Shown: positions 1 to 64,000 of the stretch, piece after piece
How the letters are laid out: each line of letters opens with the position of its first letter
Position numbering within the stretch: the stretch's first letter is position 1
Source of the DNA: an uncultured Bacteroidales bacterium
GTDB taxonomy: Bacteria > Bacteroidota > Bacteroidia > Bacteroidales > FEN-979
Assembly (NCBI GenBank): GCA_903845055.1
Contig: CAIMWF010000057.1
Span: forward strand, 1-64,000
Length of the DNA stretch: 64,000 nucleotides
Direction: 5' to 3'
The notes under the pieces: model-generated
What the model saw: only the letters and a program-made list of their open reading frames with translations
What the model was told of the DNA's origin: nothing
Databases searched by the model: none
Program-made: the position numbers and the translations under genes

Positions 1-164
1 CGGCGGGATGACATCAGGCAATACACGCGTATTACGCAGCCTGCCGGGAAAGCCGCCGGAAGATTAATTTTTCAATAACCCGGAAGGCATCCCGGCCGCA
101 ATAAAGGGTGGTGGTCTGAACAGGCTCCCGGAATCTGACATCTGCACAACCTACTCCATACCTG
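1..164. other. window edge, no gene assigned
   Basis: Two forward frames are open from the left edge and stop near positions 67 and 78, so this could be the 3' tail of a rightward gene that begins outside the window. Neither short peptide is recognisable. The rest, up to the stop of the leftward flavoprotein gene at 165, shows no clear promoter or terminator. Confidence 0.3.
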
Positions 165-1397
165 CTATTTGAATCCATGAGCTGAAAAGTGTTTTTCCCT
201 GGCATCCGAAACCAGGACCGCTACCCGGCAGGCCAAGCCCCAGAGGAATTTCCATTTCCCGAATCCCTTTCGCACATCAGCGTAACAGCGTTCTCCCCTC
301 AGCACCTTGCCGAAAGCTCTCCAGCCCCGGTCGCTGTCGCGCACAAACCTGTGTATTTTCTTCGGCGCCGTGTTAAAAATATATTTGATCCTGTTCGCCT
401 CGGTCAGTTCATTCATGAGTTGGTCGTTCACCGACTCGGTGTAGGCGTCAAGTGTCGGGCTCGCCCCTTCCAGGTAGCTGCGGGCGGCATCCGCAGCCAG
501 TTTCCCGCTGCGCACCGCGTAATAGATACCTTCGCCGGTAAGCGGATCCGTGAGTCCGCCTGCATCACCTGCGACCAGCACCCTGCCGAGGTGAAAGCGG
601 CTGGCGCGAACCCTTACAGGGATGGGCCACGACTTTAATGACCTGGTCTCATGAACCCTGATGCCAAATGGCGCTGAATCGATGCTTGCACCCTTTTCAA
701 GGTAGTCGATGAACTTATTATAATAGTCAATCATTGTCTTCGAAAGTGATGCGGGCCCTCCGACCCCGATCGAAAAATGGTCGGTTTTGGGGAACATCCA
801 GCCATATCCGCCGGGGAATGCGCCCCAGTCAAGAAAGATGGATGTTGAAAATGTCTCCAGGCTCTTTGCATCCACCGTGAGTTCAGCCTCCCATGCGAGT
901 CCTTTCATGATGTTCTCCCGCAGGCCGACGGACCTTCCGATCGCGCTGGAGGCGCCATCAGCGCCAATCACGATCCTTGAACGGTGGCTGCCTGAGCGGG
1001 TGATGACCTCCGTGAAGTCCTTTTCCTGCCTGACCCCGTCGGCTTTTTCCCCGAAAAGCACCCGGGCGCCGGCCGCCACCGCCTTGTCCAGCAAAAAGGC
1101 ATCCAGTTTATCCCGCATGGTGCAATATATCAGCGGTTCGGCCGATACCCGTGAAAAAACGTCCCTGAATCCGCTGGAAAAGATGATGGTATTGACCGTC
1201 CGCTCAAACACTTCCGAAACATCGAACGGGATCTCCTGCAGGATCTTGTGGGTAAGTCCCGCACCACAAACCTTGTATCGTGGAAACCGGGTCTTTTCAA
1301 GAATCAACACGGAGATGCCGCGGCTGGCCAGTTCATATGCCGCGATGGAACCTGCAGGTCCCGCGCCGGCAATGATTACATCGGCATCTGTCGTCAT
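165..1397 (-). CDS. geranylgeranyl reductase family FAD-dependent oxidoreductase
   Basis: A 410-residue flavoprotein of the geranylgeranyl reductase family, which reduces isoprenoid double bonds or related substrates with FAD. The N-terminus has the dinucleotide motif VIIAGAGPAG (residues 7-16) and the family signature KVCGAG near residue 42; the second FAD motif, VLVAGDAGGLTDPLTGEG, lies near residue 270. Length is normal for the family. It is the last gene of a leftward run (methyltransferase, ABC ATPase, PfkB kinase), 24 bases after the kinase stop. The substrate cannot be read from the sequence. A UbiA-type prenyltransferase 2.7 kb away makes a quinone or other polyprenyl lipid plausible, but that is inference. 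The family is secure, the substrate open. Confidence 0.85.
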   Translation of the reverse strand: MTTDADVIIAGAGPAGSIAAYELASRGISVLILEKTRFPRYKVCGAGLTHKILQEIPFDVSEVFERTVNTIIFSSGFRDVFSRVSAEPLIYCTMRDKLDAFLLDKAVAAGARVLFGEKADGVRQEKDFTEVITRSGSHRSRIVIGADGASSAIGRSVGLRENIMKGLAWEAELTVDAKSLETFSTSIFLDWGAFPGGYGWMFPKTDHFSIGVGGPASLSKTMIDYYNKFIDYLEKGASIDSAPFGIRVHETRSLKSWPIPVRVRASRFHLGRVLVAGDAGGLTDPLTGEGIYYAVRSGKLAADAARSYLEGASPTLDAYTESVNDQLMNELTEANRIKYIFNTAPKKIHRFVRDSDRGWRAFGKVLRGERCYADVRKGFGKWKFLWGLACRVAVLVSDAREKHFSAHGFK

Positions 1398-1421
1398 AGG
1401 GTGATGGTAATGGATTGGATA

Positions 1422-2447
1422 TTAAAGAAGGGACAATACCTCCCTGAGCAGCTTTTCCTTATTGACCGGCACCACCCCCACCTCTTCGCAAACAAGGCCG
1501 CCGGCAAGGTTGGAGATAAAGGCGGTTTCATAGGGCGTGCGTTTCAGTGCCAGGCACATGGAAGCCACGCTGATAACCGTGTCGCCCGCTCCCGACACAT
1601 CGGCGATCATGCGCATATGAGCAGGAATATACACATTTTGCTCTTCGGAAGGTTCCTGCATGCTGATCATGACACCCTTTTCCGACATCGTGGTAAGCAC
1701 ATAACGGCAATCGAGCGCTTCGATCAGGGTCCGGGCCGCAAGGATCACCGACCGGATATCATTCAGGTCGACCGACAGGTTCATGCCTTCCCTGAGCTCC
1801 TTGAGATTGGGCTTGATCAGGGTGACATGCTGGTATGACATGAAATTCTTTTTCTTTGGATCAACGACCACCGGTATTTCGCCGGTGTGCGCGCGCCTTA
1901 CTACTTCGGTGATCAGCTTTTCGGTGATGACCCCCTTGTCGTAATCCTGGAAGATGATCGCATCCACTTTCACATTGTTCAGGATATGGTCGATGACACG
2001 GAGGAGGGTGAGAAAATCTCCCTTCACCAGGTCATTGTCCATCTCCTCGTCCAGCCGCAGCATCTGGAATGAATTGCCGAAAATCCTGAATTTGGTGGTG
2101 GTGATGCGCCGGGTACTGCGCACAATCCCGGCATCATCTATCTTTTCCTTTTTAAGCAGTTCAAGAAACTGGTCACCCTTTTCATCGGTGCCGATCACCG
2201 AACAGAGGATAGGATTAGCGCCCAATGACCTGATGTTCATCGCAACGTTTGCCGCTCCACCCATCCGGTGTTCGCGTTTCCGCAATGCCACGATCGGGAT
2301 CGGGGCTTCGGGAGATATCCGTTCCACTTTTCCCCACAGGTATGAATCAACCATCACATCACCGATGATCATGATGTTGAGCTTATTAAAATCCTTAAAA
2401 AGTTTCTTGTAATTGCCTTCTTTTTGCATCCTCCGGGGATTTTTCAA
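1422..2447 (-). CDS. PfkB-family kinase, D-glycero-beta-D-manno-heptose-7-phosphate kinase-like
   Basis: A 341-residue PfkB/ribokinase-fold kinase resembling the first (kinase) domain of HldE/RfaE, which phosphorylates D-glycero-D-manno-heptose 7-phosphate at C1 for LPS core heptose synthesis. Visible motifs: IMIIGDVMVDSYLWG near the start, the substrate and glycine-rich stretch GGAANVAMNIRSLG (about 63-76), and the PfkB signature DVSGAGDTVISVA (about 283-295) with the catalytic Asp in GAGD. The HldE nucleotidyltransferase domain is absent, as is common in Bacteroidota where the two activities are split. It lies 24 bases downstream of an ABC ATPase gene. A second ATG, six codons in, is an alternative start. 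Sugar specificity is inferred from overall similarity. Confidence 0.8.
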   Translation of the reverse strand: MKNPRRMQKEGNYKKLFKDFNKLNIMIIGDVMVDSYLWGKVERISPEAPIPIVALRKREHRMGGAANVAMNIRSLGANPILCSVIGTDEKGDQFLELLKKEKIDDAGIVRSTRRITTTKFRIFGNSFQMLRLDEEMDNDLVKGDFLTLLRVIDHILNNVKVDAIIFQDYDKGVITEKLITEVVRRAHTGEIPVVVDPKKKNFMSYQHVTLIKPNLKELREGMNLSVDLNDIRSVILAARTLIEALDCRYVLTTMSEKGVMISMQEPSEEQNVYIPAHMRMIADVSGAGDTVISVASMCLALKRTPYETAFISNLAGGLVCEEVGVVPVNKEKLLREVLSLL

Positions 2448-2471
2448 TGGGTTCTACCGAAAAAATGTCGG

Positions 2472-3203
2472 TTACACCACTGCGTTGAAATGGTAATCGG
2501 AAATGGTCTTGATATGATTATTGGCTTCATCAGTATTGATCTTTCCGTCCATCAGCCGAATGATGCGGTGGGCATGCTGGGCAATATCCTCCTCATGGGT
2601 GACGATGATGACCGTATTTCCCATTTTATGGATATCTTCAAGCAGTCCGAGTATCTCAACCGATGTTTTGGAGTCAAGATTCCCGGTAGGCTCATCGGCC
2701 AGTATGATGGCGGGGTGGTTCACCAGGGCGCGCGCAATGGCAACCCTTTGCCGCTGTCCCCCCGACAATTCATTGGGTTTGTGGGCCATGCGGTCGCCTA
2801 GTTTCACCTCCTCAAGGGTCTGTTTGGCAAGTTCAATCCGTTTGACCTTGCCGACCCCGGCATATATCAGGGGCAGCATGACATTCTCCAGGGCGGTCGA
2901 CCTGGGAAGCAAATTAAAGGTCTGGAAAACAAACCCGATCTGCCGGTTGCGGATCTCAGCAAGTGCATTGTCGTCCATTTTGCTTACATCCTCCCCGTTG
3001 AGGAAGTAATTGCCGCTGGTAGGGGTGTCAAGACAGCCAAGAATGTTCATCAGCGTCGATTTGCCTGAACCCGATGGCCCCATAAGGGCGACAAATTCAT
3101 TTTTATGGACGACTAGGGAAACCTCCCGGAGAGCTTCCACCAGGATGGTGCCGATCTTATAATTTTTTACGATGCTTTCGAGCCTGATTACCTCTTTTTC
3201 CAT
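2472..3203 (-). CDS. ABC transporter ATP-binding protein, LolD/MacB type
   Basis: A 243-residue ABC ATPase of the subfamily that drives lipoprotein release (LolCDE) or MacB-type export. All motifs are present: Walker [10 protein letters not shown] (about 42-50), Q-loop QTFNLL, signature [15 protein letters not shown], Walker B IILADEPT and the H-loop VTHE. After the ATPase core there is an extra tail of about 20 residues. No permease is encoded beside it, so its membrane partner must lie elsewhere; such orphan ATPases are frequent in Bacteroidota. The gene starts 12 bases after the methyltransferase stop, suggesting co-transcription. The fold is certain, the transported substrate unknown. Confidence 0.9.
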
Positions 3204-3215
3204 GAAACAATGGTG

Positions 3216-4010
3216 TTAAAATCGTAATACGAAAGTTTCTTTGCTTAATTCCTCCCTGAAAAATACAAATCCCATCTGGTAAAGGTCGATGGTGACTTTC
3301 ACCTTCGGATGGCTGCAGATGCATTTCCAGGCCTCCTCCATCCCCTTCGACCAGTGAATATCGTCAAAAATAAAAACGGTTCCGGGGTGAATATGTTGCA
3401 GGCATTGTTCAAAATATGACAGGGTCGGCTTCATCTTGTGGTTCCCGTCAAAAAAAACCAGGTCAGGCGATGGCATCAGTGCGAGGGCTTCTACCAGCCG
3501 GTCTTCGAAATTACCGGTGATGATCTGGATGTTTCTCAGCCCGGCTTTGTCAAAATTTTCCTGGGCCACACTGGCCGAATCGATGCAACCCTCAATTGTA
3601 ATGATCCTGCTGTCGCGGGCAGCCAGGCTGAAATAAGCGGTGCTGAGACCCAGGGAGGTGCCAAGTTCAAGGATATTGGCCGGCTTGAAATGCCAAACAA
3701 ACCGGAACAGCAATTCCCCCTTCTTCCGGCTTACCGACGATTTGCGGGCAATGTCGCTGACCCTTACAAAACGCTGATCGCCCGGGAAATCCTTGCTCCG
3801 GGCCCCCAGGTCCTTACGCTTTATGAAACGCGAAACACTTTCCAGTTCCTTGCGCAGCCGGTTCACGACCCTGAATTGGGAATGATCCTGATGATCCGTA
3901 AGGACATTCTTATAAAAATCAAACACGAACGGAGAATGTATCCGGTATTTTGATTGTGTCCGCAACGTATATCTGAGAAAACCCAAAATCAGGTCAACCT
4001 TCCTGCTCAT
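3216..4010 (-). CDS. class I SAM-dependent methyltransferase, O-methyltransferase-like
   Basis: A 264-residue protein with a Rossmann methyltransferase core in its second half. Motif I reads ILELGTSLGLSTAYFSLAA (about 115-133), the acidic residue after strand 2 appears in IITIEGC, and DLVFFDGNH (about 182-190) is the post-II motif of Methyltransf_24/catechol O-methyltransferase-like proteins. The first 100 residues are basic and have no recognised domain. It is first in a leftward run of four genes and has a -7 box about 20 bases upstream. The acceptor molecule is unknown. Confidence 0.75.
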   Translation of the reverse strand: MSRKVDLILGFLRYTLRTQSKYRIHSPFVFDFYKNVLTDHQDHSQFRVVNRLRKELESVSRFIKRKDLGARSKDFPGDQRFVRVSDIARKSSVSRKKGELLFRFVWHFKPANILELGTSLGLSTAYFSLAARDSRIITIEGCIDSASVAQENFDKAGLRNIQIITGNFEDRLVEALALMPSPDLVFFDGNHKMKPTLSYFEQCLQHIHPGTVFIFDDIHWSKGMEEAWKCICSHPKVKVTIDLYQMGFVFFREELSKETFVLRF

Positions 4011-4028
4011 AAAAATTAATTAAGACTA

Positions 4029-4036
4029 CAAAAATA
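4029..4036 (-). promoter_or_regulatory. Bacteroidota -7 promoter box of the methyltransferase operon
   Basis: On the minus strand the box reads TATTTTTG, an exact match to the TAnnTTTG -7 element of Bacteroidota. It sits about 20 bases before the ATG at 4010. No good -33 TTG was found. Confidence 0.5.
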
Positions 4037-4094
4037 GCCTAAATCCCCGGAATAGCAAGTTGGACGATTCAACCATGAAATAGTTACAATTTAC

Positions 4095-4102
4095 TACCTT
4101 TG
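4095..4102 (+). promoter_or_regulatory. -7 promoter box of the prenyltransferase gene
   Basis: TACCTTTG matches TAnnTTTG exactly. It lies 25 bases before the ATG at 4127, giving a short leader and disfavouring the GTG at 4121 as start. Confidence 0.5.
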
Positions 4103-4126
4103 CGCGTGTAATAAATTGAAGTGCAC

Positions 4127-4996
4127 ATGGCAAAAAGCTCCAGGATTGCTGACTATTTTTCACTCGTCAAGATCAACCATACCATCTTTTCCCTTCCTTT
4201 TGCCATGATCGGGTTCTTCCTGGCTGTAAAAACACATGGTGAGAACCTGAACTTCAGACTGTTGCTGCTTGTTTTGCTGTGTGTGTTTTTTGCACGGAAT
4301 GCCGCAATGGGTTTCAACCGCTACGCCGACCGCGAATTTGACAAAAAGAATCCAAGGACAGCCCTCCGCGAGATTCCGAACGCGATCATCAAGCCAAAGT
4401 CAGCCATGGTTTTTGTGATCATCAATGCACTGTTGTTCATGGCCTCCAGCTATATGCTGAACATTCTCTGTTTCACCCTGTCGCCCGTGGCTTTGCTGGT
4501 CGTGCTGGGATATAGCCTGACCAAACGGTTCACCCATTTCTCGCATATTTTCCTGGGCCTGGGGCTCGCACTTGCGCCCATCGGCGCCTATCTTGCCGTT
4601 ACCGCACGCTTCGACCTCTTGCCGCTCATCTTTTCATTTGTGGTGATTTTCTGGGTTGCCGGTTTTGATATCCTCTACGCTTTGCAGGACATCAGTTTCG
4701 ACCGGTCGGAGAACCTGAAGTCACTCCCGGTCATGCTTGGGAAACGAAAGGCGCTGGTCCTTTCTGCAATTTTCCACGTTACCGCCATCCTGCTGGTGGC
4801 ATATGGAGGAATCGCCGGCCATGCCGGGTACCTTTACTGGATCGGTGCTGCTATATTCACCCTGCTGTTATGCTACGAACACATCATTGTCAAACCAACC
4901 GATATTTCCAGGGTCAACCTTGCTTTTGCCACCATGAACGGGATGGCCTCGGTCATCTTTGCCTGTTTCGTGATCGGCGACCTTTTCCTGCGCTGA
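4127..4996 (+). CDS. UbiA-type prenyltransferase (4-hydroxybenzoate polyprenyltransferase or MqnP-like)
   Basis: A 289-residue integral membrane prenyltransferase with about eight hydrophobic segments. The first Asp-rich motif is NRYADREFDKKNPRT (about 66-80, N-x3-D-x3-D form) and the second is YALQDISFDRSENLKSLP (about 183-200). The family attaches a polyprenyl chain to an aromatic head group. In bacteria that make menaquinone by the futalosine route this relative is MqnP, and since ubiquinone is not expected in this phylum MqnP is the likelier role; that is inference. The ATG at 4127 is preferred to the GTG two codons earlier. No operon partner. Confidence 0.85.
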   Translation: MAKSSRIADYFSLVKINHTIFSLPFAMIGFFLAVKTHGENLNFRLLLLVLLCVFFARNAAMGFNRYADREFDKKNPRTALREIPNAIIKPKSAMVFVIINALLFMASSYMLNILCFTLSPVALLVVLGYSLTKRFTHFSHIFLGLGLALAPIGAYLAVTARFDLLPLIFSFVVIFWVAGFDILYALQDISFDRSENLKSLPVMLGKRKALVLSAIFHVTAILLVAYGGIAGHAGYLYWIGAAIFTLLLCYEHIIVKPTDISRVNLAFATMNGMASVIFACFVIGDLFLR

Positions 4997-5100
4997 TTTT
5001 CTCCCTTTTCCATCCAGTCCCCGGAACCACGCGGCTCAATGGCTGAAAAATGGCCCATTGATAATTTACGAATTCTTTTCCGAAACGCCCGGAGATAACG

Positions 5101-5108
5101 TATATTTG
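5101..5108 (+). promoter_or_regulatory. -7 promoter box of the T9SS type B protein gene
   Basis: TATATTTG is an exact TAnnTTTG match. It lies 59 bases before the signal-peptide ATG at 5168 and would start transcription after the alternative upstream TTG at 5111, supporting the ATG at 5168. Confidence 0.55.
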
Positions 5109-5167
5109 TATTGACTCCCGTGAATGAAAGGCAAAGGGAGCCCTTCATATTCCTTTTTCACTATCCC

Positions 5168-8100
5168 ATGAAAACCACGCTTGGTTTTTATCTGATCTGT
5201 TTCGTTTTCTTCTGCAACCAGGATTTGATGGCACAATTGACCGTTGCGAACGGCGGAACGCTCGGGATGACGCCTGCCCAGCTGGTCCAGAACTGGCTTG
5301 TCGGGCCCGGCGTGATCATCAGCAACGTAACCTATAACGGGTCTTCGGCGATCATAACTTCCAACCAGGTGGGTTCCTTCAATGCGACCGGGGGTGCTAT
5401 GACCCAGCTTGGCCTGGATGCCGGGCTGATCATGACCAACGGCACCGCCAGCATTGCCATCGGCCCCAACAATTCAAGTGGTGCCGGATATAATACCAAT
5501 GGACCGGGCGACCCCGATCTCACGATTCTTGCGGGAGGAGTTACTTACGACAAAGCCGTTATTGAATTCGATTTTGTTTCCCTTGCCGATACCGTCAAAT
5601 TCAATTATGCCTTCGGGTCGGAGGAATTCTATGAATTCTGCTACCAGTTCAACGATGCTTTCGGGTTTTTCCTAAGCGGACCGGGAATAACCGGTCCCTT
5701 TTCAAACAACAGCACGAACATCGCCCTGATGCCGGGCTCTTCCAACCCCGTAACGATCAACAACATATGCGCAAACCCTTCATCCGCGTGGGATAACACG
5801 GGTGGAACATGGTTCCAGTATGATGCCATCACCTATGTTTACACGGCGCGTCATCATGTTACACCCTTTTCAACCTATCATATAAAGCTGGCGATCGCCG
5901 ATGCCCTTGATCATATCCTTGATGCAGGCGTGTTCCTTAGAAAAGGCAGCTTTTCCAGCGCCAGTCTCTCCACCCAGGTCGCCTACCAGATGGGAAACAA
6001 TGCTATTGAAGGATGTGCGGATGCAACCGTTCATTTTACCCTGAGTGCTCCAGCCGCTATGGCCGATACGATCCATTTCACGATCGGGGGAACGGCCCTC
6101 AATTGTGTGGACTACACATGCATCCCCACTTCGGTAATCATACCCGCAGGGCAAACCTCCAGCAGCCTTCTCATCCATGCGCTGAGCGACAACCTGACGG
6201 AAGGAACCGAAACCGTCATCCTGAATATCCAGACTGCAGGCCCTCCCGGCAATCCTGGATTGTCCGATACAGTTTACATCGCCGATTATATTGCGATGAG
6301 CCTGCTTGTCAGCAACGACACGGTCATTTGTGCTGGTGATTCCGTCACCATTTATGCCGTTCCGCAGGGTGGTGCTCCTCCCTTTCATTACCTGTGGAGC
6401 AACGGGGCCACCACGCAGTCGTGCGTGGTTCATCCTCCCAACGGTGTGACCCATTATATGATCACGGTTACCGATACCTGCGGACATGCGCGAACCGATA
6501 CCATCAGGGTTACGGCAAACCTCCCGGTACCCCCTTACATCAAAGGAAACAACCGGGTTTGTGCCGGCGACGGGTACCTTGTATACTATACGGCACCCGG
6601 GATGATTGGATATTCATGGGCCGTTTCACCCGGAGGGGTGATCATTTCGGGATTGGGGACCTTCCGGGTCATGGTGAACTGGACCCTGCCGGGAAATCGT
6701 TGGGTAAGTGTAAGCTATTCAAATCCGGGCGGGTGTGCCGGGAATTCCTCAGGCACCATGCCGGTGCAGGTTTACCCGCTGCCCGTTGCCCCCGGGGACA
6801 TCCGTGGTGACTCCCTTTTATGTGCCGGGACGAATGGCGTTCATTTTGTGGTTTCACCGGTGATGTATGCCACAGCCTACCAATGGCTGCTTCCTGCCGG
6901 GGTTTCCATCGTGGCAGGCGACGGGAGTGACAGTATCACGGTTGACTTCGGTCCGGGTGCACAGTCGGGGTTTGTTTTGGTGAAAGGGATCAACCCGTGC
7001 GGCGAGGGCCCCCCCTCCCCGGCCTTTTCCGTAACCCTGACCACCCCGCCTTTTGCCTCGGCAGGCCCCGCTGGTTCAACATGCAACGGCATTCCCTTTA
7101 ACGTTACCCAGGCGACGGCCTCCAACTTCCGGAGCATCCTCTGGACCAGCACCGGAACAGGAACAATGGCTGGAGAAACAACGCTTACCCCGGTCTACCA
7201 TCCGGGCCTTGGGGAAACCGGGCAGGTGTGGTTAACCCTCCGGGCAACGGGAAATGCACCCTGCGGCTTTGATACGTCGGGGATGGTCATACAGATCAAC
7301 CCTCTCCCGGGTTCATCCGCGGGTCCCGATATGGCATCGTGCGACACCATGCCTGTGAAACTCTCCGGCGCCATTGCCACCTTTGCCGGATCCTTGCATT
7401 GGATATCTTCGGGTTCAGGATCGTTCGACGACCCGGGCATCCTGGAGCCGGTCTACACCCCTTCCCGGGCAGATGTCGTCAACGGGCGGGTTGTGCTTAC
7501 CCTGGTAACCCTTTCTGCGGCATCCTGCCCCCCTGCTTCTGACAGCCTGGTCCTGCACCTTGCAAAATCGCCAGCGGCTGACGCGGGTCCGCCGCTCTCA
7601 TCCTGCGGGCCGGGAGCGGTTAACATCACGGGGGCTTCGGCAAAAGGATATGCCACGCTTTTCTGGAAGAGCTCGGGGTCAGGCTTCTTCAGCGACCCTA
7701 CGGTCATCAATCCCTCCTATACGCCGGGCACGGAAGACCTTCAAAACGGACAAGTCGTTTTAACCCTGGTTGCCGGTTCGGGGAGCGCCTGCAATGCCGA
7801 TTCATCGCATACCTTACTTACACTGCAGGGGCCAGCCGAGGCATATGCCGGTCCCGATGATTCCGTGTGCAGGAATAGCTCCTACATTATTACACGGGCC
7901 TATGCGAAAAACTATACCGCTGTCAACTGGCTTCACGATGGCAAGGGAACCCTTACAGGGAGCAACACCCTCACCCCGGCATACACACCGGCGCCGGGTG
8001 ACCCAGCAACCATAACCCTGACTTTGATTGCCGGCTCTTCTCCCCCCTGTATGGATTTCTCGGCACACATGCGATTATCCGTCCTGCGGGAACCGGCTGT

Positions 8101-8632
8101 GGATGCCGGTCCCGATCAGTCGGTCACCTCCGGTACCACTGCCAGGCTGTTGGGAATGGCATCGGGGGGATCAGGACAGTACCTTTTTGACTGGGAACCT
8201 GCCGGATTGCTGGCGGATCCCTTAACCAGGGAACCTGAAACGGTGAAACTTTCTGAAAATGCCGCCTTCGTGCTGCAGGTGACTGATAAGGTTACAGGGT
8301 GCAGGAGTTCCGACAGCATCGTGGTCAGGGTTGAAAAGCCGGGAACAGCCGACGACTGCCTTGTCTTTTACAACGTGATCACCCCGAACGGCGACGGCAC
8401 CAACGATGCCTGGATTATCGAATGTGTGGAGCAGTACCCTGAAAATTCACTGGTGATTTTTAACCGCTGGGGTGAGGAGGTGCATTCCTTTCAAAACTAC
8501 AACAACACCAGCGTCGTGTGGAAAGGAACCAATAAAAAAGGGGATCCCCTGCCCGACGGGACCTATTATTTCATTTTCACGGCAAGGGAAGCCGGCTCCC
8601 GTACCGGCTGGATCCTGGTGCGCGGGAATTAA
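5168..8632 (+). CDS. large secreted surface protein with T9SS type B (gliding motility-associated) C-terminal domain
   Basis: A 1154-residue secreted protein. Starting at MKTTLGFYLICF gives a clear signal peptide ending near LMAQ. Residues about 25-255 resemble a choice-of-anchor L domain (GPGVIISNVTYNGSS, FAFGSEEFYEF-like core). A Calx-beta-like module follows (HFTIGGTALNCVDYTCIP, LTEGTETVILNI), then PKD/SprB-like modules including about four repeats of an AGPD...C...LxWxSSGSG...NGxVVLTL type. The last 85 residues are the type B sorting domain: NVITPNGDGTNDAWII, VIFNRWGEEV, DGTYYFIF. The protein should leave through the T9SS and be surface-bound or released, as adhesin or structural protein. 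The inner repeats are composed of similar blocks and may have expanded by duplication. Confidence 0.9.
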   Translation: MKTTLGFYLICFVFFCNQDLMAQLTVANGGTLGMTPAQLVQNWLVGPGVIISNVTYNGSSAIITSNQVGSFNATGGAMTQLGLDAGLIMTNGTASIAIGPNNSSGAGYNTNGPGDPDLTILAGGVTYDKAVIEFDFVSLADTVKFNYAFGSEEFYEFCYQFNDAFGFFLSGPGITGPFSNNSTNIALMPGSSNPVTINNICANPSSAWDNTGGTWFQYDAITYVYTARHHVTPFSTYHIKLAIADALDHILDAGVFLRKGSFSSASLSTQVAYQMGNNAIEGCADATVHFTLSAPAAMADTIHFTIGGTALNCVDYTCIPTSVIIPAGQTSSSLLIHALSDNLTEGTETVILNIQTAGPPGNPGLSDTVYIADYIAMSLLVSNDTVICAGDSVTIYAVPQGGAPPFHYLWSNGATTQSCVVHPPNGVTHYMITVTDTCGHARTDTIRVTANLPVPPYIKGNNRVCAGDGYLVYYTAPGMIGYSWAVSPGGVIISGLGTFRVMVNWTLPGNRWVSVSYSNPGGCAGNSSGTMPVQVYPLPVAPGDIRGDSLLCAGTNGVHFVVSPVMYATAYQWLLPAGVSIVAGDGSDSITVDFGPGAQSGFVLVKGINPCGEGPPSPAFSVTLTTPPFASAGPAGSTCNGIPFNVTQATASNFRSILWTSTGTGTMAGETTLTPVYHPGLGETGQVWLTLRATGNAPCGFDTSGMVIQINPLPGSSAGPDMASCDTMPVKLSGAIATFAGSLHWISSGSGSFDDPGILEPVYTPSRADVVNGRVVLTLVTLSAASCPPASDSLVLHLAKSPAADAGPPLSSCGPGAVNITGASAKGYATLFWKSSGSGFFSDPTVINPSYTPGTEDLQNGQVVLTLVAGSGSACNADSSHTLLTLQGPAEAYAGPDDSVCRNSSYIITRAYAKNYTAVNWLHDGKGTLTGSNTLTPAYTPAPGDPATITLTLIAGSSPPCMDFSAHMRLSVLREPAVDAGPDQSVTSGTTARLLGMASGGSGQYLFDWEPAGLLADPLTREPETVKLSENAAFVLQVTDKVTGCRSSDSIVVRVEKPGTADDCLVFYNVITPNGDGTNDAWIIECVEQYPENSLVIFNRWGEEVHSFQNYNNTSVVWKGTNKKGDPLPDGTYYFIFTAREAGSRTGWILVRGN

Positions 8633-8652
8633 AACAGAACAAGGGGGCTAGC

Positions 8653-8814
8653 TTAAAGTTTTATCAGCTTTCCAACCTGCATCGTACCAGGACCAGTTAA
8701 CCTTATTGAATAATCCCCTTTCGGAAAAGAACCAAGGTTTACCCGGATAGTATCCTGACTTCCACTTGCAATTCCTGGAACCAGAATGATAATCATCTGG
8801 GATCGAATCGTTTC
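8653..8814 (-). pseudogene. relic of a T9SS type A sorting domain (3' end of a lost gene)
   Basis: On the minus strand a frame of 53 codons ends in VNLGSFPKGDYSIRLTGPG followed by a terminal KLIKL and TAA (8653-8655). This is the characteristic C-terminal end of T9SS type A cargo (GxYxxRL...KLIKL). The frame has no start and is cut at 8815-8817 by a TAA, exactly where the inverted repeat of the GxxExxY cassette begins. The rest of the cargo gene is absent: beyond the cassette lies the intact comM gene. The fragment is not expected to be expressed. Confidence 0.7.
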
Positions 8815-8860
8815 TTAACCACAAAGGACGCAAAGTACTGCACGAAGTACACAAAGAGGG
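8815..8860 (+). repeat. left arm of the 46-bp inverted repeat bounding the GxxExxY gene
   Basis: This arm matches the reverse complement of 9242-9287 at 42 of 46 positions. It is made of degenerate 9-bp units of the type NNCACAAAG (ACCACAAAG, GACGCAAAG, TACACAAAG). It lies five bases from the stop of the enclosed gene. Confidence 0.9.
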
Positions 8861-8865
8861 TTTGA

Positions 8866-9237
8866 TCAGATGATGACTCTTCGAATCCCTTTTTTCAATG
8901 AACTGACATTGAAATTTACCAGCAGCCCGAGATGGAGTTTAGATAACTTCAGGTATGTAAGTATTTGCGCAATATGAACATCGTTGAGCGCCTCAACTGA
9001 TTTAATCTCCACAATGATCCTGCTTTCAACCACCAGGTCAATTCGGTATCCAACATCAAGGATCTCTCCTTCATAGACCAGGGGCATGGACCTTTGTCTT
9101 TCCACATGGAGGCCTGCTTTCCTCAGTTCAAAGACAAGGCAAGTTTCATAAGCACTTTCAAGTAATCCGGGCCCGAGTCGGGTATGCATCCTGTAAGAAC
9201 AATCCAATAGCATTTTAAAAATCTGTTCATCATCCAT
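8866..9237 (-). CDS. GxxExxY protein (PD-(D/E)XK nuclease-like fold)
   Basis: A 123-residue protein of the GxxExxY family (TIGR04256, PDDEXK_3). The name motif is GLLESAY (about 24-30). The PD-(D/E)XK-type core is seen as YRIDLVVESRIIVEIKSVEA (about 62-81): Asp in RID and the ExK pair in EIK are intact, so nuclease-like chemistry is possible, though no activity is established for the family. The gene fills the space between two arms of a 46-bp inverted repeat, with 5 and 4 bases to spare. Its ribosome binding site AAAGGAGGTGAT, directly before the ATG, is a full complement of the 16S rRNA 3' tail. That is exceptional here, since other genes in the window lack such sites, and part of it is supplied by the repeat arm. 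Confidence 0.9.
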   Translation of the reverse strand: MDDEQIFKMLLDCSYRMHTRLGPGLLESAYETCLVFELRKAGLHVERQRSMPLVYEGEILDVGYRIDLVVESRIIVEIKSVEALNDVHIAQILTYLKLSKLHLGLLVNFNVSSLKKGIRRVII

Positions 9238-9241
9238 ATCA

Positions 9242-9287
9242 CCTCCTTTGTGTACTTCGTGCAGTACTTTGCGTCCTTCGTGGTAAA
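9242..9287 (-). repeat. right arm of the 46-bp inverted repeat bounding the GxxExxY gene
   Basis: Reverse-complement partner of 8815-8860 (42 of 46 identical). It starts four bases after the comM stop region and carries most of the strong Shine-Dalgarno sequence of the enclosed gene at its inner end. Confidence 0.9.
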
Positions 9288-9291
9288 TATT

Positions 9292-10830
9292 TCATCGTCC
9301 CCAGTTGTCGCGGTCGAGCGACCGGTAATTGATCGCCTCGGCCAGGTGTTCGATATTGATGCCGGCGCTCTGGTCGAGATCGGCGATGGTGCGCGCCACC
9401 TTCAGGATACGATCGTAGGCCCTGGCCGACAGTCCAAGTTTGTCCATCGCAGTTTTGAGCATCCGGTTGCCCGCTTCCCCGATGTTGCAAACCCGGTGCA
9501 GCATGTTCGTAGGCAGCCATGAATTGCAGTAGATGCCGGTCAGCCCCGCGAACCTTTTCTCCTGTACCTCCCGGGCCTTCATCACCCTTGCCCTGATGGT
9601 TTCGCTCCGCTCCGACGGCCGGCTGTCGCTCAGTTTCACGTAATCGACCGGGATTACCTCGATATGGATGTCGATGCGGTCGAACAGCGGGCCCGAAATG
9701 CGGTTGATGTATTTCCTCACCTCGCCGGGGCCGCACTGGCAATCGACCGACGGGTGATTGTAATACCCGCAGGGGCATGGGTTCATGGCTGCCACCAGCA
9801 TGAAACTTGCCGGGTATTCGAGGGTCATCCGCGCCCGGGAGATCGTAACGACACGGTCCTCCATGGGTTGCCGCAGCACCTCAAGCGCGCTCCGCTTGAA
9901 TTCGGGCAATTCATCCAGGAACAATACGCCGTTGTGGGCCATGGAAATTTCCCCCGGCTGCGGGATGCTGCCCCCCCCGGCCAGGGCCATGTCGGAAACC
10001 GTGTGATGGGGGGCCCGGAAGGGCCTTACGGAGACCAGTGAACGGTTGGCCCCCATCTTCCCCGCAACCGAATGAATCTTGGTGGTCTCGACGGCCTCCT
10101 GGAGGTTCAACGGGGGGAGGATGGAGGGAAGCCGTTTCGCAAGCATCGTTTTCCCGGCGCCCGGCGGACCGATGAGGATGACATTGTGCCCTCCCGCAGC
10201 GGCAATTTCAAGCGCCCGCTTGATGTTTTCCTGGCCGCGCACATCGGCGAAATCAAACTCGTACTGAAGCATGATCCGCTCAAAATCGGCCTCTTCGCGC
10301 ATCTTTACCGGCGCCAGCTGCCCTGTCCCGTTAAAAAACGCGATCACTTCGGGCAGGGCGGTTATCCCGTAAACCTCGATATCCCCGACAATGGCCGCCT
10401 CCTGCGCATTCTGGGCGGGGATGAGAATCCCCCTGAACCCTCTTTTCCTGGCTTCGAGGGCAATGGGCAACGCCCCCTTGATGGGCAGCAGTCCGCCGTC
10501 GAGCGATAGTTCCCCCATGATCATGTACTGCTCCAGGCGGTCGGTTTTGATCACCTCGTTTGCCGCCAGGATGCCCATGGCGATGGTGAGGTCGTACGAT
10601 GATCCCTCCTTGCGGATATCCGCCGGGGCCATGTTGATGATGATCTTTTTCCCGGGAATGCGGTAGCCGTTGTTCCGAAGCGCCGATTCGATGCGCTGGT
10701 GGCTCTCCTTCACAGCGTTGTCGGGCAAACCTACCATGAAAAACTGAATCCCCTGGTCCATGTATACTTCAACGGTGACAGTGATCGCCTGGATTCCGAA
10801 GACTGCGCTGCCAAATGTCTTTACAAGCAT
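9292..10830 (-). CDS. comM: YifB/ComM family Mg-chelatase-like AAA ATPase
   Basis: A 512-residue protein with ChlI-like N-terminal domain, central AAA+ ATPase and C-terminal Mg_chelatase_C domain. Motifs: Walker A GPPGAGKTMLAKRLP (about 217-231), Walker B VLFLDELPEF, and the Cys-rich PCPCGYYNHPSVDCQCGPGE typical of YifB. ComM homologues are hexameric helicases that promote branch migration during integration of DNA taken up by natural transformation. The gene is intact and full length. Its stop codon lies four bases from the right inverted-repeat arm of the GxxExxY cassette, so that element inserted precisely behind it. Confidence 0.92.
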   Translation of the reverse strand: MLVKTFGSAVFGIQAITVTVEVYMDQGIQFFMVGLPDNAVKESHQRIESALRNNGYRIPGKKIIINMAPADIRKEGSSYDLTIAMGILAANEVIKTDRLEQYMIMGELSLDGGLLPIKGALPIALEARKRGFRGILIPAQNAQEAAIVGDIEVYGITALPEVIAFFNGTGQLAPVKMREEADFERIMLQYEFDFADVRGQENIKRALEIAAAGGHNVILIGPPGAGKTMLAKRLPSILPPLNLQEAVETTKIHSVAGKMGANRSLVSVRPFRAPHHTVSDMALAGGGSIPQPGEISMAHNGVLFLDELPEFKRSALEVLRQPMEDRVVTISRARMTLEYPASFMLVAAMNPCPCGYYNHPSVDCQCGPGEVRKYINRISGPLFDRIDIHIEVIPVDYVKLSDSRPSERSETIRARVMKAREVQEKRFAGLTGIYCNSWLPTNMLHRVCNIGEAGNRMLKTAMDKLGLSARAYDRILKVARTIADLDQSAGINIEHLAEAINYRSLDRDNWGR

Positions 10831-10950
10831 CTAAAAGCATTTATTGCTTAATCCGCCTGAAGGTCAAAAGGTAATACGATTTCGGGAAAAAGTTATTAAC
10901 AAAAAACGATAACCGGATCGGGCACGCCGTCAGGCACCCCGCGTTTCTTT

Positions 10951-11973
10951 TTATTTCTCCGGTTTGAAACGTGATGCAGAAAGGATCTTCTGGAAATCCC
11001 TTTCCTTCATCATTTCATCGAGGGTAACCGAAGTCTCATTCTCCATGAACTTCCGGACGATCTGCCAGCCAAGCCATTCGCCAAGGCGCGGCGGGGCCTC
11101 TTTTGCAAATCCCGCCGTAAAGGGTCCATCGGAAATAAAGGTCCTGATCAGCTTCGGATCGGTGGTGTACAACATCCGGTTTTCGATGATGGCGGCCCAC
11201 ACATGCGCTTCGTTCTTCACGATCCAGTCATACTGCTCCTGCGTGTAACTTATTTTAAAGCGATCAGGGACCGCGGGGATCATGGCATCGACAAAGTAAA
11301 GCCGCTTCCCGGCCTCGATCATTTGTTCGAGCAGGTTGTTTCCCGGAACCTGGCCCGGATAGGTAACCGTCGACAGGACCTTCATGCAGTCGGGCAGGAT
11401 ATCCCCTTCATTCATCCGCATGATCCGGTAAAAGGGCAAACCATCAGAGATATAGGGCTTAAAATCCTTACCGAGGTAGTTATCAAGACCGATCAGCATG
11501 ACACTGTCGGCAAACTGTACCGGGTAATCATAATCGCCGCCCGAAATGTAGGCATACACCCTCGGGGAGGCAGCATGGGGGAAATAGTAACGGTAGTGCC
11601 TGAAGGCCTCCGTAAGTTCTTTTTCGAGGGAAGATACATGCTGGTACCTGGAGGCAACCGCATCATGAAACCCGGTATTCCTGGGACTCTCAAGGTAAGA
11701 TTTCATATCGGCCAGCTTTCCCGGGTCGCCGAGGTCGGTCCCGAGAAAGAACCGGTAGGTTGGTCTCAGTGATTCCAGTTCGTTCTGCAAACGCGCAATA
11801 TCCACCCTGAAAAGATCGAGGTCGTAACGATGAATGGTTACCGGGGACTGAATGGTTTTCGACACATCCGCATGGAGGCGGTCTTTCCCCGGCCCGCAGG
11901 CCGAAAGCATCAATGTCAAAGCAACGGAGGCTGCAAATAGGCAGGATTTAACAGGTATCATTTTGTGCATCAT
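10951..11973 (-). CDS. gldB: gliding motility lipoprotein GldB-like
   Basis: A 340-residue lipoprotein: hydrophobic signal with lipobox LSAC and lipidated Cys about residue 26. The body matches the GldB-like family of Bacteroidota (ITIHRYDLDLF-type beginning, RVYAYISGGDYDYPVQF, IGLDNYLGKDF, and a C-terminal GEWLGWQIVRKFMEN). In Flavobacterium johnsoniae GldB is needed for gliding and gldB lies near nadE; here nadE is also a near neighbour, divergent across a barrel gene. In non-gliding Bacteroidia the protein is retained, so motility cannot be concluded. Three ATGs within five codons leave the exact start uncertain. Confidence 0.8.
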   Translation of the reverse strand: MMHKMIPVKSCLFAASVALTLMLSACGPGKDRLHADVSKTIQSPVTIHRYDLDLFRVDIARLQNELESLRPTYRFFLGTDLGDPGKLADMKSYLESPRNTGFHDAVASRYQHVSSLEKELTEAFRHYRYYFPHAASPRVYAYISGGDYDYPVQFADSVMLIGLDNYLGKDFKPYISDGLPFYRIMRMNEGDILPDCMKVLSTVTYPGQVPGNNLLEQMIEAGKRLYFVDAMIPAVPDRFKISYTQEQYDWIVKNEAHVWAAIIENRMLYTTDPKLIRTFISDGPFTAGFAKEAPPRLGEWLGWQIVRKFMENETSVTLDEMMKERDFQKILSASRFKPEK

Positions 11974-12083
11974 TTATTAAAAGGCATTTTTCACTAACGT
12001 TCGCATGTTTATAACGACATTCACGGTTGATTATTTTTGGATAAAATTATGAAGATTCATTCCACGACAGGAGGATTAATCGC

Positions 12084-12091
12084 TATTTTTG
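12084..12091 (+). promoter_or_regulatory. -7 promoter box of the barrel-nadE operon
   Basis: TATTTTTG matches TAnnTTTG and lies about 40 bases before the signal-peptide ATG at 12131. The earlier in-frame codon at 12089 lies inside the box and is not a start. Confidence 0.5.
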
Positions 12092-12130
12092 TTGCTGAAC
12101 AACCCCGTAACAGCTGCAAACCCCACGAAC

Positions 12131-12832
12131 ATGAAAAAATGCTTACCCCTGATCATATTTACCGCACTTTTTTCCCTTTCAGTCCCCCTGTTCAGCCAGG
12201 TGAAACTGCCGTTCAAACTGGGTCTGCAGTTATCGCCCAATATCGGGTGGATGAACCCGGCAACGAAGGGATACAGCAACAACGGCGCAAACCTTGGCGC
12301 CACCATGGGACTGGTGGGCGATTTTTATTTTGCCGAGAATTATGCTTTCTCAACAGGGATCAACTTCCAGTTCCTGAACGGGAAGCTGAATTATGCCGAT
12401 TCTGTTACAGGCACCGTGAGCAAGAAGCTCGAAAACGGCGAGGTGTTCCGGAAATACCAGTTTCTTTACCTGGAAATACCCCTGATGATCAAGATGAAAA
12501 CCAAAACGTTCGGCAAAGTATCCTATTACGGGCAGATCGGCCTTGGCACCGCATTCCGGCTGAAAGCCACCGTAAAGGAACATTTTGTCCCCGACAACGG
12601 CCTGACCGAAGATAATTCCCTTGACTTCGACCAGGGCACCACCCTGGTGCGCGAATCCATCAAGATAGGCGGCGGTTGCGAGTATCATCTCGACGAGTCG
12701 ACCAGGATCATGGTCGGCCTCTCCTATTCCAACTCCCTCAACAATGTGCTTACAGGGTCAAACAGGAAAAGTTACCTGAATGAAAAGAGCATGCTGAACT
12801 ACGCTGAACTATCAATCGGCATTCTATTTTAA
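12131..12832 (+). CDS. outer-membrane beta-barrel protein, PorT-like family
   Basis: A 233-residue protein. Starting at MKKCLPLIIFTALF gives a signal peptide cleaved near LFSQ. The mature part alternates polar and hydrophobic residues as an eight-stranded barrel and has blocks usual for PorT/OMP_b-brl_2 proteins: KLGLQLSPNIGWM, LGATMGLVGDFYFAENYAFSTG, YLEIPLMIKMKTK, YYGQIGLGTAFRLKA, and a terminal strand ending in phenylalanine (LSIGILF). It probably sits in the outer membrane, function unknown. It is followed after seven bases by nadE, so the two are likely one transcript. Confidence 0.8.
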   Translation: MKKCLPLIIFTALFSLSVPLFSQVKLPFKLGLQLSPNIGWMNPATKGYSNNGANLGATMGLVGDFYFAENYAFSTGINFQFLNGKLNYADSVTGTVSKKLENGEVFRKYQFLYLEIPLMIKMKTKTFGKVSYYGQIGLGTAFRLKATVKEHFVPDNGLTEDNSLDFDQGTTLVRESIKIGGGCEYHLDESTRIMVGLSYSNSLNNVLTGSNRKSYLNEKSMLNYAELSIGILF

Positions 12833-12839
12833 ACGGGTC

Positions 12840-14612
12840 ATGAAGATCGCACTTGCACAACTGAACTTCCGCGTTGGTGATTTCACTGAAAATGTTTCAC
12901 GGATCATCGGGACCATTGAAAAAGCGAAATCGGCCGGGGCCGGTCTCGTTGTTTTCGCAGAGCTTTCGGTGTGTGGTTACCCCCCGCGCGATTTTCTTGA
13001 ATTCGACGATTTCATCCGCAGGTGCGATGAGTCAGTAAACGCCATTGCAGCAGCATGCACCGGCATTGCAGCCATCGTAGGCGCTCCTTCCGTCAACCCG
13101 GCACCGAAGGGGAAACCGCTTTATAATACCGCTTTTTTCCTTGCCGGCGGGAAGATTCTGGCAAGGATTCATAAAACCCTGCTGCCGAATTACGATGTCT
13201 TCGATGAATACCGTTATTTTGAGCCCAACCGGCTTCAGCCCTCTGTTGTAGAATGGCAGGGTTACCGTTTTGCCCTTACCATCTGCGAGGATTTGTGGAA
13301 CATTGCCGACGACCCGCTTTATGTCCGCAACCCGATGGACGACCTCACCGGACTCAATACCGATGTCCTGATCAACATTGCAGCCTCACCGTTCAATTAT
13401 AACCAGGCCAGGACAAGGCTTGACATTCTTTCAAGGAATGCAAAAACGTACAACCTGCCCGTTGTTTATGTCAACCAGGTGGGCGGGCAAACTGAACTTG
13501 TTTTCGACGGCGGATCGCTGGTGCTCGATGCAGCCGGAGTGGTTGTTGCCGGGCTCAGGCAATTTGAAGAGGACCTGCAGGTTGTCGAAATTCCAAAAAA
13601 GGAACACCCCAAAGAACAAGAAACGGATAAGACCCTGGAACCACCTATCATACAACCAAATCCTCAAATCCTCAAATCCCCAAATCCCCAATTCCCCGAA
13701 TCCCCAAATCCCCAAATCCTCAAATCCCCAAATTCTCCGATTGTCAGCATTTTCGATTTCACCTCCCCCGAAACCTCCTCGCTGATATACCATGCCCTCG
13801 TTCTCGGCATCCGCGATTACTTCGGCAAACTGGGCTTTCAGAAGGCAGTCCTGGGGCTTTCGGGCGGAATTGATTCGGCCGTTACGCTGGTACTGGCCGT
13901 TGCCGCCCTGGGCCGCGAAAACGTGAGGGCCATCCTGTTGCCATCGCAGTACTCGTCGGACCACAGCATCACCGATGCCAGGCTGATGGCTGAGAACCTA
14001 GAGGTTCCGTACGACATTATCCCGATCGAAGGCGCTTTCCGGTCGCTGGAACTGACCCTCGAACCGTACTTTACCGGGTTTCCTTTCAACCTTACCGAGG
14101 AGAACATCCAGGCGCGGATCAGGGGGGTGATCCTCATGGCGTTGTCGAACAAATTCGGGTATATCGTATTGAACACTTCCAACAAAAGTGAAGCAGCGGT
14201 GGGGTACGGCACACTTTATGGCGACATGTGCGGCGGGTTGTCGGTGCTGGGCGATGTTTACAAGGTGCAGGTGTATTCCCTGGCCCGGTACATCAACCGC
14301 GAATCGTTCATTATTCCCGAAAATACCATCCTGAAACCACCCTCCGCGGAGTTGCGTCCCGGGCAAAAGGATTCGGATTCACTGCCCGAATATGAAATCC
14401 TTGACCAGATATTGTTCCGGTACATTGAACAGCGAACAGGTCCCGATGAACTTATCCGGGGCGGCTTTGACGAGCGCACGGTGCGCAGGGTCCTCAAACT
14501 TGTCAACACAAACGAATACAAGCGGGCACAAACCCCGCCGGTCCTCCGTGTTTCACCAAAGGCTTTCGGCATGGGCCGCAGGATGCCGATCGTTGCCAGG
14601 TACCTCTCTTAG
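12840..14612 (+). CDS. nadE: glutamine-dependent NAD+ synthetase
   Basis: A 590-residue two-domain enzyme that converts nicotinic acid adenine dinucleotide to NAD+, using ammonia from glutamine. Residues 1-255 are the nitrilase-type glutaminase with Glu in FAELSVCGYPP, Lys in HKTLLPNYDVFDEYRYF and the catalytic Cys in LTICEDLWN. Residues about 310-590 are the synthetase with the ATP-pyrophosphatase P-loop GLSGGIDSA and NTSNKSEAAVGYGTLYGDM. The linker (residues about 273-299) is encoded by ten tandem 8-bp units and reads NPQILKSP, NPQFPESP, NPQILKSP. This low-complexity segment is not a usual NadE feature and looks inserted without disrupting either domain. Confidence 0.95.
   Translation: MKIALAQLNFRVGDFTENVSRIIGTIEKAKSAGAGLVVFAELSVCGYPPRDFLEFDDFIRRCDESVNAIAAACTGIAAIVGAPSVNPAPKGKPLYNTAFFLAGGKILARIHKTLLPNYDVFDEYRYFEPNRLQPSVVEWQGYRFALTICEDLWNIADDPLYVRNPMDDLTGLNTDVLINIAASPFNYNQARTRLDILSRNAKTYNLPVVYVNQVGGQTELVFDGGSLVLDAAGVVVAGLRQFEEDLQVVEIPKKEHPKEQETDKTLEPPIIQPNPQILKSPNPQFPESPNPQILKSPNSPIVSIFDFTSPETSSLIYHALVLGIRDYFGKLGFQKAVLGLSGGIDSAVTLVLAVAALGRENVRAILLPSQYSSDHSITDARLMAENLEVPYDIIPIEGAFRSLELTLEPYFTGFPFNLTEENIQARIRGVILMALSNKFGYIVLNTSNKSEAAVGYGTLYGDMCGGLSVLGDVYKVQVYSLARYINRESFIIPENTILKPPSAELRPGQKDSDSLPEYEILDQILFRYIEQRTGPDELIRGGFDERTVRRVLKLVNTNEYKRAQTPPVLRVSPKAFGMGRRMPIVARYLS
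13657..13736 (+). repeat. 8-bp tandem array (10 units) inside nadE
   Basis: Ten contiguous 8-mers with consensus CAAATCCC/CAAATCCT. Eight bp is not a multiple of three, so the protein repeats every 24 bp. The same unit, reverse-complemented (GATTTGAG), forms the array at 21390-21437. Confidence 0.95.
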
Positions 14613-14674
14613 GAAATGGCCCCCTGCCCTGCCCCTGAATGGGAACAGGCAAGAGGCCGCTTTATTAAAACTCC

Positions 14675-14923
14675 TTATTCGGCAGTAACCGATTCCACAG
14701 ACTTTATCTCGGGAATGGCCCGGATAACTGCAGCCTCGATCCCGTTCTTGAGGGTCATGCGGCTGTGGGGGCAATTCCCGCACATGCCCAGCAACCTGAT
14801 GTTTACCGTGTTGTCCTCGGTCAGATCGACATACTCCACATCGCCGCCATCGGCCTGCAGGTATGGACGGATCTGCTCTATGACGTTTTTTACTTTTGAT
14901 ACAAGTTCTTCATTTGCAACCAT
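14675..14923 (-). CDS. NifU-like C-terminal domain Fe-S scaffold protein
   Basis: An 82-residue stand-alone NifU C-terminal (Nfu) domain. It has the diagnostic RPYLQADGGDVEYVDL and the cluster-binding CxxC in GMCGNCPHS. Nfu proteins carry an Fe-S cluster between two subunits and hand it to apoproteins. The next gene upstream on the same strand, about 80 bases away, encodes Mrp/ApbC, another Fe-S carrier, so the pair is a small Fe-S assembly unit. Confidence 0.92.
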   Translation of the reverse strand: MVANEELVSKVKNVIEQIRPYLQADGGDVEYVDLTEDNTVNIRLLGMCGNCPHSRMTLKNGIEAAVIRAIPEIKSVESVTAE

Positions 14924-15004
14924 GGGAAAAATTTATTGAGTTAAAAATTTGATTAATATCTGTCTGAATCCCACCATGTCACCTTGTTACCAGTGACCAT
15001 GTTT

Positions 15005-16099
15005 TTACTGCGTCCCCCCTCCAAATATATCCTTAATGGAGTTGCTGATGGCGATCTGCCTGGCAACGTTTTCGGCAAAATCGACAAAAGCCGCCGTTAC
15101 CGGCGAACTGTCATCCATGGTAACCGGGATACCGGCATCACCCGATTCGGCGATGGCAGCAACGATGGGAATCTGTCCGAGCAGGGGTATGTTGAGTTCG
15201 GAGGCAAACTTTTTGCAGCCACCCTCGCCAAAAATGAAATATTTCTTACCGGGCATATCCGGCGGGATGAAATAGGCCATGTTTTCAACCAGTCCGAGGA
15301 TCGGGATGTTGATCTTGTCGTTACGGAACATGTCGGCTGCCTTACGCACATCGGCAATGGCCACCTGCTGCGGTGTGCTCACGATGATCGCCCCGGTTAG
15401 CGGGAAATCCTGGATGAGGGTCAGGGGAATGTCGCCGGTTCCGGGGGGAAGATCGATCACCATGTAGTCAAGATCTCCCCACTCGGCGTCGTTGAACAAC
15501 TGGCGCAGAGCCATGGAAGCCATGGGGCCACGCCATATGAGTGCTTTCGACGGGTCGACAAAGAAGCCGATGGACAGCACCTTCAACCCGAATTTCTCAA
15601 ACGGGTAAACGTAGGTTTTGCCGTCCTTGTCGAATCCCGTGGGCCGTTCATTGAGCATCCCGAACATCATGGGAATGGAGGGTCCGTAAATGTCGGCATC
15701 GATGAGCCCGACCTTTGCGCCACTCCTGGCAAGGGCAACTGCCAGGTTTACGGCAACCGTCGATTTGCCGACACCGCCCTTGCCCGAACCAACGGCAATG
15801 ATGTTTCTTACATTTTTAAGCATCACATCACTCTCTTTTCGCCGGGAGGTGACATTGGAGGTCATGTTTACCTCCACTTCAACTGCAGGATCTACATACT
15901 GGTGGATGGCGTCCACACAGGCCTGCCTGATCTGGTTTTTCAACGGACATGCAGGGGTGGTGAGCACCACGTCAAAACTGACCTTATTGCCGTCAGTCTT
16001 AACGTTTTCAATCATGTTCAGGGTTACCAGGTCCTTTTTCAGGTCGGGGTCGTCCACATGCCTTAAGGCATCAATAACGTTTGAATTATCTATGGTCAT
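15005..16099 (-). CDS. Mrp/ApbC (NBP35-type) Fe-S carrier ATPase
   Basis: A 364-residue protein with an N-terminal MIP18/DUF59 domain (residues 1-90, VDDPDLKKDLVTLNMI and TTPACPLKNQ) and a P-loop ATPase with deviant Walker A GSGKGGVGKST (about 107-117). VMIDLPPGTGD-type switch residues are present (YMVIDLPPGTGD). Proteins of this class bind and transfer Fe-S clusters. The C-terminal CxxC seen in many members is not evident; Cys in GEGGCKKFA is one candidate. It probably works with the Nfu protein encoded next. Confidence 0.9.
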   Translation of the reverse strand: MTIDNSNVIDALRHVDDPDLKKDLVTLNMIENVKTDGNKVSFDVVLTTPACPLKNQIRQACVDAIHQYVDPAVEVEVNMTSNVTSRRKESDVMLKNVRNIIAVGSGKGGVGKSTVAVNLAVALARSGAKVGLIDADIYGPSIPMMFGMLNERPTGFDKDGKTYVYPFEKFGLKVLSIGFFVDPSKALIWRGPMASMALRQLFNDAEWGDLDYMVIDLPPGTGDIPLTLIQDFPLTGAIIVSTPQQVAIADVRKAADMFRNDKINIPILGLVENMAYFIPPDMPGKKYFIFGEGGCKKFASELNIPLLGQIPIVAAIAESGDAGIPVTMDDSSPVTAAFVDFAENVARQIAISNSIKDIFGGGTQ

Positions 16100-16123
16100 G
16101 AATTTTTAGTTAGTATTGAAAAA

Positions 16124-16474
16124 TTAAATTAATTCCCTGGCGGGGTCCCAGAAAAGTTCCGCGAACCTGACCACCTGGTTATCCTTCACCTCAACCCCTT
16201 CATTTTCGAGCAGTTGCTGCATTATGGCCGGGCTCCCGAAGTGGTGCCTGCCGGTGAGCAGCCCGTTGCGGTTAACCACGCGGTGCGCAGGGATGCGGGT
16301 TACGCTGGTATGCGAGGCATTCATCGCCCAGCCTACCATTCTTGCCGAACCCTTTGTTCCAAGGAACGCTGCGATCGCCCCGTAGGAGGTGACCCTGCCA
16401 AAAGGGACCAGTTGAACGACGGCAAAAACACTTTCAAAAAATGTTCCGGAATCTGCGTGCCCCGTTCCAGCCAT
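16124..16474 (-). CDS. alkyltransferase-like (ATL) DNA-damage recognition protein
   Basis: A 116-residue MGMT-family protein. The DNA-binding part is clear (VPFGRVTSYGAIAAFLG, ARMVGWAMNA), but the active-site block reads PAHRVV where methyltransferases have PCHRV. The acceptor Cys is Ala, so it cannot remove alkyl groups. Such ATL proteins bind O6-alkylguanine and channel it to nucleotide excision repair. Its start overlaps the last base of the MerR gene stop. Together with the AlkD-like protein (20680) and endonuclease IV (54995) it adds to base-damage repair capacity. Confidence 0.88.
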   Translation of the reverse strand: MAGTGHADSGTFFESVFAVVQLVPFGRVTSYGAIAAFLGTKGSARMVGWAMNASHTSVTRIPAHRVVNRNGLLTGRHHFGSPAIMQQLLENEGVEVKDNQVVRFAELFWDPARELI

Positions 16475-16809
16475 CAGAGCGCATCTTTCAGGTCCAGCAG
16501 GAAACCTTTAAGCCGGTTCAGGGAGTCAATCACCACAACCTGGTTTAAAACATCCTGCTTGTTTTCCTTGAGTTTGTCCTTCGCGCCCTGCAAGGTATAA
16601 CCCCGTTCCTTGACAAGGTGGTATATGATCCTGAGGTTGTCGAGGTCCTGGGAAGTGAAAAGCCGGTTCCCTTTTTTGTTTTTCTGTGGTTTCAGGATAT
16701 CGAATTCCTTTTCCCAATACCTGATGAGCGAAGGGTTTACCTCAAATAGGCTGGCAACCTCCCCGATTGAATAATATAATTTCCCGATCTTTTTTTCTCG
16801 TTGCAGCAT
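16474..16809 (-). CDS. MerR family transcriptional regulator
   Basis: A 111-residue protein with an N-terminal MerR winged helix-turn-helix: YSIGEVASLFEVNPSLIRYWEKEF, then FTSQDLDNLRIIYHLVKERGYTLQGAK, cut as two blocks around residues 13-70. A short helical C-terminus probably dimerises. No effector domain or metal-binding cysteines are visible. It sits between an M23 peptidase gene (12 bases upstream) and the ATL gene (overlapping by one base), a compact order that suggests one transcript. Confidence 0.88.
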   Translation of the reverse strand: MLQREKKIGKLYYSIGEVASLFEVNPSLIRYWEKEFDILKPQKNKKGNRLFTSQDLDNLRIIYHLVKERGYTLQGAKDKLKENKQDVLNQVVVIDSLNRLKGFLLDLKDAL

Positions 16810-16821
16810 CAGGTATCAGGC

Positions 16822-17796
16822 TTAATCCATGGTTTGTGAAGGACGCGAAGACAATTCCAGCATCAGCTGGTACTGGGCAGGCGACAGGTCATTGAAAAAG
16901 AAATAGATCGGGTTTACGGCAATACCGTTCTTCCTGACTTCATAGTGCAGGTGTGGCGATGTCGACTTGCCTGTGTTCCCGACATAACCGATGATCTGGC
17001 CACGAAGGATTTTCTGCCCGGGTTTCACAAATATCCTTGACAAGTGGGCATAAACCGTCTGATAGCTGTATCCGTGATCTATCTTGATCTCGTTACCATA
17101 GCCGCCTTCCACATCAGGCCCGGCATCCGAAACCGTACCGTTGCCGGTGGCGTAAACCTCGGTACCAATGGTTGCAGAAAAATCCATCCCTTCATGAAAC
17201 TTGCGGACCTTGTAAAAGGGGTCGACACGGGCACCGAAATAGGAGCCGATCCTTTTCAGGTCCTTGTTGTTCACCGGCTGGATGGCAGGGATCGAAACCA
17301 GCATCTTTTCCTTGTTTTTCGCAAGGTTGAAAACTTCGTCGAATGACTTCGACTGAACATACAGTTTCCCCAGGATCTTGTCCATGTTCCTGGCAGTTTC
17401 GGACATCAGTTCCGAATTAGAATATCCTTTGAGGGCCTCGTAACGGTCGATGCCGCCGATTCCGGCCGAACGCATCGAACTAGGGATCGGCTCGGCTTCA
17501 AAAATGACACGGTAGATGTTGTCGTCGCGGTCCTGGAGATCCGTGAGAATCCGTTTCACCTTACCAAGCTGGTCATTGATGATCTGGTACTGGAGTTTCA
17601 TCTGGTCAATCTCCCGCTTCTGGGACTTTTCCTTCGGTGAGTCAATAAAATTGTATGCCAGTACCAGTACGACCGCGGCAAATACCACACCCGTCGACAG
17701 GTGCGAGAAAAAATACAACAAACGCTTCCGCATTGTTGTTTGCACCCGGTCAAAGGTCAGAGATTTTTTATTGAACTTGTACTTTACCTTGCTCAT
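16822..17796 (-). CDS. M23 family metallopeptidase, membrane-anchored
   Basis: A 324-residue protein with a basic N-terminus, one transmembrane helix (about 30-50), a coiled-coil stretch (KSQKREIDQMKLQYQIIND) and a C-terminal M23/LytM domain. Zinc ligands are in FHEGMDFSA (HxxxD) and HLHYEVRKNG, with the glycine-rich core YGNEIKIDHG between. It would cleave peptidoglycan cross-links in the periplasm or activate amidases like EnvC/NlpD. All active-site residues seem present. First gene of the M23-MerR-ATL group; divergent from alaS. Confidence 0.88.
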   Translation of the reverse strand: MSKVKYKFNKKSLTFDRVQTTMRKRLLYFFSHLSTGVVFAAVVLVLAYNFIDSPKEKSQKREIDQMKLQYQIINDQLGKVKRILTDLQDRDDNIYRVIFEAEPIPSSMRSAGIGGIDRYEALKGYSNSELMSETARNMDKILGKLYVQSKSFDEVFNLAKNKEKMLVSIPAIQPVNNKDLKRIGSYFGARVDPFYKVRKFHEGMDFSATIGTEVYATGNGTVSDAGPDVEGGYGNEIKIDHGYSYQTVYAHLSRIFVKPGQKILRGQIIGYVGNTGKSTSPHLHYEVRKNGIAVNPIYFFFNDLSPAQYQLMLELSSRPSQTMD

Positions 17797-17860
17797 CGAC
17801 AGGTAAATAAAGAATTAGTCAAAACAGGGGGGCTAACACCTACAAAATTAAGTAAATAAT

Positions 17861-17868
17861 TAACTTTG
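17861..17868 (+). promoter_or_regulatory. -7 promoter box of alaS
   Basis: TAACTTTG is an exact TAnnTTTG match, 153 bases before the alaS ATG. This implies an unusually long leader that includes the hairpin at 17943-17982. Confidence 0.5.
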
Positions 17869-17942
17869 CAGCCGTTCCCCGGTTTTAAAAAATGTTAAAG
17901 TTTGTTAATCTATTGTTAATCTTATAATTACACGGAAATTGA

Positions 17943-17982
17943 AACTGCCGGCCATCCTCTGCGAGGCAGCCGGGTCGCAGTT
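17943..17982 (+). promoter_or_regulatory. three-tier stem-loop in the alaS leader
   Basis: Outer stem AACTGC with GCAGTT, middle stem CGGC with GCCG, and apical stem CCTC with GAGG around a TGC triloop. The structure lies 38 bases before the alaS start in the inferred leader. It may be a control element; no known riboswitch or T-box motif is recognisable. Confidence 0.4.
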
Positions 17983-18020
17983 CTTCAGCCCCCCGCCCGA
18001 ACCCAGAAAAAATACCAGCC

Positions 18021-20672
18021 ATGAATTCTACCGATATCCGCCAGACATTTCTCGACTTTTTCAGGTCAAAACAACATGAAATCGTACCCTCCGCTCCCAT
18101 GGTCGTCAAGAATGACCCTACCCTGATGTTTACCAATGCCGGGATGAACCAGTTCAAGGACATTTTCCTGGGCAACCGGGAGAGCACCTTTCCAAGGGTG
18201 ACAGACACCCAGAAATGCCTTCGTGTTTCAGGGAAGCACAACGACCTGGAGGAGGTCGGGCACGACACCTACCACCATACCATGTTCGAGATGCTTGGAA
18301 ACTGGTCTTTCGGCGATTATTTCAAGAAAGAGGCCATTGCATGGGGCTGGGAATTGCTTACAGAGGTCTTTAAAATCGACCCTTCCACATTGTATGTCAC
18401 TGTTTTCGAAGGGGATGAAAACGAAGGACTTGCCCGTGACCATGAAGCTTTTGATTTCTGGAAGCAGCACATCCCGGAAGAGCGGATCCTGCCGGGATCG
18501 AAAAAGGATAATTTCTGGGAAATGGGCGATACCGGTCCCTGCGGCCCCTGTTCCGAAATCCACGCCGACATCCGCGACGAAGCCGAAAAGGCCCGGATCC
18601 CCGGGAAGGACCTGGTGAATAAAGGAGATCCCCATGTCATTGAAATCTGGAACCTTGTGTTTATCCAGTACAACCGCATGTCGACCGGGCAGCTGGTCGA
18701 GCTGCCGGCAAAGCATGTCGACACCGGGATGGGTTTTGAGCGGCTGTGCATGGTGATGCAGAAAACCATGTCGAATTACGATACGGATGTATTCCAGCCG
18801 ATCATCCAGGCCATTGCAGCAAAAGCAGGGATACCATACGGCCGCGGGTCGAGGAGCGACATCGCCATGCGGGTCATCGCCGACCACCTGAGGGCGATAT
18901 CCTTTGCCATTGCCGACGGCCAGCTGCCGTCGAATGTCAAGGCGGGCTATGTCATCCGCAGGATCCTGCGCCGTGCCGTTCGCTATGGGTATGCATTCCT
19001 CGATTTCAAGGAACCGTTCATCAACGAACTGGTTCCCGTGCTCATCAGCCAGATGGGAGCTGTATTCCCTGAAATCGTAGCGCAAAAGGACCTGATCATC
19101 AATGTGATAAGAGAAGAAGAGGCTGCCTTCCAGCGCACGTTGTCAACCGGCATCCTGCGGTTCAATAATTATATCGGGACGTCCCGGAGCGAAATACCCC
19201 AAACCCAGCCCGGCGGAACAAAGGTCATTGACGGATTGTTCGCTTTTGAACTCTTCGATACCTTTGGTTTTCCCATAGACCTTACCGACCTGATGGCCCG
19301 CGAGATCGGCTGGAGTATCGATATGGTGGGCTTTTCAAAGGGGCTCGCCGAACAGAAAGCCCGTTCGCGGCAGGATGCGGTGGTGGATGCTTCCGACTGG
19401 GTGATCCTCATTCCGGACGCCGGCCTTCCTGAATTCGTGGGCTACGACGCGATCAGGGTTGAAACGGAGATCTCGCGCTACCGGAAGGTCGTGACAAAGG
19501 GGCAGGAGCTTTACCATGTCGTCCTGTGCCAAACGCCGTTTTATGCAGAATCGGGGGGACAGGTCGGCGACAAAGGATGGCTGATTTCGGGTGATGAAAA
19601 AATCGAGGTGGTTGATACCGTGAAGGAGAACGAACTGAGCATGGTGATCGCGAAATCGGTCCCGGCGAACCCGGCACTCCGTCTTACCGCGCAGGTCGAC
19701 CCTGCCAAAAGAACGAACATAGCCAACAACCATTCGGCGACGCACCTCATGCATGCAGCCCTGCGTGCAGTCCTGGGCAGCCATGTGGAACAGAAGGGAT
19801 CGCTTGTTGACGAAAACAGGCTCCGGTTCGACTTCACCCATTTCGCAAAGATGACCCGTGAAGAAATTGCCCAGGTGGAGTCGATCGTTAATGCCAGGAT
19901 CAGGGAAAACATCCTGCTGAAGGAAGACCGGTCGGTACCGGTTGCCGTAGCCAAAGCCAGGGGAGCCATGGCTCTTTTCGGCGAAAAATACGGGGACCTG
20001 GTGCGCATGATCACCTTTGATCCCGGCTTTTCCGTTGAACTTTGCGGCGGGACCCACGTCCCTGCCACCGGGCAGATCGGGTTGTTCAAGATCACATCGG
20101 AGGGGGCCATAGCCGCCGGCATCCGCCGCATCGAAGCCATCACGGCTTCAAAAGCGGAAGAGTACTGGAATTCGCGCGAAATGCTCCTCGAGGCGATCAG
20201 CGAACTGCTGAAACATCCCAAAGAACTGCTCAAAGGGGTCGGCCATCTCCTCGACGAGAACGGCGACCTTAAAAAGCAGGTTGCCGAACTGGGCAAACTG
20301 AAGCTTGTCCAGATCAGGGAGGAGTATGCAGCAAAAGTGCAGCATTACAACGGCGTCAATTTCCTGACCACCAAGGTCGATCTGGATGGTGAAACCCTGA
20401 AAAACCTGGCCTACGAACTGAATGCCTCCATCCCCGACCTGTTCCTCGTTTTTGCAACCGAATCGGAAGGAAAGGCAACCCTCACCGTGATGCTTTCGGA
20501 TAACCTGGTGAAAGAGCGGAAACTCCATGCGGGCAATATCATCCGCGAGATCGCCAAAGAGATCCAGGGCGGAGGCGGCGGTCAGCCGCACATCGCTTCC
20601 GCGGGTGGAAAAAACCCGGCCGGGATCCCGGCAGCACTTGAAAAGGCAAGGGGATTTATCATGAATTCATAG
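18021..20672 (+). CDS. alaS: alanyl-tRNA synthetase
   Basis: An 883-residue class II synthetase of normal length. The N-terminal catalytic part begins IRQTFLDFF and includes TNAGMNQFKD (motif 1 region) and GDTGPCGPCSEIH. The editing domain has its zinc-binding HSATHLMHAAL and CGGTHV, and the DHHA1/oligomerisation tail contains GGGGGQPHIASAGGKN. It charges tRNA-Ala and edits mischarged Ser/Gly. The promoter box lies 153 bases upstream, giving a structured leader. The AlkD-like gene follows after seven bases. Confidence 0.97.
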   Translation: MNSTDIRQTFLDFFRSKQHEIVPSAPMVVKNDPTLMFTNAGMNQFKDIFLGNRESTFPRVTDTQKCLRVSGKHNDLEEVGHDTYHHTMFEMLGNWSFGDYFKKEAIAWGWELLTEVFKIDPSTLYVTVFEGDENEGLARDHEAFDFWKQHIPEERILPGSKKDNFWEMGDTGPCGPCSEIHADIRDEAEKARIPGKDLVNKGDPHVIEIWNLVFIQYNRMSTGQLVELPAKHVDTGMGFERLCMVMQKTMSNYDTDVFQPIIQAIAAKAGIPYGRGSRSDIAMRVIADHLRAISFAIADGQLPSNVKAGYVIRRILRRAVRYGYAFLDFKEPFINELVPVLISQMGAVFPEIVAQKDLIINVIREEEAAFQRTLSTGILRFNNYIGTSRSEIPQTQPGGTKVIDGLFAFELFDTFGFPIDLTDLMAREIGWSIDMVGFSKGLAEQKARSRQDAVVDASDWVILIPDAGLPEFVGYDAIRVETEISRYRKVVTKGQELYHVVLCQTPFYAESGGQVGDKGWLISGDEKIEVVDTVKENELSMVIAKSVPANPALRLTAQVDPAKRTNIANNHSATHLMHAALRAVLGSHVEQKGSLVDENRLRFDFTHFAKMTREEIAQVESIVNARIRENILLKEDRSVPVAVAKARGAMALFGEKYGDLVRMITFDPGFSVELCGGTHVPATGQIGLFKITSEGAIAAGIRRIEAITASKAEEYWNSREMLLEAISELLKHPKELLKGVGHLLDENGDLKKQVAELGKLKLVQIREEYAAKVQHYNGVNFLTTKVDLDGETLKNLAYELNASIPDLFLVFATESEGKATLTVMLSDNLVKERKLHAGNIIREIAKEIQGGGGGQPHIASAGGKNPAGIPAALEKARGFIMNS

Positions 20673-20679
20673 GATCAGG

Positions 20680-21396
20680 ATGAATACCCGGGAAATCTTC
20701 GATTACATTCATTCCTTCGGGACAGAAAACAGCAATCCCGTCATCGTTGGAAAATACCAGAGATATTTCAGGGAGGGGTATGATGCCTATGGTTTAAGCA
20801 AGGAACAGGTTGACGCCCTTGTTCAGCATATCGTGGGTCTGCCCGGGATGAACCCCGGGCAACTCCAGGCTGCCACCCTCCGGCTTGTTGCCTCTCCAAA
20901 ATACGAGATGACGGTGATCTCCATCAGGCTCCTGCTCGAAGTTAAAAAGAGCTGGACTGCCGAAACATTGGAAACCGTTGAACAGTGGTTTTCGGCCGGG
21001 ATCACCAACTGGGCGCAAACCGATTATATCTGCGGGGAACTGATGAACCTCTTCTTTAAAAAAGGGCTGGTCAGCCTCGCCTCCATCGAACCCTGGAGAA
21101 CCGCTGAAAATAAATTCCAGCGGCGCGCGGCGGTGGTAAGCCTGATCAAACCAATGAAGCTTTCGACGGACTTCGGGCCCTGGTTTGACTTTATCGAACC
21201 GATGATGCACGACCCGGAGCGCGTGGTTCACCAGGGACTCGGATGGTTCCTGCGTGAAGCATGGAAAAAGCAGCCTGGCTTCACTGAACCTTTTTTGCTG
21301 AAGTACAGGAATACGGCCCCGAGGCTTATCTTCCAATATGCCACCGAGAAGATGACAACCGAAGGGAAGGAGAGGTTCAGGAAGGAAAAGATTTGA
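20680..21396 (+). CDS. AlkD-like DNA alkylation repair protein
   Basis: A 238-residue all-helical HEAT-like repeat protein of the AlkC/AlkD family of DNA glycosylases, which excise alkylated bases without base flipping. Family blocks: KYQRYFREGYDAYGL, KTWTLETVEQWF-like SWTAETLETVEQWF, NWAQTDYICGELM, and a C-terminal HQGLGWFLREAWKK. Trp and Asp residues of the active-site cleft appear retained (NWAQTD). It starts seven bases after alaS. Its TGA stop lies within the first unit of an 8-bp repeat array, so the last residues (KEKI) are partly repeat-encoded. Confidence 0.85.
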   Translation: MNTREIFDYIHSFGTENSNPVIVGKYQRYFREGYDAYGLSKEQVDALVQHIVGLPGMNPGQLQAATLRLVASPKYEMTVISIRLLLEVKKSWTAETLETVEQWFSAGITNWAQTDYICGELMNLFFKKGLVSLASIEPWRTAENKFQRRAAVVSLIKPMKLSTDFGPWFDFIEPMMHDPERVVHQGLGWFLREAWKKQPGFTEPFLLKYRNTAPRLIFQYATEKMTTEGKERFRKEKI

Positions 21397-21437
21397 GGAT
21401 TTGAAAATTTGAGGATGTGAGGATGTCAGGATGATGA
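21390..21437 (+). repeat. 8-bp tandem array (6 units) over the stop of the AlkD-like gene
   Basis: Units GATTTGAG, GATTTGAA, AATTTGAG, GATGTGAG, GATGTCAG, GATGATGA. The gene's TGA (21394-21396) is in the first unit. Same unit family as the array inside nadE. Confidence 0.9.
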
Positions 21438-21458
21438 GAGTGGTTAGGTGATTTCCGA

Positions 21459-21487
21459 GTAATTTTTAATTTTTTAATTTTTAATTT
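21459..21487 (+). repeat. 7-bp TTTTTAA array upstream of the GNAT gene
   Basis: Degenerate TTTTTAA units running to one base before the ATG at 21489. Third, slightly altered copy of the array found at 37067 and 58275. Confidence 0.8.
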
Positions 21488-21488
21488 C

Positions 21489-22244
21489 ATGTTACCGCGG
21501 TTTGAGGAGATCAGCAACAATGCCTGGCCGGCCCTTCAGACGATCCAGTACGACGGCTGGCTCCTGCGCTTTGCAAACGGGGTCACCAAGCGGTCGAACT
21601 CGGTTGGGATGCTCTATCCATCCACCCTCGACCCTGAGGAAAAGATTGCATTTTGCGAAAAGCTGTACCTTGCCCGCCAGGTTGCACCCTGTTTTAAGAT
21701 CACGTCGCTGACCGATCCCCCCGACATGGACGCCCGCCTTGAAAGGCGGGGCTATTTTATTCAATCCGTTGTATCCTTCCAGGTTTTTGAACTTGTCAAC
21801 ATCCCCTGTGAACCCATCAGCGAGGTCACGATCGAAACCAGGCTGAACCCTCGCTGGATTGACGACTTCATCAGGATGAACGGTTTTCCCCGGGCGCGCA
21901 GGCAAACCTACATCGCCATTATGGAGCAGATCATCACGCCAAAATGCCTGGTCTCCATCTCCCGCGACCGCAAAACAATCGGGGTGGGACTGGGCGTTGT
22001 TGAAGGTCCCTATATCGGGCTTTTTGATATCGTGATCGACCCGGCGTTCCGTAATACCGGGCTGGGTTACCTCATCGTAGAAAACCTGATGCGCTGGGGC
22101 AGGAAAAACGGCGCCTCCACCGCCTACCTGCAGGTTCTCACCGACAACATGCCCGCCATCAGGCTGTATGAAAAAATGGGATTTAAAGAAATTTACCGTT
22201 ACTGGTACCGGATGAAGCGATGGAAAGTTCAGCCTGGAAGGTGA
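21489..22244 (+). CDS. GNAT family N-acetyltransferase
   Basis: A 251-residue acetyltransferase. The N-terminal half is a divergent GNAT-like lobe; the C-terminal half has the acetyl-CoA motif A as IVIDPAFRNTGLGYLIVENL (R-x2-G-x-G) and the usual end RLYEKMGFKEIYRYWYRMK. Substrate unknown. The last eight residues (RWKVQPGR) come from a segment that overlaps, in another frame, the start of a beta-barrel relic, so the native end was probably lost or altered by a rearrangement. Confidence 0.85.
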   Translation: MLPRFEEISNNAWPALQTIQYDGWLLRFANGVTKRSNSVGMLYPSTLDPEEKIAFCEKLYLARQVAPCFKITSLTDPPDMDARLERRGYFIQSVVSFQVFELVNIPCEPISEVTIETRLNPRWIDDFIRMNGFPRARRQTYIAIMEQIITPKCLVSISRDRKTIGVGLGVVEGPYIGLFDIVIDPAFRNTGLGYLIVENLMRWGRKNGASTAYLQVLTDNMPAIRLYEKMGFKEIYRYWYRMKRWKVQPGR

Positions 22245-22456
22245 CACCCTCGGTGAATGCCGTCCTGGGCGCCACCTATGCCATAACCGACCACCTCCTT
22301 TTTGGCGCGGAGATCACCCCCGGCATTGCATATTCGTACGGGAAGACGAAAACCACAACCAACTCGCAGACCCTTGAATCAACCAATACCTCGTATTCAT
22401 TCGGGTTCAACAGCAACTCGTCCAAACTGACACTCGCTTACAGCTTCGGGAAGTAA
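22220..22456 (+). pseudogene. C-terminal relic of an outer-membrane beta-barrel protein
   Basis: A 78-codon frame that starts inside the GNAT gene and has no promoter or ribosome binding site. From about residue 7 it reads as barrel strands (WKVTPSVNAVLGATYAITDH, LLFGAEITPGIAYSYGK) with a terminal strand LTLAYSFGK typical of Bacteroidota porin-family proteins. The N-terminal two thirds, including signal peptide, are missing. Probably the remnant of a gene truncated at the junction with the GNAT gene. Confidence 0.6.
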
Positions 22457-22463
22457 ATGAGCA

Positions 22464-23006
22464 TCAGAAAAACCGCTGCACCTCCTTTTTGATGGCATCC
22501 AGCGCAACGTCAACGGCAATCTGCCCGCGGGTAATGGAACTCTCGAACACCTCTCTTACCAACTCCGAAGCAGAAGCCTCCTGGCCTACCCTGGCGGTGG
22601 CCTGGTTGATCATGGAAATCGTTTCCTCCTTCGCATTTTTCACCAGTTCCCAGGCGTTGACCGAAATATAGAGTTGCTGCGAGAGGTTGTATTCGAACTC
22701 TTCACGGATGGTCTTCACAAGCAGTGATTGCAGCTGCCCTGCACTGATCCCGGGACTGTTGAGCCGCATCAGCAGGTTGGAGGGATGGATCCGCTCCAGG
22801 AAAAGGACAAACCGTTCACAGGCCTGCAGGCGCAGGGGCATGACGGCCTTTGCTTCGTCACCGGCGGTCGCCGCGGGAACCGCCGGTTTCGCGGCGTGTT
22901 TCAGGTAATACCACAGGAGGAAAAAGGCGCCGCTGAAAAAAAACAGCAACCTGATGATCATACCGGCCAGGTGAACCATTACATGCGGATGAAAGGAGGG
23001 TTCCAT
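22464..23006 (-). CDS. membrane-anchored protein of unknown function (DUF7935-like)
   Basis: A 180-residue protein with one N-terminal transmembrane helix (about 11-32) and a helical cytoplasmic part. The block LQACERFVLFLERIHPSNLL and EFEYNLSQQLYISVNAWELV resemble a conserved Bacteroidota family that I believe is DUF7935; function unknown. The C-terminus is a run of amphipathic helices. A -7 box lies upstream, and the gene is divergent from the aspartate aminotransferase gene. Confidence 0.65.
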   Translation of the reverse strand: MEPSFHPHVMVHLAGMIIRLLFFFSGAFFLLWYYLKHAAKPAVPAATAGDEAKAVMPLRLQACERFVLFLERIHPSNLLMRLNSPGISAGQLQSLLVKTIREEFEYNLSQQLYISVNAWELVKNAKEETISMINQATARVGQEASASELVREVFESSITRGQIAVDVALDAIKKEVQRFF

Positions 23007-23018
23007 AATTCTTTTTTA

Positions 23019-23026
23019 CAAAAATA
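23019..23026 (-). promoter_or_regulatory. -7 promoter box of the DUF7935-like gene
   Basis: TATTTTTG on the minus strand, exact TAnnTTTG match, 12 bases before the ATG at 23006. The leader would be only a few bases. Confidence 0.4.
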
Positions 23027-23091
23027 GGAAAAACAGGAATCTTCATCCCTTTATTTTCCTGAATTCGTTATACGTTGTCCGTAAAATTTTC

Positions 23092-23099
23092 TAAATTTG
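23092..23099 (+). promoter_or_regulatory. -7 promoter box of the aspartate aminotransferase gene
   Basis: TAAATTTG matches TAnnTTTG, about 43 bases before the ATG at 23143. The nearest TTG upstream is at only 14-bp spacing. Confidence 0.5.
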
Positions 23100-23142
23100 T
23101 TCTTTTTTTCAAAAACTTCATTTTCACACTCTTAGAACTACT

Positions 23143-24345
23143 ATGACAACACTTGCCAACAGAATTCAGTACCTGGCCGAAAGTGAAACCCTGGCCATGT
23201 CGCGCAAGAGCCGCGAACTCAAAGCAGAAGGGCACGATGTGATCAACCTGAGCCTCGGGGAACCCGATTTCAACACCCCCGATTACATCAAAAATGCCGC
23301 CAAGGAGGGTATTGATCAGAATTATACTTTTTATTCGCCCGTGGCCGGTTATGAAGACCTGCGCAAAGCCATCTGCGTAAAACTGAAACGCGACAACAAC
23401 CTCGATTACGACTGCAGCCAGATCGTGGTCTCCACCGGCGCCAAACAATCCATCGCCAATGTCATGCTGAGCCTGGTGAACCCCGGCGATGAAGTGCTGG
23501 TACCTGCACCCTACTGGGTGTCCTACAAAGAGATCATCAAGGTTGCCGAAGGAAAATCGGTTTTTATCCCGGCTACCATTGAAAATAATTTCAAGATCAC
23601 CCCGCAACAGCTGGAGGCCGCCATCACCCCCAAAACGAAATTATTGATTTACAGCTCACCCTGCAATCCCACCGGGTCGGTTTACACGCGCGAAGAGCTG
23701 AAAGGCATCGCCGATGTGATGGTTAAATACCCGAACATCACCATCGTGGCCGATGAGATTTATGAGCACATCAATTTCGTGGGGAAACACGAAAGCATTT
23801 GCCAGTTCCCTTACATCAAGGACCAGGTGGTGCTGATCAACGGCGTTTCCAAAGGGTATGCCATGACAGGCTGGAGGATCGGCTTTATCGCCGCCCCTAT
23901 CGCCATTGCCAAAGCCTGCGACAAACTCCAGGGACAATTTACTTCAGGCGCCTCATCCATTGCCCAGCGGGCCGCACTTACCGCTTTCATCAACGAACCT
24001 GGAAGCACACCCGACATGAAGACCATGCAGCAGGCCTTCCGCGAACGACGTGACCTGATGCTCGAACAACTGTCGGCCATCCCGGGCATGAAGCTCAACC
24101 ACCCCGACGGAGCCTTTTACATTTTCCCGGATATCTCCTGGTACTTCGGCAAATCAAACGGCACCATCACCATCACGAACGCCAACGATTTGTGCATGTA
24201 CCTGTTGAATACCGTATTCGTCGCCCTCGTTCCCGGCGATGCCTTCGGCGATCCTAACTGCATCAGGTTCTCCTATGCCACCAGCAAGGAAAAGCTTATG
24301 GAGGCGGTAAGGAGGATAAAGAAGGCACTGGGAGAGCTAAAATAA
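23143..24345 (+). CDS. aspartate aminotransferase-type PLP-dependent aminotransferase
   Basis: A 400-residue fold-type I aminotransferase of the AspC/class Ib group. The PLP lysine is in NGVSKGYAMTGWRIG (about 228-242), the Asp that binds the pyridine N in IVADEIYEHI, and the substrate-binding Arg in CIRFSYATS near the C-terminus. It probably moves amino groups between aspartate and 2-oxoglutarate, giving oxaloacetate for the PEP carboxykinase encoded next. The stop codon is followed with no gap by an 8-bp repeat array. Confidence 0.93.
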   Translation: MTTLANRIQYLAESETLAMSRKSRELKAEGHDVINLSLGEPDFNTPDYIKNAAKEGIDQNYTFYSPVAGYEDLRKAICVKLKRDNNLDYDCSQIVVSTGAKQSIANVMLSLVNPGDEVLVPAPYWVSYKEIIKVAEGKSVFIPATIENNFKITPQQLEAAITPKTKLLIYSSPCNPTGSVYTREELKGIADVMVKYPNITIVADEIYEHINFVGKHESICQFPYIKDQVVLINGVSKGYAMTGWRIGFIAAPIAIAKACDKLQGQFTSGASSIAQRAALTAFINEPGSTPDMKTMQQAFRERRDLMLEQLSAIPGMKLNHPDGAFYIFPDISWYFGKSNGTITITNANDLCMYLLNTVFVALVPGDAFGDPNCIRFSYATSKEKLMEAVRRIKKALGELK

Positions 24346-24385
24346 GGTAGCGAGGTAGCGAAATAGCGAAATGGAGAAATGGCGA
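24346..24385 (+). repeat. 8-bp tandem array (5 units) directly after the aminotransferase stop
   Basis: Units GGTAGCGA, GGTAGCGA, AATAGCGA, AATGGAGA, AATGGCGA begin at the base after TAA. The same family occurs at 29871, 36053 and, reverse-complemented, inside purL at 38111. Confidence 0.95.
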
Positions 24386-24422
24386 AAAAATTCAATCCTA
24401 AATTTTTATAAAAAATATTCAT

Positions 24423-26216
24423 ATGCAAATCAGTAAAAAAGTTGAAAATTGGGTAAAAGGTTGGTCTGACCTTTGCCAGCCCGATGCAATCCACTGGTGC
24501 GACGGATCAGCGGAGGAGAACCAGAAATTGCTCGACATGATGGTTTCTTCGGGGATGGCCGTGAAGCTGAACGAAGCCAAACGCCCCGGCAGTTATTATT
24601 TCCAGAGCGACCCGAGCGATGTTGCACGTGTGGAGAACCGCACCTTCATCTGTTCGGCAAAGCAGGAAGATGCAGGACCAACAAACAACTGGATGGCCCC
24701 CTCCGAGATGAAAAAAATTCTAACGGAGGAGTACCGCGGCTGCATGAAGGGCCGTACCATGTATGTCATCCCCTTCAGCATGGGGCCCCTCGGATCAAAG
24801 ATTGCCCACATCGGCATCCAGATCACCGACTCCCCTTACGTTGTTGTGAACATGCGCATCATGACCCGTATGGGCAGCGCCGTACTTAACCTGCTTGGGG
24901 AGGGCGATTTTGTGCCCTGCATTCATTCCGTCGGTGCTCCCCTCGCCCCCGGCCAGGCCGACGTAAAGTGGCCCTGCGCCCCCATCGAAAAGAAATACAT
25001 CTCCCACTTCCCCGATACAAACGAAACCTGGTCGTTCGGAAGCGGTTACGGCGGAAACGCCCTGCTCGGCAAGAAATGCTTCGCGCTGCGCATTGCCTCC
25101 AACATGGCCCGCCGCGAAGGATGGATGGCCGAACACATGCTCATCATGGGCATCACCAATCCTGAGGGTGTAAAACGCTACGTTGCGGCGGCTTTCCCCA
25201 GCGCCTGCGGCAAGACCAACCTCGCCATGCTGATCCCAAACATCCCGGGGTGGAAGGTTGAAACCGTGGGTGATGATATTGCCTGGATGAAATTCGGCGA
25301 CGACGGCAGGCTCTATGCCATCAACCCCGAAGCCGGCTTTTTCGGCGTGGCTCCCTTCACCTCCATGGAAACCAACCCCAATGCCATGCTTGCTTGCAGG
25401 GCCAATTCTATTTTCACCAATACAGGGCTCACCCCCGACGGTGATATCTGGTGGGAAGGCATCGGCAGCGACATCCCCGAAGGGACCATTACCTGGACCA
25501 ATGAGGTTTACGATAAAGCCAACGGAAAACCGGCGGCGCACCCCAACGCAAGATTTACCGCGCCTGCCAGTCAGTGCCCGGTCATTGACAAGGACTGGGA
25601 AAATCCGAAAGGGGTGCCCATTTCAGCATTCCTGTTCGGAGGTCGCCGCCCAGGCACCGTTCCCCTGGTTTACCAGGCATTCAACTGGAATCATGGCGTA
25701 TTCATGGGTTCGATCGTAGGATCGGAAGTCACCGCCGCGGCCATCGGGCTGAAGGCCGGCGTGCGCCGCGACCCGTTCGCCATGCTCCCGTTCTGCGGGT
25801 ATCACATGGGCGATTATTTCGGACACTGGGCATCCATCGGGGCCAACGCTCCGGATAAATCCAAATTACCGGGAATCTTCAACGTAAACTGGTTCCGCAA
25901 AGGTCCCGACGGGAAATTCCTGTGGCCGGGATATGGTGACAATATCCGCGTGCTGAAATGGATCTTCGAACGCATGGAAGGTACCGCAGGGGCCGTGCAG
26001 ACCCCCATCGGGTTCGTTCCTGAAAAGGGTTCGGTCGATGTGAGCGGGCTCAGCGGCATGGAAGAGCGCATGGACACCATCCTGAAGGTTGACCGTCTTG
26101 AATGGCTTGCTGAATGTGACCTCATCGCAGAACACCAGCAGCAGTTCGGCGACCGGCTCCCGAAGGAGATGTCGGACCAATTCGAATCGCTCAAGGACAG
26201 GCTTGAAAAATGGTAA
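24423..26216 (+). CDS. pckG: phosphoenolpyruvate carboxykinase (GTP)
   Basis: A 597-residue GTP-type PEPCK, which interconverts oxaloacetate and PEP with GTP/GDP. Motifs: kinase-1a P-loop [14 protein letters not shown] (about 254-267), kinase-2 [11 protein letters not shown], the PEPCK-specific [12 protein letters not shown] and NTSIFTN-like region [12 protein letters not shown], and the nucleotide-binding [19 protein letters not shown]. Length fits the GTP family (about 600), not the ATP family (about 540). Many Bacteroidota use the ATP enzyme, so this form is a useful lineage marker. The enzyme links to the aminotransferase upstream; the adenosyltransferase gene follows after eight bases. 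Confidence 0.95.
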
Positions 26217-26224
26217 AAGACTGA

Positions 26225-26788
26225 ATGGAGGAATCGAAGATATATACGAAAGGCGGCGACAAAGGGGAAACCTCCCTTCTGGGAGGAACCCGTGTCGCCA
26301 AAAGCCATGAGCGTGTGGAGGCTTACGGGAACCTGGATGAACTGAACTCGTTTATCGGCATGATCCGCGACCTTGAGGTCGCGCCGCATTACCGGGATGT
26401 GCTGATCCGCATACAGGAATGCCTGTTCATCGCCGAAGCGCTTGTCGCCAGGGACCCCGGCATACAGACCCGGGAACTGCCGTTACTGGATGAAACGGAC
26501 ATCCTCCTGCTTGAAAGAGAGATCGATGCCATGAACGGGGAATTGCCCCCCCTGGCGAATTTTATCCTCCCCGGAGGTCATGTCATCGTCTCCGCCTGCC
26601 ATATTGCAAGAACGGTTTGCCGCCGGGCCGAGCGGTCGCTGATCAGGTTAAGCATGGCCAGCCCCGTTGATGATATAATAATTCGCCTGCTGAACCGTTT
26701 GTCAGATTACCTGTTTGTCCTGGCACGAAAAACCGGGAAAGATGCCGGTGCGACGGAGACTTCCTGGATTGTTAAAAATAAGGCTTGA
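26225..26788 (+). CDS. PduO-type cob(I)alamin adenosyltransferase
   Basis: A 187-residue ATP:cob(I)alamin adenosyltransferase that makes adenosylcobalamin. Conserved blocks: YTKGGDKGETSLLGGTRV (ATP binding), AYGNLDELNSFIG, FILPGG, and ARTVCRRAERSLIRL with the Arg residues of the active site. No cobalamin biosynthesis genes are nearby. Start ATG at 26225 is eight bases after the pckG stop, so co-transcription is likely. Confidence 0.92.
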   Translation: MEESKIYTKGGDKGETSLLGGTRVAKSHERVEAYGNLDELNSFIGMIRDLEVAPHYRDVLIRIQECLFIAEALVARDPGIQTRELPLLDETDILLLEREIDAMNGELPPLANFILPGGHVIVSACHIARTVCRRAERSLIRLSMASPVDDIIIRLLNRLSDYLFVLARKTGKDAGATETSWIVKNKA

Positions 26789-26816
26789 CTTTCTGATTTT
26801 TTTTTTTATACTTTTG
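26785..26816 (+). promoter_or_regulatory. promoter of the DUF2795 gene (-33 TTG, 21-bp spacer, -7 TACTTTTG)
   Basis: TTG at 26785-26787 and TACTTTTG at 26809-26816 with a 21-bp spacer: one of the two best full promoters in the window. It overlaps the 3' end of the adenosyltransferase gene. Confidence 0.65.
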
Positions 26817-26841
26817 CAAAAACTTCAAAAACAACTTATAA

Positions 26842-27063
26842 ATGTACTGGACACTCGAATTGGCCTCAAAACTGGAAGATGCTCCCTGGCCTGCCACCAA
26901 GGAAGAGCTGGTCGATTGGGCGATCCGATCGGGCGCGCCACAGGAGGTTATTGAAAACTTAAGGGAGATCGAGGATGAAGGCGAATCCTACGAACGTATC
27001 GAAGATATCTGGCCTGATTATCCTACCAAAGACGATTTTTTCTTCCACGAAGACGAATATTAA
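26842..27063 (+). CDS. DUF2795 domain-containing protein
   Basis: A 73-residue acidic protein of a family almost universal in Bacteroidota. The core WPATKEELVDWAIRSGAP and the end EDIWPDYPTKDDFFFHEDEY are typical. Function unknown. Own promoter 26 bases upstream. The stop TAA is the first three bases of a 7-bp repeat array. Confidence 0.92.
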   Translation: MYWTLELASKLEDAPWPATKEELVDWAIRSGAPQEVIENLREIEDEGESYERIEDIWPDYPTKDDFFFHEDEY

Positions 27064-27095
27064 TTACAAATTAATATTTAATAATTACTAATTAT
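27061..27095 (+). repeat. 7-bp tandem array (5 units) starting at the DUF2795 stop
   Basis: Units TAATTAC, AAATTAA, TATTTAA, TAATTAC, TAATTAT; the first contains the TAA stop. It forms an inverted pair with 27121-27148, so the two convergent genes share a palindromic end region. Confidence 0.85.
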
Positions 27096-27120
27096 CTCCA
27101 TGTCAGTATTCCTGAGAACC

Positions 27121-27148
27121 AGTAATTTGTAATTAGTAATCAGTAATT
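27121..27148 (-). repeat. 7-bp tandem array (4 units) at the rsmD stop
   Basis: On the minus strand AATTACT, GATTACT, AATTACA, AATTACT run away from the rsmD stop (27147-27149) and overlap it. Inverted relative to the array at 27061. Confidence 0.85.
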
Positions 27149-27695
27149 ATTTTCCCCCGTTTCCATTGATAAAGAAGCTGAAGTTCACGCTGCCGTAATT
27201 CCGGTGCTGGGTGAAGTACGGGTGTTTCTCAAACTTATAGCTGTCGGAATGTTCGAGGACGAGGAGCCCTTCATCGACCAGAAGCCCCGACTGAAAGATG
27301 AGGTCGGGTATCGACTCGATCCCTTCAAGATCGTAAGGCGGATCGGCAAATACCAGGTCGAAACTGAAGACCATGTGCTTGATGAAGACAAAACTGCTGG
27401 ACTTCACCGGCTTTAAATTTGTTTCACCGAATTCGGCCGCCGTTTTACGGATGAATTCGATACAGCGGGGATTGGAATCAACGGCCGTAACCTCCTTCAC
27501 CCCCCTTGAGAGGAATTCAAAGGCGATGCTCCCGGTACCCGAAAAAAGATCAAGCACCTTCAGCGATTCATAATCAACCATGTTGTTGAGTACGTTGAAC
27601 AGCCCCTCCTTGGCAAAATCGGTCGTTGGCCTTACCGGCAGGTTCACCGGTGGCTGGAGCCTGCGCCCCCTGTATTTGCCGCTTACAATCCGCAT
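27147..27695 (-). CDS. rsmD: 16S rRNA (guanine(966)-N(2))-methyltransferase RsmD
   Basis: A 182-residue methyltransferase. It begins MRIVSGKYRGRRL, the usual RsmD start, followed by RPTTDFAKEGLFNVL, motif I VLDLFSGTGSIAFE (about 47-60), and the catalytic FADPPYDL (about 116-123, DPPY). It methylates N2 of G966 in the small-subunit rRNA. It overlaps the end of the DUF3822 gene by 13 bases, an arrangement usual in the phylum. Its stop is within a 7-bp repeat array. Confidence 0.95.
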   Translation of the reverse strand: MRIVSGKYRGRRLQPPVNLPVRPTTDFAKEGLFNVLNNMVDYESLKVLDLFSGTGSIAFEFLSRGVKEVTAVDSNPRCIEFIRKTAAEFGETNLKPVKSSSFVFIKHMVFSFDLVFADPPYDLEGIESIPDLIFQSGLLVDEGLLVLEHSDSYKFEKHPYFTQHRNYGSVNFSFFINGNGGK

Positions 27696-28576
27696 GAGAA
27701 AAAATTAAACAATGTGTAAAAAGCCTGGGGCTGCAGTTGGTTCAGCATATAGCTGTATTTTACTGTCTCATTCCTGCGCCCGAATTCCACATGCCTGACA
27801 TACCTGAATAAAAGTTCAACCAGTTGGTCGCCATTGCTGACATTGCCCAGAAGCACCAGCGGCAGTGTTTCGGGGTTGAAATTGAGCTGCTCCAGGACAA
27901 AAACAAGGTAATAGGCAACATCTTCCGGCTCCTGGAAGGCGAAGGTATTAAAATAGGACATCTGTTTGCCGTCAAAAATGGCCAGATCGAAATGGGAATT
28001 CCTCAGGTGAAGAAAAACCCGGGGGGAGTGAATCCTGTTTTTGTAATTGACCCAGATGCTGGCAATCAGGATACTGGAGGCATGAACGGTCGTGCCTGGC
28101 TGAAAGTACCTGCTGATGGCATTTCTGATGTAACCGGGCATGGTAAAAAGCTGGTACGCGTCCATCGACAGCAGGTGATCGCAAAAAACTTCTTCCTCCC
28201 CTTCCTTGCCGAAATTGAACGCGAAATATTTCTCCTTTTCGCCCGGCAGGAACAATGGAGCCGGCACCAGGGTTGATTTACTACCCTCCCAGGCGACCCT
28301 GGTCTGCCTGTATGAGGCTGCAAGCCAGGGAATGGAATCGAAAACGCTTTCAAGAAAATCGGGATAGGAAATTTCCCGGCCTGCCAGGGAGGTGATCTGC
28401 CTGACATCTGTCTTCAGCAATTGTTGCAGCCCGACGAACCGGTTGCGTTTGAAATCAAGGATGCAATAGGTTAAATGGTTATCACTGAATATGACCGACA
28501 AACCGCAATCCCCGGTATCCTTTGGGTTGAATACGTTGTCCATCAAATTTAAACCAACCGTAAAATACTCAGCCAT
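27683..28576 (-). CDS. DUF3822 family protein
   Basis: A 297-residue protein of the Bacteroidota-specific DUF3822 family, usually encoded just before rsmD as here. Blocks: FSDNHLTYCILDFKRNRFVGL, with the length near the family norm, and NSHFDLAIFDGKQMSYFNTF in the second half. The ASKHA-like (actin-fold) shape suggested by these strands is inference. Function unknown. The gene overlaps rsmD by 13 bases and lies 9 bases after the MgtC-like gene. Confidence 0.85.
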   Translation of the reverse strand: MAEYFTVGLNLMDNVFNPKDTGDCGLSVIFSDNHLTYCILDFKRNRFVGLQQLLKTDVRQITSLAGREISYPDFLESVFDSIPWLAASYRQTRVAWEGSKSTLVPAPLFLPGEKEKYFAFNFGKEGEEEVFCDHLLSMDAYQLFTMPGYIRNAISRYFQPGTTVHASSILIASIWVNYKNRIHSPRVFLHLRNSHFDLAIFDGKQMSYFNTFAFQEPEDVAYYLVFVLEQLNFNPETLPLVLLGNVSNGDQLVELLFRYVRHVEFGRRNETVKYSYMLNQLQPQAFYTLFNFFSCGL

Positions 28577-28585
28577 AACTGATTG

Positions 28586-29857
28586 CTACACGATGAATAA
28601 CACACCTATCGTCAGTGCAATGATAAGAAGAAAAGCCGGAACAAGGCTGATCGCCGCCTTTTTCCCTCCAAAAAAACTGCCGTAGAGCATTTTCATGGCA
28701 TTGTTGCTGATGATCGCCTGGAAGGTGGCGTATATGACAAGATCCAGCGCGCCCTCATATTTTCCCTGGAAAAGGTTGACCAGGAACGGGTCGATGTCGA
28801 CCAGTCCCACGATATACGAAAGAATGTGGAGCCCGGGAGCCCCGAAACGGTTCATCATGCCATAGGTGATAAAGGTGAAGGCAACGTAGAGAGCCGTAAA
28901 GATCAGGGCGGCCTTGAATTCAAGCGGGTTCTTGTCGTCATGCAGTTCCTGGTCGAAGGTGGTGATCAGCCGGTTCCTGTAGTAAAGGATTCCGACGCCG
29001 GTGGCTGCCGACAGCAGGGAGAGGGCGATTAAAAAAGGCCAGACCCTGGTAAAAAGCGGCTGGCTGAATACCAGGATGAGGATGAGGATGCGCAGGTAGG
29101 AAACAGCGGTGGCGAAAATGATCCCCGCCATGTACTGGTTGAGATGTTGCGGCTCCTTCCTGCTTTTCTTCGCCAGGATGATGGTTGTCGCCGTGCTGGA
29201 ATACAACCCGCCCAGGATGCCTGAAAGGATGATGCTGGCCCCGGGAAAGACAAATTTTTTGAGCAGATAGCTGATGTACGAAATGGATGAAATAACCACC
29301 ACGGCCAGCCATATTTTATAGGGAGAAAGGCTTAACCCCGTAAGGATGGGCTTGTCGGGGACGATGGGAAGAATGACGCCTGCGATGATGAGAAATTTGG
29401 CAAGGGTGATGAATTCGTACCGGTCGAACTTCAGGGATATGGTGGTGAAGGTATCCTTCAGCTCCGTGAATATCAGCACGGTGACCACTACCAGCAGCAC
29501 CATCCAGAGGGGTTGTGTGGTGATGAGCGGGCCCAGGCAGTAGGTGATCAGCGCCACAAAAATGGTGGTTGCCCCGAACTCCTTCAGATCACGGATGTGG
29601 TAATAATAGGAGATCCCCATTATCATGGCAAGCACCAGCCCCCCACCCATGAACAACACCGGTTGCTCACCCCCGATGATGTATAGGATAAAGCCAAGGA
29701 TGCCGATAAAGGTGAAGGTCCTGTCGGTTCCGAAGGTGTGGTTCAGCTCATTGGTCACACTGTGGATCCTGCGCTGCGATAAACCGATCAGGAGTGAAAA
29801 AACGGTGACCAGGATGAAGTTGATCAGGTTTGCGGGGATGGTGCCGGTGAATTGCAT
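28586..29857 (-). CDS. MgtC/SapB-DUF4010 membrane protein
   Basis: A 423-residue membrane protein with about 12 hydrophobic helices. The N-terminal third is MgtC-like (LINFILVTVFSLLIGL, FTFIGILGFIL) and the C-terminal part is DUF4010 (GGLYSSTATTIILAKKSR, AFTFITYGMMNRFG, DPFLVNLFQG). Proteins of this build are of unknown transport or sensing function. It is first in a leftward group with DUF3822 and rsmD. An 8-bp repeat array sits 13 bases before its start, which probably places the promoter within or beyond the array. Confidence 0.85.
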   Translation of the reverse strand: MQFTGTIPANLINFILVTVFSLLIGLSQRRIHSVTNELNHTFGTDRTFTFIGILGFILYIIGGEQPVLFMGGGLVLAMIMGISYYYHIRDLKEFGATTIFVALITYCLGPLITTQPLWMVLLVVVTVLIFTELKDTFTTISLKFDRYEFITLAKFLIIAGVILPIVPDKPILTGLSLSPYKIWLAVVVISSISYISYLLKKFVFPGASIILSGILGGLYSSTATTIILAKKSRKEPQHLNQYMAGIIFATAVSYLRILILILVFSQPLFTRVWPFLIALSLLSAATGVGILYYRNRLITTFDQELHDDKNPLEFKAALIFTALYVAFTFITYGMMNRFGAPGLHILSYIVGLVDIDPFLVNLFQGKYEGALDLVIYATFQAIISNNAMKMLYGSFFGGKKAAISLVPAFLLIIALTIGVLFIV

Positions 29858-29870
29858 GGGTCAGGAGATT

Positions 29871-29942
29871 AAAAGTGAGGTAGCGAGGCAGTGAGGTAGA
29901 GAGGTAGCGAGGTAGCGAAATAGCGAAATAGCGAAATGGTTA
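29871..29942 (+). repeat. 8-bp tandem array (9 units) between the MgtC-like and HsdR-N genes
   Basis: Consensus GGTAGCGA/AATAGCGA, including GGCAGTGA and GGTAGAGA variants. It lies 14 bases after the stop of the HsdR-N gene and 13 before the MgtC-like start. Same family as 24346. Confidence 0.95.
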
Positions 29943-29956
29943 AAACAGGTACCATG

Positions 29957-30433
29957 TTATGATTCTGTTTGAGGTTGGTTGACCAGGTCATAGCCGGGGA
30001 GTTCCTTCAGGAAGGTATAGGTCCTTTTGGCGTGGTCGATATGGCAGGCAAAATGAGAGAGGCCATTGGTGACCAACAGGTAGCTGACCACCAGGGTCAT
30101 GTTGTACATGGCCACCTGGTCGAAAACCGACTGGGTGATCTCCACCTGCGGGGCTTTGCATTCGATCACCAGTCCCGGGCTTCCGTCGGAGCGGTATGCC
30201 AGGATGTCGAAGCGCTTCTTCATCTGGTTGTAGTTCAGTTCGGCCTCCACCACGATCAGCGATGCGGGGAACCCGAGGCGGGTCACCATGAAATTCAGGA
30301 AATGCTGTCTGACCTGTTCTTCGGGAGTGAGCCTGACGAATTTCCGGCGGATCGGGTCGAAGATCTCGGTTTTCCCCGCAGAACCTTCACGGGTACGCGG
30401 AACATAATCCGGCAGGTTGAGTTGCTGTAACAT
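29957..30433 (-). CDS. stand-alone HsdR N-terminal-type nuclease domain protein
   Basis: A 158-residue protein of the HSDR_N_2 family. The PD-(D/E)XK core is seen as RFDILAYRSDGSPGLVIECK (about 90-109): Asp in RFD and ExK in ECK. VEITQSVFDQVAMYN follows as in type I restriction R-subunit N-termini. No helicase, methylase or specificity gene is near, so this is not a restriction system; such lone proteins are widespread in Bacteroidota with unknown role. It shares a divergent promoter region with the AMP nucleosidase gene. Confidence 0.85.
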   Translation of the reverse strand: MLQQLNLPDYVPRTREGSAGKTEIFDPIRRKFVRLTPEEQVRQHFLNFMVTRLGFPASLIVVEAELNYNQMKKRFDILAYRSDGSPGLVIECKAPQVEITQSVFDQVAMYNMTLVVSYLLVTNGLSHFACHIDHAKRTYTFLKELPGYDLVNQPQTES

Positions 30434-30443
30434 ACGGTAATGA

Positions 30444-30451
30444 CAAATTTA
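30444..30451 (-). promoter_or_regulatory. -7 promoter box of the HsdR-N gene
   Basis: TAAATTTG on the minus strand, 10 bases before the ATG. It lies only 22 bp from the opposing box at 30474. Confidence 0.5.
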
Positions 30452-30473
30452 GACAAAAATCTGACAAATCATT

Positions 30474-30481
30474 TATCTTTG
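30474..30481 (+). promoter_or_regulatory. -7 promoter box of the AMP nucleosidase gene
   Basis: TATCTTTG, exact TAnnTTTG match, 52 bases before the first ATG. Divergent with 30444-30451. Confidence 0.55.
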
Positions 30482-30533
30482 CGACAACGATTTCACCCGG
30501 CCCGGTTATTCCTCCCCGGCCGTCTGAAATACA

Positions 30534-31319
30534 ATGTCACCTTTTATGAAAACCAAAAAAGAGATCGTCGACAACTGGCTTCCGCGGTATACCGGAACTC
30601 CCCTTGAAAGTTTCGGCGATCTGATCCTCCTGACCAACTTCAGCAGCTATCTCGAACTTTTCTCAAAATTATACGGCGTCCCTGTCGTGGGCAAGGATAA
30701 AGCCATGCCCAGCGCCACCTTCGGACGCATCACCCTGATCAACTTCGGCATGGGCAGCCCCAACGCCGCAACCATCATGGACCTGCTCAGCGCGATCGCC
30801 CCCAAGGCGGCGCTCTTCCTTGGGAAATGCGGGGGGCTTAAGAAAAAATGCAAGGTTGGCGACATGATCGTTCCCATTGCCGCCATCCGTGGTGAAGGAA
30901 CATCCGACGACTATTTCCACGAAAGGGTTCCGGCACTCCCAGCCTTCAACCTCCAGAAGATCATGTCGACGGTCATCCACAACCACCGGAAGGATTACTG
31001 GACCGGAACGGTCTACACCACCAACCGCAGGGTGTGGGAATACGACGAGGAATTTAAAAAACAGCTGCGCGAAACCCGCGCCATTGCCATTGATATGGAG
31101 TCGGCAACCCTGTTCATGGTAGGCTTTGCCAACGAGATACCCACCGGGGCCGTGCTGTTGGTTTCCGATCAGCCCATGGTTGGCCGGGGCATCAAAACCC
31201 AGGCAAGCGACCGGCTGGTCACGCAGAATTTCTCGGAAGAGCACCTGCGCATCGGGGTGGATACGATGCAGGACCTCATCGATAAGAAGCTGCTGGTGAA
31301 ACACCTCCGGTTCGACTAA
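30534..31319 (+). CDS. AMP nucleosidase, Bacteroidetes type
   Basis: A 261-residue AMP nucleosidase of the short form found in Bacteroidota; hydrolyses AMP to adenine and ribose 5-phosphate. Family features: NWLPRYTGTPLESFG near the start, INFGMGSPNAATIMDLL, FLGKCGGLKKKCKVGDMIVP, AIDMESATLFMVGFAN, and VSDQPMVGRGIKTQASD. The second ATG at 30546 (MKTKKEIV) matches how homologues begin and may be the real start. holA follows after 15 bases. Confidence 0.9.
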   Translation: MSPFMKTKKEIVDNWLPRYTGTPLESFGDLILLTNFSSYLELFSKLYGVPVVGKDKAMPSATFGRITLINFGMGSPNAATIMDLLSAIAPKAALFLGKCGGLKKKCKVGDMIVPIAAIRGEGTSDDYFHERVPALPAFNLQKIMSTVIHNHRKDYWTGTVYTTNRRVWEYDEEFKKQLRETRAIAIDMESATLFMVGFANEIPTGAVLLVSDQPMVGRGIKTQASDRLVTQNFSEEHLRIGVDTMQDLIDKKLLVKHLRFD

Positions 31320-31334
31320 GCGCAAAGAGCTACC

Positions 31335-32351
31335 ATGGCAGAAAAGAACAATATCAGTTTCGACAATCTCCTGGCCGACCTGAAAAACCAGATCTACTAC
31401 CCGGTGTACCTTCTGCACGGGGATGAATCCTATTTCATCGACATGATCAGCGATTACATCGAACAGAACGTGCTGAGCGACCAGGAAAAGGAGTTCAACC
31501 AGACCATCGTTTACGGCAAGGACTCGGAGGTTCACACCCTGATGAGCTACGCCAGGCGGTTCCCGATGATGGCAAATTACCAGGTGCTCATCGTCAAGGA
31601 GGCCCAGGATCTCGAAAAGATCGAAGATTTCCAGTCCTACCTCGAAAACCCGCTCTCCTCCACCCTGCTGGTCCTCTGCTACAAATACGGCAAAGTCGAC
31701 AAACGGAAATCCTTTTTCAAATCCATCGAAAAGCACGGGGTGACCTTTGAATCGGCCCGCATTTATGAAAACAAGATCCCCGACTGGATCAGCGATTACC
31801 TCCGCAGGAGAAAATACACGATCACGCCGAAGGCCGCGGCATTGCTCACCGAATTCCTGGGGGCCGACCTTGGAAAGATTGTCAACGAGATCCAGAAACT
31901 GCTCATCAATGTTCCCGCCGGCGCGGAGATCGACGAGGAATACGTGGAGAAGAACATCGGCATCAGCAAGGATTTCAACGTTTTTGAACTTCAGAAGGCC
32001 CTCGGGAAAAGGGATGTGCTGAAGGCCAACCAGATCATACTCTATTTTGCCGCCAACCCACGCGAAAACCCGCTGGTCAAGGTGATCCCGATCCTCTTTT
32101 CCTATTTTTCGAAGATCCTCAGTTACCATTATCTGCAGGACAAATCGCAGAATGCCGTTGCCATGGCCCTGGGGGTCAAGCCTTTCTTTGTGCAGGATTA
32201 CCAGCAGGCAGCCCGTACCTTCCCGGTCGGCAAAGTTGTTTCAGTCATTTCGCTGTTGCGCACCTACGACCTGAAGGCGAAAGGGGTGGATAACGTTTCG
32301 GCAACGGACGGTGAACTGATGAAAGAATTGATTTTCAGGATCCTGCACTAA
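31335..32351 (+). CDS. holA: DNA polymerase III subunit delta
   Basis: A 338-residue clamp-loader delta subunit. It begins with the AAA-like domain block YPVYLLHGDESYFIDMISDY and has VLIVKEAQDLEKIEDFQSYL (beta-clamp opening region), then GADLGKIVNEIQKL and the helical collar domain. Length and pattern match Bacteroidota HolA. Encoded 15 bases after AMP nucleosidase; convergent with the acyl-CoA ligase gene, whose stop lies 3 bases away. Confidence 0.9.
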   Translation: MAEKNNISFDNLLADLKNQIYYPVYLLHGDESYFIDMISDYIEQNVLSDQEKEFNQTIVYGKDSEVHTLMSYARRFPMMANYQVLIVKEAQDLEKIEDFQSYLENPLSSTLLVLCYKYGKVDKRKSFFKSIEKHGVTFESARIYENKIPDWISDYLRRRKYTITPKAAALLTEFLGADLGKIVNEIQKLLINVPAGAEIDEEYVEKNIGISKDFNVFELQKALGKRDVLKANQIILYFAANPRENPLVKVIPILFSYFSKILSYHYLQDKSQNAVAMALGVKPFFVQDYQQAARTFPVGKVVSVISLLRTYDLKAKGVDNVSATDGELMKELIFRILH

Positions 32352-32353
32352 GA

Positions 32354-34150
32354 TCATTCAACCCTGTAATTGTATTCCGACGACCGGTAAGTCTCTTCGA
32401 TGATCTTGCTGTATTTTTCCACGATGAATTTGCGGCGAAGCTTCAGGGTCGGCGATATTTCGCCCGAATCGGTGTTCCATTCGGCATCGAGCAGCCTGAA
32501 TTTCTTGATCTTGTTGCTCTGGTCGAGATCCTGGTTGAACCGTTCGATCTCCTGGCGAATCCTCCGGATGATGTTCGGATTCTGAACCGCCTTTTTCCGC
32601 GAACCAAAGGCGATGTGCTTGGCTTCGCACCATCCCGTCAGGTATTCAAAATTCGGGATGATCAGGGCGGCGGGGAAATTCCGGTTCTCGCCCACCACCA
32701 TGATATGCTCGATGAAGGGCGACTCCTTGATTCGTTGTTCGATGGGTTGCGGCGCGATGTATTTGCCGCCCGAGGTTTTGAATATCTCCTTTTTCCGGTC
32801 GGTGATCCTGAGAAATCTGCCATCTTCGATCACCCCGATGTCGCCGGTATGGAACCATCCTTCGGAATCGATCACCTCGGCGGTTTTTTCGGGGCGGTTG
32901 AGATAACCCATCATGATGTTGGGCCCTTTGCAGAGGATCTCTCCGTCTTCTGCAATTTTCATCTGGTTGCCCGTCAGCAGTGGTCCCACCGTGCCGAATT
33001 TCACACAACCCGGTTCAAACCGGTAACAGGTGATCCCGGGAGAGGTTTCGGTGAGCCCGTAGGCCTCGAGGATCGGGATGCGGGCCGCCCAGAAGATCCT
33101 GGCCAGCCGGGGGTGCAGCGAGGCGCTGCCGGAAACGATGAACTTGAGTTCGCCCCCCAGCGCTGCGCGCCATTTACGGAATACAAGGAGGTTGGCAATA
33201 TAAAGCTTGACATCATAAATAAAACCCCGCGCATGGTTCAACTCAAATTTGTGGCCCTGCCGGAGGGCCCAGAAGAACAGGATCTTCATTGGCAGCGGCA
33301 GCGACCTGCCCTTTGCAACGATCTGGTTGTATATCTTTTCAAAAACCCTCGGCACCGAGGCAAATCCATGCGGTTTCACCTCCCGGATGTAATCGCCGAG
33401 CTCGTCGATGTTCTGAACATAATAGATGGAGACGCCAAACGATTGGTAGGTATACCCTGCTGTGCGCTCGTACACATGGCAGAGCGGCAGGAAACTGACG
33501 GCCCGGTCGTGCATCTCCAGGGGAGGTATCTCGGCAAGGGCCTTGTAGTTGGTCACAAAATTGTTGTGGGACGACATCACCCCCTTCGGTCTTCCGGTCG
33601 TCCCTGAAGTATAGATGATCGTTGCCATGTCGGCGGGGAGGATCGAATGTTTGATCGCTTCCAGCTCCGCTGGGTCGGGATGCGATTTTCCCAGTTCGAG
33701 GATCTCTTTCCAGTTGCGGATCCCGTCCACCTGCTCGATCGAAAATACGCCCTTCAGCCCGGTAATTTCGGGAAGCACCCTGGCAATCCTCTGGTAAATG
33801 ACAAGATCGGAAAATACCAGGTACTCAATTTCCGCGTCTTTGAATATATACCGGTAATTGTCCTCACTGATCGTCGGGTAGATGGGTACTTGCACGGCAC
33901 CGATCTGGAGCAGCCCCATGTCGATGAAGTTCCATTCGGGGCAGTTTACCATCAGCGTGGCGACCCGGGTCCCTTTTCCGATCCCGAGTGATAAAAGCCC
34001 CAGGCTGACCCACCGGCTGTAATTGACATAATCCGCAGCGGAATACTTCACCCAGGCCCCATCCTTCTTCACATTGAGCAGGTCGGTGATTGAACGGTAC
34101 TCGTCCTTGTATAACTCCAGCAGATCAAAAATCCGGGTAACTTCCTTCAT
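32354..34150 (-). CDS. long-chain fatty acid-CoA ligase (AMP-forming), copy 1
   Basis: A 598-residue ANL-superfamily adenylating enzyme. Motifs: AMP-binding TIIYTSGTTGRPKGVM (about 172-187), ILEAYGLTETSPGI, GWFHTGDIG, and the hinge/C-terminal KEIFKTSGGKYIAPQPIE with catalytic Lys region. It activates long-chain fatty acids to acyl-CoA. A close relative is encoded directly upstream (34177), 26 bases away, implying tandem duplication followed by divergence. Confidence 0.92.
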   Translation of the reverse strand: MKEVTRIFDLLELYKDEYRSITDLLNVKKDGAWVKYSAADYVNYSRWVSLGLLSLGIGKGTRVATLMVNCPEWNFIDMGLLQIGAVQVPIYPTISEDNYRYIFKDAEIEYLVFSDLVIYQRIARVLPEITGLKGVFSIEQVDGIRNWKEILELGKSHPDPAELEAIKHSILPADMATIIYTSGTTGRPKGVMSSHNNFVTNYKALAEIPPLEMHDRAVSFLPLCHVYERTAGYTYQSFGVSIYYVQNIDELGDYIREVKPHGFASVPRVFEKIYNQIVAKGRSLPLPMKILFFWALRQGHKFELNHARGFIYDVKLYIANLLVFRKWRAALGGELKFIVSGSASLHPRLARIFWAARIPILEAYGLTETSPGITCYRFEPGCVKFGTVGPLLTGNQMKIAEDGEILCKGPNIMMGYLNRPEKTAEVIDSEGWFHTGDIGVIEDGRFLRITDRKKEIFKTSGGKYIAPQPIEQRIKESPFIEHIMVVGENRNFPAALIIPNFEYLTGWCEAKHIAFGSRKKAVQNPNIIRRIRQEIERFNQDLDQSNKIKKFRLLDAEWNTDSGEISPTLKLRRKFIVEKYSKIIEETYRSSEYNYRVE

Positions 34151-34176
34151 AACGTAAAAACGACAAAAAACTCAGT

Positions 34177-35943
34177 TTATTCAAAGAGCCTGGCAATTTT
34201 ATCCGCATATTTCTGTGAGATAAAATTCCGTTTCAGCTTCAGGGTCGGGGTGATTTCACCCGATTCGAAGGTCCACTCGGTATCAAGCAGGTCCCAGCTT
34301 TTAATTTTTTCGGTATCTCCCAGGCACCGGTTGTAACGTGTCACCTCCGTCTGGAAACGTTTATGGATCCTCGAAAGGCTGATCATCTCAGCGTTGGTGG
34401 TATAGGGTATCTCCTTCACCTGGCAATAGGATCTCAGGAAGGTGAAGTCGGGCACGATCAGGGCCCCGGCGAACTTCTGGTGTTCGCCCAGCACGACGAT
34501 CTGGTCGATGAACAGCGATTCCTTGAAGGTATCTTCAATGGGCTGCGGACTGATGTACTTGCCAAACGACGTTTTGAACAGTTCCTTTTTCCTGCCGGTG
34601 ATCTTCAGGTGGCCTTCGGGTTCGATCCGGCCAAGGTCGCCGGTATGGAACCAGCCCTCCCCGTCGATGGCAGCGCTGGTCATCTCCGGTTCCCTGTAAT
34701 AGCCCTTCATCACGTTGGGGCCCTTGCAGAGGATCTCCCCGTCATCGGCGATCTTCACCTGCACATCCTTCAATACACGGCCCACGGTGCCGAATTTCAT
34801 CCCGTTTTTGGCGAGGTCATTGACCGCGATCACCGGCGAGGTTTCCGTCAACCCGTAACCCTCCAGCACGTTGATGCCGGCGCAGGTGAACATCCTTGCA
34901 AGCCTGGGCTGCAGCGCGGCCCCTCCTGAAACGATCAGCAGGTGTTTGCCGCCAAGCGCCTCGCGCCATTTGACATAGACGAGTTTATCGTAGATTTTTC
35001 TCTTCAGTTCATACACCCAGCCGTTGGCTCCGTTTAGTTCATAACGGAGGGCAAGGTGCAGGGCCCAGAAAAAGATCCACCGTTTCACCCCCTTGAGCTT
35101 GTGCCCCGTGGCGATGAGCTTGTCGTAAATCTTTTCAAGCAACCGGGGAACGGTGGAGAGGATGTCGGGCTGCACCTCCTTCATGTTGTCGGTGATGGTC
35201 CCCAGGTTCTCGGCATAATAGATGGAAAAGCCCAGGTAATGATACAGGTAATTGAGCATCCGCTCGTACACATGGCACAAAGGCAGGTAACTCACGGCCT
35301 TGGCCTCTTCACCGAAGGGCGGGATGTGTCGGCAGTTTTTAAAATTGGAAATGATGTTCTGATGGGAGAGCATCACCCCTTTGGGATTGCCCGTTGTTCC
35401 CGAGGTATAGATGATGGTGGCCACATCGTCGGGAGTGATGATGTTTTTCCTGGTCTCCAGCAGCGCGGAATCGGCATGTTGCTTCCCGAGCTCGATCAGC
35501 TCATTGAGATGCTGATGCTCATCAAGCGCTTTGTAGGTGAAAACACCCTGGATGTGGGCGATTTCGGGGAGAATGTGCTGGATCTTGCGGAGCAGTTCCT
35601 GGCCGGAAATGAATACATATTTCACCTCCGCATGGTTGAGGATGTACTTGTAATCGGATTCGCTGATGGTTGCATAGATGGGCACGTGAACCGCCCCGAC
35701 CTGCAGGATGGCCATATCGACGAAGTTCCATTCGGCACGGTTTGAACTGATCTGTGCGATCTTGTCACCCGGCTGAACCCCGAGCGCCAGGAACCCGTAA
35801 CTGATATTATCGACAATTTCGCGGTACTGGCGGATGGAATACATTGACCACTCCCCGTTTTCCTTGGAGGCGACAACATCGGGTTTGGGCCTGAAGGTGG
35901 CTTCGTGGTATGGCAAAAGGTCAAAGATGCGGGTTACTTCCAT
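34177..35943 (-). CDS. long-chain fatty acid-CoA ligase (AMP-forming), copy 2
   Basis: A 588-residue paralogue of the downstream ligase. Motifs: TIIYTSGTTGNPKGVMLSHQN (cut at about 174-190), VLEGYGLTETSPVI, GWFHTGDLG, KELFKTSFGKYISPQPIE. It shares the start MEVTRIFDLLP with copy 1 (MKEVTRIFDLLE) but the two differ throughout, so the duplication is old. Probable different chain-length preference is inference. Upstream region 35944-36266 holds a long 8-bp repeat array. Confidence 0.92.
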   Translation of the reverse strand: MEVTRIFDLLPYHEATFRPKPDVVASKENGEWSMYSIRQYREIVDNISYGFLALGVQPGDKIAQISSNRAEWNFVDMAILQVGAVHVPIYATISESDYKYILNHAEVKYVFISGQELLRKIQHILPEIAHIQGVFTYKALDEHQHLNELIELGKQHADSALLETRKNIITPDDVATIIYTSGTTGNPKGVMLSHQNIISNFKNCRHIPPFGEEAKAVSYLPLCHVYERMLNYLYHYLGFSIYYAENLGTITDNMKEVQPDILSTVPRLLEKIYDKLIATGHKLKGVKRWIFFWALHLALRYELNGANGWVYELKRKIYDKLVYVKWREALGGKHLLIVSGGAALQPRLARMFTCAGINVLEGYGLTETSPVIAVNDLAKNGMKFGTVGRVLKDVQVKIADDGEILCKGPNVMKGYYREPEMTSAAIDGEGWFHTGDLGRIEPEGHLKITGRKKELFKTSFGKYISPQPIEDTFKESLFIDQIVVLGEHQKFAGALIVPDFTFLRSYCQVKEIPYTTNAEMISLSRIHKRFQTEVTRYNRCLGDTEKIKSWDLLDTEWTFESGEITPTLKLKRNFISQKYADKIARLFE

Positions 35944-36052
35944 AACATTTCAGGATTGACTGTTGTGCAGATCAGAAATTTAGTGCAATAATAAGGAAAA
36001 GTAGCAGAGTAACAAAAAGAGGGGTTAAGATCGTGGGATGGGGATTAGGAGA

Positions 36053-36196
36053 AATGGTAAAATGGTGACAGGGTGACAGGGCGATAGGGTTGGAGGGTTG
36101 CAGGGTTAGAGGGTGACAAGGTTACAGGGTGACAAGGTTACAGGGTGACAAGGTTACAGGGTGACAGGGTAATAGGGTGCCAAGGTTACAGGGTGA
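36053..36196 (+). repeat. 8-bp tandem array, 18 units, longest in the window
   Basis: Eighteen contiguous 8-mers in unbroken phase, consensus CAGGGTGA alternating with CAAGGTTA, and starting with AATGGTAA and AATGGTGA. It fills most of the intergenic space between the acyl-CoA ligase start (35943) and the SDR stop (36267). No spacers, so not a CRISPR array. The first units resemble AATGGCGA of the other 8-bp arrays. Confidence 0.95.
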
Positions 36197-36266
36197 CAGG
36201 GACTCATGGTTAAGGCTGCCGATGAACCCGTCATTAGCAATTTATTTTTCTAACTTTTAATTTTTT

Positions 36267-37028
36267 TTATGTTTTGTAAAAGTTCACCGCGCTTGCCTGT
36301 GCCGTTGGCATCAGCACCATGTCGTTGACGCTGACATGGGCGGGAAGGCTGGAGACATAGTACACCGCGTCGGCGATGTCTTCGGCCTGCAGCGGGGCAA
36401 ATCCTTTATAGACGTTTTCGGCGCGCTCCTGGTCGCCTTTGAAGCGGACCACCGAAAATTCAGTATTGGCCGCACCGGGTGCAACCTGGGTCACCTTGAT
36501 GTTGTGCGAAACCAGGTCGATGCGGGTTCCCTTGGTGATGGCATCCACCGCGAATTTTGTGCCGCAGTATACGTTGCCCATCGGGTAAACCTCTTTCCCG
36601 GCCACCGAACCGATGTTGATGATGTGTCCCTGGCGGCGCGCCACCATGATGGGTGCAACCATCCTCGTCATGTAAAGCAGTCCCTTCACGTTGGTGTCGA
36701 TCATGCGCTCCCAGTCATCCGTGATCCCCTCATGCACCGGGTTCATCCCCACGGCCAGACCGGCGTTGTTGACGAGCACATCGATCTCCCTCCAGGGACC
36801 TTCCAGCGAGGCAACTGCGGCTTCAACCTCTGCGAGTTTTCTAACGTCAAAACAAAGTGTCAGCACCTCGGCGCCATAGATTGTTTTGAGTTCAACCGCC
36901 AGTTCTTCCAGAAGGTTCTGCCTCCTGCCGGTGATGATCAGTTTGTTGCCGTTTGCGGCAAATTTGCGGGCGATCGCCCGTCCAAAACCGGAAGTGGCAC
37001 CGGTAACCAGAATCGTTTTTTTCATCAT
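36267..37028 (-). CDS. SDR family NAD(P)-dependent oxidoreductase (YdfG-like)
   Basis: A 253-residue classical short-chain dehydrogenase. Cofactor motif GATSGFGRAIA (about 9-19), NNAG in VLVNNAGLAVGMNP, catalytic Ser in INIGSVAGKEV and YxxxK in YCGTKFAVDAI (about 154-164). It resembles the YdfG/serine 3-dehydrogenase group acting on 3-hydroxy acids. It lies 47 bases after purL on the same strand, separated from it by a repeat array. Confidence 0.88.
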   Translation of the reverse strand: MMKKTILVTGATSGFGRAIARKFAANGNKLIITGRRQNLLEELAVELKTIYGAEVLTLCFDVRKLAEVEAAVASLEGPWREIDVLVNNAGLAVGMNPVHEGITDDWERMIDTNVKGLLYMTRMVAPIMVARRQGHIINIGSVAGKEVYPMGNVYCGTKFAVDAITKGTRIDLVSHNIKVTQVAPGAANTEFSVVRFKGDQERAENVYKGFAPLQAEDIADAVYYVSSLPAHVSVNDMVLMPTAQASAVNFYKT

Positions 37029-37066
37029 ATCATGTAAAAGAAAATCACATGGCAGCGTAACACAAC

Positions 37067-37096
37067 CCGTAATTTTTAATTTTTAATTTTTAATTG
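37067..37096 (+). repeat. TTTTTAA 7-bp array at the purL stop
   Basis: A 30-bp sequence identical to 58275-58304. It encodes, on the minus strand, the last residues QLKIKN and the stop of PurL. Confidence 0.95.
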
Positions 37097-40000
37097 AATA
37101 AACTCCCTTGCATTCACAAACGCCTCGATCCATGGCGTGACCTCATCCGACCTGCGATCCTCGGGATACCACGGCCACTGCCAGGGCAGCACCGAGTCCT
37201 CGAGATGCGGCATGATGGCCAGGTGCCGTCCGTCGGGCGAAGCGATGCAGGCTGCATCGAACTGCGAACCGTTGGGGTTGCCGGGGTATCCGTGGTAGCT
37301 GAATCTGGCGGGGATGTTGTAATGCTCCTCCCCTTCGGGGAAATTGAATTTCCCCTCGCCATGCGCCACCCAGATCCCTAGTTTCGACCCTGCCAGCGAT
37401 TTCAGCATCACCGAGTTGTTTTCCACAATGTCGACACCGACAAAGGTGCATTCGTATTTGTGCGAATCGTTCCACGACATCCAGGGGTGTTTCGCGTGCC
37501 CGGGGTAGATCAGCCCCAGTTCGACCATCAGTTGGCAGCCGTTGCAGACGCCCAGGCTCAGCGTGTCGTCACGACGGTAGAAATTGTCAAGTGTGGACCT
37601 GGCCTTTTCATTGTACAGGAAGGCGCCCGCCCAGCCCTTCGCCGAGCCCAGTACGTCGGAGTTAGAAAAACCGCCCACGAAGGCAATCAGGTTGACATCC
37701 TCCAGGTTCTCGCGCCCTGCGATGAGGTCGGTCATGTGGACATCCTTCACGTCGAAACCCGCCAGGTACAATGCCCAGGCCATGTCGCGGTCGCGGTTCA
37801 CCCCCTTTTCCCGGATGATCGCCGCCCGGATGCCCGAGGGAGTTCTCCTTTTCGGATCAACCCCGTATTGTTGCGCTGTCCCGGTAAAGCCTGCATTTAA
37901 GCTGAACTTCAGCGGCTGCTTCTTATAGTTTTTATAACGTTCCAACGCAAGCACCTCCCCCGATTGTTTCCGGTCGAAAAGGTAAGAGGTTCTGAACCAG
38001 GTATCGCGCAAAGCGTCGATGTCAAATACGAAATGCTGCCCCGCAAGGGAGATATCCATGGAGCGTGTGGCAGAAACCTTCCCAATCGGGAAGATATTTA
38101 CTTCTTTCCCATTTCGCCATTTCGCCATTTCGCCATTTCGCACCTGTATCACCAATCCCGGTCTTTCACTGAACAGCACCCTCACCGGGTCGGTTTCCCC
38201 TTCTGCCATGGCGTCGAGGTTCATATCCAGGCCGTTGCTTTCGCAGGTAAAGGTCATTTCAAGCAGGGTGGTGATCAGTCCGCCCGCGGCAACATCGTGC
38301 CCTGCAAGGACCACCCCCAGGCCGATGAGTTCCTGGATCATGGCAAAGGAGGTCGCAAAATCATCCGGATCCGAAACATCGGGGGTGCCGGCGCCGGGCT
38401 GGTTCACCACCTGGGAAAAGCTGCTTCCGCCAAGTTCGAAACCCTGGTCGGAAAACGGGATGTACCAGAGCGAAGTATCCGCCGCCGATGAAAGGCAGGG
38501 ACTTACAACCCTTTTAACATCCGACACCTCCCCCACGGCCGAGATGATCACGGTGCCCGGGGAATAGACCACCTGGCCGTCGGGATATTTCTGGGTCATC
38601 GAGAGTGAGTCCTTCCCGGTCGGAATATTGATGCCGAGGGCGATGGCAAATTCGCTGACAGCCCGCACGGCCATATATAACCGTGCATCTTCGCCCGGGT
38701 TGCGGCACGGCCACATCCAGTTGGCGCTGAGTGATACACCCGGCAGCCCGTGGGTCAGCGGCGCCCATACCAGGTTGGTGAGCGCCTTGGCGATTGACAG
38801 CCTTGAACCAGACTCGGCGTTGATGAGCCCCGCAACGGGCGCGTGACCGAGCGATGTGGCGATGCCCCGCATTCCCTGGTAATCGAGCGCCGTAACGCCC
38901 ACGTTGTTGAGGGGCAGCTGGATGACGCCGCAGTTCTGCTGTTTGGCGATCTTGCCGCTCACGGCCCGGTCGACTTTGTTGGTCAGCCAATCCTTGCAGG
39001 CAACGGCCTCGAGCTGTAAAACCCTGGTGAGGTAGAGCAGAAGGTTTGCATGATCGTCGGCAAGTAATGAATGACCAGTGACGAGTGACGAGTGACGAGG
39101 GACGAGGGACGAATCGGTCATGATGGTTTTGGGCGGTTTGCCGAAAAAGTCGGCAAGGTTCAGGTTGATCGGTGCGACACCCTCATTTTTATCTTCAAAG
39201 ACCAGCTGCTGATCGCCGGTGGTATGACCGACGAGGTACATGGGGGCACGCTCGCGCAGGGCGATCTCCTGCATCAGGGCGACATCGCGGTCGGCCAGGA
39301 TGAGGCCCATGCGCTCCTGCGATTCGTTGCTCACGATCTCGCGTGCCGAAAGGGTGGGATCGCCCACCGGCAAACGGTCGATGTTAATGGTTCCCCCTGT
39401 GGCCTCCACAAGTTCCGAAAGAGCATTGAGGTGACCGCCGGCGCCGTGGTCGTGGATGGAGACGATGGGATTGTGTTCCATCTCCGTCATCGCCCTGATG
39501 GCGTTGAAAACGCGTTTCTGCATCTCGGGGTTCGACCGCTGTACGGCATTCAGCTCAATGGCGTTGGCATATTCGCCGGTGGCAACCGAGGAGACCGCCC
39601 CGCCGCCCATCCCGATCCGGTAGTTGTCGCCCCCCAATACCACGATGTTCTGTCCGGCCACGGGCTCTTCCTTGAGACTGTCCTCTGCGCGGGCAAAGCC
39701 GATGCCGCCGGCCTGCATGATCACCTTGTCGTATCCGAAAACCTGTCCATTTGAGGCATGTTCAAAGGTAAGCACCGATCCGCAGATGAGGGGCTGACCG
39801 AACTTGTTGCCGAAATCGCTGGCGCCGTTGGAGGCCTTGATGAGGATCTCTTCGGGCGTTTTATAGAGCCAGGGCCTGGCCTGCACACCCGTTTCCCAGG
39901 GACGGGAACCCCCCAGCCGCGGGTAGGAGGTCATGTAGACCGCCGTGCCGGCCATGGGGATGCTTCCCCTGCCGCCCGCCATGCGGTCGCGGATTTCGCC

Positions 40001-40813
40001 GCCGCTTCCCGTGGCCGCTCCGTTGAAGGGCTCTACAGTGGTCGGGAAATTGTGGGTCTCGGCCTTCAGGGAGATGACCGAATGAATATCGCTGACGCGG
40101 AAGAAACCTGGAATGTTCTGCGGGAACGGGGAGAACTGCTCGATATCGGGCCCCTGGATAAAGGCGACATTGTCCTTGTAAGCAGAAACGAGGAGGTTGG
40201 GGTTCGCCTTTGCCGTTTTTTTTATGAGCGAAAAGAGCGATTCGGGCATTTCCTGGCCGTCGATGATAAAGGTGCCGTTGAAGATCTTATGCCGGCAGTG
40301 TTCCGAGTTGACCTGCGAGAAACCGAAAAGTTCGCTGTCGGTCAGGTCGCGCCCGAGCTTGCGGCTCAGCCCGGCAAGATAATCAATCTCCTCAGGGCTC
40401 AAGGCAAGCCCCTGTTCGCTGTTGTAGGCCGCAATATCGGTGATGAAACGCACCGGTTCCGGCTCGTGATGAATATGGAAGATCTCCTGGCCCAGTCCCC
40501 GGTACAGGTGCCTGAGCATCGGGTCAAACCCCTCTCCCGCCCCATCCATCGTAAATCGTACATCGTAAATCGTAAATTCTTCTATCCTGCTGATCCCGCT
40601 GATCCCCATATTCTGGGTTATCTCCACGGCGTTTGTGCTCCATGGTGTCACCATCTCGCGGCGGGGGCCGACCCAGGTTCCCGGTAAAACAGGTTCGGCG
40701 ACACGTACCGCATCGCCGAACAACCATGTTAATTTTTCTATATCCTGACCGCTCAGCGCGGCGTTGCTTTGAACAGCATAGCAACTGCCGGGGTTTTTGA
40801 AGAATGTTATCAT
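37076..40813 (-). CDS. purL: phosphoribosylformylglycinamidine synthase, large single-chain form
   Basis: A 1245-residue FGAM synthase of the single-chain (PurLQ-fused) type for step four of purine synthesis. The first ATG in phase (40811-40813, MITFFKN) is preferred to an upstream TTG. Seen are SEHCRHKIFNG and ETHNFPTTVEPFNGAATGSGG of the synthase domains, GGMGGGAVSS-like IGMGGGAVSSVATGEYANA, and a C-terminal glutaminase with catalytic Cys in GVCNGCQLMVELGL and His/Glu near MPHLEDSVLPWQWPW. Three tandem-repeat arrays lie inside the coding sequence (residues about 80-89, 568-584 and 891-901), one at the stop and one just upstream. The domain motifs are intact, so the enzyme is probably active. 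Confidence 0.95.
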   Translation of the reverse strand: MITFFKNPGSCYAVQSNAALSGQDIEKLTWLFGDAVRVAEPVLPGTWVGPRREMVTPWSTNAVEITQNMGISGISRIEEFTIYDVRFTMDGAGEGFDPMLRHLYRGLGQEIFHIHHEPEPVRFITDIAAYNSEQGLALSPEEIDYLAGLSRKLGRDLTDSELFGFSQVNSEHCRHKIFNGTFIIDGQEMPESLFSLIKKTAKANPNLLVSAYKDNVAFIQGPDIEQFSPFPQNIPGFFRVSDIHSVISLKAETHNFPTTVEPFNGAATGSGGEIRDRMAGGRGSIPMAGTAVYMTSYPRLGGSRPWETGVQARPWLYKTPEEILIKASNGASDFGNKFGQPLICGSVLTFEHASNGQVFGYDKVIMQAGGIGFARAEDSLKEEPVAGQNIVVLGGDNYRIGMGGGAVSSVATGEYANAIELNAVQRSNPEMQKRVFNAIRAMTEMEHNPIVSIHDHGAGGHLNALSELVEATGGTINIDRLPVGDPTLSAREIVSNESQERMGLILADRDVALMQEIALRERAPMYLVGHTTGDQQLVFEDKNEGVAPINLNLADFFGKPPKTIMTDSSLVPRHSSLVTGHSLLADDHANLLLYLTRVLQLEAVACKDWLTNKVDRAVSGKIAKQQNCGVIQLPLNNVGVTALDYQGMRGIATSLGHAPVAGLINAESGSRLSIAKALTNLVWAPLTHGLPGVSLSANWMWPCRNPGEDARLYMAVRAVSEFAIALGINIPTGKDSLSMTQKYPDGQVVYSPGTVIISAVGEVSDVKRVVSPCLSSAADTSLWYIPFSDQGFELGGSSFSQVVNQPGAGTPDVSDPDDFATSFAMIQELIGLGVVLAGHDVAAGGLITTLLEMTFTCESNGLDMNLDAMAEGETDPVRVLFSERPGLVIQVRNGEMAKWRNGKEVNIFPIGKVSATRSMDISLAGQHFVFDIDALRDTWFRTSYLFDRKQSGEVLALERYKNYKKQPLKFSLNAGFTGTAQQYGVDPKRRTPSGIRAAIIREKGVNRDRDMAWALYLAGFDVKDVHMTDLIAGRENLEDVNLIAFVGGFSNSDVLGSAKGWAGAFLYNEKARSTLDNFYRRDDTLSLGVCNGCQLMVELGLIYPGHAKHPWMSWNDSHKYECTFVGVDIVENNSVMLKSLAGSKLGIWVAHGEGKFNFPEGEEHYNIPARFSYHGYPGNPNGSQFDAACIASPDGRHLAIMPHLEDSVLPWQWPWYPEDRRSDEVTPWIEAFVNAREFIQLKIKN
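38111..38142 (+). repeat. 8-bp array (4 units) inside purL
   Basis: ATTTCGCC units; reverse-complement of AATGGCGA. It encodes part of RNGEMAKWRNGKE in PurL. Same family as 24346, 29871 and 36053. Confidence 0.9.
39064..39112 (+). repeat. 7-bp array (7 units) inside purL
   Basis: GTGACGA units with GTAATGA, ATGACCA and GGGACGA variants; 49 bp. On the minus strand it codes for DSSLVPRHSSLVTGHS in PurL. Confidence 0.9.
40548..40575 (+). repeat. 7-bp array (4 units) inside purL
   Basis: ATCGTAA, ATCGTAC, ATCGTAA, ATCGTAA. On the minus strand it codes for EFTIYDVRFTMD in PurL. The unit recurs at 53597 and, reverse-complemented, at 56304 and 63346. Confidence 0.9.
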
Positions 40814-40815
40814 AG

Positions 40816-40843
40816 ACTCAAAGTTCAAAGGTCAAAACTCAAA
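40816..40843 (+). repeat. 7-bp array (4 units) just upstream of purL
   Basis: ACTCAAA, GTTCAAA, GGTCAAA, ACTCAAA, between the trxB stop and the purL ATG, three bases before the start codon. Confidence 0.8.
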
Positions 40844-40861
40844 AACGGGTGTCCGGCATGT

Positions 40862-41797
40862 TCAGCTGCCAAGGTACCGCTCCGCCTCGATGGCTGCCAT
40901 GCAACCTGTTCCTGCTGCCGTAATGGCCTGGCGGTAATGGTGATCCTGGACATCGCCGCAGGCAAACACACCCTCAACACTGGTCTGGGTGGTACCCGGC
41001 TTCGTGATCACATAATTCATCTCATCCAGGTCCACCTGGCTGGCAAAGATCTCGGTGTTGGGCTTGTGGCCGATGGCCACGAAGAGCCCCATGGCCTGCA
41101 GGTCGCGCGATTCACCGGTTTTCACATTGCGTACCCTCACGCCGGTCACGCCGTTGTCGTCGCCCAGCACCTCTTCGGGGGCGTTGTTCCACACCATTTC
41201 GATGTTCGGGGTGTTTAGCACTTTGTGTTGCATCGCCTTGGAGGCGCGCAGTTCGCCGCGGCGGTGGACCATGTATACCTTTTTGCAAAGTTTCGCAAGG
41301 TAGGTGGCCTCTTCGGCAGCCGTATCGCCGCCGCCCACGATCACCACATCCTGGCCGCGGTAAAAGAAGCCGTCGCAGGTTGCGCAACCCGAAACACCCA
41401 TTCCCATGAATTTCTTTTCCGATTCCATCCCGAGCCATTTCGCGGAGGCGCCGGTGGCGATGATCACCGTTTCGGCAGCGATGGTTTTCCCGTCATCGGC
41501 CGTGACGATAAAGGGACGTTTCGAGAAGTCGACCGCGGTAACTACGCCCGACCTTACCTGCGTGCCGAACCGTTCGGCCTGCTCTTTGAACTGCTCCATC
41601 ATTTCGGGGCCGGTGATCCCCTTGGGGTACCCGGGGAAATTGTCCACCTCGGTGGTGATGGTAAGTTGTCCGCCCGGCTGCATCCCCTGGTAGATCAATG
41701 GTTTCAGGTCGGCCCGCGCCGCGTAAATGGCAGCGGTATATCCACCCGGGCCCGATCCAATGATCAGGCAACGGGCGCTTTCAGTAAGTTCGCTCAT
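40862..41797 (-). CDS. trxB: thioredoxin-disulfide reductase
   Basis: A 311-residue flavoenzyme; the ATG at 41795-41797 (MSELTES) gives the standard length. FAD motif GSGPGGYTAAIYAARA (about 13-28), redox-active CATC in SGCATCDGFFYRG (about 140-152), NADPH motif GGGDTAAEEA, and the C-terminal FACGDVQDHHYRQAITAAGTG. It reduces thioredoxin with NADPH. A -7 box lies 19 bases upstream. Downstream purL follows across a short 7-bp array. Confidence 0.95.
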   Translation of the reverse strand: MSELTESARCLIIGSGPGGYTAAIYAARADLKPLIYQGMQPGGQLTITTEVDNFPGYPKGITGPEMMEQFKEQAERFGTQVRSGVVTAVDFSKRPFIVTADDGKTIAAETVIIATGASAKWLGMESEKKFMGMGVSGCATCDGFFYRGQDVVIVGGGDTAAEEATYLAKLCKKVYMVHRRGELRASKAMQHKVLNTPNIEMVWNNAPEEVLGDDNGVTGVRVRNVKTGESRDLQAMGLFVAIGHKPNTEIFASQVDLDEMNYVITKPGTTQTSVEGVFACGDVQDHHYRQAITAAGTGCMAAIEAERYLGS

Positions 41798-41815
41798 CAC
41801 TTCAGTTTTAGATTG

Positions 41816-41823
41816 CAAAATTA
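41816..41823 (-). promoter_or_regulatory. -7 promoter box of trxB
   Basis: TAATTTTG on the minus strand, exact TAnnTTTG match, 18 bases before the ATG; supports the 311-residue start. Confidence 0.55.
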
Positions 41824-41868
41824 GGAAAAAAAAGGGAAACGGGCAGTATCCCGCCTCCCCCGAACAGG

Positions 41869-44757
41869 TCATTTTGTTTTTACAAACTTCGTGATGATCC
41901 CCGCCGAGGGAACCCTGAGCACATAGATCCCCGCCGGCAAAGTGCTGATGGAGATCGTTGTGGTTCCTGCATCCAGGGAGCCTGTTGTCACCTCCCGGCC
42001 TGGCACATCCGACAGGATGAAGCTGCCACCGGTATCCGAAATCACCCGGATCGCATCTGTGGCGGGGTTCGGATAAACCTGCAAAACGGGTTTATCATGC
42101 GCGGTGAGGCCCACGGCCACATCCACGACGGCGCAATCGCCGCTGGATTCTCCCGAGTTGTATACGGCCTTCACGCAATAGGTGTACTGGCCGCTCACGG
42201 CGGGAACGTCGACAAATACCAGTCCTGCAATCAGCGAAGTGTTCAGTTTCAGCCCGTCGCGGTACATGTTGTAGCCGACAGGGTTGCCGGCAGGGTTCCC
42301 GGCGGGCGCATTCCAGCTAAGGCCTACAATGTGGCCCGCCACAACTGCCTGCAGGTTGGTCGGTGCGGGAAGGGGCAGGTTGAGTATCCCGATAAATTTA
42401 TAGGCGCCGTTTTCGGTGGCGCTCACGTTCACACCGCCTGCCCACCCGCAATGGTTGTTCACCCATGCCATCTGCATGTACCGGGCCCCCTGCGTGCCGG
42501 CGAAGTCGGTCCACGAGTGGCCTCCGTCGAAGCTGTAGGAGGATCCCATGTTGCCAGTGGCGCCCGAGCTGACCCAGGTATTTCCGGTTCCCGGGATGTA
42601 TTTCAGGTCGGTGGCATAGACAGGCCCGGTGGAGGTGACGGTCGCCCAGGAGTTGCCCCCGTCGAAGGTTTCGCACATCGCGCCGGTGGTCCCTGCGCTC
42701 TTGTCCTGCACCAGCCCGTGCGAGCCCGTGCGGAAACTGGGCTCCACAAATTTGCCGTTCAGCGCGGGAACGGTCGAAACGGAAAAGGTGTGCCCCTTGT
42801 CGGTGGAATGGAAGATCCTGCCCAGGGTGGTGCCGAACCAGATGGTATCTTTCACGGCTGAGTAATAGCCCACGATGCCGTATTCGCTGGCCAGCGGGTT
42901 GGGAAGGCTGGCTGCGGCATCCAGGGTCCAGGTATTGCCGCCGTCGGTGGTGGTGTAGACCTCAAATTCGCCGTTCACCGGGTCGCCCATGCACCAGCCG
43001 TCGTTGGCGTTGAAGAAATGGACGCAGTTCGGGAAGGAGGCGCTGTTGCTGAAAGTGGCTGTGGACTGCCGGGTCCAGGTGGTTCCGCCGTCGGAGGTCA
43101 TGTAGATCCCCATCGGTTTGGTTCCCGAAACCTTGTACATGGCCAGGTAAGCCTTGGTGGCGCTGAGGGCGAAGACCATCGACGAGGCGAGGCCGGTGGT
43201 ATTGGCCACGGTTCCCGGTGTCCAGGTAACACCCCCGTCGAGGGAGCGGGTGAAGTCGGAGCAGGGGCCGGTGGGGTTGACGTCGTCGTAGGCCGATGCC
43301 CACACCACGTTGCTGTCAACCGCCGACATGTAGTTGATGCCGCGCGACGGGGCTGTAAAGCCGCTGTTCTGCGTGATCCATTCAGCCACGTTGAGGTTGA
43401 TTTCATTGTACACGGTGTCGGTGGCGCTGTAAGAATAGACCCGTACCAGGTGGCTGCCGAGGTCGGCCGGGGTGGTGTTCCATGTAAAGGTAAGCGTATC
43501 TTTGGCGACGGAGAAGCGCTCAACATTGTCGATAAAGAGTTTCATTATGACGGGAACGCCGCGTACGGTGGCCGCCACGATGTCGGCCGGGTAGCCGACG
43601 CCGATCACGGCATTGTTCACCGGGTGGGCGATGCGCACCACCAGGTTTGGGTTGTAGGGTTTGATGTTCAATACAATTTGATTGTCATCGTTGAAGGTAT
43701 AGCCGCCGGGGTTGAGGGCGCCGATGGAATACCAGCCGTTGCTCGATCCCGACCAGCCCCAGTTGAAGTGGAAGGTGCCGTCGCTCATGTGGTAGCCGTC
43801 GCACACCCAGGCATGTCCTTCGCCGTTGCCCGAACCGCTGTAGTAAACCGGCAGCGACTGGTCGAGGTTGGCGCGGATGAGGTTCTTGAAATCCTCCACG
43901 TTGGGGTAGTTGTTCTTGTATTTCAGCTCGCAGCCCGGTTTGTAGTTGAAGTAATTCATCAGCGCGCCGGGCACGTCGGTGCTGAAGGCCCCCGACCCGC
44001 TCACGGCGTACTGCATGTCGACCGACACGCCGGCATGGTACATCAGGGTAGCCACGGCGGTGTTGGCCGAGCCGACGTTGTTGGGCATGGAGGCGAAATT
44101 ATACATAGTTGATCCGAAATCGGCCGACTGCACCCCGTAGGTGGGGCTCGTATAGGAATGCGAGCCGACGCCCTGCGGCGGGAAGTTGTGGTATTTCATG
44201 ATCTGCGACATGGCGGTGGCGACGCAGCCGGTCCATACGTGGCCGCACTGGGCCCCCGTGGCGGCTGGGCAGAGGGCGTTGTAGAAGCAGCCCTGGTCCC
44301 AGGTGGTGGCGAGCAGCGGGCTCACATCCTGCGGTGAAGCGTCGGTATTACCCTGGCGGATGGCCTCCCATGCGCGGAGGGTTACGCGGTTGTCGAGTTT
44401 ATGGCTGATGACCTGGTAGATTTCCCGCGAATATCCCTCCAGCCATGCTTTGGTGGCGGGGTTGGTGATCTCCAGGGGCAATTCGCTGTCGGTGGCGTAG
44501 CCCAGCACGGGCAGCGAGGCATCGTCGGCCGCCACCATGACGAATCCCCCGCCGAGAAACCGGAAGGTGTAATAAGTGGGAACATTGTTGAAGGTGGTCA
44601 CCGTTTCATTGCTGACCATGGGGGTGGCGGAGAGGCCGGTCTGGTGGCTGGCATAAACGGTTACAGCGATTTTTCTTGCCTCCTGCTGCGGGACATGCAC
44701 GGCCATGACCATGGTTCCGAATGTCATCATGGTGATCAAAAGGAAAAGTTTTTTCAT
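41869..44757 (-). CDS. C10 family (streptopain-like) cysteine peptidase with T9SS type A tail
   Basis: A 962-residue secreted peptidase. Starting at MKKLFLLITMMTFG gives a signal peptide; an earlier in-frame start would run into the tRNA gene. A Spi-like propeptide is followed by the C10 domain: catalytic Cys in GCVATAMSQIMKYH and His in GHAWVCDGYHM, with FHFNWGWSG behind it. Next come beta-propeller-like repeats of the BNR/YCF48 kind (MTSDGGTTWT, TTDGGNTWT, FDGGNSWAT), a fibronectin III module (LPAPTNLQAV, VGYNMYRDG) and a type A sorting domain (VLQVYPNPATDAIRV, LPAGIYVLRV). It is probably exported by T9SS and degrades protein outside the cell. Confidence 0.9.
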   Translation of the reverse strand: MKKLFLLITMMTFGTMVMAVHVPQQEARKIAVTVYASHQTGLSATPMVSNETVTTFNNVPTYYTFRFLGGGFVMVAADDASLPVLGYATDSELPLEITNPATKAWLEGYSREIYQVISHKLDNRVTLRAWEAIRQGNTDASPQDVSPLLATTWDQGCFYNALCPAATGAQCGHVWTGCVATAMSQIMKYHNFPPQGVGSHSYTSPTYGVQSADFGSTMYNFASMPNNVGSANTAVATLMYHAGVSVDMQYAVSGSGAFSTDVPGALMNYFNYKPGCELKYKNNYPNVEDFKNLIRANLDQSLPVYYSGSGNGEGHAWVCDGYHMSDGTFHFNWGWSGSSNGWYSIGALNPGGYTFNDDNQIVLNIKPYNPNLVVRIAHPVNNAVIGVGYPADIVAATVRGVPVIMKLFIDNVERFSVAKDTLTFTWNTTPADLGSHLVRVYSYSATDTVYNEINLNVAEWITQNSGFTAPSRGINYMSAVDSNVVWASAYDDVNPTGPCSDFTRSLDGGVTWTPGTVANTTGLASSMVFALSATKAYLAMYKVSGTKPMGIYMTSDGGTTWTRQSTATFSNSASFPNCVHFFNANDGWCMGDPVNGEFEVYTTTDGGNTWTLDAAASLPNPLASEYGIVGYYSAVKDTIWFGTTLGRIFHSTDKGHTFSVSTVPALNGKFVEPSFRTGSHGLVQDKSAGTTGAMCETFDGGNSWATVTSTGPVYATDLKYIPGTGNTWVSSGATGNMGSSYSFDGGHSWTDFAGTQGARYMQMAWVNNHCGWAGGVNVSATENGAYKFIGILNLPLPAPTNLQAVVAGHIVGLSWNAPAGNPAGNPVGYNMYRDGLKLNTSLIAGLVFVDVPAVSGQYTYCVKAVYNSGESSGDCAVVDVAVGLTAHDKPVLQVYPNPATDAIRVISDTGGSFILSDVPGREVTTGSLDAGTTTISISTLPAGIYVLRVPSAGIITKFVKTK

Positions 44758-44835
44758 CAGGGATTCCGGGTTGATTTGGGTGTTAAAATTAGCAAAATAA
44801 TGGTTCGGCCCAACCCGCCCCCCAAATTCCCCCCC

Positions 44836-44877
44836 TATTGCCTGTTGCCTTCTGCCCTCTTCCTCTTCCCTCTCCAA
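44836..44877 (+). repeat. degenerate 7-bp array (about 6 units) upstream of the C10 gene
   Basis: TATTGCC, TGTTGCC, TTCTGCC, CTCTTCC, TCTTCCC, TCTCCAA. Reverse-complement of the GGCAA-type units at 53542. Confidence 0.6.
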
Positions 44878-44894
44878 TACTTTTTCACTTTTCG

Positions 44895-44924
44895 TTGCAC
44901 CGATTATAAATTTACTTAAATTTG
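44895..44924 (+). promoter_or_regulatory. promoter of tRNA-Pro (-33 TTG, 19-bp spacer, -7 TAAATTTG)
   Basis: TTG at 44895-44897 and TAAATTTG at 44917-44924 with a 19-bp spacer match the Bacteroidota consensus; the tRNA starts 37 bases further on. Confidence 0.65.
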
Positions 44925-44961
44925 CATCCTCAAAACCGGGAAACGTTCCCGGTGATTCAAT

Positions 44962-45035
44962 CGGGGTGTGGCGCAGTTGGCTAGCGTACTTGCATGGGGT
45001 GCAAGGGGTCGGAAGTTCGAGTCTTCTCACCCCGA
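44962..45035 (+). tRNA. tRNA-Pro (anticodon GGG)
   Basis: A 74-base cloverleaf. Acceptor arms CGGGGTG and CACCCCG pair fully, the anticodon stem CTTGC/GCAAG encloses loop ATGGGGT with anticodon GGG, and the T loop is TTCGAGT. CCA is not encoded, as usual in this phylum. An upstream promoter and a downstream terminator frame it as a single-gene transcript. It neighbours the integrase-barrel chimera and may have served as an integration site. Confidence 0.93.
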
Positions 45036-45053
45036 CTTAATTCACAGTAAATC

Positions 45054-45090
45054 AATCACTTACACTTAATTTTGTAAGTGATTTTTTTTT
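45054..45090 (+). terminator. intrinsic terminator of tRNA-Pro
   Basis: An 11-bp perfect stem AATCACTTACA with TGTAAGTGATT, followed by a run of T residues to 45090. Confidence 0.85.
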
Positions 45091-45273
45091 GATCACATCC
45101 GTAACCTGTTTAACATCAGTTTCCTAAGAAGTCATGTAGGGTAACTGATTTTAACGATCTTCAATCAATTAGGTTTTCTTCAAAAACCATCATTTTCGCC
45201 CGTTTTCTGTGTGTGGAATGTCACATTCGTAACCCCGATTGTGTGGCTCAAGCCTTCTAAAATCAATAGAAGT
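45091..45273. other. spacer between tRNA terminator and chimeric gene
   Basis: No gene. A palindrome GAATGTCACATTC lies at about 45217-45229 and an inverted repeat CTTCTA...TAGAAG just before the chimera start. Both could be remnants of integrase-associated sites; no second copy of the tRNA 3' end was found. Confidence 0.35.
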
Positions 45274-45864
45274 ATGGGTAAAAGCAATCAGACATTTACC
45301 GTAATGTTTTTCGTAAAGAAAAATTGGCGGAATGACAATGGTCATGGTCATGTTTATCAAAGAATCACTATCAATGGCGAACAAGCAGCGTTCTCAATAA
45401 ACCGGATAGTCCCTTTAATATCTTGGGACGTACGCAAAGGACTGATCAAGCCAAAGTTCAAAGAAACTGAGGAAGTCAATTCTTTCATCGAAGTTACCTA
45501 CACCAATGGCAGTGCCAATATAACCAGTGAGTCGCAGGAAAAATACAGGGATTATGGCGGTATTGCGGTTGGTGCCCAGGCTGCTGCAGGGACCGATTTT
45601 GTGCTGAACGACAGGTTCACACTCTTCGGAGAAATCCAGGCGGACGGCATCACTTACTCTCCAAAGCACGGCAAATACACTGAGTTCAAACAAAATGGCA
45701 CGGACTTGCTTGGCACCAGAACGGTCAATCAAAACGAATGGAACTATATGAAGGTGGTTGACAACTCAAAAAGGATCCCGGGTGATCAGCCTTCCGAACA
45801 GATAAAACACAGCTATCAGTTCGGGAATGTGGGACTGGTGATCGGACTGAAGATCAACCTGTAG
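45274..45864 (+). pseudogene. chimera: integrase arm-binding domain joined to outer-membrane barrel C-terminus
   Basis: A continuous 196-codon frame made of two unrelated halves. Residues 1-70 match the Arm-DNA-binding domain that opens Bacteroidota tyrosine recombinases (TFTVMFFVKKNWRNDNGH, YQRITINGEQAAFS, then SWDVRKGL and EEVNSFIE). From about residue 71 the frame is the C-terminal part of a porin-family beta-barrel (IAVGAQAAAGTDFVLNDRF, TLFGEIQADGITYSPKHGKY, terminal LVIGLKINL). Neither half is complete: no core-binding or catalytic recombinase domain, no signal peptide or first strands. The position, 240 bases after tRNA-Pro, suggests an element integrated at the tRNA and then lost by a deletion that joined its integrase to a former barrel gene. 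Confidence 0.65.
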
Positions 45865-45938
45865 CCGGTGCCGGGGCGGATGGGGCGAAAACCGGTCAGC
45901 ACCTTTGGGTGTTCATGGTTCCTGCCGGCAGCGTGCGG

Positions 45939-46280
45939 TCAGTTCTCGAGTTTGAACAGCCACAGGATCAGCCTGAACTGTTCGCCCAGGGTGAGCGCTC
46001 CCTCGTTGATGTTGCTGAAAAAATCGAGCAGGAAAGGTTTGTAATCGCCGTGGACGAATACCGGCCGGTAACGAAGCCAGCAGGGTTGTCCGGTAAAATC
46101 GGTCCAGAACTCCTCGAATGAACGGTACTCGGATTCTTCGTTCCCCTGCTGTTCTGCCCGGTCCTCCCCGTCAGCCATGGTGGAATACCGGTTGATAAAA
46201 CGTGTGTTGTCATCAGCCGTGACCCTGAATAATTTAGACCCGAATCCATCCAGGCTCCAGCTGAAAATGCGCTCTTCCAT
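45939..46280 (-). CDS. hypothetical protein, 113 residues
   Basis: I do not recognise this protein. The ATG at 46278-46280 (MEERIFSW) looks a better start than one 16 codons earlier. It is soluble-looking, with an aromatic core block FEEFWTDFTGQPCWLRYRPV and a C-terminal helix LGEQFRLILWLFKLEN. No signal peptide or catalytic motif. It lies downstream of the TonB-like gene on the same strand, 65 bases away, and may share its transcript. Confidence 0.6.
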   Translation of the reverse strand: MEERIFSWSLDGFGSKLFRVTADDNTRFINRYSTMADGEDRAEQQGNEESEYRSFEEFWTDFTGQPCWLRYRPVFVHGDYKPFLLDFFSNINEGALTLGEQFRLILWLFKLEN

Positions 46281-46344
46281 CTGCCTTTCTTTCAATTTCC
46301 CGCAACCGTTGCGGGCACTACCGGACATCCGTCCGTTTTGTCAA

Positions 46345-47046
46345 TCATTTTCTTTTTTCCAGGCTGAACCTGACAGGCAGGATGACCTGGACGCGTACGG
46401 GTTTACCCCGTTGCCTGCCCGGGCTCCATGCGGGCATCGCCGAAACCACCCTCACCGCCTCCCGGTTGCACATGGGGGCGACTCCCCTGAGTACGCTCAC
46501 ATCGCTGAGGCGACCATCTTTTTCAACGATGAAATGGACGAACACGTTGCCCTGGATACCCTCATTTACTGCAGAATCGGGATAACGAAGGTTCTCCCTC
46601 AGGTATCTATTCTTTGCCTCCTCTCCTCCCGGGAACAGGGGCGGTTCCTCCACGACGGTAAAAACATCGTTCTGATCTTCCGAAAGTTCCCTGGCAGACC
46701 TGGAGACGATCCTGAACTCCTCCGTAAGTTTCACCTTTCTTTTCCGCACGTTGAAGAAAAAGTGGCTTTCAATGCCCGACCGGATGCTGACCTTATGTTC
46801 CACGACCCTGTTCCCTGAACTGACGCGCACCAGGTAATCAGCCGGGTGGATGAACTCCACGATCAGGGCGTTGTCTTTTTTCGGGTAACTGACCCCCAGT
46901 CCGGGAATGTCAACCTGTACCTCCACAGGATCGGAATTAATCACCAGGTTGCCGTATACCGTATCCTGGACGGGCTTCACCTGCCCGTGTGCGCCGGGAT
47001 CCATGCATATGGCACAAATAAAAACGAGGAACAGGAACTTTTTCAT
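46345..47046 (-). CDS. TonB C-terminal domain protein with signal peptide
   Basis: A 233-residue protein. The start MKKFLFLVFICAICM gives a signal peptide rather than the membrane anchor of classical TonB. A PEGA-like beta domain (YGNLVINSDPVEVQVDIPG) precedes a linker and a C-terminal TonB domain: LRYPDSAVNEGIQGNVFVHF, VLRGVAPMCNREAVRVV, MPAWSPGRQRGKPVRVQV. Secreted TonB-domain proteins are frequent in Bacteroidota and their role is not energy transduction in the usual sense. A longer reading frame reaching back to 47193 lacks a signal and is not preferred. Confidence 0.8.
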   Translation of the reverse strand: MKKFLFLVFICAICMDPGAHGQVKPVQDTVYGNLVINSDPVEVQVDIPGLGVSYPKKDNALIVEFIHPADYLVRVSSGNRVVEHKVSIRSGIESHFFFNVRKRKVKLTEEFRIVSRSARELSEDQNDVFTVVEEPPLFPGGEEAKNRYLRENLRYPDSAVNEGIQGNVFVHFIVEKDGRLSDVSVLRGVAPMCNREAVRVVSAMPAWSPGRQRGKPVRVQVILPVRFSLEKRK

Positions 47047-47123
47047 GTGCGCTAAACGAAAGGCACCATAAAAATAATAAATAAACCGGTCCGGTAGTAC
47101 AATTTCTTTGACAGGCATGTCAG

Positions 47124-47549
47124 TTAGAATGTCAGCAACTTGTCGTGCGTCCTGATCAGGATGTACAGGTCGCTCAGCGAGGCAACAGGGCATATTTTCG
47201 CGGCTTTCAGTTTATGGAGTTTCAGACAGGTGCCGCTTGACATAATTTTCCCGCCATCGCTTGAAAAGGTGCTGATCTGGTCGGCGATGTCAAAATTCCT
47301 GTCGCTGATCCCGGGTGCCTCCACCCCTTTTCCCAGCAGGAAGACCGACACGCTGTCGCCCTGGTTCAACGCGAAATTTGCCAGCCTGAATGCATTCCAG
47401 ACCGTTTCGGCATCGCAGGATGATATCACGATGCCGGTTTTTTGCCTTGCGGCTGGCGGATCGTTTACCCTGCTGCCTTGTTCCTGGGCAATGGAAGATT
47501 GATAAGTCAGCAGCAGGGGCAAGGTAAAAAGCAAGAACATTAATTTCAT
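47124..47549 (-). CDS. DsrE family protein with signal peptide
   Basis: A 141-residue protein with signal peptide (MKLMFLLFTLPLLLTYQSSIAQ) and DsrE/F-like fold. Blocks: TGIVISSCDAETVWNAFRLA, DSVSVFLLGKGVEAPG, and ISTFSSDGGKIMSSGTC with the Cys that often carries sulfur in this family (SSGTCLKLHKL). A periplasmic sulfur-carrier or related role is possible. A -7 box is 25 bases upstream. Confidence 0.82.
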   Translation of the reverse strand: MKLMFLLFTLPLLLTYQSSIAQEQGSRVNDPPAARQKTGIVISSCDAETVWNAFRLANFALNQGDSVSVFLLGKGVEAPGISDRNFDIADQISTFSSDGGKIMSSGTCLKLHKLKAAKICPVASLSDLYILIRTHDKLLTF

Positions 47550-47573
47550 AACCTGCTAATTTGATTGAGTTTC

Positions 47574-47581
47574 CAAAGGTA
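47574..47581 (-). promoter_or_regulatory. -7 promoter box of the DsrE gene
   Basis: TACCTTTG on the minus strand, exact TAnnTTTG match, 24 bases before the ATG. Confidence 0.55.
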
Positions 47582-47686
47582 GATGAAAATAAGACATAAA
47601 GGGATTCCGTCCGGCAATACCCAACCCTGGCAACATGACAATGTAAGGAAAATAACATTTTTAATGCTTAATTCTCCGATTTATTA

Positions 47687-47694
47687 TATATTTG
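47687..47694 (+). promoter_or_regulatory. -7 promoter box of the 47729 gene
   Basis: TATATTTG, exact match, 34 bases before the ATG at 47729. Confidence 0.55.
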
Positions 47695-47728
47695 CTTTCA
47701 CTAAACCATAAATTTAAATCCCTGCATT

Positions 47729-48142
47729 ATGAAAAGAATCATTTTTTTCCTGTCCATGAGTGTTCTCTTCACCAGTACGGCCTTACTGATGACCGATTGC
47801 AAGAAATCAACAACGACACCACCTATCACCCCGGCCTTTATTGTCACATCCACTACCGTCACACTCCAGACCGGTGGCTTCGGGCTCCAGTTTTATGCAA
47901 AATGCACCAACACCGATGTAAAGCTGACAAAAGTAACCATTTCCGATCCGTTGCAAACCGGCAATGTTGTCTACAACCTTAACTCTACAACTTACGTTCA
48001 GAACCAGATATTCGACCTTCAGGACGCCAATACCGCCTACATCAAGCAGAGCGGGAACTGGCAGTTTACCTTTGTCGGCAACCGCACAAGCGATGGCGGC
48101 AGTTTCGCGGCAGTTGCAACCGTTGCGGTATCAGGGAAATAG
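47729..48142 (+). CDS. small secreted protein, possible lipoprotein
   Basis: A 137-residue protein of unknown function. It has a hydrophobic signal MKRIIFFLSMSVLFTSTALL followed by MTDCKK, a non-standard lipobox, so lipidation is possible but uncertain. The mature part is short beta-strand rich (FIVTSTTVTLQTGGFGLQF, WQFTFVGNRTSDGGSFAAV), like an immunoglobulin-type fold. It has its own promoter and a strong terminator, and stands alone. Confidence 0.7.
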   Translation: MKRIIFFLSMSVLFTSTALLMTDCKKSTTTPPITPAFIVTSTTVTLQTGGFGLQFYAKCTNTDVKLTKVTISDPLQTGNVVYNLNSTTYVQNQIFDLQDANTAYIKQSGNWQFTFVGNRTSDGGSFAAVATVAVSGK

Positions 48143-48210
48143 GTCAATTTTTGATTTTGTTTTTATCACATGATCGGGTTCTGCCAAAGGCAGCGCCGTA
48201 AAAAGGAAGA

Positions 48211-48241
48211 AAAAAAAGGTGGCCGGTGGCCACCTTTTTTT
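48211..48241. terminator. bidirectional terminator between the secreted protein and C10 peptidase genes
   Basis: Stem GGTGGCC/GGCCACC with a three-base loop (48218-48234), flanked by A runs on the left and T runs on the right, so it can end transcription from both convergent genes. Confidence 0.85.
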
Positions 48242-48277
48242 ATGATCTCAGGTCAAAGAACCGGTTTCCTTGCCCGG

Positions 48278-50899
48278 TTAACGTCCCACAACAACAGGCT
48301 TCAGAACCTCCCCGTCATGGTATTTGATCCAGATGAAGTACATTCCGGGAGACAAGTTGCCCAGTGAAACTTTAAGGAGCTTCTGGCCGGGTGCCGGGGT
48401 CTGGCTGAGCACCTCCTGTCCGCCGGAGTTGACCACCCGGATGGATTCGGGCGACAGGTCGGGGTTGCGTGATTCAATCACCACATAGTCATTCGCCGGG
48501 TTCGGGTATAGCTTAAAGAGGTCCTGCCCGATGGCGGCAATGCCGATGGGTGCTTTCGACACCTGCAAATCAAGCAGGTAGGTGCCTGTAGAACCCGAGA
48601 ATTTCGGCGCCACGAAAAAGTATACCATTCCGCCATTGTTCAGTATGATTGAACCGGGAATGATGTCATCGTAGGTGTTCGACCAGGTTGTGCCATCGGT
48701 CGAGGTGGAAACAACGGCATCGAGCGTATAGCTTTGTCCGTTGCCGCTGCTGTGGCTGTCGTCAAGCCGACCGGTCACGCTGTAGCTGAAACCGGCTGGA
48801 AGATTGATCTTATAATAGTCGTAATCATTCCCCGTGTGACAGTTTGCGCCCGGTGTATTGACTGCGGCAATGTTCCCGGCGAAATTCACGGGCAGGCTGG
48901 TCGCAGCAGCAACCGTGTTGTTGGGTTCAAACGGGTCGGGTGCAATCGCCCCCTGCTGCACCGTAACGAGGATGGGGTTGGGATAGTTCTGGGAGCCGCT
49001 GAGTTCCCAGTTGCCTCCCGTGGGCTGGTGCTGCAGGGCCAGCAGGTAATTTCCGGGGGCAATGTTGAGGCTGCTGTTGGTGAAAGTCAGCCCGTTGGTA
49101 TAATGATACCCTGCCGGGAGGCTCATGCCGGTTTTCTGCATGACGGTGAAGGCGAAACTGCCGTCGAGATTGTACAGGGAGACATCAAAGATACCGTTAA
49201 AGGTGGCCGACCCGCCGTTCAGGATATCCAGGTGGACCGAAACCGACTGGTTCTGGATCAGCGTTGTTCCCGGGGTTACCGTCATGGCCTGGTACAGGGC
49301 GACATCATTGGTGTTTACCACGGTCACCTGCGTGTAATTCGTATAATTGCCGTTCGCCACCAGTTGCCAGTTCTGACCCGTGGGGCGGAAATAGATCCCG
49401 ATGGCATAGGTCCCCGGGAGCATGGTCAGCAACCCGCTGTTCGAGAAGGTAAGACCATTGGTATAGTGGTACCCGGCAGGAAGGTTCATCCCGGTCTTTA
49501 TCTCGACAAAATCGAGGAATGCGCTGGTGGCATCGAATATCGCGGCACAGAAGTCACCGGCAAAAGCCGTGGTACTGTTGTTCCAGATGTCGGCATTCAC
49601 CGTAAACGAAGCGCCGTAGGTTATGGAGGCAGCAGATGGGGTGACCGCCGAGAATAACTGCAGTGCGGCGGTCTGGCCACCGCCCCCTCCTCCTCCGTTG
49701 GAGGGCTGTACTGCAAACAGGGCCTGCTGTGAACTGTTGAAACCTCCCGTGCCACCGCCGGTGCCCACGCCGCCCGGGTTCAGGGCGTCAATCTGGAAAT
49801 AACCGTTGTAACTGCCCGACCATCCCCAGTTAAAATGGAAAAAACTATTCTGGTCATAGCCGTCACAAACGAAGCAATGGCCTCCGCCGCTGCCAATCCC
49901 TGCATAGAGTACAGGCCTGCTCGCATCGAGTTCGGTTTTGAGCATGGTACTCCAGTCATTCAGCGAATAGCTGTCGCGCATCAGCCCTTGCAGGGCTGTA
50001 TTGTACCCGAAATAGGTCTTCAGGGCATATTCGGCACAATTCTGCACCGGGCTCTGCGAAGCTACAACGTATGCCGAACTGCCGCCGGTCGAGCCAACCC
50101 CGTAGGTCATGTCAACACTCACCCCGCAATGGTACATCAGGGTGGCGATGGCGTCGTTCTGGCTGTTGATGGAGGCCGGCATGGAGGTCCATTGGTAGGT
50201 GGTGCTTCCAAAATCGGCGGAGAGCGTACCAAAGGAATTGCTGTTGTATGAGTGGAATCCCGATCCGGTTGCAGGGGAATTCCAGAATTTCATCAACTGC
50301 GCCATGGCTGTGGCCACGCAGCCGGTTACCGTATAGTCGCTGTGGGCATTGTCGTAGGGACACTTGGCATTGTAATAGGGCGACTGGTCCCAGGTGGTCT
50401 GGAGCAGCGGACCAGCCGCCCTCGCTGTCTTCATCACGGCGGGCTGGTTGTCCCCATTCAGCAGGTTCTGCCACTCGCGGGCGGTTTCCGCCGAAGCCGG
50501 CAGCTGCCGGTCGATTGCAAACCGGATTTCCTGTTTGTAGAAATCGAGCCAGGCCGCAACATGGGGCGGAATGTTCTGCGAAAATTCCTTTTCCCCCGAA
50601 TAAGCCAGAACAGGCTGCGCAACGTCGTCCCCTGAAACAACGATAAAACCACCGCCCTTTGAGAGGTTGAAAACATAAAAACAGACCTGCTCTTCCGAAG
50701 AGGGGGATGTGTTTTTAAGCGATTCTCCTCCCTGCATCACCAGATTCAGATCCGATCCCCTCGCAAACATCGGGCCATTGACCCGGCTGCTAAGAAAGTT
50801 TTTTGCGACAATTTTTGCCGTGGCTGCATCAACCTGTTTCCCGAACGAATGGGAGGCAACCAGGAATAAAATGAAACTAAATAATATTATTTTTTTCAT
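48278..50899 (-). CDS. C10 family cysteine peptidase with T9SS type A tail (second copy)
   Basis: An 873-residue secreted peptidase. Signal peptide MKKIILFSFILFLVASHSFG, Spi-like propeptide (DAATAKIVAKNFL), C10 domain with catalytic Cys in GCVATAMAQLMKFW and His in GGGHCFVCDGY, followed by FHFNWGWSGSYNGYF. Then two closely similar beta modules (MNLPAGYHYTNGLTFSNSGL and MSLPAGYHYTNGLTFTNSSL), a pre-peptidase C-like region (DPFEPNNTVAAATSLPV) and a type A sorting domain (LFKLYPNPANDYVVIE, LSPGMYFIWIKYHDGE). It differs from the 41869 peptidase beyond the catalytic domain, so accessory parts were acquired separately. Confidence 0.9.
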   Translation of the reverse strand: MKKIILFSFILFLVASHSFGKQVDAATAKIVAKNFLSSRVNGPMFARGSDLNLVMQGGESLKNTSPSSEEQVCFYVFNLSKGGGFIVVSGDDVAQPVLAYSGEKEFSQNIPPHVAAWLDFYKQEIRFAIDRQLPASAETAREWQNLLNGDNQPAVMKTARAAGPLLQTTWDQSPYYNAKCPYDNAHSDYTVTGCVATAMAQLMKFWNSPATGSGFHSYNSNSFGTLSADFGSTTYQWTSMPASINSQNDAIATLMYHCGVSVDMTYGVGSTGGSSAYVVASQSPVQNCAEYALKTYFGYNTALQGLMRDSYSLNDWSTMLKTELDASRPVLYAGIGSGGGHCFVCDGYDQNSFFHFNWGWSGSYNGYFQIDALNPGGVGTGGGTGGFNSSQQALFAVQPSNGGGGGGGQTAALQLFSAVTPSAASITYGASFTVNADIWNNSTTAFAGDFCAAIFDATSAFLDFVEIKTGMNLPAGYHYTNGLTFSNSGLLTMLPGTYAIGIYFRPTGQNWQLVANGNYTNYTQVTVVNTNDVALYQAMTVTPGTTLIQNQSVSVHLDILNGGSATFNGIFDVSLYNLDGSFAFTVMQKTGMSLPAGYHYTNGLTFTNSSLNIAPGNYLLALQHQPTGGNWELSGSQNYPNPILVTVQQGAIAPDPFEPNNTVAAATSLPVNFAGNIAAVNTPGANCHTGNDYDYYKINLPAGFSYSVTGRLDDSHSSGNGQSYTLDAVVSTSTDGTTWSNTYDDIIPGSIILNNGGMVYFFVAPKFSGSTGTYLLDLQVSKAPIGIAAIGQDLFKLYPNPANDYVVIESRNPDLSPESIRVVNSGGQEVLSQTPAPGQKLLKVSLGNLSPGMYFIWIKYHDGEVLKPVVVGR

Positions 50900-51354
50900 A
50901 GGTTAAGAATTTAGTGTTGCCTATTGATAGTTAAATGATTCTGTTTGACTTTCCTGAGATTTCAGGTATTAAAAACTGAACCGTAAAATAATATTCTTGT
51001 CTTTCCCGGAATCCCTCCCTTTTCAATACCTGTGGCGATATCTTTCCAACCTGTTTGTCATGTGATTGTTAGCTCATACCTTCAGGAAAACGAGTAAAAT
51101 TCCAAGTAATCATCCGTTATTGTTACATAGTTAACAAGTTTAAAATGAATTTTTTAAACCATTTTTTTTTCAAATGTAATGAAATTCGTCCATTTATATC
51201 CGTTTTATGGAAAAAAAATCTTCCCGGCGTTCATTGTGGTTGAAATGCCCGGTCCACCGGCCTTTGTCAGTCCCGGCAAACACATAAAGGAGGCATTAAA
51301 ACAAGTTGTTCCGGGAATATTGCCAGGGGTCGAAAGGCAGAGGGAGGGCTAAAA
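50900..51354. other. AT-rich intergenic region without gene
   Basis: Between the C10 gene start and the TPR gene. I see AT-rich sequence and a poly-T run near 51160, but no convincing -7 box, RNA gene or open frame. It probably carries the promoter of the C10 gene in an unrecognised form. Confidence 0.5.
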
Positions 51355-51410
51355 TGAATACCGAATATCGAATATCGAATATTGAATGTCGAGTGTCGAA
51401 TTTTGAAGTT
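51355..51410 (+). repeat. 7-bp tandem array (8 units) over the TPR gene stop
   Basis: TGAATAC, then three CGAATAT, TGAATGT, CGAGTGT, CGAATTT, TGAAGTT. The last two bases overlap the TAA stop (51409-51411) of the leftward TPR gene. Confidence 0.95.
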
Positions 51411-53457
51411 AGTGTTTATGATGCAGGAGTTCCTGCAGGGCCGCTTTTTTCCGGTCATGCAAGGTGATTCCGGCCTTTTCCATGTCATCGGCATCGTTCA
51501 GCCGTATGTTTTTCTGCGCGGCTGCCTGGCGGGCAAGATCCAGGTTGCGAAGGGCATTGTCAAGGTCGCCATTGATAAACAATGCAGCGCCAAGGCCGAG
51601 ATATGCGTCCAGGCTGGTGTCGTCGAGCCGCAGGCAATGGCGGAATGCCTCCAACGCCTGGCCGGTTTTCCCGGTCTCGAGCAGGCAATTGCCAAGCAGG
51701 GCATACAATTCAGTACGGTATGGATCGGACCTCAGCCCCCTTTCAGCCAGGAGGATGCAGGTGTCGAACTGCTTCTGCTCAAAGAGCATGATACCCAGGC
51801 CAGCGCAGGCTGAAACACTGGCCGGTTCCAGTTCCAGCACCTTCCTGAAATCGGCAATGGCAGGTCCCGCCTGCCCCGCATTCCCATAGGTCACGCCGCG
51901 GTTGAAGAGGGCCTTCGTATTTTTGGGATCCAGGCTGATGGCTTTCGAGAAATCACCGGCAGCTTTTTCCGGCTGGCCGGTGAACCCGTAAACGATCCCC
52001 CGGTCGGCATAAATCCCCGAGGTTTCCGGTCCGATCGAAATGGCGGTGTTGTAATCCTCCAGCGCACTGCCCCATTCATGTTTCAGGGTATGCGAAATCC
52101 CACGGTTAACATAGGGTTCCATCATTCGCTGCGGGTATTGTTCAATTACGTTTGTCCAAAGCGACACCCCGTCCTCCCAATCGCTGCTGCGCGAAAAAGT
52201 CAGTACAAAACAGGCGGTGGCAAATACAGCAAAAAGTGCAACGAGGACTGGTTCAATGCCCTTTTTACGGCGAACCATTTCCTGCATGAACCATACCACG
52301 ATGAATATCAGGCCAATGTATGGAATATAGGTATACCTGTCTGCAAAAAAGGTGTTGCCAACCGCAACGATCTGCAACAGGAAAAAAATATTGGCCAGGA
52401 AGAACAGCAGACCGAACACAACAACGCGTGTTTTACGGAGCGACCGGTACGCAAATACCGCCAGGACAATCAACACCACCGGGTTTATGATCCTGATCCA
52501 TACCGCCGTGAATCCTGACATTACCGGGTAGGGATACATCGCACTCTGTGCGTAGGGCACCAGGAACTTGAACAGGTACCCTGTGATGGAATAGCAGCCC
52601 AGAAACAGCCTGCTGCCAAATCCCGGGGCCGGATCGGTTTTAATGAAGCCGGGGGTGTGAAGCCCCACCCGGTAAATGATAAATACCCCCAGCAGTCCGA
52701 ATAACAGGGAAAGTAAAAAGTAGGGAATCTTTTCGGTGATCAGTTTCCACCTGGCGGGCCTTTGCAGCAGGAAATCGACCAGCAGCAGGCTGACGGGCAG
52801 CATGACTGCTTCGATTTTTGAAAGCAGCGAACATAAAAACAGCAAAATACTGAACAGCAGGTATTTTTGTTTCGGGTTCACCCCCGTGATATACCGGATG
52901 TAGGCAAAAAGAGAGGACAGGTAGAAAAATCCGTAAAGCACATCCTTCCTTTCTGAAATCCAGGACACCGACTCCACCCGCATGGGATGGATACCGAAGA
53001 GAAGGGCGCCGAAGACTGCGTACAGAAGGTCAATTTTCAGGGCTCTCAGGATACTGAAAACAAGCAGGGTGCAGAGAATATGGAGGAGGAGGTTGTCGAC
53101 ATGGAACGGAACCGGGGAATCGCCAAACAGCTTGTATTCAATGGAGAATGAAAGCATGGGCAGCGGGACATAGCTGCCGTTCACCTGTTTTGTGAACATC
53201 TGTCTCACGGTGCCGACATTCAGTTCCCGGACCATGGGGTTGGCTGTCACATACTTTTCATCATCCCACGATTGCATGAACCCTCCTTTAAGGGCCGGTA
53301 AAAATGAAAGGAAGGTGAGAACGACGATGATAAGCGGGTAATAAAATGATTTTGACTGTAGAAACCGGGCCAGGTTTTCCACGAACGGTAGGATCTCCCC
53401 GTTTTTTCCTTTTTCCGGAACCCGCTGCTGCCCTGCAGTTGCATTACTTTTTGACAT
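51409..53457 (-). CDS. multi-pass membrane protein with C-terminal TPR repeats
   Basis: A 682-residue protein. The first 430 residues hold about ten transmembrane helices and the block GIHPMRVESVSWISERKDVL typical of a widespread glycosyltransferase-like (GT-C, TMTC-related) membrane family. The rest is at least five TPR units (WGSALEDYNTAISIGPETSG, PEKAAGDFSKAISLDPKNTK, GPAIADFRKVLELEPASVSA). It may transfer sugars to exported proteins or lipids, but the family is uncharacterised in bacteria. The stop codon is at the edge of a 7-bp repeat array. Confidence 0.85.
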   Translation of the reverse strand: MSKSNATAGQQRVPEKGKNGEILPFVENLARFLQSKSFYYPLIIVVLTFLSFLPALKGGFMQSWDDEKYVTANPMVRELNVGTVRQMFTKQVNGSYVPLPMLSFSIEYKLFGDSPVPFHVDNLLLHILCTLLVFSILRALKIDLLYAVFGALLFGIHPMRVESVSWISERKDVLYGFFYLSSLFAYIRYITGVNPKQKYLLFSILLFLCSLLSKIEAVMLPVSLLLVDFLLQRPARWKLITEKIPYFLLSLLFGLLGVFIIYRVGLHTPGFIKTDPAPGFGSRLFLGCYSITGYLFKFLVPYAQSAMYPYPVMSGFTAVWIRIINPVVLIVLAVFAYRSLRKTRVVVFGLLFFLANIFFLLQIVAVGNTFFADRYTYIPYIGLIFIVVWFMQEMVRRKKGIEPVLVALFAVFATACFVLTFSRSSDWEDGVSLWTNVIEQYPQRMMEPYVNRGISHTLKHEWGSALEDYNTAISIGPETSGIYADRGIVYGFTGQPEKAAGDFSKAISLDPKNTKALFNRGVTYGNAGQAGPAIADFRKVLELEPASVSACAGLGIMLFEQKQFDTCILLAERGLRSDPYRTELYALLGNCLLETGKTGQALEAFRHCLRLDDTSLDAYLGLGAALFINGDLDNALRNLDLARQAAAQKNIRLNDADDMEKAGITLHDRKKAALQELLHHKH

Positions 53458-53541
53458 GATAGACCCGATGGTGAATTAAGCAGGTAAAAATAGGAAAACT
53501 TATGTTACGATTTAAAGATGGGCTATCAGTCGATCACATTC

Positions 53542-53576
53542 AGGCAAAAGGCAAAATGCAACAGGCAATAGTAACT
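53542..53576 (+). repeat. 7-bp tandem array (about 5 units)
   Basis: AGGCAAA, AGGCAAA, ATGCAAC, AGGCAAT, AGTAACT; intergenic between the TPR and T9SS genes. Confidence 0.8.
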
Positions 53577-53596
53577 GGGAACCAGCATGCTGCCAT

Positions 53597-53630
53597 AAAT
53601 CGTAAATCGTATATCGTAAATCGTAAATGG
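53597..53630 (+). repeat. 7-bp tandem array (about 5 units)
   Basis: AAATCGT, AAATCGT, ATATCGT, AAATCGT, AAATGG. Same unit as in purL (40548) and beside the citrate synthase stop (63421). Confidence 0.9.
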
Positions 53631-53650
53631 ATAACAATAGAAATATGAAT

Positions 53651-53692
53651 AAAAAAAAGAGGTTGCCCAGTGATTCCGGAACAACCTCTTTT
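53651..53692. terminator. intrinsic terminator after the T9SS gene
   Basis: Stem AAGAGGTTG/CAACCTCTT with an 18-base loop-out flanked by A and T runs, on the 3' side of the leftward gene ending at 53713. Confidence 0.75.
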
Positions 53693-53712
53693 CATTATAG
53701 AATCTATTTTTT

Positions 53713-54765
53713 TTAAATCTTGACGATTTTATTGATCACAACCTGCTTGTCAAAAGTGAACCTGATGTAATAGACGCCAGGCGCAAGGCCGCGGGTGAGT
53801 CCGTCGAGTTCGCCGGAGTGGAGGCCTTCGGACTGGAGCTGGTTTTTCAGAAGCCTGGCGCTGTATTTCCCCGACATGTCGTACAGGTCGATGGAAACGT
53901 GCAGTTGTTTCCTGAGAAAATAGTTGTAGGTCAGATTTTCACGGAAAGGGTTCGGGAACAGGATCACCGAAACGTCTGCAGTTTCAACACGTGGCAGGGA
54001 ACCTCCCTGGCCGGCCGTAGTTTGCCCGTCGCGATTCTGCTGCGTGTTTACCGAGGCGGTGATGTTGACTTCAGGAGCACTTCCGCTGCGGCGGGTCTCA
54101 ACCGTATTGATACTCACAACAGGATACCTGAAACCGGGGGCGTACCAGCTGTATTTCACGATATTGACTTCGGTGGTGCCGCAACGGTCTGTCTGCAATC
54201 CCGATTTTACCGATTTGATGCGCAGGGTGTTCTTCAGGACCATGTCGGGCATGATGAGGGTGCCGAAAGCATCTGCTGCAGCCGAATAACTGCCGGTGAA
54301 ATCAATCTTGTAATCCTGGCTGTAATATGCCACGGCTGCAAAAGGGGCAGTGAACTGATCGGCATATGAAAACGGGAATTTCATCTTGACCAGCGGATCA
54401 GTATAGACCAGGGATATTTTTTTTTCGTTATTCAGGTATCCCCTTTCTTCGAGGGTGTTTGCGGTTGCATTCATGAAATAATCGTATTCGCCGTCGTGAA
54501 GCAGTGTATTGTAATTTTCAACACCTGCCGTCTTCAGTCCTGAGGCGGTTTTCACACTGGTGCCCTGGTCTTTCCCGGTAAATTCGATCTTTGAAAAATC
54601 CCATATCTGGTTCGGCCCAGCAGTGCCGGGATCAACCGCTCTGATGGAACGGTAGGTGGCTGAATCACCCGGAACCAGCCCGTTGTTGCTGAATGTCAGG
54701 GTATACTGTGCAAAGGACCCCAGTGAAATAAATAATAGGATTGTGGTAATGTGTATATTTTTCAT
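53713..54765 (-). CDS. T9SS type A sorting domain-containing protein
   Basis: A 350-residue secreted protein: signal peptide MKNIHITTILLFISLGSFAQ, a beta-rich body of no recognised family (LTFSNNGLVPGDSATYRSI, AGPNQIWDFSKIEFTGKDQG), and a type A sorting domain at the end (VSVILFPNPFRENLTYN, LAPGVYYIRFTFDKQVVINK). Own promoter and terminator, so monocistronic. Function unknown. Confidence 0.85.
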   Translation of the reverse strand: MKNIHITTILLFISLGSFAQYTLTFSNNGLVPGDSATYRSIRAVDPGTAGPNQIWDFSKIEFTGKDQGTSVKTASGLKTAGVENYNTLLHDGEYDYFMNATANTLEERGYLNNEKKISLVYTDPLVKMKFPFSYADQFTAPFAAVAYYSQDYKIDFTGSYSAAADAFGTLIMPDMVLKNTLRIKSVKSGLQTDRCGTTEVNIVKYSWYAPGFRYPVVSINTVETRRSGSAPEVNITASVNTQQNRDGQTTAGQGGSLPRVETADVSVILFPNPFRENLTYNYFLRKQLHVSIDLYDMSGKYSARLLKNQLQSEGLHSGELDGLTRGLAPGVYYIRFTFDKQVVINKIVKI

Positions 54766-54782
54766 AGGATTTCGGTTTTTTA

Positions 54783-54790
54783 CAAAAATA
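54783..54790 (-). promoter_or_regulatory. -7 promoter box of the T9SS gene at 53713
   Basis: TATTTTTG on the minus strand, exact TAnnTTTG match, 17 bases before the ATG. Confidence 0.5.
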
Positions 54791-54994
54791 GCTAATTTTT
54801 ATCCCCGGGGATAAATTAAATGTTAAATTTTATACAAAACCGACTTAACATTTTCATTCACATGCCCTCCTGAGATATGAACCGGATTTGCTATCTTTAC
54901 CGTTGTTTTCCCGGCTGCAGGCTTTAATGCCGGTCTTCAGCCCATCCGTGAAACTGAACAGTTAACATGATAGTCACTTACGAAATCAAAGCAA

Positions 54995-55831
54995 ATGAAA
55001 TATATCGGAGCACATGTAAGTGCATCGGGCGGCGTTGAAAATGCGCCGGTCAATGCACACGCCATCGGGGCGAAGGCCTTTGCCCTTTTTACGCGCAACC
55101 AGCGCCAGTGGAAATCGTCGCCGCTTTCAAAAGGGAGTATTGAACAATTTAAGGAAAATTGCGAAAAATACGGATTCAAGCCAGGCTATATCCTTCCCCA
55201 CGACAGTTACCTGATCAACCTGGGCCATCCCGAACAGGAAGGGCTGGAGAAGTCACGCGAGGCCTTCCTGGATGAGATGAGCAGGTGTGAACAGCTGGGC
55301 CTCGACCGGTTGAATTTCCATCCGGGGGGATCGCTCGGCCAGTTCAGCGATGAGGAATGCCTGCGTCGGATAGCCGAATCGATCAACATCACCCTTGGGA
55401 AAACCAAAGGCGTGATCGCTGTAATCGAAAACACGGCCGGGCAGGGCAGCAACCTGGGTTTTAAATTTGAACAGATCGGATTTATCATCAGCCTTGTGGA
55501 AGACAAAAACCGGGTGGGAGTTTGCATCGACACCTGCCATTCCTTTGCAGCAGGGTACGACCTGACCTCCGACGATGCCTTCAATGCGACCTTCCGCAAT
55601 TTTGACGAAGCCGTCGGGTTCGGGTACCTGAAAGGAATGCACATCAACGATTCAAAAAAAGGGCTGGGCAGCCGGGTCGACCGGCACGACAGCCTCGGAA
55701 AGGGGACCCTCGGTCTTGAGGTCTTCAGGCGGCTCATGCACGATCCGCGTTTTGATGAAATCCCCCTGATCCTCGAAACGCCCGATGAAACAATCTGGGC
55801 AGAGGAGATCAAACTTTTATACAGTCTTTAG
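54995..55831 (+). CDS. nfo: deoxyribonuclease IV (apurinic/apyrimidinic endonuclease)
   Basis: A 278-residue TIM-barrel AP endonuclease with three-metal active site. Blocks: [81 protein letters not shown] and LETPDE, all ligand segments intact. It incises DNA at abasic sites, the product of alkyl-base glycosylases such as the AlkD-like protein. Its end overlaps the convergent SDR gene by 15 bases. Confidence 0.95.
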
Positions 55832-56899
55832 GTTTTCAAGCAACGCTTCAGACATTTCCCAGAGACGCCTGCCGTTTCCGGGATCGGCCGCCATCTCATC
55901 CACCGGTTTCCTGCTCATCAGGAAGAGGTAGTCGGAGGTTTTTCCCTCAACATCGGGCGACGCAGCCAGGTATACCACCGGGACTGCGGCCTTGACTGGC
56001 GATTTGAAAAATATCCCAAATACCACCTTCAGCAGGGGCTGGAAAATCACGGGGGCTTCACGCGCGATGTTCGAGTTGACAGGACCGGGGCAAAGGGCAA
56101 ACACTGAAACACGGGGATGGCCGCCGGGGTTGAGGCGACGGGCCAGTTCGCAGGCATAGGTCGTCAGCAGGAGTTTGTAATACCCGTACAATTCAATCGA
56201 TTTGCCTATCTGGTAATCCCGGTAGTGGCCGAATTCGTCCCAGCTGAAATTGTCGGGGTTACGGTGGCTTTCGGAGGCGACAAAGACGATTCGGGGAATA
56301 GGGGATTTACGATTTACGAATTCAGATTTACGATTTAAATCTGTTGCATCCGGACTTTCTCCCGTCGCAAGTTCGGGATTGATGTTCATCAGGTTATGCC
56401 CGATGAGAAGGTTCACAAAGATGAATTTCGAGAAATAATTGACCATGAACATCTCCTCCAGCCCCTGCGGGGTTTTCCTGCTCTTCTTCGGCACGATGCC
56501 GGCATTGCAGACAAGAACGTCAATCCTGCTTTCAACCCCGTCGCTGCCCTTGAGGAACGGTTTCAGATTTTCCACCAGTTTTGTGATCGACCGGATATCT
56601 GCAAAATCAACGTGAAGCATGTGGACATCGTGGTTCCCCGAAAGTTTCTTTACCCGCTCCCCCTGTTCCGGGATGCCGCTGCGGCATGCCATAATGACCC
56701 TTGCCCCGCGACGGGCGAGATCGGTGGCGACGGCAAAACCCAGGCCGGAACTTGACCCGTCGACCAGCGCGGTCTTCCCGTCCAGCCTGTCGGACAATTT
56801 CAATTCACCGGCCGGTTCATGCTTGCGGAAAAGGTCGGCGATGCCTGTCAATGTTGCTGAAACGGGGTTGTTGTATTTTTTGTGCCTGTTATCTTTCAT
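55817..56899 (-). CDS. SDR family oxidoreductase, extended (WWOX/retinol dehydrogenase-like)
   Basis: A 360-residue SDR. Cofactor motif [19 protein letters not shown] (about 47-65), NAG in [10 protein letters not shown], catalytic YxxxK in [11 protein letters not shown] (about 235-245) and [11 protein letters not shown] before it. The length and block spacing fit the protochlorophyllide reductase/retinol dehydrogenase group. A five-unit 7-bp array is inserted in the coding sequence at residues about 188-199 ([13 protein letters not shown]). It is last in a leftward operon with sulfotransferase and DUF1214 genes (11-base overlap with the former). Confidence 0.85.
56304..56338 (+). repeat. 7-bp array (5 units) inside the SDR gene
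   Basis: GATTTAC, GATTTAC, GAATTCA, GATTTAC, GATTTAA. Open in the coding frame of the SDR. Same unit as 40548, 53597, 63346. Confidence 0.9.
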
Positions 56900-58229
56900 A
56901 ATATTTTTTGAATACTTCCTGGTAATTTGATGTATGTTGATCGATATCGGCCCTTGTCAACCCGAAATCCTCCAGCGAATAGTGATGTTCCCCGTGCTTG
57001 CGATGCGGGTGTTCGCGTTCATGCTCCCTGAACTTTTCAATGAGGCCAGGAGTAAGGCCGCCGTTTTGCTGGTAGATGAGCGAAAGGGCAGGGACAGAAT
57101 CAGCAATAAGGTCTTTATAAAATATGTCGGTGAACTTTTTTTCATTGCCTTCCTTAATCCTGTAATCGAGGGCACGGTCGAGCATATACCCCGTCTTTCG
57201 CACCCAGTGAGCGGCAACCTGCCTTTCATCCACCCGGTCGCTGAAAATCCTCCGGTTGCAGGTGACCATGCTCAGGAACGACGGTACCGACTCATACAGG
57301 CTCCGGTGGGGCCAGATAAAATGAACGTCACCGAAATTCTTTTCGATCAGGTCGGGAAATTCAAGGTGGTGGGGCGTTTTGAGGATCCACCGTTTTGCCG
57401 GTTTCATCCATTGAAGGAATTTCAGCAATTTAGCTGCGTAGGCGTATGCCGGCGACTGATCGGTGTTTTCAAGCCAGGAGGAATAGGATGGCACATGCAT
57501 CATGGCCTCGGGAGTTGTGCTGAGAAAACTCACATCGAGCATTAGGATATCCTCCTCCGGCTGCATGACATCGATTGGGTGAATCATGAAAAAGCCCGGC
57601 GACATGAGTTTCAGCGCCTTCACTGATGTATTGCCGACCGAGATCCTTTTGTCGCGCTTATGGGGATAACCTTCGGGAATACCCGGCACCTCTCCACCTG
57701 AAGTGTTATTCCGTTGCGAGAGGTCATATAGCCCGAGGTCGAGCGGCATCGGGTTGATGACCTCCCAGCTCGGAATAACACGGTGATCGGCGTCAACGGC
57801 CAGCAGCCGCTGCAACTTGGTAGTACCGGTTCTTTGCAGCCCGACGATGATCCACAGCGGATATAGTGGCTGCGCAAGAATTTCCGGCTGCTTTTTAAAG
57901 TAATATTCGGCCCTCAAACGGATGCTCAGCAAACTCACGAACCTTTCGCGGGTGATAAACCGGCCGATCGGGTGCAGCCCGGCCTCCTCGTTGATGGACC
58001 GGAGCAACCGGTCGAGCGGCTCGTCCATAAAATCATTGCCGAGGTCGGTCAGACCTGTGATTTTTCGGGCGGAACTGATCAACGTGTCTTTATCCAGGCG
58101 GATCTTTGTCCCAAACGGATAGGTCCCTTTCCATACCGCGTTGATGGCGCGAAACCAAACCGGGCTCTGGCTGAAACTCTGAATATTGGCAATCCTGGCA
58201 ACCGTCATCCTTAAAGTTTTATTTCGCAT
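56889..58229 (-). CDS. sulfotransferase family protein
   Basis: A 446-residue PAPS-dependent sulfotransferase of the Sulfotransfer_3 type. The 5'-phosphosulfate loop is IVGLQRTGTTKLQRLL (about 127-142), and the 3'-phosphate region includes KRWILKTPHHLEFPDL and FIWPHRSLYESVPSF. The family sulfates lipids, sterols or sugars. Neighbours (two SDRs and a DUF1214 protein) point to a small-molecule or lipid pathway. Overlaps the SDR gene by 11 bases. Confidence 0.88.
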   Translation of the reverse strand: MRNKTLRMTVARIANIQSFSQSPVWFRAINAVWKGTYPFGTKIRLDKDTLISSARKITGLTDLGNDFMDEPLDRLLRSINEEAGLHPIGRFITRERFVSLLSIRLRAEYYFKKQPEILAQPLYPLWIIVGLQRTGTTKLQRLLAVDADHRVIPSWEVINPMPLDLGLYDLSQRNNTSGGEVPGIPEGYPHKRDKRISVGNTSVKALKLMSPGFFMIHPIDVMQPEEDILMLDVSFLSTTPEAMMHVPSYSSWLENTDQSPAYAYAAKLLKFLQWMKPAKRWILKTPHHLEFPDLIEKNFGDVHFIWPHRSLYESVPSFLSMVTCNRRIFSDRVDERQVAAHWVRKTGYMLDRALDYRIKEGNEKKFTDIFYKDLIADSVPALSLIYQQNGGLTPGLIEKFREHEREHPHRKHGEHHYSLEDFGLTRADIDQHTSNYQEVFKKYYER

Positions 58230-58274
58230 TAAATAAAAACCGTGAACCAGGATCGTTGTCCAATCCTGACCACA

Positions 58275-58304
58275 CCGTAATTTTTAATTTTTAATTTTTA
58301 ATTG
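58275..58304 (+). repeat. TTTTTAA 7-bp array at the DUF1214 gene stop
   Basis: A 30-bp sequence identical to 37067-37096. It encodes the C-terminal QLKIKN and stop of the DUF1214 protein. Confidence 0.95.
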
Positions 58305-59474
58305 GCTAAATGGCTCCACCCTGCATTCCGGCTCCACTGCCATATCCCCGTCGGCAATCCTGTACCAGCGCCACAGCATGGTCCCCTGGTCGTGCCCGCA
58401 GGTATTGATCCAGTTAGGCACCCCGGAATCATGGTGTGCAACCACAACCTTCACCGACCCATCCGGTTCATAAATTGCCGTGGCCTTGTTGATGCAGATG
58501 GTGAAATACCGGTAATCGAGCGATTCCATCCAGTAGTTGTTCAGCTGGAAGTTCCACGAATCGCAGGCAGGAGGTTTGACACGGATCACAAGCGACTCAT
58601 TTCCGGCCAGTTTCCAGTGGCTGTGATAATAGATGATATTCTTGTCGCCACCGGCCGCGTTGGAGGTCTCCGGATCGAACAACGGCAATTTGTTGGTGTG
58701 TTTCTGAAAACCGTTGGCCCACCGGGCGAAGAGAAAGGAGGCCCCGGCGACGAACATGGAGGCGGTTTTCAGCCCTTCATCCACCATGGCGGGGGTAACG
58801 GGATCGGGAGCACGGCGACCGTCGAGATTTTCAATGTGAATCTCGGCCGGGGTTTCGGTAAAACGGTTTAAAAAGGTCTGGCGGACCATCACCATCGTGG
58901 TATCCGGCTCAATTTTAAGCCAGTTCTTTTCCACGGCTATGGTACTTAGGATTATTTCAAAAGTGCCGTCGGTCTCAACCTGCAGTTGCTGATCCTCCAG
59001 CGCCCCGCAGGGGGCAAGTCCGCCGGTGGATCCGTAATTCCCGTTCTGGGTGAAAAACCCGATGTAATGAACCGAATTTCTTTTCCCGGAAATTCGGTAG
59101 CTGTATTTCCCGCTGATCTGGGCGTTGAAATAATGGTTGTCGGGATTGTCGGCCCCGAGTTTAACCGTTTCGTGAGCCATGCGGCGCAGCACGGGGAAGG
59201 TGGGGTCGCAGTATTCAACAAAAGCCTCAAGTCCGCCCCTTGTCAGGCGTGAGAGATACCGCAGCCCTTCGGCCTGGTTGAAGGCGTCGCGGGGAGTACC
59301 CGGGTACATCAGCGAGGCACCGGCCGACTTTAGGTTGTCGCAGTATTCTTCCCATGCTTTTCCGGAGATGACGCGCTGTGCATGGACGTCCTCCTCCGTT
59401 TTCCCTTTGAGTTTCAGTCCGGCTCGCCTGAAAGCCTTGACCAGGCTCAAAAAGAGGAACAGCAGCTTTCTCAT
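58284..59474 (-). CDS. DUF1214 domain-containing protein
   Basis: A 396-residue protein. The second half carries DUF1214-like blocks: KNIIYYHSHWKLAGNESLVI, WNFQLNNYWMESLDYRYF, and GVPNWINTCGHDQGTMLWRW. The first 20 residues are hydrophobic (MRKLLFLFLSLVKAF), maybe an anchor or signal. The last residues, QLKIKN, are encoded by a 7-bp repeat identical to that ending purL, so the native C-terminus was replaced or ends just before. Function unknown; DUF1214 proteins are common in mycobacteria and proteobacteria beside SDRs and sulfotransferases. First gene of the operon with its own promoter. Confidence 0.82.
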   Translation of the reverse strand: MRKLLFLFLSLVKAFRRAGLKLKGKTEEDVHAQRVISGKAWEEYCDNLKSAGASLMYPGTPRDAFNQAEGLRYLSRLTRGGLEAFVEYCDPTFPVLRRMAHETVKLGADNPDNHYFNAQISGKYSYRISGKRNSVHYIGFFTQNGNYGSTGGLAPCGALEDQQLQVETDGTFEIILSTIAVEKNWLKIEPDTTMVMVRQTFLNRFTETPAEIHIENLDGRRAPDPVTPAMVDEGLKTASMFVAGASFLFARWANGFQKHTNKLPLFDPETSNAAGGDKNIIYYHSHWKLAGNESLVIRVKPPACDSWNFQLNNYWMESLDYRYFTICINKATAIYEPDGSVKVVVAHHDSGVPNWINTCGHDQGTMLWRWYRIADGDMAVEPECRVEPFSQLKIKN

Positions 59475-59507
59475 AATGAAAATAATTACCTATTATTGCA
59501 GATCAGG

Positions 59508-59515
59508 CAAAGGTA
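59508..59515 (-). promoter_or_regulatory. -7 promoter box of the DUF1214-sulfotransferase-SDR operon
   Basis: TACCTTTG on the minus strand, exact TAnnTTTG match, 33 bases before the ATG at 59474. Confidence 0.55.
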
Positions 59516-59523
59516 GAAAAAAC

Positions 59524-60333
59524 ATGAAATCTCTGGCAGAACGATATGGAAATTGGGCGCTGGTGGCGGGCGCCGCGGCGGGCATCGGCGAAGGATTTAC
59601 AACCATGCTGGCAGCCAGCGGCTTCAGTGTCATCCTGGCCGACAGGAACGCGGAAACCATGCATACGCTCGCTTTAAAAATTGAACAGGTTTACCGGGTA
59701 GAAACCCGCGAATTGCACCTTGACCTGTCTGAACCGGATGCCTCCGCACGATGCCTGCAGGCTGCAGCCGAAAACGGTTGCCGGCTGATGGTGTATGTGG
59801 CGGCGTTCAGTCATGTGAGCCGGTTTACCAATCTTGAAAGCGCGGACCTTGATAAATTTCTTTCGGTCAACAACCGCACGCTGCTGCACATGGTCTATGG
59901 ATTTTCAAAAAGGCTGGCCGCCACCGGGGAGCCGGGCGCGATCTTGCTGGTATCTTCTCTTGCGGGCCTCCTAGGTCCACAATACGTGGCAACCTATGCC
60001 GCGACCAAGGCATTCACGATACGGCTGGCGGAGTCGCTTCACGGCGAATTCAGGGAGCACGGGATCGCCATCATGGCCTGCTGCCCGGGATCGGTGTTAA
60101 CACCGGCTTACCTGGCGGGCAAACCCGATTTCAGCAAGATCAAACCTCCTTTCATGGATGCCGGTGAAACCGCAAGTTATGCCCTGAAGCGGCTTGGCAG
60201 ATCGACCCTTTGTATCCCCGGCAGGATGAACCGGCTGCAGTATTTCTTCCTGCTGAACCTGGTGCCGCGGCGGCTGGCCTCAAAGCTTGTAAATGATGCC
60301 ATGAAAAAAATATTTGGAAATGCAGTAAAGTAA
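59524..60333 (+). CDS. SDR family NAD(P)-dependent oxidoreductase
   Basis: A 269-residue classical SDR starting at ATG 59524 (MKSLAERYG); an open frame extending 345 bases upstream runs antisense through the DUF1214 gene and is not real. Motifs: AGAAAGIGEG (about 14-23), catalytic Ser in LLVSSLAGLLG and YAATKAFTIRLAES (YxxxK). It resembles DltE/3-oxoacyl reductase-like SDRs that lack a specific assignment. Divergent from the DUF1214 operon and likely part of the same pathway. Confidence 0.87.
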   Translation: MKSLAERYGNWALVAGAAAGIGEGFTTMLAASGFSVILADRNAETMHTLALKIEQVYRVETRELHLDLSEPDASARCLQAAAENGCRLMVYVAAFSHVSRFTNLESADLDKFLSVNNRTLLHMVYGFSKRLAATGEPGAILLVSSLAGLLGPQYVATYAATKAFTIRLAESLHGEFREHGIAIMACCPGSVLTPAYLAGKPDFSKIKPPFMDAGETASYALKRLGRSTLCIPGRMNRLQYFFLLNLVPRRLASKLVNDAMKKIFGNAVK

Positions 60334-60346
60334 CCAGATATTTTAG

Positions 60347-60354
60347 TATATTTG
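60347..60354 (+). promoter_or_regulatory. -7 promoter box of the AAA_14 gene
   Basis: TATATTTG, exact match. It covers the GTG at 60354, so the ATG at 60384 is the start. Confidence 0.55.
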
Positions 60355-60383
60355 TGGTTAATATCGGGTTAAAATATCGTAAT

Positions 60384-61760
60384 ATGATCCGGCGAACCAT
60401 TTTTACCGCACTGTCAACCCACCTCCGGGAACCGGAAATCACCCTGATCACCGGGCCGCGCCAGGTTGGCAAGACCACCCTGATGCACCTGCTGGCCGAT
60501 GCATTGCACTCCGAAGGTCAACCCACCCTTGTGTTGCATCTTGACAATGAGAATGATTTCAGTGCAGTCGCTTCCCAGTCAACGCTGATTGAAAGAATCA
60601 GGCAAGTTTCCCAGGTCCGTATGGTCTATGTCTTCATTGATGAAATCCAGTTGAAAGAAAATGCCGGCCTTTTCATGAAGGGGTTGTATGACATGCAGTT
60701 GCCGGTTAAATTCATTCTCTCCGGTTCTGGCAGTATGGAATTATATGCCAGCATCCAGGAATCGATGGCCGGCCGTAAGCGTGTTTTCGAGGTCATGCCG
60801 GTGAGCTTTTTTGAATTCGCAGATTTCCGGACTGATTATAAGCATTCCGACGGTCTTGGTTCGTTCCTGATGAACGATCTGCATGGGGCGCTGGGGCTCC
60901 TCAACGAATACCTCAATTTTGGCGGGTACCCGGGTGTGATCACCGCCTCAACGGTTCACGACAAGATGGATGTGATCAGCGAAATATTCCAGTCGTATAT
61001 GGTTCGTGACATCCGGAGGCTTTTAACAGGTCACGGGCCGGAGGTTTACGGGCGTATGATCAGCCTGCTTGCAGCGCAAACCGGGTGCATGATTAACCTC
61101 TCTGGTCTGTCCGGCGAAACACAGTCGGCCCTGCCGACCATCCGGAAATACCTCTGGTATGCCGAACGTACCTTCTTCCTGAAAATGATCCCGCCATTGC
61201 ATGGTAACAAAGTCAAGGAGATCACAAAATCTCCTGTGGTCTATTTTGCCGATCACGGGATGCGGAATTTTTCCATCAGGATGTTTGGTAATATCCATAA
61301 TCACAGGGATTATGGCTTTGTTTTCCAGAACCTGGTTTGCACCCTGCTGCTTGACACCCTGCAGCGGCATATCTATGATCTCCATTTCTGGCGTACCACC
61401 AATAAGGCCGAGGTTGATTTTGTGATCGAACGATATGAAAATCCGCTCCCTGTAGAGGTTAAATATTCATCGTTGAAGGGGCCCGAAATCAGCCGTTCGC
61501 TGCGCAGTTTTATCGACCATTACCACCCGTCTGATTGCTGGGTGATCAACCTCTCCTATACCGGAACCCTTGCCATTATTAACAGCACCATCCATTTCAT
61601 CCCTATCTTCAGGCTGCAGCCCTACCTCGATGATCTGCGCAATGAACCCGGGCGTCTGTACGCTGTTTCTGAAAAGGAGGTGATTTACCGGTTGCTGCAA
61701 CCCGGTGAAGGAGGCAGGCTGAAGAAGGACAGTTTATACAGCAACCGTAAAATGGATTAA
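60384..61760 (+). CDS. ATP-binding protein, AAA_14 with DUF4143
   Basis: A 458-residue protein of a very widespread, uncharacterised ATPase class. Walker A is ITGPRQVGKTTLMHLLADAL (cut around 22-41), Walker B-like MVYVFIDEIQ, and the DUF4143 part contains YLNFGGYPGVI, FLKMIPPLHGN and FWRTTNKAEVDFVIE (PD-(D/E)XK-like ending with VEVKYS). Some relatives are linked to mobile or defence contexts, but here it stands alone. The ATG at 60384 is used because the promoter box covers the earlier GTG. Confidence 0.88.
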   Translation: MIRRTIFTALSTHLREPEITLITGPRQVGKTTLMHLLADALHSEGQPTLVLHLDNENDFSAVASQSTLIERIRQVSQVRMVYVFIDEIQLKENAGLFMKGLYDMQLPVKFILSGSGSMELYASIQESMAGRKRVFEVMPVSFFEFADFRTDYKHSDGLGSFLMNDLHGALGLLNEYLNFGGYPGVITASTVHDKMDVISEIFQSYMVRDIRRLLTGHGPEVYGRMISLLAAQTGCMINLSGLSGETQSALPTIRKYLWYAERTFFLKMIPPLHGNKVKEITKSPVVYFADHGMRNFSIRMFGNIHNHRDYGFVFQNLVCTLLLDTLQRHIYDLHFWRTTNKAEVDFVIERYENPLPVEVKYSSLKGPEISRSLRSFIDHYHPSDCWVINLSYTGTLAIINSTIHFIPIFRLQPYLDDLRNEPGRLYAVSEKEVIYRLLQPGEGGRLKKDSLYSNRKMD

Positions 61761-61894
61761 CCGGGGAACGGAAATACCACCCCGGTTTCCTCCTGTGAAT
61801 ATTTTAACACGGCTATTGCTTTCCATCCCATTCCACCTTATCTTTACCTTATAATTTTCATCCCTTCCTTTTTCATATCCTAAACATATTTCTT

Positions 61895-63343
61895 ATGAAC
61901 CCTTTTAAAAATCTGGCCATCCTGCTGTTGCTGACAGCCCTGGCCGGCGTTTTCGTGCCCGCGTTGGGCCAGGAACCGCCACCCGGTAAAAAAGTCTATA
62001 CGCTTTATCCGCCGATTAATTTAGCTGCCACAAACGTCAACTGTTACGGTTATCTTACCTGGCAGAAACCCCAGATGCCCGGCGGCGCCACCCCGTCGGG
62101 TCTGGTCGGCTATTGCGTTTACAAGAATGGGGTGTTACTTCAATATATCGCGGGTGAAGGGACCCTTCTCTACTGGGACTATGAGCTGGCCCCGGGAACA
62201 TCCACCTACACGGTAACGGCAAAATACGACCTCACCTCCTATGGCACTCCCGGCCAGTTCGGGGAGTCGCTGCCTGCCGGCCCGGTTCAGTTAACATGGA
62301 ATTGTGCCGTATCATGGCCATTTTTTGAACCCTGGGATGCAGGCACATTTTCTTTCCATAGCTGGATGTTCAGCCCGGCACAGGGAAACTGGACCGTTAA
62401 TACCGGCCAGGGGAACCCCGCCCCGACCGCACTTTTCAACGGAACTCCCTCCATTGAAAATTACAATATTTTAATGAAAGGCTACTGGCTGCTCGGTGAA
62501 GTTTTTACCTGTGCCAATATCTACTTTGAGTTTGACTACAAACTCACCGATAATTCGGCGGGAGGTACCGAGAAACTGGTACCTGTATATTATCTTGATA
62601 CAACCTGGTACCCGCTGATGGAATTAACAAACCAGGGTTCAACCGGATGGATTCATCAGAAAATTGATCTCTCAATGATTTGTGGCCATTATTCCCGGAT
62701 AGGTTTCAGGGTGTCGGGCATCCACAGCGCCAACATCGCAGGATGGGAGGTGGACAATATTTATGTGCATGCGGTCTGTAAAGGACCAACCAGCCCAGCC
62801 TATACGTTGAACTGGAACCAGGTGAACCTGTCATGGCAACACCCTGCCTGCGACAGCCTGTCGTCGGTTGCCGGGTATAATGTTTACCGCACCGACAAGA
62901 CCGGGTTGCCGCCGTTCTCTAAAATAACCGCCAGCCTTATCCAGGGTTACGCCTATACCGATTACATCCCGACCTCCATCCTCAATGGCCAGTTCCGGTA
63001 TTATATAACCGACTATCACAAAAACTACCAGGATGGAACCCTGTTATGTGAAGCATCATCGGATACCCTGGTGCTCGATTACGCATTGGGGATCAGGGAT
63101 CCCGGTGCCGGCGGCATCCGGATATACCCGCAGCCTGCCAGGGATAATCTGACGGTGAGCAGCGACAGCCCGGTTGAAACATACGGGGTCTACAGCGTTC
63201 TCGGAACAACCATGATCAGCCGTTCAGCCAACAATCAAAGGGAATTCAGCATTGCCGTGAACCAGCTACCCGAAGGGATCTACCTGGTGCAAATAAAAAA
63301 TGCATCAGGAACCTTCACGAGGAAAGTGTCGGTGATGCATTGA
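61895..63343 (+). CDS. T9SS type A sorting domain protein with jelly-roll and fibronectin modules
   Basis: A 482-residue secreted protein. Signal peptide MNPFKNLAILLLLTALAG, first fibronectin-like module (PPINLAATNVNCYGYLTWQK), a MAM/jelly-roll-like domain (ANIYFEFDYKLTDNSAGGTE, IGFRVSGIHSANIAGWEVDN), a second fibronectin-like module (YTLNWNQVNLSWQH, VAGYNVYRTDK) and a type A sorting domain (IRIYPQPARDNLTV, LPEGIYLVQIKNASG). No catalytic domain; it may be an adhesin or binding protein. The stop is followed after two bases by a 7-bp array. Confidence 0.85.
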   Translation: MNPFKNLAILLLLTALAGVFVPALGQEPPPGKKVYTLYPPINLAATNVNCYGYLTWQKPQMPGGATPSGLVGYCVYKNGVLLQYIAGEGTLLYWDYELAPGTSTYTVTAKYDLTSYGTPGQFGESLPAGPVQLTWNCAVSWPFFEPWDAGTFSFHSWMFSPAQGNWTVNTGQGNPAPTALFNGTPSIENYNILMKGYWLLGEVFTCANIYFEFDYKLTDNSAGGTEKLVPVYYLDTTWYPLMELTNQGSTGWIHQKIDLSMICGHYSRIGFRVSGIHSANIAGWEVDNIYVHAVCKGPTSPAYTLNWNQVNLSWQHPACDSLSSVAGYNVYRTDKTGLPPFSKITASLIQGYAYTDYIPTSILNGQFRYYITDYHKNYQDGTLLCEASSDTLVLDYALGIRDPGAGGIRIYPQPARDNLTVSSDSPVETYGVYSVLGTTMISRSANNQREFSIAVNQLPEGIYLVQIKNASGTFTRKVSVMH

Positions 63344-63345
63344 AG

Positions 63346-63380
63346 AATTTACGATTTTGGATTTACAATTTACGATTTCG
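63346..63380 (+). repeat. 7-bp array (5 units) after the T9SS stop
   Basis: AATTTAC, GATTTTG, GATTTAC, AATTTAC, GATTTCG, two bases after TGA. Inverted pair with 63421-63455. Confidence 0.9.
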
Positions 63381-63420
63381 TGATTTAATCGAGTTAACAG
63401 GACAACATTAAAGGTCTTTT

Positions 63421-63455
63421 AAATCGTAAATTCAAAATCGAAAATAGTAAATCGT
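63421..63455 (-). repeat. 7-bp array (5 units) directly after the citrate synthase stop
   Basis: On the plus strand AAATCGT, AAATTCA, AAATCGA, AAATAGT, AAATCGT, ending at the base before the TAG (63456-63458 on the minus strand). Confidence 0.95.
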
Positions 63456-64000
63456 CTACCTTTCTTCCAGCGGAATATAATTCCTCGCCGGTTCGACGGT
63501 CTTGTAGGCCGGGCGGATGATGCGCCGTCCGCTGATCATCTCTTCAAGGCGGTGGGCACACCAGCCGCTGATGCGCGAAATGGCGAACAGCGGGGTGTAG
63601 AGTTCCTTGGGTATCTTCAGGCATTCGTAAACGAACCCTGAGTAAAAATCGACGTTGGGGGAGATCAGTTTATCCTGGGTTCCCTTGAATTCGTAAAAGA
63701 TCTCCGGTCCGATGCGTTCAATGGATTCGTAAAGCGCCATTTCATCCTCGCGGCCCTTTTCGATTGAAAGCAACCGGGCCTTTTCCTTCAGAAGGATCGC
63801 GCGCGGGTCGGATACCGTGTACACGGCATGGCCGAAACCATAGATGAGCCCTGTTTTATCGTGGGCCTCCTTGCGGGTGATCTTACGGAGGTATTCGGCA
63901 ACTTCGTCGTCGTTTGCCCAGTTCTTTACATTGGCCTTGATGTTGTCCATCATCTCCATCACCTGCAGGTTGGCCCCGCCATGCAATGGTCCCTTCAGCG
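63456..64000 (-). CDS. gltA: citrate synthase, 3' part (gene continues beyond the window)
   Basis: The C-terminal 180 residues of a citrate/2-methylcitrate synthase. The frame runs on past the right edge: LKGPLHGGAN, with an active-site His, is read across 63973-64000. Further conserved residues: IYGFGHAVYTVSDPR, SPNVDFYSGFVYECLKIP (catalytic Asp region is NVDFYSG) and FAISRISGWCAHRLEEM. It condenses oxaloacetate and acetyl-CoA. The first 200 or so residues lie outside the window. Convergent with the T9SS gene across paired 7-bp arrays. Confidence 0.92.
   Translation of the reverse strand, partial: LKGPLHGGANLQVMEMMDNIKANVKNWANDDEVAEYLRKITRKEAHDKTGLIYGFGHAVYTVSDPRAILLKEKARLLSIEKGREDEMALYESIERIGPEIFYEFKGTQDKLISPNVDFYSGFVYECLKIPKELYTPLFAISRISGWCAHRLEEMISGRRIIRPAYKTVEPARNYIPLEER

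Follow-up and report, generated by a model that had tools for sequence, protein, structure and literature searches.

A Bacteroidales genus that appears to make, copy and replace seven- and eight-letter repeats at the same tolerant genome sites

Why would a bacterial genome carry many short tandem arrays whose unit is held to seven or eight letters in length and is free to vary in sequence? The question was raised by a 64 kb stretch of DNA (the window) from an uncultured Bacteroidales genome, G000, which is 95% complete and fragmented into 175 contigs. Using Tandem Repeats Finder with a minimum score of 30, we reproduced the 15 period-7 and 6 period-8 arrays counted in a preliminary description of the window, one of which (44851) is weak. 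Each array covers roughly 20 to 140 bp, and all are listed below together with purL (strand in brackets, with a dot where none is assigned).

13656–13733 (+): 8-bp array CCAAATCC, 9.8 copies, in nadE (12840–14612), between the CN_hydrolase and NAD_synthase domains
21390–21432 (+): 8-bp array GATTTGAG spanning the stop of a DNA_alkylation-family gene
21460–21487 (.): 7-bp array TAATTTT, intergenic, with one indel
24345–24387 (+): 8-bp composite CGAGGTAG > CGAAATAG > CGAAATGG, beginning at the stop of an aminotransferase gene
27061–27094 (.): 7-bp array, TAATTAC-type
27121–27149 (.): 7-bp array, GTAATTA-type, approximately inverse to 27061 (inversion judged by eye)
29877–29934 (+): 8-bp composite CGAGGTAG > CGAAATAG
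36064–36201 (+): 8/16/32-bp composite array GGTGACAR / GGTTACAG
37070–37095 (+): 7-bp array TAATTTT, forming the final codons and stop of purL
37076–40828 (−): purL, encoding a 1250-aa FGAM synthase; arrays lie at three internal positions, at the stop and at the 5' end
38105–38141 (−): 8-bp array CGAAATGG in purL loop 3
39072–39112 (−): purL loop 2 (between AIRS_C and PurM_N-like domains), 7-bp array TCGTCAC of the CGAGTGA family
40548–40577 (−): purL loop 1, 7-bp array ATTTACG of the CGATTTA family
40816–40844 (.): 7-bp array ACTCAAA at the purL 5' end
44851–44873 (.): weak 7-bp array TCTTCCC with indels, in ORF 41869–45030; may be chance
51356–51407 (+): 7/21-bp array CGAATAT
53542–53568 (.): 7-bp array AGGCAAA
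53596–53628 (−): 7-bp array, CGATTTA family
56304–56337 (+): 7-bp array, CGATTTA family, in a short-chain-dehydrogenase-like ORF (55817–56899, −)
58278–58303 (+): 7-bp array TAATTTT at a DUF1214 gene stop, identical over 26 bp to 37070
63346–63387 (+): 7/21-bp array, CGATTTA family, directly 3' of the stop of a Por_Secre_tail gene
63420–63454 (−): 7/14-bp array TAAATCG, approximately inverse to 63346 (inversion judged by eye)

Period excess and unit vocabulary

Fifty Markov-1 shuffles of the window gave means of 1.28 period-7 and 1.24 period-8 arrays, and never more than 6 of both together. Periods 6, 9 and 12 likewise exceeded the shuffles (3, 5 and 3 arrays), and a stricter score returned 6 period-7, 4 period-8 and 1 period-16 array. 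The genome-wide excess of periods 7 and 8 on which the preliminary description had staked its case is present: 1,146,357 bases of G000 (29% of the genome) held 0, 1, 71, 33, 5 and 0 arrays at periods 5, 6, 7, 8, 9 and 10, and 7, 6, 3 and 6 at periods 14, 16, 21 and 24. Genome-scale shuffles, which cover the first 851 kb of G000, yielded no array at period 7 or period 8. Heptanucleotides are over-represented relative to chance and to neighbouring periods; against period 8 the lead is only 71 to 33, and the excess is not one of period 7 only. Among 12 congeners, 367 kb around purL contained 32 period-7, 13 period-8 and 1 period-6 arrays, with none at periods 5, 9 or 10. The sampled parts of G000 and its congeners contain arrays of periods 7 and 8 and next to none of other short periods. 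Outside the genus, too, period 7 is the most frequent (21 arrays, followed by 10 at 14 bp and 8 at 21 bp); rows L036–L108 are treated as outside here, and the PurL tree does not settle L036 and L037. This tree is poorly resolved, with one outgroup row, L038, read out of frame and only partial sequences for G006 and G001, and the sole use made of it was that G015 adjoins G000 (91/95).

The units behind these periods are few. We found that 52 period-7 arrays of G000 draw on 15 units, a few of which recur often, where random intergenic seeds would give about 50 and never gave fewer than 44 in 2000 draws; the largest class takes up 13 of the 52 arrays, against at most 4 in the draws. This count supports the earlier argument that slippage of one seed is insufficient, and it contradicts the claim that the units are unrelated. 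The pattern YRA-N(1-2)-T-NN fits 14 of 17 period-7 and 7 of 13 period-8 units of G000 (6.8 and 2.7 in shuffles), and a CGA.T.. skeleton is present in 8 of 17 units of the sample (1.2 in shuffles). G000 uses a small vocabulary, many members of which share CGA-N(1-2)-T-NN. A universal CGA core was rejected: the skeleton seen in sampled G000 units does not reach significance beyond the genus, where 2 of 20 units have it and 1.1 would be expected. In a phylum-wide control for CGAGTGA, the reversed pattern matched in 8 of 395 genomes, at no more than 23 places in each.

Array ends showed preferred phases in some families: TAATTTT arrays start at TAATT in 11 of 17 cases, CGAGTGA arrays end at CGA in 9 of 13, and CGAGGTAG arrays end at CGA in 12 of 15, the last partly because AATAG units follow. 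CGATTTA runs had no single end phase. Within 8-bp composites, the unit order was GG>AA 14 times and AA>GG 3 times (p 0.013), or 12:4 in a second count (p 0.077), and a fixed polar order was dropped as a rule in favour of a tendency; CGA[G/A]TGA arrays had no order bias (11:10).

Placement around genes and at shared sites

Arrays of G000 lie mostly outside genes, with 7 of 75 (periods 7 and 8) inside them where 62.6 were expected. In the window, 19 of the 21 arrays were placed on simple ORF calls (40816 and 44851 were left out), which confirmed that five are wholly within ORFs (13656, 38105, 39072, 40548 and 56304). Eight of the 19 sit over a predicted stop or within 10 bp of one, so that the placement near stops described earlier stood and its count of nine did not. 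Among 66 non-coding arrays of G000, 17 are at stop codons (10.0 expected); the stop-codon enrichment proposed earlier is there, though modest and partly circular, because an array containing a stop creates the stop that it overlaps. Stops and convergent gaps together hold 27 of the 66 (14.7 expected, p 9e-4), and starts and divergent gaps hold 5 (20.9 expected, p 4e-6). Arrays are not concentrated upstream of starts: one lies over a start (8.7 expected) and four in divergent gaps (12.2 expected). Arrays that come after a stop have no preferred orientation (25 sense, 17 antisense, p 0.28); near starts only, 8 arrays are antisense and 1 is sense (p 0.04). Three-frame stop arrays were rejected on this 25:17 orientation, the 18:0 count of stops within arrays being circular. 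A hairpin or inverted design was also rejected as a rule, since only 7 of 93 arrays have their own inverted partner within 200 bp (15 of 744 controls).

Several of these sites could be followed in congeners. Of 88 conserved junction pairs, 10 were occupied in both genomes, 10 in G000 only, 3 in the relative only and 65 in neither (Fisher p 8e-6); such tests are not independent, since there is relatedness among units and 7 junctions supply all 20 pairs occupied in G000. In the 10 co-occupied pairs the unit was common to one and the period differed in five. The NadE linker, readable in 14 of 17 genomes, carries arrays in 8 of the 14 (six of period 8, two of period 7) at a score of at least 11, a threshold that was picked, like those for the PurL loops and the purL tail, after the scores were seen. 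These eight genomes have eight different units, two of which are one base apart. PurL loops 1, 2 and 3 were readable in 14, 15 and 15 of 19 genus rows (with row L138 anchored wrongly in loop 3), and the purL tail in 16 of 19. Loop 2, for which the rows listed are genus rows, measures 41 aa in the 14 other congeners that could be read, although an array is present in four of them and absent from ten, a constancy that slippage alone does not predict. In G010 the unit GAAATTG occurs in PurL loop 2, PurL loop 3 and the NadE linker. Reading frames stay open across the PurL and NadE arrays, with the exception of one PurL match (G004).

The main new result is comparative. On sequence comparison, sites shared by congeners carry recurring period-7/8 arrays: several species have arrays in the same loops, linkers and junctions, but the units mostly differ from one species to the next, and in some cases a period of 7 is exchanged for 8. 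The earlier observation that period is conserved and sequence is not thus extends to orthologous sites (junctions, PurL loops and the NadE linker).

This distribution could also reflect functional sites, either binding sites or three-frame stops under selection, in which only spacing and a short core are constrained. Such a role would fit the CGA-N(1-2)-T-NN core, the enrichment at stops and convergent gaps with depletion at starts and divergent gaps, the co-occupied junctions and the antisense lean near starts. The unit and even the period, however, differ between congeners at one junction, the arrays within PurL and NadE are translated, and orientation after stops is unbiased. Survival at tolerant places accounts for the same distribution, and we consider a functional role unlikely.

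Probable copying within a genome and its possible causes

The composite CTAATGGCTAATGGCCAATGCC was found at 11 places in 10 loci of G001 and at one G007 site; the number of G001 loci is biased upward because they were returned by similarity search, and some lie at contig ends. It is partly shown that short modules are copied within one genome to unlinked positions, the order of their variants being kept, and module spread and unit order indicate that some copying within the genome probably occurs. G001 and G007 are a close pair and were aligned over about 52 kb (17,087 + 19,996 + 14,588 bases, the last with a badly aligned end), of which about 35 kb is array-free in both. The alignment contained one replaced module and one block indel, of 42 bp (6 × 7), present in G001 and absent from G007. 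The search for empty sites in close relatives, as proposed earlier, hence yielded a block indel and no clean insertion: in the roughly 52 kb there was no clear new site and no empty/filled pair with clean breakpoints, so that we infer insertion into new sites. As regards a MITE-like mobile element, with its terminal inverted repeats and target-site duplication, the observations are this outcome and the inverted partners of 7 of 93 arrays (15 of 744 controls).

We favour, with a probability of about one half, the reading that the arrays are heptamer and octamer satellites, which would arise from resident repeats, lengthen by 7 or 8 nt at a time and persist at tolerant sites. Arrays would grow and shrink by strand realignment in steps of 7 or 8 nt, a length that may be set by the replication or repair machinery and not by sequence, and copying may take place while DNA is replicated or repaired, through ectopic template switching or gene conversion. 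Selection would clear most insertions; as judged from placement, the survivors would be those at 3' gene ends and in convergent gaps, and those in inter-domain linkers or loops with the frame kept open. The copying part is argued from the CTAATGGCTAATGGCCAATGCC composite multiplied in G001 and the 14:3 unit order, and the selection part from the scarcity of arrays inside genes (7 of 75 against 62.6). In sum, the genus seems to generate repeats of seven or eight letters, to copy them and to exchange one for another at recurrent tolerant positions in its genomes.

Plain replication slippage would have arrays grow in place from a local 7- or 8-mer, with a polymerase that favours 7 nt and no copying between sites. 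Heptamers are the commonest long-repeat category in most genomes surveyed (Mrazek 2007, as given in PMC4679880), period 7 leads outside the genus also, and one observed change in length comprises whole units, all of which suits slippage. Independent seeds, however, predict 50 units where 15 are seen, with a largest class of at most 4 where there is one of 13. The variant order is, moreover, common to unlinked sites, and the end phase leans one way in the TAATTTT, CGAGTGA and CGAGGTAG families; slippage without copying is therefore improbable. We also think it rather unlikely that an enzyme of replication or repair in this lineage uses resident repeats to write DNA 7 or 8 nt at a time and, as the constant 41 aa of PurL loop 2 might suggest, replaces tolerant sequence instead of just extending it, in which case protein linkers and intergenic gaps would be rewritten in a genome-specific repeat vocabulary.

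A dedicated writer of repeats could be a telomerase-like reverse transcriptase, a Y1 transposase or another fixed-unit enzyme. The sharp 7/8 specificity and the rewriting of loop 2 in congeners without change of length are in its favour, as is the patchy, very high copy number of one exact unit in distant genomes (99 places in G119, 216 in G131, 132 in G139 and 160 in G154, and none in the listed same-genus genomes G123, G045 and G162). Bacteria do hold such enzymes: DRT10, a telomerase-like reverse transcriptase, produces short tandem-repeat DNA, with 9-nt repeats in one system and a motif length that varies between systems, although its repeats are described as cDNA in phage defence (PMC12632851). 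Of the 19 genomes of the genus, 16 have an RVT_1 match, as do 5 of 12 distant genomes. No RVT_1 match was found, however, in the array-carrying G000, G007 and G017 or in the four array-rich distant genomes G119, G131, G139 and G154, and a reverse transcriptase as the writer was rejected. Y1_Tnp was not found in G000 either, where 95% completeness means that a gene may have been missed, and it is present in 11 of 12 distant genomes, array-rich and array-poor; a RAYT/REP system was rejected on this absence and on the missing link to array richness. The repeat-writing machinery suggested earlier stays putative, and we regard it as doubtful. That the arrays are artefacts of how short metagenomic reads were assembled or binned is very hard to credit: most named loci come from metagenome bins and G000 is fragmented, but array loci occur in named bins from several submissions, the PurL and NadE frames are open through arrays (except in G004), and the window arrays are short.

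Relation to described repeats

Cyanobacterial STRR heptamers comprise several heptamer units per genome, and we liken the present arrays to them by description, not by sequence. Three heptanucleotides of Calothrix are mentioned in PMC4692102. The preliminary description knew of no such repeats in Bacteroidota, but TAACTGA direct repeats are reported from Beggiatoaceae, Cyanobacteria and five Bacteroidetes (MacGregor 2015, PMC4679880). Like the present arrays, these include Bacteroidetes heptamers that are patchy between relatives, with some in ORFs or after stops. As described there, that system has one unit, its single-base variants are rarely repeated and, in the main genome, it lies mostly upstream of starts (PMC4679880), whereas here there are many units mostly away from starts; TAACTGA is not among the 17 period-7 units of the G000 sample and is listed once among units outside the genus. 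The GGGAATC and GGGGA(C/T)T repeats of Xanthomonas and Nostoc also lie mainly in gaps flanked by the same genes in two relatives, with extensive variation in length and sequence, form some inverted pairs and are rare in genes (Rehm 2015, PMC4692102). Theirs is a G-rich quadruplex unit (PMC4692102), in contrast to the AT-rich and CGA-type units and the 8-bp class here, and the unit lists of the G000 sample contain no G-rich GGGNATC-type heptamers. Borg tandem repeats are similarly fast-evolving and independently arising, and are found in ORFs as disordered stretches; they belong to extrachromosomal archaeal elements, and the abstract names no fixed 7/8-bp period (PMC9879509).

The heptamer excess, its unexplained preference for 7 and a location mainly outside genes are shared with the heptanucleotide repeats of Mrazek, from which the present arrays differ in a pronounced class of 8-bp arrays within one genus, in the core common to their units and in unit replacement at orthologous sites (PMC4679880, PMC4692102). 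In these two accounts the 7-nt preference of bacterial repeats is noted and only hypothesised about, through the polymerase-geometry idea of Mrazek 2007. Each genome of the genus has numerous arrays, congeners are plentiful, and new units keep appearing at fixed coding sites (PurL loops, NadE linker); the birth of arrays, their copying and the length of the step become measurable, so that why bacterial repeats favour seven letters becomes directly testable in this genus. In PurL and NadE, core metabolic enzymes take up repeat-coded peptides in their linkers.

Period, abundance and placement of the arrays

The preliminary description had counted 21 arrays in the window, and Tandem Repeats Finder reproduced that figure, with 15 arrays of period 7 and six of period 8; chance levels from Markov-1 shuffles were 1.28 and 1.24 per 64 kb, respectively. 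The remaining periods were rarer (three arrays of period 6, five of 9, three of 10, one of 11 and three of 12, with shuffle means of 0.3, 1.16, 1.78, 0.72 and 0.56). The window lies inside contig C57 of an assembly of 3.95 Mb and 175 contigs (G000), from which the window and 55 further stretches were examined with a separate array scorer. The preliminary description had also proposed a genome-wide test of period, and in these 1,146,357 bases (29% of the genome, and non-random because the stretches were drawn mostly from long contigs) periods 7 and 8 were indeed in excess, with 71 and 33 arrays versus zero, one, five and zero for periods 5, 6, 9 and 10. Longer periods of 14, 16, 21 and 24 accounted for 7, 6, 3 and 6 arrays, and shuffles of the first 851 kb gave no period-7 or period-8 arrays. 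The arrays are real, and are spread over the sampled parts of the genome and of the genus.

Placement was read from simple codon-model gene calls for 75 arrays, of which seven fell inside genes where 62.6 were expected. The others lay at a stop codon (17), in convergent (10), tandem (34) or divergent (4) gaps, over a start (1) or at stretch edges (2). The 66 clearly non-coding arrays are more frequent than expected at stop and convergent places (27 vs 14.7) and less frequent than expected at start and divergent ones (5 vs 20.9). Orientation in a larger sample was 25 sense to 17 antisense where a stop preceded the array, and 1 sense to 8 antisense for arrays near starts only. Elsewhere in the window, a protein of 1173 aa encoded at 5111-8632 carries PKD_6 and CHU_C type IX secretion signal domains.

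Different units at orthologous sites

Fixed array sites were compared between same-genus genomes (congeners) in purL (37076..40828, minus strand) and nadE. PurL loop 1 had a period-7 score of at least 12 in 10 of 14 readable genomes, G000 included, with units such as GATTTAC, AAATGAC, GAATGAC, AAATCCG and AAAGTTC, the first being common to several genomes. In loop 3, 6 of 14 correctly anchored rows scored at least 12 and the others had no array or a weak one; the units were an 8-bp array in the window, TATTCAA-type in G015, G014 and G005, CGAAAAT in G009 and GGAAATT in G010. Loop 2 carried arrays in 5 of 15 readable rows and is 41 aa long in every readable row except the window (48 aa), and the purL tail had an array in 9 of 16, period-8 units scoring best in two. 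The NadE linker, between the CN_hydrolase and NAD_synthase domains, was readable in 14 genomes, and 8 of them carry an array there (score at least 11). The period is 8 in six and 7 in two, and each of the eight has its own unit, with a single base separating two of these units. One genome, G010, has the unit GAAATTG in PurL loop 2, loop 3 and the NadE linker. G015 adjoins G000 in the PurL tree (support 91/95); its units differ from those of G000 in loop 3 and the tail, and it has no array in loop 2 or NadE.

Across 88 conserved gene-junction pairs, both members were occupied in 10, G000 alone in 10, the relative alone in three and neither in 65 (Fisher p 8e-6, which is optimistic, since the 20 pairs occupied in G000 derive from only seven junctions). 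Period differs in five of the 10 doubly occupied pairs, and a unit is common to one, the CGAGGTAG family at window 24345 and in G011. By eye, the loop 1 heptamer array in loci L131, L135, L136, L138 and L139 is often followed by its rough reverse complement, for example AAATGAC and then GTCACTC; such inverted partners are rare in G000 (7 of 93 arrays).

Unit vocabulary and probable copying within genomes

The 75 arrays of the 851-kb sample use 24 units, most often CGATTTA (13), TAATTTT (11) and CGAGTGA (9). Its 52 period-7 arrays reduce to 15 distinct units, against some 50 expected if seeds were drawn at random from intergenic sequence (minimum 44 in 2000 draws). In the larger G000 sample, CGA.T.. 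occurred in 8 of 17 period-7 units (shuffles 1.2, reached in 0 of 2000) and CGA..T.. in 4 of 13 period-8 units (shuffles 0.7, reached in 2 of 2000), a test that describes more than it proves because the core was defined after the units were seen and the units are related to each other. Outside the genus the core was not significant (2 of 20 units, 1.1 expected); a looser YRA form was found in 9 of 20, with 5.6 expected. Exact runs of TAATTTT start at TAATT in 11 of 17 cases, those of CGAGTGA and CGAGGTAG have a CGA end in 9 of 13 and 12 of 15, and those of CGATTTA have no single end phase. Unit changes along 31 chains of 8-bp units ran from GG to AA in 14 cases and the other way in three (p 0.013), and from TAG to TGG in 12 and the other way in four (p 0.077). 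We also read CG directly before 7 of 17 TAATTTT runs.

Within the proposed mechanism, the copying of repeats already resident has the best support. Aligned parts of the congeners G001 and G007 share 91-96% identity, and a G007 stretch upstream of purL has dozens of matches in G001. The composite CTAATGGCTAATGGCCAATGCC occurs, its variant units in the same order, at 11 places in 10 fetched G001 loci, some at contig ends, and at one site in G007 (seen in two overlapping loci); at the corresponding place upstream of purL, G001 has a different module. At another junction, the two genomes differ by a 42-bp block (6 x 7) that G001 has and G007 lacks. A 70-bp stretch lacking an evident heptamer pattern (L158:14329-14399) has 10 G001 matches at 85-90% identity and is a putative separate dispersed element.

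Distribution, candidate enzymes and precedents

Of 590 PurL loci with names, the best 80 belong for the most part to Bacteroidales or Bacteroidetes bins. In 367 kb selected around purL from twelve congeners there were 32 period-7 and 13 period-8 arrays, with at least one array in 11 of the 12 and none in 40 kb of G014. In the 1.28 Mb of loci that we assigned outside the genus (L036-L108), period 7 was commonest with 21 arrays, and periods 8, 9, 14 and 21 had 4, 3, 10 and 8. Since period 8 is weak there and frequent in congeners, a strong 8-bp class seems to be characteristic of this genus. One other Bacteroidia bin has a long 8/16-bp array, AATGTGCC (L051:9479, score 329).

In a set of 395 genomes from across the phylum, the pattern CGAGTGA x3, with one mismatch allowed and overlapping places counted, matched 11, G000 being the sole match within its own order or class. 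The count was 51 places in G000 and 99 to 216 in four genomes that belong to other families (G131, G154, G119 and G139); G123, G045 and G162, listed same-genus genomes of these rich ones, had zero. A reversed control heptamer had zero places in G000 and the four rich genomes and matched eight others, reaching 23 places in G315, where it is another high-copy unit. By eye, 20 stretches of the rich genomes (L234-L253) are mostly long CGAGTGA mosaics with CAAGTGA, CGAATGA or CGGGTGA. CGAGTGA and CAAGTGA are mixed there like a two-letter code, and an adjoining second array of another unit is often seen.

Neither the reverse-transcriptase profile RVT_1 nor the Y1 transposase profile Y1_Tnp was found in G000, which removes the easiest writing-enzyme candidates for that genome. 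RVT_1 matched in 16 of 19 genomes of the genus, gave no match in the array-bearing G007 and G017, and was not found in the four rich distant genomes.

The 7-bp excess as such is already known, as the parts of the literature consulted report heptamers over-represented in prokaryotes, with polymerase slippage offered as an idea (PMC4679880, PMC4692102), and high repeat density in Bacteroidota with a subset of 6-9-bp units enriched in prokaryotic phyla (PMC12699852). Xanthomonas arrays, which vary in length and sequence and lie mostly between the same genes, are a precedent for unit variation at shared gene junctions (PMC4692102). Within the portions of the open-access literature searched, we found no description in Bacteroidota of the 8-bp class, of the CGA-N(1-2)-T core or of unit replacement at fixed coding sites. 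TAACTGA arrays have been reported in five Bacteroidetes (PMC4679880). A Chryseolinea bin (L087, positions 2691 and 5528) has an AATAACG array (CGAATAA, a unit also found in the window genome) and an AGTTATC-type one that is apparently the published TAACTGA unit.
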